Assembly: GCA_032358255.1 (NCBI GenBank)
Contig: JAULBX010015534.1
Location: 1-32,557 of the forward strand
Direction: 5' to 3'
Origin: Heterotrichella gracilis
Lineage: Eukaryota; Sar; Xanthophyceae; Tribonematales; Xanthonemataceae
DNA length: 32,557 bases
Below the pieces are notes generated by a model, which was not told where the DNA came from, made no database searches, and saw only the letters and a program-made list of their open reading frames with translations. Of the stretch, positions 1 to 32,557 are shown one piece after another (within the stretch, counting starts at the first letter, position 1; each line of letters starts with the position of its first letter). A program made the position numbers and the translations under genes.

Positions 1-100
1 CACTATCCAAAAGCCTCCTAAGTGTGAAAAGGGCATCAGCGGTGCCCCTATTGGGCCTAAACCCGCACTGCGGTTCATGACATGCAGTAATCAGAGGCAA
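1..100 (-). mobile_element. Fragment of non-LTR retrotransposon reverse transcriptase
   Basis: Read on the minus strand from 100 to 2, a 33-codon open stretch contains the motif QCGFRPNRGTADALFTLRRL. This matches the conserved fingers/palm block of LINE-type reverse transcriptases, typically (E/S)Q.GFR..R.T.D.IF.LRQL. A TGA at 103-101 closes the frame upstream, so the element is either broken here or this is a decayed copy, and the rest lies beyond the window start. It lies opposite to and just upstream of the TAF4 exons, so it may sit in an intron of that gene or beside its 5' end. The motif is seen directly; family assignment is by recall of the RT block. The fragment is short. Confidence 0.7.
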
Positions 101-218
101 TCAGCTTCCCCGTACACACAGTGCATCCCTGTTCCCAAGATACCAATCTAATATACCATACCATGGGAATTAACCACTGCAACTAATATGTGGTCAATTT
201 TGCTGGCGCTCTGCGCAG

Positions 219-3200
219 GGTATGCCCATGCAGCAGCCGGGCAGGGCCAACCCCATGCAGCCAATGGGAGCGCAGCACCCAGCCGGCCAGCCAATGGCAA
301 CGCACGCCATGGCGGCCCAGTCAATGATGCGGCCTGCCATGGGGGCAGTGCCCGGCCAGGGGCAGCCAGGTGGCATGCAGCAGGGGCAGGCAGGGGGGGC
401 GTGTGGCGGGATGGCGCAGGGGGTGTCGCAGGGCATGCCGGGGCAACCCTACGGTGGGTGCTGGCGTGTGGGGTAGCGGGGGGTGCTGTTGAGGGCAGTA
501 TGGGGCACGTGCTTGTTTTGGTCACTGCCTACTGCCACCCCCACATGCCCTGCCAGTGTGAGCCACCAGTCCTTACCATGGCCTGAGGATCGCACCCCCC
601 CCCTCCCCCCAACCCACACAGGCAACCAGCCCCCCCGACCGCCTGGCGTAACCACCACCTCCCCCCAAGGGCTGGGGGGCATGGGCCTACCTGGCTTGGC
701 GGCTCCGCAGGGTGAGCCTCCCGCCAAGCCCAAGCGGGTGTACAAGCGGAAGCCCAAGGCGGAGGTAGGGTTTTGTGTAGGGTTTAAGTTGGAGGGCTGT
801 GTATAGGAATTTGTGTGGGGTTTTTTTTGTGCAGGGAAATGGGTGTGCGATCGGAAGCCCAGGGCGGGGGCAGGGTCTTCTGTATGGTTTGTGTGAGAGA
901 GCATCCAGTGGTGCACCCAATACAGGCCATGGAAGTGCGTGTTGCGTTCGTCTGTGTTACCTTACTGTCAATGATGCACGCCTCCAGCCTGATTGCATGT
1001 GGCAAAGTTACTAGCATAATTATGCACCCCTGGTCGTCACAATCGCACTCAACCTTGGTGCATTTAATGGCTCGGATTGTTGGTTGAGGATTGTAATGGC
1101 AGCTGATCCTGGGTTGTGATCCTTAACAGGGGGAGGCTGCCAACAAAAAGGGCAAGGCCAGCCCGGCAAACCTCCCGCAAATGCAGCCGGGGGGCCAAAT
1201 GCAGCCTGGTCAGGGGTGGCAACCAGGGGCCCAAATGCAGCCGGGGCAGGCTCCAGGGGGTGCACCACAGCCAGCCCAACCTGCAGGGACCAGCCAGGGC
1301 ATGCCATCTGTCGCCTACCCCCAGGCCCAGCCAGGGTCCCAACCCATGGCGCAAACCCTACCGCAAGGGTTTGGGCAGGCTCCAGGTGGCGGCGCACCAC
1401 CCGTGCCAGGTCAGCAACTTGCATTGCGGATCAGCAAATGGCCTTGCGGATGAGCAAATAGCCTTGCACATGCAGCGCCAAGCAGTATTAACATGGCTCT
1501 GGTTACACCATTTGTTGGGTTTTGCGCGGTCCTGCTGAGTGTCAGGTCAGCCCATCTGGCCCTGGGCCTGAAACCACCCTTCTTATTTTAATAAATGCAG
1601 GAGCAGCCCCCGGCGGGGTTCCTATGCCTGGGGCGCCTGGCCAAGCGGGTGGCGATGATGCCAAGAAGGCCCCCAAGGAGAAAGCTGCTCGCAAGCCTGC
1701 TGCCAAGAAGGAGTCCGCTGAGGATGTGATCGATGTGCTCAAGGTGGGGATGCATATGAGAATGGGCAGGGGATTTGGCGGGGAGACATGCTGGTGTTGC
1801 ATGCGGACAGCGTCCAGGTTCCAAATATGGAGAGGGGTAGAAGGTGTGGGTTGACCACAGCCCTGGGTATTTGAATACATTGATTGATGGATACATCAGT
1901 CGGTGATCACGGCCTGCGTGTGATTGATGGAAGGCTACGGTGACATGGTAGGCAATCCAGGAGTAAGGCATATAGGGGCATGCGTGTTGTGCAGCGCAAA
2001 GGAAGCAGGGCGACAACCCATGTGGCCTGATTGCCATTCCACCCTCGCTCATGTGGCACCATCTCATAAGAAAGGATTTTTCAAAGCGCTAAGCTTCTAC
2101 CGCCTAACCGTCCACCCTCCATCTTTTGCAGGACACGGGCGTGAACCTGGACGACGAGGCCACCGCCCTCACCGCCTCCTACGCCAATGACTCCCTTCCA
2201 GCCAACCTCCCCTCGGGGCCCGTGGAGGAGCTGCTGCTCAGTGATTGGGCCCTGGGCCAGCGGGCCAAGGAGGTGACGCGGCGGCACGGCGTCAAATCCC
2301 TGGGACCCGACGTGCACAAGCTGCTGTCCCTGGGGCTGGAGGCGCACCTGGGGGCGCTGCTGGGGCGCATGCAGGCCATGGCCAAGCAGCGGGTGGAGGG
2401 CAGGTGGGTGTGGATGGTGGGTGGTAGGTTGGTGTGCTAGTGAGGGGCTGTTGACCAGCGGGGTGCTGTTAGGCAGGGTGCAGATCAAGCTGCCAGTTGC
2501 ATGTAACATCCTATGCTAGCAGGATCCGAGGGGGAGCATGTAGTTGTAATTGTCCCTGCATGTGGTTCCCTTTGTTTCGGGGTGCATGCGCTTTCTTTCT
2601 AGCTGTTGGGAACTTGGCGCAGGGAGTGACCACCTTGCACTCCCCTGTATGTGACCGTGCTTACCCCACTGCCCACATCCACTCCCAGACCCACACCCAC
2701 ACCCACACCCACACCCACACCCACACCCACACCCACATCCACATCCCATCCACATCCACACCCACATCCACATCCACATCCACATCCGCATCCACACCCA
2801 CATCCACATCCACATCCACATCCTCATCCTCTTGCCGCCCTTCCCATCCAACCTTACACCTCTTGACCTCTCCAACTCCTCCAACCCCCCTGCAGGCAGC
2901 GCGGCCCCTCGCTGCGCGTGTCGTCCTCCCTGTCTGGGCGCGTGGCCTCCATCAAGCGCCGCGAGGAGAAGGTGGCGCAGGCAAAGGTGGCGCTGGAGAG
3001 GCAGCAGCTGCTGCAGGTGGGTCGGACAGGGCACGCTTGTAGGGTGTAGGGTTCAGGGTTCAGGTGGTGCTGGAGAGGCAGCAACTGCTGCAAGTGGGTC
3101 AGGCAGGGCACGGCCTTAGGGTGTAGGGTTTAGGTGGTGCAGGCAAAGCTGGCGCCAGAGAAGCAGCCGTGGGTGGGACGGATAGGTGGTGGTTGTCGCC

Positions 3201-4123
3201 AAACAGGGCATGCCCTTAGGGGTAAGGGTAGTGGCAAGGACTAGATAGAAGAGATTTCCCCCTTGGTATTGGAGATTATAATGCAGCTTCTTTGAGCTCT
3301 CGTGGCATGTGAGAAGAGGTGGGCGCAAAAAGCAGATGAGCTGAATGCGGGGTTTTCTTCCAGATTTGCGAGGCTTTATGTGCAGTTGCATAGGTATTTA
3401 TCGCATCGTGCCGGTTGTATGTTGACTGAACCCTAAATCAGGCGTGAAACCCTACTCCCTGTTTGGCTCCCTCCCCAGGAGCCCGGCGCCGCCAAGAAGG
3501 GCGATGAGGTGACTAAGGAGAAGGCGCAGAAGGCCATGCAAGCAGAAAAGGAGCGCATACAGGCCAAGGCAGCCGGCGCAGCGGTCATGAAGGCAGCGTT
3601 TGGCGCCAATGCCAAGTGGGCCAAGTGGGGCGCGGGGGCGGCAGGCAAGGGGGCGAAAGCTGGCGCAGTGGCAGGGGGGAAGCCTGTTGGTGCTGGTGCC
3701 GAAACCAATGGTGCGACTGCAAATGGGGGCGCCGACGGGGCAGCCAAAGGGGGCGAGGCAAAGAAACCCCCGCTGGGGAAGACAACCCCTGCGCAGCGGC
3801 CCGATGGCGGCGATGCAGGGGGGGCAGGCGGCGCGAAGCCAGATGGGGGGGAGGAAATTCGCGGGGGCCCCGCTGCGCCTCCCCTGGCGAGCGCCCGCTC
3901 CCTGCTATCCTCCAGCCGGGCCTCTGGCCACAACAACCCCCACCTGGTGATGCTGAAGGACGCGGTGGCGGCGCTGGAGAGGGAGCCAGCCTACTGCCGG
4001 TCCCCCCTGCTCTACAAGCTGTACGACCGACTGGACGAGGATGCGGTGGAGGCCAAGCCGCAGGCCAGGCGGCGCGCCAGTGCGCAGGCGGTGCCCCCCG
4101 CTGCCAAAGAGCCTCAGGCCTGA
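219..4123 (+). CDS. TAF4: TFIID subunit TAF4-like, 5' end missing
   Basis: TAF4 is a scaffold subunit of the general transcription factor TFIID in the nucleus. Seven exons join in phase: 219-453, 622-764, 1130-1409, 1601-1743, 2132-2403, 2896-3016 and 3479-4123 (TGA), giving 612 visible residues. Residues 1-220 are low-complexity Met/Gln/Pro/Gly-rich with a basic AT-hook-like KPKRVYKRKPK (about 112-122), followed by Lys/Ala-rich sequence. Residues 268-398 match the TAF4 C-terminal domain: an opening GVNLDDE, a helix with SLGPDVHKLLSLGLEAHL, then a charged coiled segment with KRREEKVAQAKVALERQQ. A second helical block ends FGANAKWAKWG. Near the C terminus LKDAVAALEREP followed by LLYKLYDRL (about 557-580) resembles the tail of plant TAF4. 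The first exon begins at an acceptor (AG at 217-218), so upstream exons lie before the window or were missed. Identification rests on motif recall; domain order and phase support it. Confidence 0.85.
851..875 (+). repeat. Exon-edge echo in TAF4 intron (copy of 746-770)
   Basis: The last codons of the exon ending at 764 plus its GTAGGG donor recur 105 bp downstream with 21 of 25 bases identical. The stretch between carries TTTAGGG-like motifs (GTAGGGTTTTGTGTAGGGTTT). The copied donor GT has become GC, so it is probably not used. Confidence 0.65.
2684..2826 (+). repeat. Hexanucleotide array (CCCACA/TCCACA)n in a TAF4 intron
   Basis: About 24 tandem copies of a six-base unit, first CCCACA and then mostly TCCACA, lie in the intron between 2403 and 2896. 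Open frames across it on either strand encode only dipeptide-like repeats and are not genes. It adds a pyrimidine-rich run ahead of the acceptor at 2894-2895. Confidence 0.9.
3064..3180 (+). repeat. Two exon-edge echoes in TAF4 intron (copies of 2972-3029)
   Basis: The 3' end of the exon 2896-3016 with its donor (GTGGCGCTGGAGAGGCAGCA and on) recurs at 3064-3113, where the donor G has become A, and again at 3134-3180 in a more decayed form that also includes the preceding GCAGGCAAAG. Both are preceded by GGGTGTAGGGTTTAGG-like tracts. The repeated unit is about 70-77 bp. Confidence 0.8.
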
Positions 4124-5446
4124 ACCCTAACCTAGGGTTGTGGAGGGTTTTTGCTGCCTCCTGTCATGCTCGTGAGACCAAGCCATGCTGGTGTGGACCC
4201 CATCTCCTGTCTGCTTGGCTGGGTAGTATTTGTAGAGGGAGCAGACCCACCTCATTTAGGTAGTTGACTGATTGGGATACTAGTAGCCTGCCTGGTGCAC
4301 TGGTCAAGTCCTGGGCCAGCCTGGGCACTTGAGAAAAATACACACGAGACTCAGCGCTGTTTTCCTGTTTCCGAGCTGGGTCCTCTGCTATTAGTGCTCA
4401 GGCAGAGGCTTTCTTTACTGGTTACGGTACTGGTGGCACAGGGCCACGTCAAACGTGACGCAGACCAACTGACAACAACTCATATGTGGTTTCAAAACTA
4501 ATATCTAGTAGTGTGTCCACGGCTGGCCACAAAGGCTGCACCTGCGGCTACGATGGATATGCTAGGCAGTAGCAGTACTCTGTGGACGCCCTAGACCATA
4601 TTGCAACCGTCTCTGGGCAGTCCCTCTGGGGTCCCCCCTGTGGCATGCAATCATGCCCTACTCAAATGGCATATATATATACCCATCTGCGTGCAGTTGC
4701 GGCAGTTGCGACCTCCCGCAGCCTTCATACCCTCGTTAAGATCCAATTCTCCCTGAGCAATACAGGTAGCATAGGAGGCTTGTGCGCCCGCGGCCGAGGG
4801 CCCAAGTGGGCACCTTTTGCGCGCCGCGGATTGTCCTTCAGGCAAGTTTGTTGTTGGGTGATAGAGGTAAAGCTTGCTTTGTAACTGGAAATTGGCTCTG
4901 CCATCTGGTCCTGCAAGGCGCTCTCGCACAAGCCCAGCATGTGCGCAATAGGGTCGGGCCTCGTTGCTTGGAACCCTGGGGCCTATCCGTGTACCCTGAT
5001 CATGGTTGCCTGGCTCTATCATAGAGTCTATGCACTCGCTGCATAAGAGACACTGGAACCCAGCCCATCCCAAGGGCGAAACCCTACCCTCTGCCCGTCC
5101 TCCCATCTGCATAGACCCTCACACCATGTATCTGGACCAGGTCTAGGTCTCGACTCCACAGCCTCTGTGCGGGTGCCAGTGAATGGCCACTGTTCCTCTG
5201 CTGCACTAAACAGTGTTATTTAACCTTAAACTCGATGCACGTCTGTGGCCTTTCACTACCTCCAGCACGCAAAAACAAAGATACAAGATGTATCTCAACA
5301 CTGATATGCATGCATACTTGGCAGCAAGCCTTGTGGGTCGCCAGAGGTTGCGCTCGACTCCCCTAACCATTGCAATACCTGTTGCTGCAGGAAAGCTTGA
5401 ATATCCCGTGTCTGCACCCGCAGCAGCACCCGCACCTCTTCATGTC
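4124..5446 (+). other. Intergenic: TAF4 3' flank and F-box gene A 5' flank
   Basis: No convincing gene. The longest open frame (minus 4651-5112) shows no recognisable domain. Close to F-box gene A, CTGTTGCTGCAGGAAAGCTTG (about 5379-5399) resembles the conserved 5' flank of the two paralogues (CTGTTGCTGCGGGGCAACTTG), so part of the shared promoter or leader is retained here. Confidence 0.6.
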
Positions 5447-7285
5447 ATGGAGTCGCCAAGGGGAGCGTCACAAGCTGGGGAGGACGAGGAGCGGCAACGC
5501 ACCAGGCACCCAAGGCCATGCCACATCAACAGCCTTCCCGATGATGCCCTGGCCCAGGTAATGCGCCCGCTGGGACATGTTTAGTCACACATGCATGAAC
5601 TTCACAAACCCTAAACCCTAAACGCTGCCGTTTGCAAACCCTAAACCCCAAATTGGGTGCAACCAGCTGCAATAGCTTGCGAAGGGCCACGGGGATCATG
5701 ACTGCTGCATTAATGAACACACACCTAAGAGGTGTAGAATTGCAGTTGGATGATGGTAGGAGTGCATGCTACATGGTGGCGGAAGTGCATGATACATGCA
5801 CTTGCTGCTGCGCACCGCGGCCCAAACTCTGAACCCTCGCCCTGCCGCATGCTGCCGCAGGTGCTGGTCTGCCTGCCGCTGCGCACCCGCGCGCGCGCCC
5901 CTGCCGTGTTCCAGCGCTGGCACAACCTGCTAACCCACAAGGGCGTGCTGTGGGAGCGGCTGGCGCTTGGCCCCAGCGATTGGCGGGTCCTGAACGCCCT
6001 TGTGGACGCCCCCGCCTGCCTGTCCCACACCCAAGAGCTCAACATGCGGATGAGCTTGAGCGAGGAAGTGTGCACCACACTGGTCAGGGTGCTGGACCCC
6101 GCGTGGGTGCGCTCCCTGCGTATAAGCCTGCGCGAGCAGGTGAGGTTTTGGGAATCGGACGCTGACGCCCCAGCGGCAGCCAAAACCCCGGCGGACTACT
6201 TCCGCCCGATCCTGGCGGCAGTCGGCCGGCTGCATTGCCTGGAGAAGCTTTCCCTCATGGCGTACTCACATTCAGCCAAGCCTGGTGTGGCCCTCCCCAG
6301 GGATGAGGCGGCAGTGCACGCCAGCCTGGCGCCACTGACTGCCCACCTCAGCGCCCTCACAGCGCTCACCGCCCTGCAGCTTGACCTGAGCCAGCCCGCC
6401 TCGGAGCACTCCATGCAGCCTGTGTTTGTGCCCTACCCGCTGCCTGCGCTGCCCTCGGTGCGCAGGTTTGAGCTGGCAGTGGGGGTCCCTAAGAATGGCC
6501 TCATGCCTGCAAGCACGGGGAACCGTGTGCACAGCATGAGCCTGCCACTCAGCAGCCTGCCCCATCTACAGGAGCTGGAGCTGTGCGTGCATGCAACTGA
6601 CTTCAACTTTGACCTGCGGTCAGCTACCGGGCTGTCTTCCCTCACCTTGTTGGTGCATTCAGCCACGCTCGGCCTGCCAGAGAGGGGGCCTTGGTGGCCG
6701 GAGTCGCTCCAGCACCTTGACGTGAGGCTACATGCCGATTTGTCCGTGCGCAAGGATGGCCATGCACCAAACACGCTCAACTTCTCCCACCTGCTGCCCC
6801 CGGTGCGCAGCATCTCCCTGCAGGTCAATGGCCATGTGCTCGACCACAGCCTCATGCACATGCCCTCCTCGGTGCGGCACCTCAGCATCGCCTACGACTA
6901 TAAAGCCGACGTGGTGGTACCCTTCTTGCCCAACCTCACCCTGCTGAAAATCACCTTCAGGGGCCACAGGCAGCCAGAGGATGAACCCTTGAGGATGCAG
7001 CTCACCGCGCCCATCAACCCGCGCCTGCGCCTGGATGGCTGGCCGCTGGTTGGCAAGAATAATGGCATGAACACCCTCGTGGTTGCTGGTAGGGCCTGGG
7101 AGGTGGTGGAGGACCATGCGGGGGTGCAGCTGGTGATGAGGCAGCAGGCGGTGGAGTATCCATGGGGTGCGCTGGAGCAGCGCACCATGGATGATGTTGG
7201 GAGCAGGGTGGTGGGGGGGCCGGGGGACCCGGAGTTGGCGGCGGTCATGGAGTGGTTTGTGAGGGAGCGTGCACCTTATTCTTGA
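5447..7285 (+). CDS. F-box/leucine-rich protein A
   Basis: Probable substrate-recognition subunit of an SCF ubiquitin ligase. Two exons, 5447-5557 and 5861-7285 (TGA), joined in phase 0, give 511 aa. Residues about 29-75 form an F-box split by the intron: LPDDALAQ, then VLVCLPLRTRAR, then FQRWHNLL and VLWERL. The rest has irregular leucine-rich segments (LEKLSL, LTALTALQLDL, LPHLQELEL, ATGLSSLTLLV, LPNLTLLKITF) and a family-specific C terminus (AWEVVED, EWFVRERAP). The ATG at 5447 is chosen because MESPRGAS matches the starts of both paralogues (MASPR.AS). The frame is open further upstream with ATGs at 5288 and 5306, but the paralogues do not support that extension. It is the most diverged of the three tandem copies. 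The substrate is unknown. Confidence 0.82.
5603..5655 (+). repeat. Interstitial telomere-like repeats in F-box A intron
   Basis: Two clusters of CCCTAAA units (AAACCCTAAACCCTAAAC, then AAACCCTAAACCCC) separated by CGCTGCCGTTTGC lie in the intron 5558-5860. This is the Arabidopsis-type motif in the orientation commonly seen ahead of acceptors in this window. The array is too short to be a chromosome end. Confidence 0.85.
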
Positions 7286-7335
7286 TGTGGTTGTGTGAGG
7301 TTTGGGTTCCTTATTCTTGATGTGGTTGAGTGAGG
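7274..7335 (+). repeat. 36-bp tandem duplication spanning the stop codon of F-box A
   Basis: CCTTATTCTTGATGTGGTTG with the following GTGAGG, including the TGA stop at 7283-7285, is repeated at 7310-7335 with one difference. The second copy lies in the 3' flank. Confidence 0.85.
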
Positions 7336-8594
7336 TTTTTGTTTTCTTGGTGAGGAATTATGCATGCTGAATGTACAGTCCTGCTTGGATGGGCATGGAT
7401 AGGCAATGACTGGAGCGAGATGGCATCCAAGTGAATGCAATCAGTGGACAAGGGGACGCGCAGTCGTAGGCATTGGTCAGGCGTTGCGCAGTCACTGTGA
7501 TAGGCAAAGACCCTGAGGGAGGAATGATACATTTGATAGTATTACCGTGCATGCTTTGGAATGCTCGGGTTGACCCTGAGGAATGCTCGGGGTTGACCCA
7601 TCCAATGATGCACTCGCAATTCCGTAGCAATGCCACAGCAAAGCACAGCCAACAGCAGGAGGGCTTCAATTTATCACAGTAAGATATTATAGTCCTCCTG
7701 TCAACAACATTTCTCCAGAGGCTTTATCTTTGCATCTTTGCATCTATTTCTAAAAACCTCCTGTAATTTTTACCAGGAAAATAAAATTATATTAATAGTT
7801 ATATATTGGGGAAACGTGTGCGCCAAAACACGCCAACCTCAAATGCTCTGCAAGTTGCGTTGTAGGTGTCCAATTGCACCTTCCAGTTTTTTGTTGTTGT
7901 CACTGTCCTGGTGTTCTTTGACACTGTAGGCTTTGGAAGCAACCACCTGGTGAGTCTTACCCAGACGCACTACAGTTTGTCAAACTAGTACTTCTCAAAC
8001 TTTGGCTCTGCACACCCCTCAGGCCGGAAACTTCTCCGAGAAAGTGGTTTTTGCATCAAAAGCCCAGCCCTAAGCTCAAGAGCTGCGTCCTGGAGGGTCT
8101 GTGAGCAGACACATTGGTGCCACCAACGCCCCTGCATCCTCACCTGGTCCTGGCAATTATCCCCCAAAGGTACAGGTAACCACTTCAAGGGTCAGAGCCA
8201 GCGAGTCGAATGCTCGATTTGTTGCACTAGCACAGCGAAAGCCTGGGACACTATATTAACAACGTTGCTATCCTGTCCATCAGCTTTTTTTGCCAACAGA
8301 ACCTAATGGGTACAGCATAATGGCACACCCAGTCAGTCTTAGTACAGTGTCTTTCCTGTAATTTCCTGTACTGACTCGAAGACTGTGTGCTGGTTCATCG
8401 AGGCAGTGGGCATCCTTGGCAAGTTGCCATGACACCCACACCCTGCATGCAAGCAATATAGCCCTGGATTTTGGTGCTTAAAAGCGCTGGCGGTGGACAC
8501 TCGTGACTAACACAATGTTGTACTGATCATCAGTGACTGTTGCTGCGGGGCAACTTGAAGACCCCTTGGCCCAAGGCTTGGGAGTCTCCAAGGG
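7286..8594 (+). other. Intergenic: F-box A 3' flank and F-box B 5' flank
   Basis: No gene seen. From about 7500 onward this block is related to 11005-12726 ahead of F-box gene C. Shared pieces include GGAATGCTCGGG, TTGATGCACTCGCA-like sequence, GCAACCACCTGG, TTCTCCGAGAA and GCTTAAAAGCGCTGGCGGTG. The last 200 bp (about 8400-8594) are the best conserved, which fits a shared promoter or leader. Confidence 0.75.
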
Positions 8595-10532
8595 ATGGCG
8601 TCGCCAAGGGAAGCATCGGGGGCTAATAACACTGGGGAGGACAATGCCCAGCATGACACCAGCCATTCACAGCCATGTCACATCAACAACCTGCCAGATG
8701 ACGCCCTGGCACAGGTATCAGTGATAATCGCCTGCTGTGATACTGTTGGCTTGTGGTCTCAACACCCAGCCCTTAAAAAACCCTACATTAGGGTTCTGTA
8801 CCACCAGCTGCACCACTTCTGTACTGCCTATGCACTAGCTTGTGCAGTGCCACGGGTTCTCACACGCCACATGTGCATGTAGTCATGCATGGTGATGATG
8901 GTAGGAGGGCGGGGGTGATGATGGCGGGAGTGCACGGGCATACCTCTGCCTCCCAGGGACAGTAGCACACATTTGGCATCCTGAAACGCCCTAGCAGCAA
9001 AAAGCAGTGCCTGGTGTTGATGGTGGGAGTGAATTAGGGCACCTTTGGTTCCATAACCCACCAAGGATCAGTAGCAACTGTGCATTTTAAAAACACCTTC
9101 CCATCTGCGGCTGCAGGTGCTAATGCGCCTGCCGCTGCGGGAACGAGTGCGTGCCACTCCAGTTTGCCAGCGCTGGCACAACATACTGATCCGGCAGGGC
9201 ATGCTGTGGGAGCGGATTGTGATTGACTTCTGGGGTCGTAAGCTCATTGCGCAGCTTGTGGCTGAGCCCGCCTGCCTGTCACGCACCCGAGAGCTCAAGG
9301 TGACAACCACAATGAGGGCTGATGAGTGCACCGCACTGGTGGGGGCGCTGCACCCCGCCTGCATGCGCTCCCTGCACATCACATTGGGTGACCTAGTGCC
9401 CTGGAGAGGCACCCACCAGGACGCCTCAGGCGGCACCCAAACCCCGTCAGACTACTTTGAGGGCATCCTGGTGGCAGTGGGGCGGCTGCGAGGCCTGGAG
9501 GAGCTGTCACTGCATGTGGACGCCGGCTCGGCACGGCCCGTCTTTGATGCCTACACTGGCTTGGCACTGGCGCACGCCAGCATGGCGCCCGTGACTGCCC
9601 ACCTCAGCGCCCTCACAGCGCTCACCGCCCTGCAGCTGGGATTCGCGCAGTACTCCGTACACCAAGTGGTGTTTGTGCCGTTCCCGCTGCCCGCGCTGCC
9701 CTCTGTGCGCAGGTTCCAGCAGACAGTGGGGACCACGGCAAATGACAGGCGGCCACCCGGCTTCTATATGCGCAGCATGAGCCTGCCACTCAGCAGCCTG
9801 CCCCAGCTGCGGGAGCTGGATCTGACTGTGAGGGCAGCAGACCTCACATTGGACCTGCGGGCAGCTACCGGGCTGTCTTCCTTCACCCTCTTGGTTTGTT
9901 TTGCAACACTAACCCTGCCAGACAGCGGGCCATGGTGGCCAGAGGCGCTCGAACACATGGCGCTTGAGCTACGGGGCGACCCCTCAGGGACCGCAAGGCT
10001 GGTGCGCAGGGGCGGTGCAGACATGTCGCACTTGCTGCCCCCGGTGCGCAGCATGTCATTGTGCTTCAATGGCAGTGGGCCAGAGAACTGTCTGCAGCAC
10101 TTGCCCTCCTCCATACAGCAGCTGCGCATCACCTCTACTGTCCACCGCAACCTGGTGATTCCCTCCTTGCCCAGCCTTACTCTGCTGACAGTCAACTGCG
10201 GAGGACCTTATATGGAACCAAGCAATCCTTATGTAGAGCTGCAGCTGACTGCTCCCATCAACCCACGCCTGCACCTGCACGGCTGGCCCTGGGGCACCGG
10301 GAGCCTTGGCAAGAACACCCCCAAGGTGGTAGGCAGAGGCTGGGAGGTGGTGGAGGATGCGAAGGGGGTGCAGCAGCACCTGGCAACGCGGGAGGCGCTA
10401 TTGTACCCATCGGGGTTGCCTGGATCTCGTGCCTTGGATGATGCTCAAAGGGAGCTGATGCGGGTGGTGGGTGACCCGGAGCGTCAGGCGGTTTTGGAGT
10501 GGTTGGTGAGGATGCGTGCGCCTGGTTCATGA
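8595..10532 (+). CDS. F-box/leucine-rich protein B
   Basis: Second tandem copy of the family, probable SCF adaptor. Exons 8595-8714 and 9117-10532 (TGA) join in phase 0 for 511 aa, with the intron at exactly the same F-box position (LPDDALAQ / VLMRLPLRERVR) as in copies A and C. The F-box continues PVCQRWHNIL and MLWERI. Leucine-rich segments follow (LRGLEELSLHV, LTALTALQLGF, LPQLRELDLTV, ATGLSSFTLLV, LPSLTLLTVNC). The C terminus reads GWEVVED, then DPERQAVLEWLVRMRAPGS. The ATG context (GGGATGGCGTCGCC) and N terminus MASPREAS match copy C. No charged coiled coil or membrane segment is visible. It is clearly closer to copy C than to A. Confidence 0.83.
8779..8795 (+). repeat. Head-to-head telomere-motif palindrome in F-box B intron
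   Basis: AACCCTA CAT TAGGGTT gives 7-bp perfect arms with a 3-base loop. The equivalent ACCCTA CGT TAGGGT occurs in the F-box C intron at 12904-12918, so it predates that duplication. Confidence 0.85.
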
Positions 10533-10716
10533 CATGGTTGTGGTGTGCTTTGGAAATGGTTATGAGGGTGCCTGCATCTGTTGCACCCTGGCTTACCATT
10601 CTTCTATTGTGATGCAAAGTGTTAGGTAGTGAATGGCGGGATAATCTGGTGCCATGCGTTATTAGCGGAATATCTATGGGAAACTCCAATTTTGTGGGTT
10701 GACATGATCCGTTCAA

Positions 10717-10721
10717 TGTAA
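10717..10721 (+). promoter_or_regulatory. TGTAA polyadenylation-like signal, F-box B
   Basis: TGTAA in the context GTTCAATGTAACA lies 185 bp after the stop of copy B. The paralogous position after copy C has ATTCATTGTAACA. TGTAA is the usual green-algal poly(A) signal. Confidence 0.5.
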
Positions 10722-10722
10722 C

Positions 10723-10741
10723 AGAAGAAAGAAAGAAAGAA
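10723..10741 (+). repeat. (GAAA)n microsatellite
   Basis: About four tandem AGAA/GAAA units directly follow the TGTAA motif. Confidence 0.8.
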
Positions 10742-11323
10742 ATCGCCCTCACACGGCGGCACACCATAAGCCTTTCCCAGCAATGCTTTAAAAACACACA
10801 GAAAATAAATAAGAACCCTACTCAGTATCTGCCGCGGCATGAAGAAATGGGCAACACGCTGGGACAGGGGCAAAATCCCTGCAGGGGAGGTATGCAGCGC
10901 AATGCACGCCCATGGTGGAGAGGAAAATGTGGTGAACGAACTCGCAAAGAACAAGGATAATCCCAGGAAAAAACCGTGAACAATAAGCAAGCCCTGCTGG
11001 GCATTGGGGATGATGTATTTAATAGTATCGCCATTGGTAACTTACCAATGTGTTGGAATTGCTCGGGTGCAAGCGTTGGAATGCTCGGGGTTTAAACAGT
11101 ACGGAGGGTTGATGCACTCGCACTTCAGCAGCAATTTGATTTGTAGTTTATGTAAGGTGTGTTGACAGTTACGAACAAACAGGGGGAGGACAAATAGATT
11201 TGTAACATATAAAAATCCTCCTGTCGACAGCAATTATTTAGAGGCAATCTTAAAGCCTTTATTCCCTTTATTTGTTCCTAAAACCCTCCAGAAAACCCTC
11301 TTGCTTTTATCGTAAATTTATCA

Positions 11324-11333
11324 GCCAAGTCAG
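11324..11333 (+). repeat. Left target-site duplication GCCAAGTCAG
   Basis: Identical to 11957-11966 and immediately outside the inverted terminal repeats of the 623-bp insertion. Confidence 0.75.
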
Positions 11334-11956
11334 GGGGTGGGAGTTTCTGCAACTTTTGACACCATCGTGGAGTTGACATATTTGCATGCACAATTGAGGA
11401 CAACTTGGGCCCCTCTAGCTATCCTGAAAACGCCATAAAAAATACGGCGATGTTTTGGGGTGGGGGTGGGGGGGGTGGTTCAGGTCTTCAAATAAATTTC
11501 AGTGGGAAATTTAAAAAGTCCTGATATTTTTTTTGTGGAGGTATTTGGCAGGTTTGCTGCATGGTGCAAGCTCGCACATGGTCTAAGCTGTCGTTTGCAC
11601 ACACTTAGATGTACATTGCTGCAACCTGGACATGGTTGTGGTACCACATGTCCCTGGGCATGCATTATTTGCAATAATGTTAAGATTTAATATTATTAAT
11701 AGTTATTAATCCAGTATATATTTAAGAAAGTAAATTCCATTTATTTTAAATTTATTATCAATAATTTCAATTTTAAAAATACAGAAGATGCCATTCATAA
11801 ATTTGGCTGGTCCAGAGAGCATCAGCGCCCTTCCTAGTGTCCAAATCAGCCTTTAAAAATAAATCATACAAGAAAAGGGGGGGGGTGGGTCAAAAGGTCT
11901 GGGGGTCCAAACAATTTTAGGATGGTGTCTGAAATAAATTTTTCTCCCACCCCCCG
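11334..11956. mobile_element. Non-autonomous DNA transposon (MITE/MULE-like) with TIRs and 10-bp target duplication
   Basis: The element starts GGGGTGGGAG and ends CTCCCACCCCCCG. The left end GGGGGTGGGAG, then 14 bases, then GACACCATC (11333-11366) is mirrored on the right as GATGGTGTC, 14 bases, CTCCCACCCCC (11921-11954), which is an imperfect terminal inverted repeat of about 34 bp with exact spacing. It is flanked by the direct repeat GCCAAGTCAG at 11324-11333 and 11957-11966. No open frame resembles a transposase. The interior is AT-rich, unlike its surroundings. The duplicated flank ahead of F-box B lacks this block, which supports insertion after the duplication. Target-site length (10 bp) suggests a Mutator-like superfamily; this is inference. 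Confidence 0.78.
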
Positions 11957-11966
11957 GCCAAGTCAG
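11957..11966 (+). repeat. Right target-site duplication GCCAAGTCAG
   Basis: Identical to 11324-11333, on the other side of the insertion. Confidence 0.75.
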
Positions 11967-12726
11967 ATGTAACATGGGCAATGGGCGCCCAAAACACTGA
12001 CTCAGATGCTTTGCAAGTGCAGTGCAAGTCCGCTTGCACCTTCTTTTCTGTTTTGTTTTTTGTCGTTGTCCTGGTGTTGTTTGACACTGCTTTGGTAGCA
12101 ACCACCTGGATAGTCTTCCCATAAGCACTAGTTTTTGGCGTACTACTGACTATATATGGAACTTTTCGAACGTTGGCTCTGCAAACTTGCCGGAAGGTTC
12201 TCCGAGAAGGTTCTTTCAAGCTTCAAAAGCCTGGGCTCAAGACCATAAGTGTCACCAGGTGTCCCATTTGCACCTGACCTTAGCAATGATAAATAACCCC
12301 CAAAGGTACGGTACCGTTTAGCACTCACCGAGGGCTTAGAGCCCAGGGAGCTAGACTCGACTTGTTGTGCTCCACAGCGGGACTCAATGCTGGGACACTC
12401 TTCCAACAACAGTACGTTCTTTGCTCTTGAGCAACCTTTGCCTGCAGAACCTCATGTGTAAAGCAGGTTAGCACACCAGTCCAGTCTTAATACCCTGTCC
12501 TCCTGGACCTGCTCGGAGACTGTGTGCTGCTTCTGTGAGGCAGTGGGCACTCTTGGCAAGTCGACATGGCACCCACACCCTGCATGCAAGCAATCCAGCC
12601 CTGGATTTTGGTGCTTAAAAGCGCTGGCGGTGGACACTCGTGACCAACACACTTTTGTACTGATCAGTGACTGTAGCTGCGGGGCAACTTGAAGACCCCT
12701 GGGGAGCTTCCAAGGGAGCCACTGGC
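11967..12726 (+). other. Duplicated 5' flank of F-box C
   Basis: No gene. Alignable by eye to about 7815-8594: GCAACCACCTGG, GGTTCTCCGAGAAGG, AAGCGCTGGCGGTGGACACT and GGGGCAACTTGAAGACCCC all recur in order. An open frame beginning at GTG 12667 runs into exon 1, but in copy B the same region is out of frame with the start ATG, so it is read as leader or promoter. Confidence 0.75.
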
Positions 12727-14711
12727 ATGGCGTCGCCAAGGGGAGCATCGCATGCTGATAACACTGGGGAGGACATTGCCCAGCATGATACGAGCCATTC
12801 ACAGCCATGTCACATCAACAACCTGCCAGATGACGCCCTGGCACAGGTAATACGCCTGCTGTGATACCGTTGGCTTGTGGTCTCAAACCGCGGCCCTTAA
12901 AAAACCCTACGTTAGGGTGCTGGATCACCAGCTGCACCACTTGTGTTGTGTCTATGCACTAGCTCGTGCAGTGGCACGGGTGTCTCATGCGCCACATCTG
13001 CAGTAGTAGTGCATGGATGATGGTAGTAGGGCGCGGGTGATGATGGCGGGAGGGCACTGGCGTACATCTGCCTCCCATACGAGGCAGTATTACACATGGC
13101 ATCATGAAACGCACCACAGCATCAAGTTGCAGTGCCTGGTGTTGATGGCGCGAGTGAACAAGGGCACCTCTGGTTCCTTAGCCCACCAAAAATCAGTAGC
13201 CACTGTCCGCTTTAGAAATACCCAGCCACCTGCCGCTGCAGGTGCTAATGCGCCTGCCGCTGCCGGAACGAGTGCGTGCCACTCCAGTTTGCCAGCGCTG
13301 GCACAACATACTGAACCGCCAGGGCGTGCTGTGGGAGCCGATGGTGATTGACATTCAGGAGTTCAAGCTCATTCCACAGCTTGTGGCTGCGCCCGCCCGC
13401 CTGTTACGTACCTGGGAGCTGAAGGTGGAATGCGCCATAAGGGCTGATGAGTGCACCGCATTGCTGGGGGCGCTGGACCCCGCCTGCGTGCGCTCCCTGC
13501 ACATCTGGGTGCGTGACCCGGAGGTTGTGTCACGCCAGGGTGTCTCACGCGTGACCCAAATCACGTCAGGCTACTTTGAGAGCATCCTGGTGGCAGTGGG
13601 GCGGCTGCATGGCCTAGAGGAGCTTTCACTGCATGTGGATGCCGGCTCAGCGCTGCCCCTTGTTGACCCCGTCAATAACGTGGCGCGGGCGCACGCCAGC
13701 ATGGCGCCCCTGACCGCCCACCTGAGCGCCCTTACAGCGCTCACCGCCCTGCAGCTGGACTTCGTTCAGCACCCCTGGGACCGTTCCTTCCAACAGGTGT
13801 TTGTGCCGTTCCCGCTGCCCACGCTGCCCTCGGTGCGCAGGTTCCAGCAGTGGGTGGGGCACCCGGAAAGGACTGAGCAGACCCTTGTGCACAGCGTGAG
13901 CCTGCCACTCAGCAGCCTGCCCCATCTACGGGAGCTGGAGCTGCATGTGAATGCAGCAGACTTCACTTTGGACCTGCGGGCAGCAACTGCGCTGTCCTCC
14001 CTCACCCTCTTCATTGTTTTTGCACGGCTCATGCTGCCAGACAGCGGGCCATGGTGGCCAGAGGGGCTCCAACACATGACATTCCGTGACAGCAAGAACG
14101 GGCCCACATTCCTGCGCAGCGGCAGTGCAGACTGGCTGGATGTGTCCCACTTGCTGCCTCCGGTGCTCAGCATGTCAGTGCACATTGATGGCTATGGGGT
14201 AGACAGTTGTCTGCGGCACATGCCCTCCTCCTTACGGCAGCTGAGCGTCACCTGTACTGTGACCCGTGACATGGTGCTATCCGCCTTGCCCCACCTTACT
14301 CTACTGACATTTGACTACACAGCTTCACATTTTTTTATGCAATCAAGCCGTCCACCTATAGAGCTGCAGCTGACTGCGCCCATCAACCCGCGCCTGCACC
14401 CGCAAGGCTCCGTCTTCCTTGGCAGCTGCATCCTCAAGGTTGTAGGCAGAGGCTGGGATGTGGTGGAGGATGATTCAGGGGTGCAGCAGCGGCTGGCGAA
14501 GCAGCAAGTGCTGGTGTACCGCTCGGGTGTGTCTGGATCTCGTGCCTTGGATGATGTTCAAACGGAGCTGTTGCGGGTGGTGGGTGACCCGGAGCGCCAG
14601 GCGGCTTTGGAGTGGTTTGCAAGGATGCGTGGGCCTGATTCATGGCGTGGTTGTGGCGTGCATGTGTTGCACCCTGGCTTACCTTTCTCCAATAATTGCG
14701 ATGCACATTGA
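12727..14711 (+). CDS. F-box/leucine-rich protein C with extended C terminus
   Basis: Third tandem copy, probable SCF adaptor. Exons 12727-12846 and 13242-14711 (TGA) join in phase 0 for 529 aa. The F-box is split by the intron at the same place (LPDDALAQ / VLMRLPLPERVR, then PVCQRWHNIL and VLWEPM). Leucine-rich segments follow (LHGLEELSLHV, LTALTALQLDF, LPHLRELELHV, ATALSSLTLFI, LPHLTLLTFDY). The family C terminus GWDVVED and DPERQAALEWFARMRGPDS is present. Where copy B stops (TTCATGA), copy C reads TTCATGG, so translation continues 21 residues to a TGA at 14709-14711. The start ATG is fixed by identity of the first residues with copy B. Confidence 0.83.
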
Positions 14712-15402
14712 TAGGTAATGCATGGAGCGGTCACTTGAAGCCATGCTGTGTACTTGGAATACCAGGGTCCATTCATTGTAACATCAAATTGAGTGTAGAT
14801 ACTGCTATATTGTGTAATATGTACCGACAAGCTTTGTGTGTTGGGTTTTACGGACCCATGTGGAGAACAGCCAAGTCACTTGCGGCAAATCCAAACAAGA
14901 AGGCCCAGCTGGGGATTTGGGATGAGCTTGCTCCGCATTGCCAAAAATGAATCACGCGGGTTTGAAGAGGCAGCTCAAACCTGTTCTACGGCTTGTGGAT
15001 TTATTGAAGTGTGCGTCGTGACATATTTAGCTATCTGCTGTTACTTTAGGGCGTGCAAGTTGTGTATGTAAGTACCTTTCTCGTCCGCTGCATGAAGCTG
15101 GGGTGTGGTGATCGTCCCCAAACCCGCGCGTGCCACCGCGGACCACCCGTGTACTACTTTCCGCAAACGCCTGCACACCCAATATTGCTGCGTTGTGTTT
15201 CTTCTAATTGCAATATTTGGAGTTGACTCATCCGGGTCTGTGTGTTGTATCCCTTCCAGGGGCTAAAATCCAAGTTGGGCGGGAGAACCCTTGCAGTATA
15301 TGCATGCATACCAAACCGTATAACACCATGCAGCGGAGGCACCCCACCACACCAACCCAGATACCTCGCTAGTATATCCACCGCCAACCCACCGCCGCCA
15401 CT
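14712..15402 (+). other. Intergenic: F-box C 3' flank and ATAD2-like 5' flank
   Basis: No gene seen. It includes the TGTAA motif of F-box C at 14777-14781. The last 45 bases before the ATAD2-like ATG are C-rich (CCACCGCCAACCCACCGCCG), as expected of a short leader. No clear TATA box was recognised. Confidence 0.6.
14777..14781 (+). promoter_or_regulatory. TGTAA polyadenylation-like signal, F-box C
   Basis: ATTCATTGTAACA, 66 bp after the stop, corresponds to the motif after copy B. Confidence 0.5.
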
Positions 15403-18400
15403 ATGGTCAACACGCGGCGGCGGGACGTCCAGTCGCACGAGCTGGAGCACGTGCGCAGCGGCTCAGAAGATGAGGGGCGCAGGATCGAACCGGGGCCCGC
15501 TGGGGCCGACAACGACAGGGGACACAGGGTGAGTGGTGGTGATAACGAACCAATTGTGGTGCTTTCAAGTGCTGTAATGGGGTCATAGAGTGGGTACACG
15601 CCAATCGTATTGTTCTCCTTGGCCCAAACGAGATGCATGTGGCAGGTGTGCGATGCATTGAGCTGTCCCAGCGTTGCCTGGGGTGTCTGGCGTCATTTGC
15701 ACACTCTTAGCGCCTGCAGCTCTTTCCTGGGGCCAACCGTGTGTACATGCATGTTGCTCAAAATACGTCTGGGTAGCCCTCGCACACCTGCGCCATACTC
15801 CTCCCGAGGCGCTCTGGAACCAACTGCAGTGCTTTCAAGCCCATTAGCATTTACAAGCCAAGCCGCTGTTACCGCTTGCCTCCCACTGCCATCCCATTTC
15901 CTTGCAGAATGCTGCGCATCCCCTGCACCCCTGCACCCCAAACATACCCCACAGGGCGGCACGCATGCACCCCTTTACCACCAATTCTAAACCTGAACCC
16001 TAAGGGTTGAACCCTGTATCATATACATAATAACCCCACAGTGCGCCCTGGCACGCCACCATTAAACCCTCATTTCTGAACCCGCAGGGTGGCGCCCACC
16101 CCCAGCACCCCGCCGCCACCGAAATTGCGCCCATCAAGGCCCGGCTGCGCACCCGCCTGGGGTCTGTGAGCTATGCCGATCCCGGGGATGACCCCTTCGA
16201 TGAGGTGGCGGATTACCCAGGGGGGAGGGGCAGGAGGAGGAATGCGGGGAGGGAACAAGGGGGGAAGGAGCGCAGGAAACCCCAGGTGGGTGGTGATGAC
16301 TGCTGAACGCCGTCAATGGGGAGAGGATTCGAGGCCTGGCTTGTTCAAATGGCTAGCATGGCGGTGCATGCCAGGCTATTGCATGCCTTGATCCGGTACC
16401 ATGGGGATGGCGTTGGGCCATTTGGTATTTTAAGAACTTTCCATTAAAACCTCCAGCATCCTAGACTTTTATTTCCAGCTGCTGCACCCAAGCTGTCCAT
16501 CACGTTGAGCGCAACAGGACTGCTCGTTTCTAGCAACCCAACAAGAGTTCCATCCCTGCGTTTGCACATATAAGTTTTGGTTCCTTTCGAAATAGGGACA
16601 CTTTAATTCCCAGCTGCTGCACGCAAGCTGTCGATGGCCTAGTGCGCATAAGTGCGGCGGCACCCCACCAAAAATAGTTGCACAACCCTGTTGTCGCTAT
16701 TTAACCCTATCCCTCCCTGCAGCATCCCCGGGACCCGGCCAGTGATGAGGGCGAGTTTGACGATGAAGAAAACGGGGAGGAGGTTATGGGCACCAGCCGC
16801 TACGGGCGCGCCCTTCACCGCACCCAGTTCTTTGGGATTAGCGGGAGCCAGGGGGGCAGCCAGGGGGGGTATTCGAGGCAGGCCAAGCGCATGCGGGGAG
16901 GGGAGGGCTTTGAGGTGCGTGTGGGAGGGGTGTTGAGGGGTGATAGAAGCGCTGCAGCACGGAAGTGGAGCCAAGGGTAACAAGATAATGCTGTAGATAA
17001 TCGTATTATTGCCTCGACTCCTTGGTTAAGCAGAGGACATTGGAGTGATGTAAACACGGATTTACATGGGAAATTTGGGCTGGTGAGGGGCGTCATCGTC
17101 GTGTGCTATCACTGAATCATCACACTCCAGGTTGTACGATCCATTGCATGGGATTGGATCATCACCTCTTGAAACACCGTTCAAGCACCTGCACACGCAT
17201 TGAACAACTAAACAAATTTAAATGATGTGAAGCCCGCCACACCCACTGCAGGACAAGGATCATGCGCAAGGGGAGGAAGGGAACCATCGCAGGCGGGAGG
17301 AGGTCATGGACTACTCCCGCCGCTACATCCCCAGGGATCGCACCCTGGGGAAGCGATTTTCACCCCCTGAGGGGGGCTATGGGTATGAGGATAGTGAGGT
17401 GGCTGGGGGCAGGCAAGGGGGGCGCACCAGGGGTGAACTGGAAGGGGAAGAAGAGGGTCTGGGCCAAGGGGAGGAAGAGGACGACGGCCAGGTAAGGATA
17501 ATCCTGAACCTTAAACCAGGTAGCATGAGCGTGCATTTCTTGACAGGCTCTCGGTACCTTCACTTGCAACTTGGACTGATAAGGCTCCCCATCGTGCATA
17601 TGAACCCCACCCAATCCCCACTGCGCCCAGCCACACGCAAGGCAGCTGTTCAGAATTGACCAGCGGTGGAGCAACGCTTGGCACTCCACCTGTCTACCCA
17701 TCGCCCCTAATAGTTGAAAGCAAACGTGGAAATAATGGACACTGCTTGTTCCTGAACTTATTTGGCATGGTTTGTGTCAGCCTCCAGGGGGCAATATCAA
17801 AAGAAACTGGGTAAAGAAAAAAATACATCTGTGCTGCTTTGTCCCTGAGACAGCGCTGACAGTTTGCCACCTGGCGTGGTTTTCCAGGCCCCAGGGGAGG
17901 CGGAGGAGGAAGAGGAAGAGGAGGAGGAGGAAGATGATGCGCAGGTCGAGCACCGCTACAGCCTGAGGGACCGGTCAAAGGTCATGCGCCAGGCAGAGCC
18001 GCTCTACTCCACAGGGGGCCAATACAGGTGGGGATTTTTTAAACATGGCTGCCAAAACGCATCTAAAGAGAAGCTCAGCAGGGGAGGGACCTCGAAGAGG
18101 GGCTCGGATATTTGGGATCCATCTGGAAAATATGGGATAAATATCAGGGACAGTTTCATGGTGATGTGCCACGCTGAGCTGCTGTATTCCAAAGGAGGCT
18201 ATACTTTGAGTCTTGAACGTCTTAGCTTAAACCCTGAAATTCTAAACCTTGCGCCCTAAACCCTTACCACTCAAGGCGGCTGCAAGTTCTAAACCCTCTG
18301 AACCCTGAACACCACCCCGCATGCGCAGGGGCGTGGGTGCCAAGTCGGGCGGCGGCAAGCGCAACTTCGCCTCGCGCCGGGGGCGGTGGGGGGTGCGCGC

Positions 18401-21400
18401 TGGCAGTGGCGGTGGTGGTGGCAGGGCCAGAGGGGGCAGGGGGTGGGAGGTTGAGGAGGAGGATGCAGTGCCTGATGAGGACCCGGGCAACTGGCGAGCC
18501 CTGCAGGTGCGGAAACCCTAGCAAAACCCTGTCCCTGTCCCTGTCCTAGTCAAGTGGACATTTAAATTTTACACATACCTGTGGAAACGCTGCCAAATAC
18601 CTGCATGCACCGAAACCCTTGCACCCTGTAATTGACCTTAGTTGGGGACGTGGCACGATGGCTGGCTAATCGGAAGGGTACATACAGCAACCCTGCCAAA
18701 CTATTGCAAAATCGCATCTATTCCGACAGATGTCATTGCCATCTGCCTCATGTTTTCTTTCCTTGCCCTCTTGATGGTCCCAGGCGTATTAGAAATCAAT
18801 GTAGTTGGCTTTTGTCTCCCCAGTGCAGGGACCCGGTGGGACGCCAGGTGGCATTCCCTGGGAGTGCTAATACTAATTGTTGTCCTTCCTTTGCAGGGTC
18901 CCGGTGGGACGCCAGGTGGCGCTCCGTGGCAGCCCCGCACCGCCACCACCCCTTCAATTAACGCGCCCCCCTGGGAAGCAGCCATCGCCTCTGCACTGGG
19001 GGGCCCACCTAGGGACAAGGCGGGCAATGCGGAAATCACACCCCTGCAGGTAGGGTGGTGTGCGACGGCTGGTTGACATTCTTGCATGAATGGCTGTGCA
19101 TGTGCATGGAAGTTAGCAGCGTGCTCAGGTATTCGCCATGGATTTATGCGACAGTGGGGGTGCATTTCGAGGCGCATGGTGCGCTTGAATCCCTATTCCT
19201 ACCGATAGAATTAGAGTTTGACAGCTTGTCAGCGTACCATGCGCTGTTTAGGGTTTTAGGGTTTCTGTGCACCCTGCAGGTTGACCCCTCCATCAGCTTT
19301 GACCAAGTGGGGGGGCTGGACCATTACATCCGAGCACTGAAAGAAATGATATTTCTCCCCTTGGTGTACCCTGAGCTCTTCCAGCACTTCCATATTACGC
19401 CCCCCAGGGGTGTACTGTTCTACGGCCCGCCAGGTGAGGGCTTCACCCGCAGGGTTTCGTTAGGTTTCCTCAGAGGCTTCCTTTGAAATTTCTGCCAGTA
19501 TGCCGTTATACGGCCGTTCCACTGGTCGGGATTTACCTGTAGGGTTACTGGTCGGGATCGCCCCTGTAGTGCTTAGCTATGGCACTCTTAAGGAAAATGT
19601 CGCGCTAGGGTTTCTGTAGGGTTTATGCACACACTAAGACTAGTGTAGAGATTGGCAAGACCTTTGTGACGCCAGCCCTGGCCGCCACAGCTAGCCTTAA
19701 GGGGGGACCGGCAATACCCTAAACCCCAAAACCCTACTTTAGGTACTGGCAAGACCCTAGTTGCACGGGCGCTTGCCGCCACCGCAAGCCGCGCTGGCCA
19801 GCCCGTGTCCTTCTATATGCGCAAGGGGGCTGACGTGCTGTCAAAGTGGGTGGGGGAGGCTGAGCGCCAGCTGCGGCTGCTGTTTGAGGAGGCGCAGCGC
19901 AACCAGCCCTCGATCATCTTCTTTGATGAGATTGACGGCCTGGCGCCGGTGGGTTTGGGCGCAGGACCATCATGATGCATGTCGGTTGCATAGGGTGTTG
20001 TAGGGCTTAGGGTGTTTTGTCGGATGGATGATGGATGCGCAATACGCTATCCATCTCTTCCGCACCCTCATATGCTCACCTGATATGCTGTTTAAGGAGG
20101 CGGAGCCCGACCAGCCCTCCATCATCTTCTTTGATGAGATAGATGGCCTGGCGCCGGTTGGTGCCTGTACTCGAGTCCTATATGGGTACATGCATCCACA
20201 TCATGGGTTACCTGTGCGTGCATGGTGCGGTTTGTGGCACTCGTTGTGCTTCCTTCCATCCCCCCTTCCAGAGTTGCAACAGGAAACAGAACCAGATCCA
20301 TAACAGCATTGTGTTCTACCCCGTTGATTCTCCCCAAACGACATCCTTGCCTGAGTGGTTTCCTCCCCATTACATTCCATTTCCCCCCCTTCAGGTTCGC
20401 AGCAGCAAGCAGGACCAGATCCACAACAGCATCGTGTCAACCCCTGGGGTTTTCCCTAAGCTAGTGATTTCCTCCCCAATACATTCCAATTTCCCCCGCT
20501 TCAGGTTCGCAGCAGCAAGCAGGACCAGATCCACAACAGCATCGTGTCAACGCTGCTGGCGCTCATGGATGGGCTGGATGCGCGGGGCAAGGTGGTCATT
20601 ATAGGGGCGACAAACAGGATAGACGCCCTGGATGGGGCGCTGCGCAGGCCGGGGAGGTGGGTGCTCAAAGCCTGGGTTATTTTTAATTACTTTTAGTGGT
20701 CAGTTAGTTGGTTCAGTGCACTCCAGCAACACAGCAGTACTGCCATTCTTGTACATGTGGCGCCGAGCAGTTTGGCACTGTTTATTATTTGTTGGTGCTT
20801 GTATTTGCTCTTTTCCTTTCAGCTTTTTGTGTGCCACTTTTTGCTTTTTGGTTACTGTTTTGCTCTTTTATTTTGACTTTATGCCCTTTCATTCCCCGTT
20901 GTGCTTTCTGATTGCTCTTTTTCACTATTCAGGCTTTCATCTGTTCATTTTATTTTTGTGCTGCTGGGCATTTTGGCTTCTTTCCCTCCCCTGTCCAACC
21001 CCTGGTTTCCTCCCCTCAGGTTTGACCGAGAGCTGCTTTTCCCCCTGCCCAACCAGTCTGCGCGGGAGCAGATCCTGGACATACACACCAAAGCATGGGC
21101 AGACCAACCCGACCAGGGGCTGAGGGCTGAGCTGGCAAGGGTTAGTGTGGGCTACTGCGGGGCGGACCTGAAGGTAGGGTTTGGGTCTAGGGTTTTTGGG
21201 TCGAGGGTTGGGTCCAGGGTCCTAGGGTTTCGTGGTGGCGGCCTGAGCTGGCAAGGGTCAGTGTGGGCTATTGTCAAGACCCTGGTTGGGTTGATTAGGG
21301 TACTTTGCACTCACTTCTGCAGCTATTTGCACCTCCTCACCTCCCCGCTTTCCCCTCTGCTCAATCCCACTCACTCACTCACCCTCTTCCCAGCTGAAAA

Positions 21401-24400
21401 TTGACGCACAACTTCTCCTGGATCCCCCAATCCCAGGCCCTGTGCACCGAGGCCTCCCTCCACGCCCTGCGGCGCTGCTACCCCCAGATCTACGACAGCG
21501 ACCAGAAGCTGCTGGTGGACCCTAGCAGGGTGCTGGTGGAGCGCCAGGACTTCATGGCGGCCCTGGCGGCAATCACGCCTGCCAGCCACCGGTCGGCGAT
21601 TGAGCATGCGCGCCCAGTAGCGCAGCTGCTCATGCCTCTGCTGGAGGTGTGGTAATTTGATTTTTCTGTCCATGTTAGGGTTTAGGGTTTAAGGTGGCGC
21701 AGCTGCTCATGCCGCTGCTGGAGGTGTGTTATTACGGCACTCTTTTCCATGTTTAGGGTTTGGGGTTAGGGTTTAGGGTGGCGCAGCTGCTCATGCCGCT
21801 GCTGGAGGTGTGGAGTTTGCTTTCTATTTTTCCTGCATCATTAGGCATGGAGATAATGCTTTCTTGCATGACGTGAGGGCGTTTTCTCCAGAATAATCCT
21901 AAGACTAGAACCCTATGCTGCAGCCCCATGTGGAGGCCATCATGGCGCATCTGCGCCAAATCTTCCCGGCAGCCGCTGCCCTGGCACCTGGCGAGTCATA
22001 CGGCGCCAGGGATGGGGGTGCGGCCCCGGGGCTGGTCGGAAAATTCCGCAGCTTTTACAATGGGCAAGGTAAGCTCATGCTGCATTCTGCCTCTCTCAAT
22101 TTGTAAAGCTGAGTTTACCTTACCTGTGAGATGGTGTAAGCAGTGCCAGGACAGGGCTGGCTGACGCAAAGAGAGGGCACACCTCTAATATGGTATAGCT
22201 GGAACTCTTGTAACTACCAAGAGCAGGAGGACTTAAATATGTGATATATCAAGTCCTCCTGCCAAGAGTACGCGATTGCAACGTTGGGACGACATTGCCA
22301 TGCCCTCGCCCCTTATCCTGCAGGTAACATGCTTATCAATCCCATTGTGCCCATTTTCTGCATCCCTGTCCAAACCATCCCCATCCCCGTCCCCGCAGGC
22401 GGCTCCGGGGGCGCGGCGCTTCCCCACACGCACACGCCTGTGGCGCGCCCCCGCCTGCTTGTGTGTGGGCCCGACGGCAGCGGACAGCCCCACATAGGCG
22501 CTGCGCTGCTGTATGCACTCGAGGGCCTGCCGGTGCACGCCATTGGCCTGCCGGCGCTGCTGTCGGATGCTGGCGCCAGGTGGGTGTGGGTGTAGGGGGG
22601 AAGTGAATGGGTGCGTGTATGTTGCTGTGGGGCGAATTGTGTACCGCGTTGGCAATCCATATCTACATGGCACTCAAGTGCCTGCCAGTACTGTTGCCTG
22701 ATGCGCTGGATGGTACAGTCATGAGTTGTGGCTGAAACAATGTCCCGTAACAAAAGCTTCATACATTCCAACCAAATTTTATATAAACTCTCCCTGCAGG
22801 TCCCCCGAGGAGGCCCTTGTGCGCGCAATCATTGAGGCCCGCCGGTCCGCCCCCGCAGTATTATACCTCCCCCACCTCCAGCTCTGGTGGGACACGGCAC
22901 CCGCCTCCCTGCGCTCCACCCTGTGGATGCTGCTCGCTGACCTCCCCTCCGATTTGCCCCTACTGCTCATCGGGACTGCTGAGTCAGCGTTAGGGGAATT
23001 GGACCCCGAGGCGAGGTCGTTATTCGGGGGTGAAGGGGAGGGGAGCTACGAGGTTGGGCCGCCTGACGAGCGGCAGCGCAGGATGTTCTTCGAGGTGGGC
23101 AAGGGGTTTTACTAGGGTTTTACTAGGGTTTTGGAATCGCTTGCTAGGTTCTTTGGGTTGGCGAGGGTTTTACAAGGGTTTTACAAGCGCTGGCTAGGGT
23201 TTTCTGCCTCGTCATAAGTGGACTGCAGGTGCTCACAATTGCTTGACTTGTCACTTAGAGTTTAGGGTAAGGTAGCCTCTGGTGGTGTGGGAAAACAAGC
23301 ACCGGCGTAGCAAGGGCATGCGCGTCTGACAAGAGGTTTAGCCTAGTGACCGGCGTTTCTAGGGTTTCAGTCCTGGGTTTCTAGGGTGTCAATTCATTGT
23401 GTTTAGGGTTTTGACTCCCTCTGCTCCCTGCAGGGCGTGTGCAACGCCATTGCCTTGCCGCCACCTCCACCCCCGCCAGCTAAGTCGGTCACAGCAATAC
23501 CAGAGGTATGCAAATACCCAGAAACCCTTACACCCCAGCCACCTGCATCCCATTAATGTGGGTTTTTGCACACGCCGGTTGCATCGCATCGCAACCCTTG
23601 ACTGGCGGCCAGCAAGTGCATGTGTGCTGTAGAGCCGAGCCACAAGCATGCACACACCGCACTGCCTGTCACCACATGCTTGCACGTCACCATTTCCAAC
23701 TCCCACTCATCCCCAATCACGATCCCCAAAAGATATTAAAATGGCCCCATTCATGCAGCTCCCTCGGGCACCAGATGCCGTGGATCAAGGGGAGAAAGAG
23801 CACGCGGAAGCGAAGAAACGGGAGAGCCGCGCCGCCTGGGAGTCCCAGCAGGCCGCCCTGCGAACCCTAAGGGTTGCGCTGCGGGAAGTGACCACGCGCA
23901 TGCTGTGCAACCGCAAGTGGGCGCTGTTTGCGCAGCCAGTGTCGCCCGAGGAGGACCCAGAGTACTGGGAACTGGTAGGGTTTGTATAGGGTTCTTGCTA
24001 GGGTTTTGCCAGGGTTTTGTTGAAAAATGTTTGCGCAGCCGGTGTCGCCTGAGGAGGACTCAGAGTACTTGGAGCTGGTAGGGTTTTGTAGAGGGTTTTG
24101 CTGGTTGCTCAGCCAGTGTCGCTTAAAGAGGACCCGGATACTGAAATGTGGCAGGGTTCTGGAGAGGATGCATTAGGGTTTTGCTGTTCCATGGAGAGGT
24201 ATGTGAGGCACTTAAAATAACAGAGCAGATTCGAAAGCACGTGCGCGGATCCCAAGTGCGTTTCTCTGGGGGCAATCTGCACAGCATCGTTGCTAGATTG
24301 TGAACCCTAATTATGGCCTGAAACCCTTTCAGTCTCTGAAACCCTACACAAGGCCTGAAACCTCAAGCAAGGGTTTCTGTTTCCGCCCCAGGTGACCAAT

Positions 24401-27039
24401 CCCATGGACCTCGCCACCCTCCTGGCCCGAATCGACTCGCATGCCTACCTCACATTGGGGCAGTACCTTGCTGACGTGGCGCTGATAGCAGAGGGGGCCA
24501 GGCAGTACTGGGGAGATGACGTGACCGCGGTACGTAAGGAAAAGGCATGTGCATGCGTGTGGTTGTGGATGTGGTTGCGGACGGTGCTGATTGTTGTGTA
24601 CATTGTACGCGCGCGCATGCGGTGGTGCGCATGCGGTGGTGCGCATGCGCATGCATGCAGCCAGTGCTGTGGTTGCGTGTGCTGGCTGGGATTTAATTCA
24701 TGTATTTCTTACATGTGCATCTGTACGCGTCTGTGCCAATATGTAGTATATGGTTCGATATATATGCGCATGTGTGAGGTTTTGTGGACGACAACATCTG
24801 CATGCAATGCAGTGAAATTGACCCATGCGTGTCTCCATGCACTCAGCCAGCCAATCCGCGCACATATGCCAACGTTATCCACACAGGTGCTGGAGGTCAG
24901 CACCCTAACCCTAAATCATGAACCCTAAACCCAGGTACGGGAGGTCAGCCGAGCACATGCACTGGTAGACGAGGTCCAGGCGCTGGTGGCTGCACGCGTG
25001 CCCCCCGAATTGGCGGCCAAATGTGAGGCGATTGTGGCGGGAGGGGGCCCCTTGCCGCCACCACCAGGTGAGGGAAAACCCTACATTGAACCGTAATCGC
25101 GCCTTCCAGACCCTTGCGGTTGAGCTTTCTTTGTGCAATCATACCCAGAGTGCTGTTTGCAACCTTGGAATCTACTGCGGCGGAAACGCACACTGTCTTG
25201 ATCTCGAGAAAGTGTGCAAACTTTGCTACTGTGCGGAACCATGAGCATGGTACGGGACCTGCTGCTGACACATACACATGATTTTGCGTTTCCAGTTGTT
25301 TTGCTTTCTTATTTAACTCATCTCCTCCCTGTTCTTTTCACAGGTGTCATCCCCCCTGCCCCAGTGCACCAGTTTGGGTCCCGCCCCCCCCGCCAAGGGG
25401 GAGACATGCGAAACGCAACTGGTACGGAGCTCAACAATACACCACAGTGCAGCCCCATGGTGTACGCATTGCCATGTGAATGCATGCACTCCCTCCTGAA
25501 CAGCTGCCAGCACCCCCCTTGTGTAACCACACCGATCACCATGCGGTGTGGGGCTGCATCTCTTCACATGGCCATTCCCGTCACACTAGATCGCCACCCC
25601 CAACCACCCCATCTCCACCGGGACTGTCACCCCCCCACGCCATCCCCGTTACTCTATGATCCACTCCCCCTCCTTGCGCGCAGGCCTGCCCCCCACCACC
25701 CGCAGCAGCCGGCGCCTGCATGGTGGTGAGCCCTCCAGTGAAGCCAGGGTGGTGTTTGACGATCCAGAGGCGGTGGCCAGGCGGCTGAGGGAGATCCGGC
25801 GCGCCATGAAGGCAGACAGCCAGGTAGGGCTTGGTAGGGTATTTGGTAGGGTTTTGATAGGGTTTAGTGGGGTTTGAATGATCCTGAGGTGGTTGCCAGG
25901 CGGCTGAGGGAGATTAAGCGCATCATGAAGGCAGACAGCCAGGTAGGGCTTGGCGGGGGTTTGTAGGGTTTTGTTAGGGTTTTGATGGCTGTGGGGGTTT
26001 TTGTATGTGTTGGTAGGGTTTGTGAGTTTTGCATGCCCAGCCAGCAGCGAGCAGCATTTGCTCACTTGGCTAACTGTGTGCTCCACACACTAACAGGGTC
26101 AGTCCATAACGCCCGCCGGAGTGCCATCACAGCATGACACCGCGGCCACCCCCGCCCCGCCGCCCCCCGATCCCCCTTCGGCATCGGCGCCAGGCAAAAC
26201 AGGCCCAGGGGAGCTACATGGGAATACACAAAACGGGACGGAGGACGCGACCCCTGCGCCGCATGATGGCGCTGCGGGACATGACGGCGGCGCGGCGCAT
26301 GATGGCGCTGTGGCAAATGATGGCTCCCCAGGACTTAATGGGGAGAACGGGGGTGTGGCGCTGGGTGCCCATACCTTTGCAGCGTTTACAGACGATGCGG
26401 ATGCAGCGCCAGGACCTGGCAGTTTGGGCAAGGGAGGGGAGGAAGGAGAGGACGCAGGAGGGGAGGTGGTTGCGTCTGGCAATGGAGCTATGCCCCACAT
26501 GTTGTCTATGGCCAGCAGCAAGGATCTGCGTGAGCTGGATCAAAGGGAGGGAATGGAAGGGGGTGAGAATGGGGAAATGGAGGAGGCGGATGGGGAGGTG
26601 TTGGTGGAGGCAATGCAAGCGGTGAGTGGTCTCAATCCCCCCTTTGCCTTTCTTGCGTTGCTGCTCTCTTGGCGGTTTGGATGTGCATGTCCTGTGCTTT
26701 TTGGTGTAAAGATGAAAGTGAGTCAGCTGCATGTAGGAGTAACTATCGTTTTTTCGGCCACATCCTTTTTTGCAACTGCCCCTTGACACCACCACCACCT
26801 CCCCGCAGGCTGAGTTCCACGCTCCGCCCTCCCCGCCCCCAGCAACCCCTGCTGACCTGGCAGCCGCCGCCACCCTCCTTGCGGCGGTGGTGGAGGCGAG
26901 TGAGGGGATGGTGGTGGGGACCCTCGAGGGGGTGTTCGCCGGGTTGGCGCGACTGGTGGCGGGGGCACAAGGGGAGTGCGACAGGGCAAGGGTGGTCGAG
27001 GAGGCAATGAAGTTGGTGCAAGGGTGGAGGCGGGTGTGA
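15403..27039 (+). CDS. ATAD2: ATAD2/Yta7/BRAT1-type AAA+ ATPase with bromodomain
   Basis: Nuclear chromatin-associated AAA+ ATPase; family members act in histone turnover, transcription and, in plants, anti-silencing. The 23 exons are 15403-15528, 16088-16285, 16723-16914, 17252-17491, 17888-18027, 18329-18506, 18897-19049, 19280-19433, 19743-19948, 20505-20656, 21020-21173, 21437-21646, 21924-22068, 22399-22579, 22800-23094, 23434-23505, 23759-23974, 24392-24529, 24935-25067, 25344-25421, 25684-25823, 26097-26621 and 26809-27039. They total 1418 aa, close to human ATAD2. Acidic/basic N terminus with YSLRDR. AAA1 (about 410-631): Walker A GPPGTGKT (458-465), Walker B IIFFDEID (518-525), sensor GATNR, arginine-rich RRPGRFDRE. 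AAA2-like (about 702-908) has a degenerate P-loop GPDGSGQ. Bromodomain about 966-1080 with NPMDLATLL, but YWGDD where YNGDD is expected. The C terminus is low complexity, then Ala-rich helical. The ATG has A at -3 and G at +4. Confidence 0.95.
16455..16645 (+). repeat. Diverged direct repeat inside ATAD2 intron 2
   Basis: CAGCTGCTGCACCCAAGCTGTC near 16478 recurs as CAGCTGCTGCACGCAAGCTGTC near 16610, each preceded by similar CTTTTATTTC/CTTTAATTCC sequence. Offset about 132 bp. Neither copy matches an exon I recognise. Confidence 0.7.
18143..18206 (+). repeat. Diverged exon-edge echo in ATAD2 intron 5 (copy of about 17962-18031)
   Basis: The end of exon 5 (CAGAGCCGCTCTACTCCACAG and on) is matched by CTGAGCTGCTGTATTCCAAAG about 178 bp downstream, with similarity extending back through ATGTGCCACGCTGAG versus ATGCGCCAGGCAGAG. 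More diverged than other echoes, so probably older. Confidence 0.6.
18829..18864 (+). repeat. Exon-edge echo ahead of ATAD2 exon 7 (copy of 18897-18932)
   Basis: The first 36 bases of exon 7 and its CAG acceptor are duplicated 68 bp upstream with 31 of 36 bases identical. Using the upstream acceptor in the exon frame would reach a TAA after about 13 codons. Confidence 0.85.
20089..20158 (+). repeat. Echo of the Walker B end of ATAD2 exon 9 (copy of 19881-19950)
   Basis: 70 bases with 63 identical, offset 208 bp, including the whole Walker B block and the donor position. The copy still reads [19 protein letters not shown] in frame. No good acceptor precedes it, so it is called a pseudo-exon. 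Confidence 0.88.
20273..20441 (+). repeat. Two echoes of the start of ATAD2 exon 10
   Basis: The first 47 bases of exon 10 (20505-20551) are repeated identically at 20395-20441, with the preceding pyrimidine tract and CAG acceptor also copied (unit about 110 bp). A decayed third copy begins at 20273 (GTTGCAACAGGAAACAGAAC). Only the last copy continues into the full exon encoding the sensor region. Confidence 0.92.
21240..21273 (+). repeat. Exon-edge echo in ATAD2 intron 11 (copy of about 21124-21157)
   Basis: GAGCTGGCAAGGGTCAGTGT recurs 115 bp after the exon copy GAGCTGGCAAGGGTTAGTGT. The gap is filled with TAGGGTTT-like units. Confidence 0.8.
21697..21811 (+). repeat. Two echoes of the end of ATAD2 exon 12 (copies of 21620-21650)
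   Basis: The last 31 bases across the donor are repeated at 21697-21727 and 21781-21811, each with one difference (CCT to CCG). The linkers are TTAGGGTTTAGGGTTT tracts preceded by a repeated TCCATGTT. Units are 77 and 84 bp. Confidence 0.92.
22223..22262 (+). repeat. Hairpin in ATAD2 intron 13
   Basis: GCAGGAGGACTT (22223-22234) and AAGTCCTCCTGC (22251-22262) are 12-bp perfect inverted arms around a 16-base AT-rich loop. A smaller hairpin CTCTTG...CAAGAG lies just upstream at 22205-22223. Confidence 0.85.
24028..24154 (+). repeat. Two echoes of the end of ATAD2 exon 17 (bromodomain)
   Basis: 23925-23974 is copied at 24028-24077 with 45 of 50 bases identical and the GTAGGG donor kept. A more decayed copy begins at 24105. 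TAGGGTTTTG units fill the linkers. Confidence 0.88.
24608..24658 (+). repeat. Alternating purine-pyrimidine tract with 14-bp tandem unit
   Basis: CGCGCGCGCATGC is followed by two GCATGCGGTGGTGC units and GCATGCGCATGCATGC. It lies in ATAD2 intron 18 and is of a composition able to adopt Z-DNA. Confidence 0.75.
24884..24901 (+). repeat. Exon-edge echo ahead of ATAD2 exon 19 (copy of 24932-24949)
   Basis: CAGGTGCTGGAGGTCAGC copies CAGGTACGGGAGGTCAGC 48 bp downstream; the gap is mostly CCCTAACCCTAAA-like units. Use of the upstream acceptor would meet TAA after 13 codons. Confidence 0.78.
25880..25942 (+). repeat. Echo of the end of ATAD2 exon 21 (copy of 25761-25823)
   Basis: 63 bases with 55 identical, offset 119 bp, including GTAGGGCTTGG after the donor. 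The copy would encode three conservative replacements (A to V, R to K, A to I) and three silent changes. Confidence 0.9.
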
Positions 27040-27888
27040 ATGGCGGGAAATGGAGAGGTGGTGTGCGTGTGGGGGGGAGGGACTCATTGCGTGAGTGTTT
27101 ATTCCCCACAAATGTCGTGGAAATAATATGGGACGGCTTTTATTGTGGGGTCCAGGCCTTAGGGGTTTGCCCAATGTTCAATCTGCAGTATCTTCTTTCC
27201 ATTATTTTGGCGGGCTCCAGGACACATCACTGCCACGACTTTTGACCAGATTCTTATCCTAATAGGATAAGAATCCTCATAGTATGCCTATTTCCATAAT
27301 GCGTGGGAAAGGCAATGTTCTTGTTTGCTTGGGAGTTGATAAGGACACCCTGCCATTGGACAACGTTGGCAACTTATGTGACATGGATGCTATAACCGCC
27401 CCGACTGCCACAGCCACTGGAAGCACTGCACAGGTCCACGACTCTGTTATATTCATCCTATATCGAATTGTGCTGCGTGTTCACTTTCTTTCCTCCTTTT
27501 AAGAGATTCCCTGCAAGGGCGCCATGGCATGCCCACCCTGAGGATGGGCCAGGCAGATGCATGCAAAAATGATTTGTCCGCAAGGATTTGGAGGCACGTA
27601 TATGCTAATCAATGATCCCACAGCTGCTTGTGCATATGCAGTATCAACGAATTGTTTTCCAATGTCACTGTCAATCAATGATTACTGGCGCGGGCGCGGG
27701 CGGCACCCTGAACTGAGCCACCATGGTGGTTGATGATTCCCATGGCTGCCCGCACCTGAAAGTGTCCAGAATCCTAGAATCGAAATCCTCTGATTCACAG
27801 GTATTTGGTATCCTTTCGCCTGCGCGCATCTGATTGAAGCCCACCGATACCCACAACCATCGCATCCCCCACCGCCCCCACACAGTCC
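27040..27888. other. Intergenic between convergent ATAD2-like and GTPase genes
   Basis: No gene recognised. It contains the perfect hairpin at 27249-27275 and is otherwise mixed sequence that would hold both 3' untranslated regions. No TGTAA motif was found near either stop. Confidence 0.6.
27249..27275. repeat. Perfect 27-bp palindromic hairpin downstream of ATAD2
   Basis: GATTCTTATCCT AAT AGGATAAGAATC has 12-bp arms and a 3-base loop, 210 bp after the ATAD2 stop. It lacks a following U run and is not a histone-type stem-loop. Confidence 0.88.
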
Positions 27889-30583
27889 TCAGCTGCCCTC
27901 CCCTTGCGGCTGAATCAGATCATGATATTCTGTTTGGGGCACCGAAACAATTTTACCCTCATTTGAGGATGCTTGGGGCACCAAAACAGAGTCACCCTCC
28001 TCCAAGGATGCTTGGGGCACCGCACCAGCGTCCGCCTCATCCGCGGATGCTTGCCCCTTGTAGCGCGGCAGCTCCAGCGCGAAATTGCCCAGCGCGCCCG
28101 TGCGGTAGTCCTTCAGGATCCGCTGCCCCGCGCGCTCCGTCCCCGCATCCCCAACGAACAGCGCCTCCCCCACCGCCCCCACGTAATCCTCCGCGCTCAT
28201 CCCCTCTGGACTGACCTTGTACCTCCCCTTGAGGGCGCGCACCAGGGCGGGGGCGTTGGGCAGGCGGCGCAGCGTGACGATGAAGGCCGCCGCGATGAGG
28301 GAGTCGATGTAGGAGGCCTCGCCGATGTCGTTACACATGGCCAGCTTCTGGGCCGCCACCTGGTCGGTGAAGTTGGCGGGGAGCACACCTGGGGGGGGGG
28401 AATGGAACACTGTTAAGGGGAATTGGCGGGAAGGACACCTGGTGCAAGGGGCCGGAACTGATTTCATCACTGTGGTCTGATGAAAGAGTCAATGTTAGAG
28501 GCTTCGCCGATGTCGTTGCACATGGCTAGCTTCTGGGCTAGCCACCTGGTCGGTGAAATTGGCCGGGAGGACACCTGGGGAGAGAGATTTGGAACCTTTT
28601 AGGGTAAATAGAGTAATGCCAATTGGCCACCTGGCGCAAGCGGGCGGGTTTTGAATAGGGTCATAGTTTGAATAGCTGTAGGGCAAATCCAGAGGTGCAA
28701 GACACCCCTTTCCAGTCTGTGATGCTTACCGGGGCGTACTGGCCCCATAAAACACATGCACTAAAACTTGTTAACAGGCATACTCATTGGCCCCCACCCC
28801 ACCCACCCACCTGGCGAATCCAGCAAGTCCAAGTCACCCCCCAGCCTCAGCCAGCGAAGCCTGCGGGTGACCCCGGGTTTGGGCGCGCTTTCGCACACCC
28901 GCCGGTTGAGCAGGCGGTTGATGAGGGCGCTCTTGCCCACGTTGGGGAACCCTACTAGGGCCGCGCGCACTGGGCGGGGCTTGAGGCCACGGCGCAGCCT
29001 GCCAGCGTTGATGGCCTCAGAGAGGTCGAGGGCGGTCTTGGTGACCTGCGGGGGGAGTGGTGGGGGGTTTTAGGGTGTAGGGTTTGGAGTTTAGGGCTGC
29101 TGGCGTAGGGATGCGACCCAGCCAAATTGTCGATGTTCGAAAAAAGGGTTTTAAACGGTTTGGGATGTGAGCATGGGGGCCGCCCTCTGAGATGGCTACC
29201 CCACACTACCTCACAAGGGTCAAGCCAACAATTAGATTGCCCCATCTATCCACCTCGTGACCTTTGCAAACATGCAAGCATGAGCGGCCGTGTGGCATTT
29301 TCTTAGGTGAGGCATTACATACCGCTTAGAATGGTTGTCCCTGTAAAGCCTCCCAGCCTTACACCATATGCAAGCCATTGAGTGCCCCCAACCGTACACC
29401 AACGGTTTCCCCCTCCAACTCACCCGTTGTATGCCGTCCCCATTCACGCCATTGGTCCACAGCACGGGCTGCCCGATCTGCCGAAAGTGCTCCGACCAAA
29501 GCTTGCGGTCCCGCTCCGAAACCATGTCCCTCCGATTCATGACCACCAGCCGGGGCTTGGTGCCGATCCACTTGTCGATGGAGGGGTGGGCGGTGGCGTA
29601 GGGGATCCTGCGCGCCGCAAAAATGCTCGGTTTGAAAGTGAGCCATTGTGTGGGGGAATTATGGCCTTAATGATGGTTTGTTTGCATATTCAACATGGAG
29701 CAGGGGATCCCGTGCGGCGCAAAAGCACTAGACAGAATGATTTTTTCTTTTGCAAACCATTGTGTGCGTACACCCTGTACCAAAATGTTGCACTTTCGCA
29801 AACGTCAGGCTGTGAACATGGTTCTTGAACCCTAACTGCTAATCCCTGAACCTTACATCCCATACCTTGCGTCCCTCACTTCGACCACCACGTCCACCAT
29901 CTTGAGCTGCTCCTTGAGCTGGCGCTCAGCACGCGCAATGTGGCCGGGGTACCACTGGACCATGCGCACCTACAAAAGTGCACATTTTATTAGTTTATTG
30001 TATTAATAGAATCACCATGTGGCCGGGTGCTACTGAACCAAACGCACATGTGCAATTGGGGAGGATTGGCTTATGAAGGCGAGCATTTAAGGCGCATAGT
30101 GAGGCATACATACAAGTACATGGGGCCCATAGGTTGCTACCAATTTTGTCGTGTGCTCATACCGTGCTGGTTTCAGCATTGAATTGGGCATCCTTGCCCT
30201 CAAGTAGGTCTCCACAGCCCAAGCGATCCACCCTTCCCCAACATGTACATGTGCTTAGCGCAGGGGAAGTCATGAACACTGCATGCACATGGCTGGCAAG
30301 CCAGGGCCAAACCGGTATGGCGTGGAACCAGCAGGGCCGGCTTTTGGGGCAACGCAATTCAGCGTGTATGGTGGCCCCGAGTAGTGGGAAAGGGGGCATT
30401 CTGGTATAGGTTGGATGCGGGGGTACCGTTTGATCCTTACTTTAGAGAACGCCTGCTTGCTTTTCAACCCACGCGAGCGCCGAAACCCTAGCCAAACCCT
30501 ACCTGCAGGGTTTGCGTGGACAGCATAGGGTCCTTCATGAGCTCCTCCAGCAGCTCCTGGTCCTCCGTCAATGCGTTCACCAC
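27889..30583 (-). CDS. RbgA/YlqF-type circularly permuted GTPase, chloroplast-type (5' end unresolved)
   Basis: Ribosome-assembly GTPase, probably organellar (plant DAR GTPase 3 family; RbgA matures the bacterial-type large subunit). Exons on the minus strand are 30583-30503, 29969-29866, 29607-29424, 29045-28811 and 28388-27889 (TGA), 367 visible residues, all in phase. Motifs come in permuted order: [12 protein letters not shown], then VRDARIP, then G4-like MNRRD, G5-region TNG, G1 GFPNVGKS (lysine about residue 161), a PGVTR G2-region block, and G3 DSPG. A C-terminal domain follows ([25 protein letters not shown]). The usual NKxD of G4 reads NRRD. The last 40 residues are a low-complexity tail built of 13-residue repeats. 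The first exon begins at an acceptor, so the start codon and any transit peptide lie upstream, unresolved. Confidence 0.92.
27934..28040 (-). repeat. 39-bp coding tandem repeat in the GTPase tail
   Basis: TTGGGGCACC recurs at 27934, 27973 and 28012 (period 39). On the minus strand it encodes 13-residue units beginning (A/L/S)VPQ(A/T). It lies beyond the conserved GTPase C-terminal domain. Confidence 0.85.
28417..28582 (-). repeat. Echoes of the start of the GTPase last exon
   Basis: The first 90 or so bases of the last exon (28388 down to about 28295) are copied at 28480-28579, about 185 bp away, including the acceptor. Indels break the frame (QVASPEAS instead of QVAAQKLA). A short third piece, GGCGGGAAGGACACCTGG, lies at about 28426-28443. 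Confidence 0.88.
29640..29775 (-). repeat. Echo of the start of the GTPase G4/G5 exon
   Basis: GGGGATCCTGCGCGCCGCAA (29601-29620, acceptor and exon start on the minus strand) is matched by GGGGATCCCGTGCGGCGCAA at 29703-29722, and CCATTGTGTG recurs at 29644 and 29758. Confidence 0.75.
30017..30055 (-). repeat. Echo of the start of the GTPase WYPGH exon
   Basis: ATGTGGCCGGGTGCTACTGA, continuing to CGCAC, copies 29938-29969 (ATGTGGCCGGGGTACCACTG) at an offset of 79 bp, and reaches past the acceptor. Confidence 0.75.
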
Positions 30584-31093
30584 CTGGGGCACAAAGTGGG
30601 GCACGTCAAGCGAAAAAAGGGGTGTGAAGCGCGGGCCTGCACTGTGCTACCTTGTAGTGCAGGCATGGAAAAGCCAGATGCTCCACAGGGCTTGTGGCCA
30701 AGCCGGATGCACAATCATAAAGTTGCAAATTGCCTAGAACGGAACCTGGCGCCGAGACCACGCGGTCTGTGTGCAAAAGCACGCGCATCCAAGTAGCAAT
30801 CTCCCACAATGCATGCATATGGGCAGCAACCAGGACCCACCACGAGGCTATTTTGCCGATTGCAGCGCGGTCTGCTGCATCCCAATCGATTTTGATGAAA
30901 GCTTCCGAAAGTGGCGTGTCGATGGGACCTGTGGAGCTGCGGCAGTGGAGGGGCGTTGTGGTGGCGGGCTGCGTGTGGCGGGGTGGCGGTGTGGGCGCCC
31001 ACGACATCCATGGTCCTTACCACCACTGCGTGGTGAACCGCCTGACTGTCGTATCAGATATACGTGGTACAATAGGTGGGGTGTTACAAGTCA
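30584..31093 (-). other. Region expected to hold the GTPase 5' exons; one candidate exon
   Basis: On the minus strand, about 30928-30842 reads LSEAFIKIDWDAADRAAIGK between a CAG acceptor and a GTGGGT donor, which looks codon-like. It ends in phase 2, which does not fit the phase-0 start of the exon at 30583 without another small exon. No start codon or transit peptide could be assigned. Confidence 0.3.
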
Positions 31094-31189
31094 GAGGTTC
31101 GGCGTACGGTTCAGGCTGCTGCGTGTATTACTAGGTACACCAGTAATACTGTGCGCAGCCAGGCCTTTTTACTTCCTCCGCCGAACCTC
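31094..31189. repeat. Long imperfect stem-loop
   Basis: GAGGTTCGGCG (31094-31104) pairs perfectly with CGCCGAACCTC (31179-31189). Inside, GGCTGC (31114-31119) pairs with GCAGCC (31155-31160) and GTATTACT (31125-31132) with AGTAATAC (31142-31149). The result is a stem of about 45 bp with bulges and a small central loop. Confidence 0.85.
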
Positions 31190-32541
31190 AAGGCCTGCTG
31201 ATACCAAGAAAGCAGAGGAATAATAACAATACTATCGAAGAGTTACGAGTGTTACGTACAGTCTTTACTTTGCGAAGGCAGGATTTCAAATGAATTGCTT
31301 GCCAGTCTGAGTTGTATGGTTACCAGATAACAAGTGGGAATACCGAGGTTCCTTGACACAGCCAAGACAACTGACGGGTAAAGAGCTATGTGTGTTGCAT
31401 ACCAGGCCATTTTTTCACCATGTAGTGCCGTTTGGCACCATGGTGCTTTTGCAAAAGCTGCAAACACCGCAGCCACAAGACATGGCAGGAAAACCCTAAA
31501 ACCTAAGCTCTCAACCATGCCATGGGACACATTATCCATCCGATGAACCAGAGTTATTTGCACCTCTGCCCGCTAGTTGAGCAAACCAGCTGGTTCAGCC
31601 AAGTGGGTAGTTAGCAAGGCCGTCTCAGTGCAGTCCTTGCTGTCCCCATGACTGCATCTTAAGACTTTACGGTGTACATCACCTGGGGAAAAACCATCTT
31701 TTTGGCACCAATGCAGCCTGCGCAGTGCCATCAGAGAAGAAAGGGAACGCACAGAGGCGGAGTAGGGGGGTTCTCGACGGTCCCTGTTTCCACCCATGGT
31801 CAAATGCCAGCTTGCCACACACAACTTCCTTGTGTAATACTCGAGTATAGGTTGTCAGTGCTCATCAATTTACAGTGGCTAATAATAAGGGGAAAATGGG
31901 ACAAATCTGTACGTGTAGCACACATGGCAGTACCAACTGAATAAACTAACACTGTTTGAAACGCAGCTCATGCCACGCAAACAGGCCAACGCCACTAAGA
32001 GCTACAAGCGATAGCAGGTTTGCAGGTTGAGGAAGCTGCAAGCAGCCTGCCCACCTTTCATGGGACATGAAGTGCGTCAGTGTGAATCTATGCTTGGATT
32101 CAAAAGTGCTGAAATTAGCCTTCAGAAAAGCGTGTGAAAATTCTTTCGCAATAAACAAACATACGTCCTATTGCTGCATCGAGGTGCAAGGCCAAGGGGA
32201 CGTGTGCTCCCTCCTATCATGAATGGAAAAAGCTGGTGCACAATCGATGTGGCAACAGCGTATGCGTAGCAAAGCCAATGCGCACTCAGCCTGGGCTTGA
32301 AACGCACACAGAAACCCTAAACAGGGGTGTGGCAAAACACAGGCGTGGCCAACAGGCACAAAAAAAAAAGGGGCGTATGCACGCACAAACAGAAACAGAT
32401 GCTGCAATAGAGCAGCAAGGGCAGGCTGACGCCAAAGGCAGGGCCGCACCACCCGCGCACACCCTCTTCCTACCAGGCAGTATGCAGGCCTGAACAAAAG
32501 TAAGAATCACCTATTCCACCATCAACAACACATAACCTCTC
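31190..32541. other. No gene modelled; weak terminal-exon candidate on minus
   Basis: Nothing here matches a family I know. On the minus strand about 32030-31946, after a CTTGCAG acceptor-like site, reads LPQPANLLSLVALSGVGLFA, a hydrophobic membrane-like stretch followed by WHELRFKQC and a stop. It could be the last exon of a gene lying beyond the window, but no upstream exons were found. Confidence 0.25.
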
Positions 32542-32557
32542 GGGGGGGGGGGGGGGG
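32542..32557 (+). repeat. G homopolymer at the window end
   Basis: 16 consecutive G, cut by the window edge. It may be a real homopolymer or a sequencing or assembly end artefact. Confidence 0.8.

Follow-up and report, generated by a model that had tools for sequence, protein, structure and literature searches.

Introns of this alga carry copies of the ends of their own neighbouring exons, and these echoes are probably the remains of repeated local head-to-tail duplications spanning a splice site, with the new junction on the donor side commonly lying just beyond a tract of telomere repeat. The observation of exon-edge echoes, made first by a sequence-only reading of a single stretch of DNA, is real, and what it describes is a telomere-repeat-associated variant of known tandem duplication. 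The lengthening of introns is usually ascribed to transposons or to unexplained insertions. In this alga, the added intron sequence reveals where it came from, its age can be set against synonymous sites, and the additions are stepwise, so that the growth of introns could be followed event by event.

Exon-edge copies in the window

The window, which is the whole stretch of 32,557 nt first analysed and part of a 68.5 Mb assembly of 903 contigs, holds the genes listed in Table 1. The hand-built models of the TAF4, ATAD2-like and F-box genes contain no internal stop, and every join in them is GT-AG. For TAF4 and GTPase we keep the names given in the initial reading of the sequence; F-box follows our reading of the translations, and the identity of ATAD2 was confirmed via solved relatives. 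Among the 120 listed of its 4922 relatives, the ATAD2-like protein is closest to that of Myrmecia bisecta (67% identity), followed by Chlorella sorokiniana and then Coccomyxa, with no near-identical protein in that list; from these matches we regard the organism as a trebouxiophyte green alga. A search of the window against Rfam gave no match at gathering scores.

Exon edges of 60 nt were locally aligned to their own intron, and the same edges aligned to other introns served as the control. Of 36 window introns aligned in this way, GTPase intron 1 was later excluded for its wrong borders (GG-GG), leaving 35. Strong copies (score at least 100) number 13, eight on the donor side and five on the acceptor side, and are found at offsets of 68-208 bp in 12 of the 35 introns, while window edges set against all other introns reached this score in 0 of 1260 pairs per side. 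The claim that at least a dozen introns hold such copies is thereby borne out, as is the claim that they occur at both exon ends and in genes of both strands. Lowering the score to at least 80 gives 18 copies in 15 introns, where chance rates predict about 0.6, and a diagonal scan made without gene models recovers most of the same pairs. The perfect identity reported over 47 bases can be read directly at 20395/20505, and the range of identities is continuous, as had been noted, which corresponds to duplications of graded age.

Table 1. Genes, exon-edge echoes and telomere-like spacers in the window
Feature	Position	Strand	Details
TAF4 gene	219-4123		7 exons; hand-built model
ATAD2-like gene	15403-27039		23 exons; hand-built model, exon 1 end shifted by 1 base
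GTPase gene		-	in window
F-box/LRR-like paralogues			three in window; hand-built models
TAF4 intron, weaker echoes on both sides	454..621	+	463-507, 35/44; 562-612, 35/47; scores 87, 95
TAF4 exon end, source of copy at 837-869	732..764	+	
Echo of TAF4 exon end 732-764, donor side	837..869	+	26/33; with intron part, 732-797 vs 837-902, 50/66
Nearer echo of TAF4 exon ending 3016	3028..3092	+	47/61; offset 11-76, intron 3017-3478; best-kept part from ~3063, after telomere-like words
Farther echo of TAF4 exon ending 3016	3132..3175	+	35/44; directly after TAGGGTGTAGGGTTT
ATAD2 exon 2 start, weak acceptor-side echo	15910..15957	+	35/48; score 87
ATAD2 exon 5 end, donor-side echo	18148..18204	+	42/57; without telomere-like spacer
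ATAD2 exon 7 start, acceptor-side echo	18829..18864	+	31/36; AG kept
ATAD2 exon 9 start, acceptor-side echo	19651..19696	+	34/46; CCCTAAA-type words between echo and exon
ATAD2 exon 9 end (Walker B region), donor-side echo	20097..20156	+	54/60; GT kept; outside the protein by alignment to 8h3h, 6jpq
ATAD2 exon 10 start, older acceptor-side echo	20259..20314	+	44/56 vs 20492-20547
ATAD2 exon 10 start, young acceptor-side echo	20395..20451	+	54/57, first 47 identical; pair 20359-20443 / 20469-20553, unit 110 bp
Telomere-like spacer, ATAD2 exon 11 end to echo	21174..21231	+	79% in telomere-like 7-mers (at most 1 mismatch)
ATAD2 exon 11, donor-side echo	21232..21273	+	35/42
ATAD2 exon 12 end, donor-side echo	21694..21723	+	28/30; directly after TTAGGGTTTAGGGTTTAAG
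ATAD2 exon 12 end, second copy	21778..21807	+	28/30; after TTAGGGTTTAGGG
ATAD2 exon 14 end, weak donor-side echo	22670..22704	+	26/35; score 82
Telomere-like spacer, ATAD2 exon 17 end to echo	23975..24027	+	77% covered
ATAD2 exon 17 end, donor-side echo	24028..24077	+	45/50; GT kept
ATAD2 exon 17 end, second, more decayed copy	24100..24138	+	32/39
Telomere-like spacer, ATAD2 exon 21 end to echo	25824..25882	+	81% covered
ATAD2 exon 21 end, donor-side echo	25883..25942	+	52/60; GT kept; pair 25751-25843 / 25870-25962, unit 119 bp
Last GTPase exon, acceptor-side echo	28514..28574	-	54/60; AG kept
Donor-side echo, GTPase intron holding 28514..28574	28682..28718	-	29/34; score 93
GTPase exon/intron border copy	29696..29724	-	24/29 vs 29594-29622; 14 exon + 15 intron bases
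GTPase exon 29866-29969, acceptor-side echo	30013..30047	-	28/35; score 100

Echoes in a wider sample of the genome

Exon-edge echoes are not confined to the window. The sample consisted of 23 stretches including the window, 245,295 bases in all or 0.36% of the 68.5 Mb assembly, and was not drawn at random: L004, L010-L020 and L023-L028 were taken around Ras-family matches and L029-L032 at arbitrary places. Two stretches chosen for their telomere repeats (L034, L035) were kept out of the counts, four on putative non-algal contigs of 35-37% GC (L009, L021, L022, L033) were excluded, and L001-L003 and L005-L008, on contigs covered by longer stretches, were not recounted. Gene models outside the window were predicted by our own gene finder, trained on the hand-built models and retrained on the 23 stretches; eight predicted exons that were themselves echoes were removed, and 284 introns were kept, 281 of them 60-1200 nt long.

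These 281 introns hold 22 donor-side and 15 acceptor-side echoes, distributed over 34 introns, where a control of 6824 shuffled exon-intron pairs on each side gives expectations of 0.04 and 0.0. The 246 predicted introns on the 22 other stretches account for 14 of the donor-side echoes and 10 of the acceptor-side ones. Near-diagonal duplications number 110 against 4.5 at far offsets (19 stretches), a greater frequency at short offsets that is a mark of local tandem duplication. Recurrent tandem duplication across splice sites is thus supported. Introns with an echo have a median length of 420 nt and the others one of 238 nt, in keeping with the earlier suggestion that introns grow in this way.

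Structure and decay of the copies

The copies are adjacent, lie in the same orientation, and are offset by the length of the unit, as head-to-tail tandem duplications are. Whole units are preserved in two young cases, L014 and L031, and a large part of the unit in the window at 20359-20553 and 25751-25962; older cases have lost the intronic portion to decay. At L014 1294-1809, a unit made of the final 62 nt of an exon with about 46 nt of intron is succeeded by three more head-to-tail copies in the intron, the first two at 61/62 and 60/62, while at L031 3527-4060 a 112-bp unit is repeated with 62/63 and 56/62 identities. The duplicated block includes the splice site: among the 29 echoes extending as far as the exon edge, GT or AG survives in 18, which supports the potential decoy splice sites foreseen in the first reading, and the intron flank of edge-reaching echoes agrees with the functional flank at 0.80, compared with 0.67 for random flanks.

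Over 41 echoes, 0-fold sites differ at 213 of 1502 positions (14.2%) and 4-fold sites at 119 of 460 (25.9%), a ratio of 0.55, which is near the one-to-two expected if the exon is free at synonymous sites only and the echo wholly free. The echoes also contain 72 indels, of which 55 are of one or two bases and seven are multiples of three. Because 0-fold divergence is about half of 4-fold divergence and the indels break the frame, we take the echoes to be dead copies, with one member of each pair under constraint. A weak sign of coding constraint persists in the stop codons, which number five among 319 changed codons where our own estimate, using a 3% share among random changes, is about ten.

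These figures also bear on whether the echoes might be alternative exons included in some transcripts, which we judge very unlikely. Our gene finder took several echoes for in-frame exons, and under strict gap settings mismatches concentrate at third positions (131, against 52 and 54 at the other two) with only one stop among single-change codons. A constraint on the echoes themselves was accordingly considered from those stricter alignments, which show a third-position excess (0-fold 8.4%, 4-fold 27.1%), and was rejected once looser gaps and longer edges gave the values above together with many frameshifts. Coding tandem exons have both copies constrained, and that pattern is not seen here. 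Were the copies in the ATAD2 AAA domain included, the protein would have its Walker B stretch twice, which is not the case in solved relatives. Where echoes are mistaken for exons, annotations of such genomes may carry spurious repeated peptides.

When joined, the ATAD2 exons align to human ATAD2 and a S. pombe relative with no insertion at the echo-bearing introns of the AAA domain. This upholds, independently and for that domain only, the claim that the outermost copy continues the frame. The outer copy keeps the frame because of selection, since use of an inner site would lengthen the exon by intron sequence; the frame of the outermost copy is thus a matter of selection whatever the mechanism, and says nothing on the mechanism itself.

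Tandem repeats are error-prone in assemblies, and an artefact of assembly or sequencing had been named as a way in which the echoes could be spurious. The divergence between copies depends on codon degeneracy, unlike errors, and tends to rise with distance from the exon, and we consider such an artefact extremely improbable.

Direction of growth and the preference for exon edges

Fourteen exon edges have at least two copies, and in 12 of the 16 adjacent pairs among them the copy nearer the exon scores higher, with two ties and two pairs against. Introns therefore appear to grow outward from exons by repeated duplication of the exon edge, a gradient that stands on small numbers. Tandem duplication over a splice site with decay of the inner copy is well supported by these results, whereas the order of events is deduced from them. 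Most likely, a unit of about 70-210 bp, made up of a splice site with tens of bases of exon edge on one side and adjoining intron on the other, is duplicated head-to-tail, after which the outer copy stays in use, kept by selection, and the inner copy becomes intronic and decays. Later events would mostly re-duplicate the same exon edge, leaving younger copies nearer the exon. On the donor side, the new junction commonly falls just past a TTTAGGG tract whose G-rich strand reads out of the exon.

A competing account, to which we give a substantial chance though less than an even one, holds that tandem duplication proceeds at a uniform rate in introns, that the cases at exon edges merely stay recognisable longer, and that the telomere words are bystanders of G-rich donors. 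The first half of this account was assessed with 52 young pairs (identity at least 80%), for which regional expectations were obtained by shifting all pairs around each stretch. Exon-intron pairs number 31 against 14.6 expected and intron-intron pairs 10 against 10.9, a gap for which a two-fold longer detectability accounts. We do not claim a preference for edges over intron interiors, because a conserved exon keeps its pair recognisable up to twice as long; the excess at edges is no larger than this longer detectability of exon-anchored pairs could give, so a preference is not proven and the rate may be uniform. Copies were found for 36 of 312 exon edges and for 52 of 1138 interior 60-mers. 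In the youngest class (identity at least 85% over at least 35 nt), exon-intron pairs number 14 and intron-intron pairs one, with 6.8 and 4.2 expected, out of few pairs (21).

Outside introns, young pairs show a clear deficit in the intergenic DNA of this sample, here meaning DNA outside predicted genes (4 against 14.2 expected). Pairs within one exon are also scarce (2 against 7.9), a deficit that fits purifying selection, while exon-intergenic pairs (4 against 3.1) and pairs between exons (1 against 1.2) were observed at close to their expected numbers.

The telomere repeat and its link to donor-side echoes

Telomere repeats normally cap chromosomes. We take TTTAGGG to be the true telomere repeat of this alga because an exact 25-mer of it has 341 overlapping matches in the genome, ends included, against 0 for its reversed form, and because contigs C70 and C140 begin, and C173 ends, in TTTAGGG arrays. 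The same chromosome-end repeat lies internally, as interstitial telomeric sequence, at C61 29423 and C120 45695. Within the sample, 80.6 kb of introns hold 114 matches to the 8-mer TAGGGTTT/AAACCCTA, of which 41 fall in the window, while 101.7 kb of intergenic DNA hold 27 and 63.0 kb of exons hold 4. Telomeric 7-mers occur in introns 381 times in sense and 298 times in antisense, where the reversed word occurs 59 and 37 times and a control word of like composition 52 and 58 times. Along the intron, the density of the G-rich form has one peak within 50 bp of the donor (2.32 per kb) and another at 100-150 bp (1.17), and that of the C-rich form has its peak within 50 bp of the acceptor (0.99). 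Such word densities overstate the independent evidence, as the words are copied along with the duplications, which the tests of proximal spacers and junctions mostly avoid. For the same reason, the correlation across 35 genes between echo rate and telomere-word density (rho 0.60) is in part a product of duplications copying telomere words. The initial reading of the window made no mention of an association with the telomere repeat.

The spacers between exon and echo are often built of TAGGGTTT-like words, and telomere-like 7-mers cover 27% of the spacers of 37 echoes compared with 7.9% of the first 80 bp at 343 echo-free edges. On the donor side, a telomeric 7-mer with its G-rich strand reading out of the exon lies within 60 bp of the exon at 11 of 22 edges with an echo and at 18 of 168 without (p 3.8e-5); on the acceptor side, the corresponding counts of 3/15 and 21/175 do not differ significantly. 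The opposite orientation, both sides together, is found at 1 of 37 edges with an echo and 22 of 343 without. At the junction itself, 10 of 22 donor-side copies have a telomeric 7-mer within the 35 bp preceding them, where places drawn at random in the same introns give 3.0 (0 of 2000 draws as high), and 1 of 22 has the reversed word; the other 12 donor-side echoes have no telomeric 7-mer there. At acceptor-side junctions the 7-mer was seen in 2 of 15 cases with 1.1 expected. The association weakens when only echo-bearing genes are considered (odds ratio 2.2 with both sides together, one-sided p 0.024), and a dispersion test for gene-level hot spots of echoes was not significant (P 0.34). Of the two stretches chosen for telomere repeats, L034 has echoes in 3 of 12 introns, none being in the intron with the longest tract, and L035 in none of five, its tract appearing to be a chromosome end.

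That the telomere words are bystanders might be expected from the donor consensus GT[AG][AG]G, which resembles TAGGG and to which GTAGGG is close. Echo-free edges, however, control for the donor consensus, and they carry the G-out 7-mer far less often than donor edges with an echo, while words reversed or of like composition are several times rarer in introns than the telomeric 7-mers; on the donor side this half of the uniform-rate account fits poorly. The tract is specific in both sequence and orientation, which speaks against a general quadruplex effect and for telomere-repeat synthesis or homology, on the donor side only, and the tract would then take part in the duplication rather than mark introns in which duplications occur.

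The telomere repeat is also able to fold into quadruplexes. Since it sits before the new junction, replication forks might stall at G-quadruplex tracts next to exons, with the edge then duplicated when the template is switched backward, an explanation that we think unlikely: motifs with four runs of G were found at 4 of 37 echo edges and at 40 of 343 others, in a comparison of lower power at echo edges because the stretch searched was cut at the echo.

For repeat synthesis, telomerase-primed repair would be a plausible cause. The broader proposal that telomerase writes part of this alga's introns, through breaks, repeat addition, re-annealing and copying, is a tentative one, and we incline against it as it stands. 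It joins the model put forward for plant genes (PMC3022908) and the insertions seen in mammals (PMC7215372) to the duplication of exon edges. A break or nick just outside the exon would expose a 3′ end running out of the exon, to which telomerase would add TTTAGGG repeats; the telomere-tailed end would then re-anneal in the exon by short homology and recopy the edge, the splice site and the intron, so that the intron would grow outward in steps of about 100 bp. In L014, AGGGTTT occurs within the exon where the duplicated unit starts and may have served as the re-annealing homology. Having stop codons in all three frames, the telomere repeat would persist where it is spliced out. If the link is causal, a chromosome-end enzyme would shape gene structure across a genome.

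Relation to known mechanisms of intron change

Duplication across an intron-exon border is already in print as a cause of intron gain. In a potato RdRp gene, a tandem genomic duplication over such a boundary made a new intron (PMC4974935). There, as here, the duplication extends over a splice site that was already present, so that the splice signals are copied with it. The potato case is a single event that produced a new intron, whereas here there are many events that mostly lengthen existing introns and leave serial copies, with telomere repeats at the donor-side junction as a further difference. New intron positions have likewise been ascribed to duplication of coding sequence together with splice motifs, in Drosophila, where they arise via sliding or tandem duplication (PMC2891723). 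Exon sequence is duplicated with its splice motifs in both systems, but in Drosophila the new positions lie in coding sequence, and the available passages describe no decaying series within an intron.

Telomere repeats at internal sites are known from human and horse, in which short interstitial telomeric sequences were inserted during double-strand-break repair; among 66 horse loci, three have a flanking duplication and no other change, and duplications also figure in some of the 19 classed as complex (PMC7215372). The intronic share of the human insertions fits chance, whereas the repeats described here are concentrated in introns and accompany duplications on the donor side. Plant telo boxes are TAGGGTTT/AAACCCTA words within genes, like those found here. 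A telomerase/recombination model proposes that telomerase adds them where transcribed sites expose free 3′ ends, with strand invasion to follow (PMC3022908). In Arabidopsis and rice they are concentrated at gene 5′ ends and in 5′ UTRs, with no exon-edge duplication in the passages at hand. Introners resemble the present process in altering introns across a genome, but an introner is one element copied into many genes, while each echo copies its own neighbouring exon (PMC9860276). Echoes form no family common to unrelated introns, since exon edges reached score 100 in none of the 1260 pairings with other introns on either side, whereas the telomere words are common to different introns. Among open-access titles and abstract openings, we noticed neither serial lengthening of introns by exon-edge copies nor a paper joining telomere repeats, introns and splice-site-spanning duplications.

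The sequence-only reading had also pointed to intron gain through duplicated AGGT sites, and as a rule this part of it is not supported. Birth of introns by duplication of an AGGT-bearing exon segment is a known mechanism (PMC4974935), and two introns have the expected arrangement, which 0 of 3000 random pairs show. Those two are, however, the only ones among 281 (score at least 90), and the traceable echo units include pre-existing intron sequence, which makes birth of this kind a highly improbable source of the echoes. One of the two introns, in L029, looks like a minisatellite.

Candidate intron birth and telomere repeats

Among the sampled stretches of the assembly, the strongest candidate for an intron born by duplication, that is, one bounded by two copies of a single exon segment, is a predicted intron on the minus strand of stretch L013 (176-464), whose first bases resemble those with which the exon downstream of it begins (score 145). 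In stretch L034, pure (TTTAGGG)n occurs at 4694-4795 as two blocks, both lying within a single intron of an AAA-type gene that we read from its sequence as putatively BCS1-like, and this intron contains no strong echo (a decaying copy of a neighbouring exon edge, alignment score of at least 100). The same repeat is found at the right end of contig C173, whose last 300 bases (stretch L035) pass from degenerate TTTAGGG with TTCAGGG variants into a purer array reaching the contig end, apparently a chromosome end.

Introns of the tandem paralogues and splice sites

Each of the three F-box/LRR-like paralogues in the window is modelled with one intron, close to the gene start, and a strong echo is present in none of the three.

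Tandem F-box/LRR-like paralogues in the window
Feature	Position	Naming
Paralogue 1	5447-7285	By eye
Paralogue 2	8595-10533	By eye
Paralogue 3	12727-14642	By eye

Splice sites are highly uniform across the predicted introns of all algal stretches, with G as the last exon base in 92% of donors, G at +5 in 87%, and C at -3 in 91% of acceptors, figures that are inflated by the self-training of the gene finder.

Sequence composition

A CACCCA/CACATC minisatellite occupies window positions 2690-2830, upstream of the TAF4 intron 5 acceptor. The most frequent 8-mer in the fetched genome sample is TGCATGCA, with 228 occurrences over both strands, a count in which every place appears twice because the word is a palindrome. 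Four stretches, L009, L021, L022 and L033 (contigs C1, C321, C331 and C205), have a GC content of 35-37%, compared with 50-56% in the others; these derive in part from very long contigs (C1, 894 kb; C331, 596 kb), and possibly represent bacterial companions or assembly contamination.
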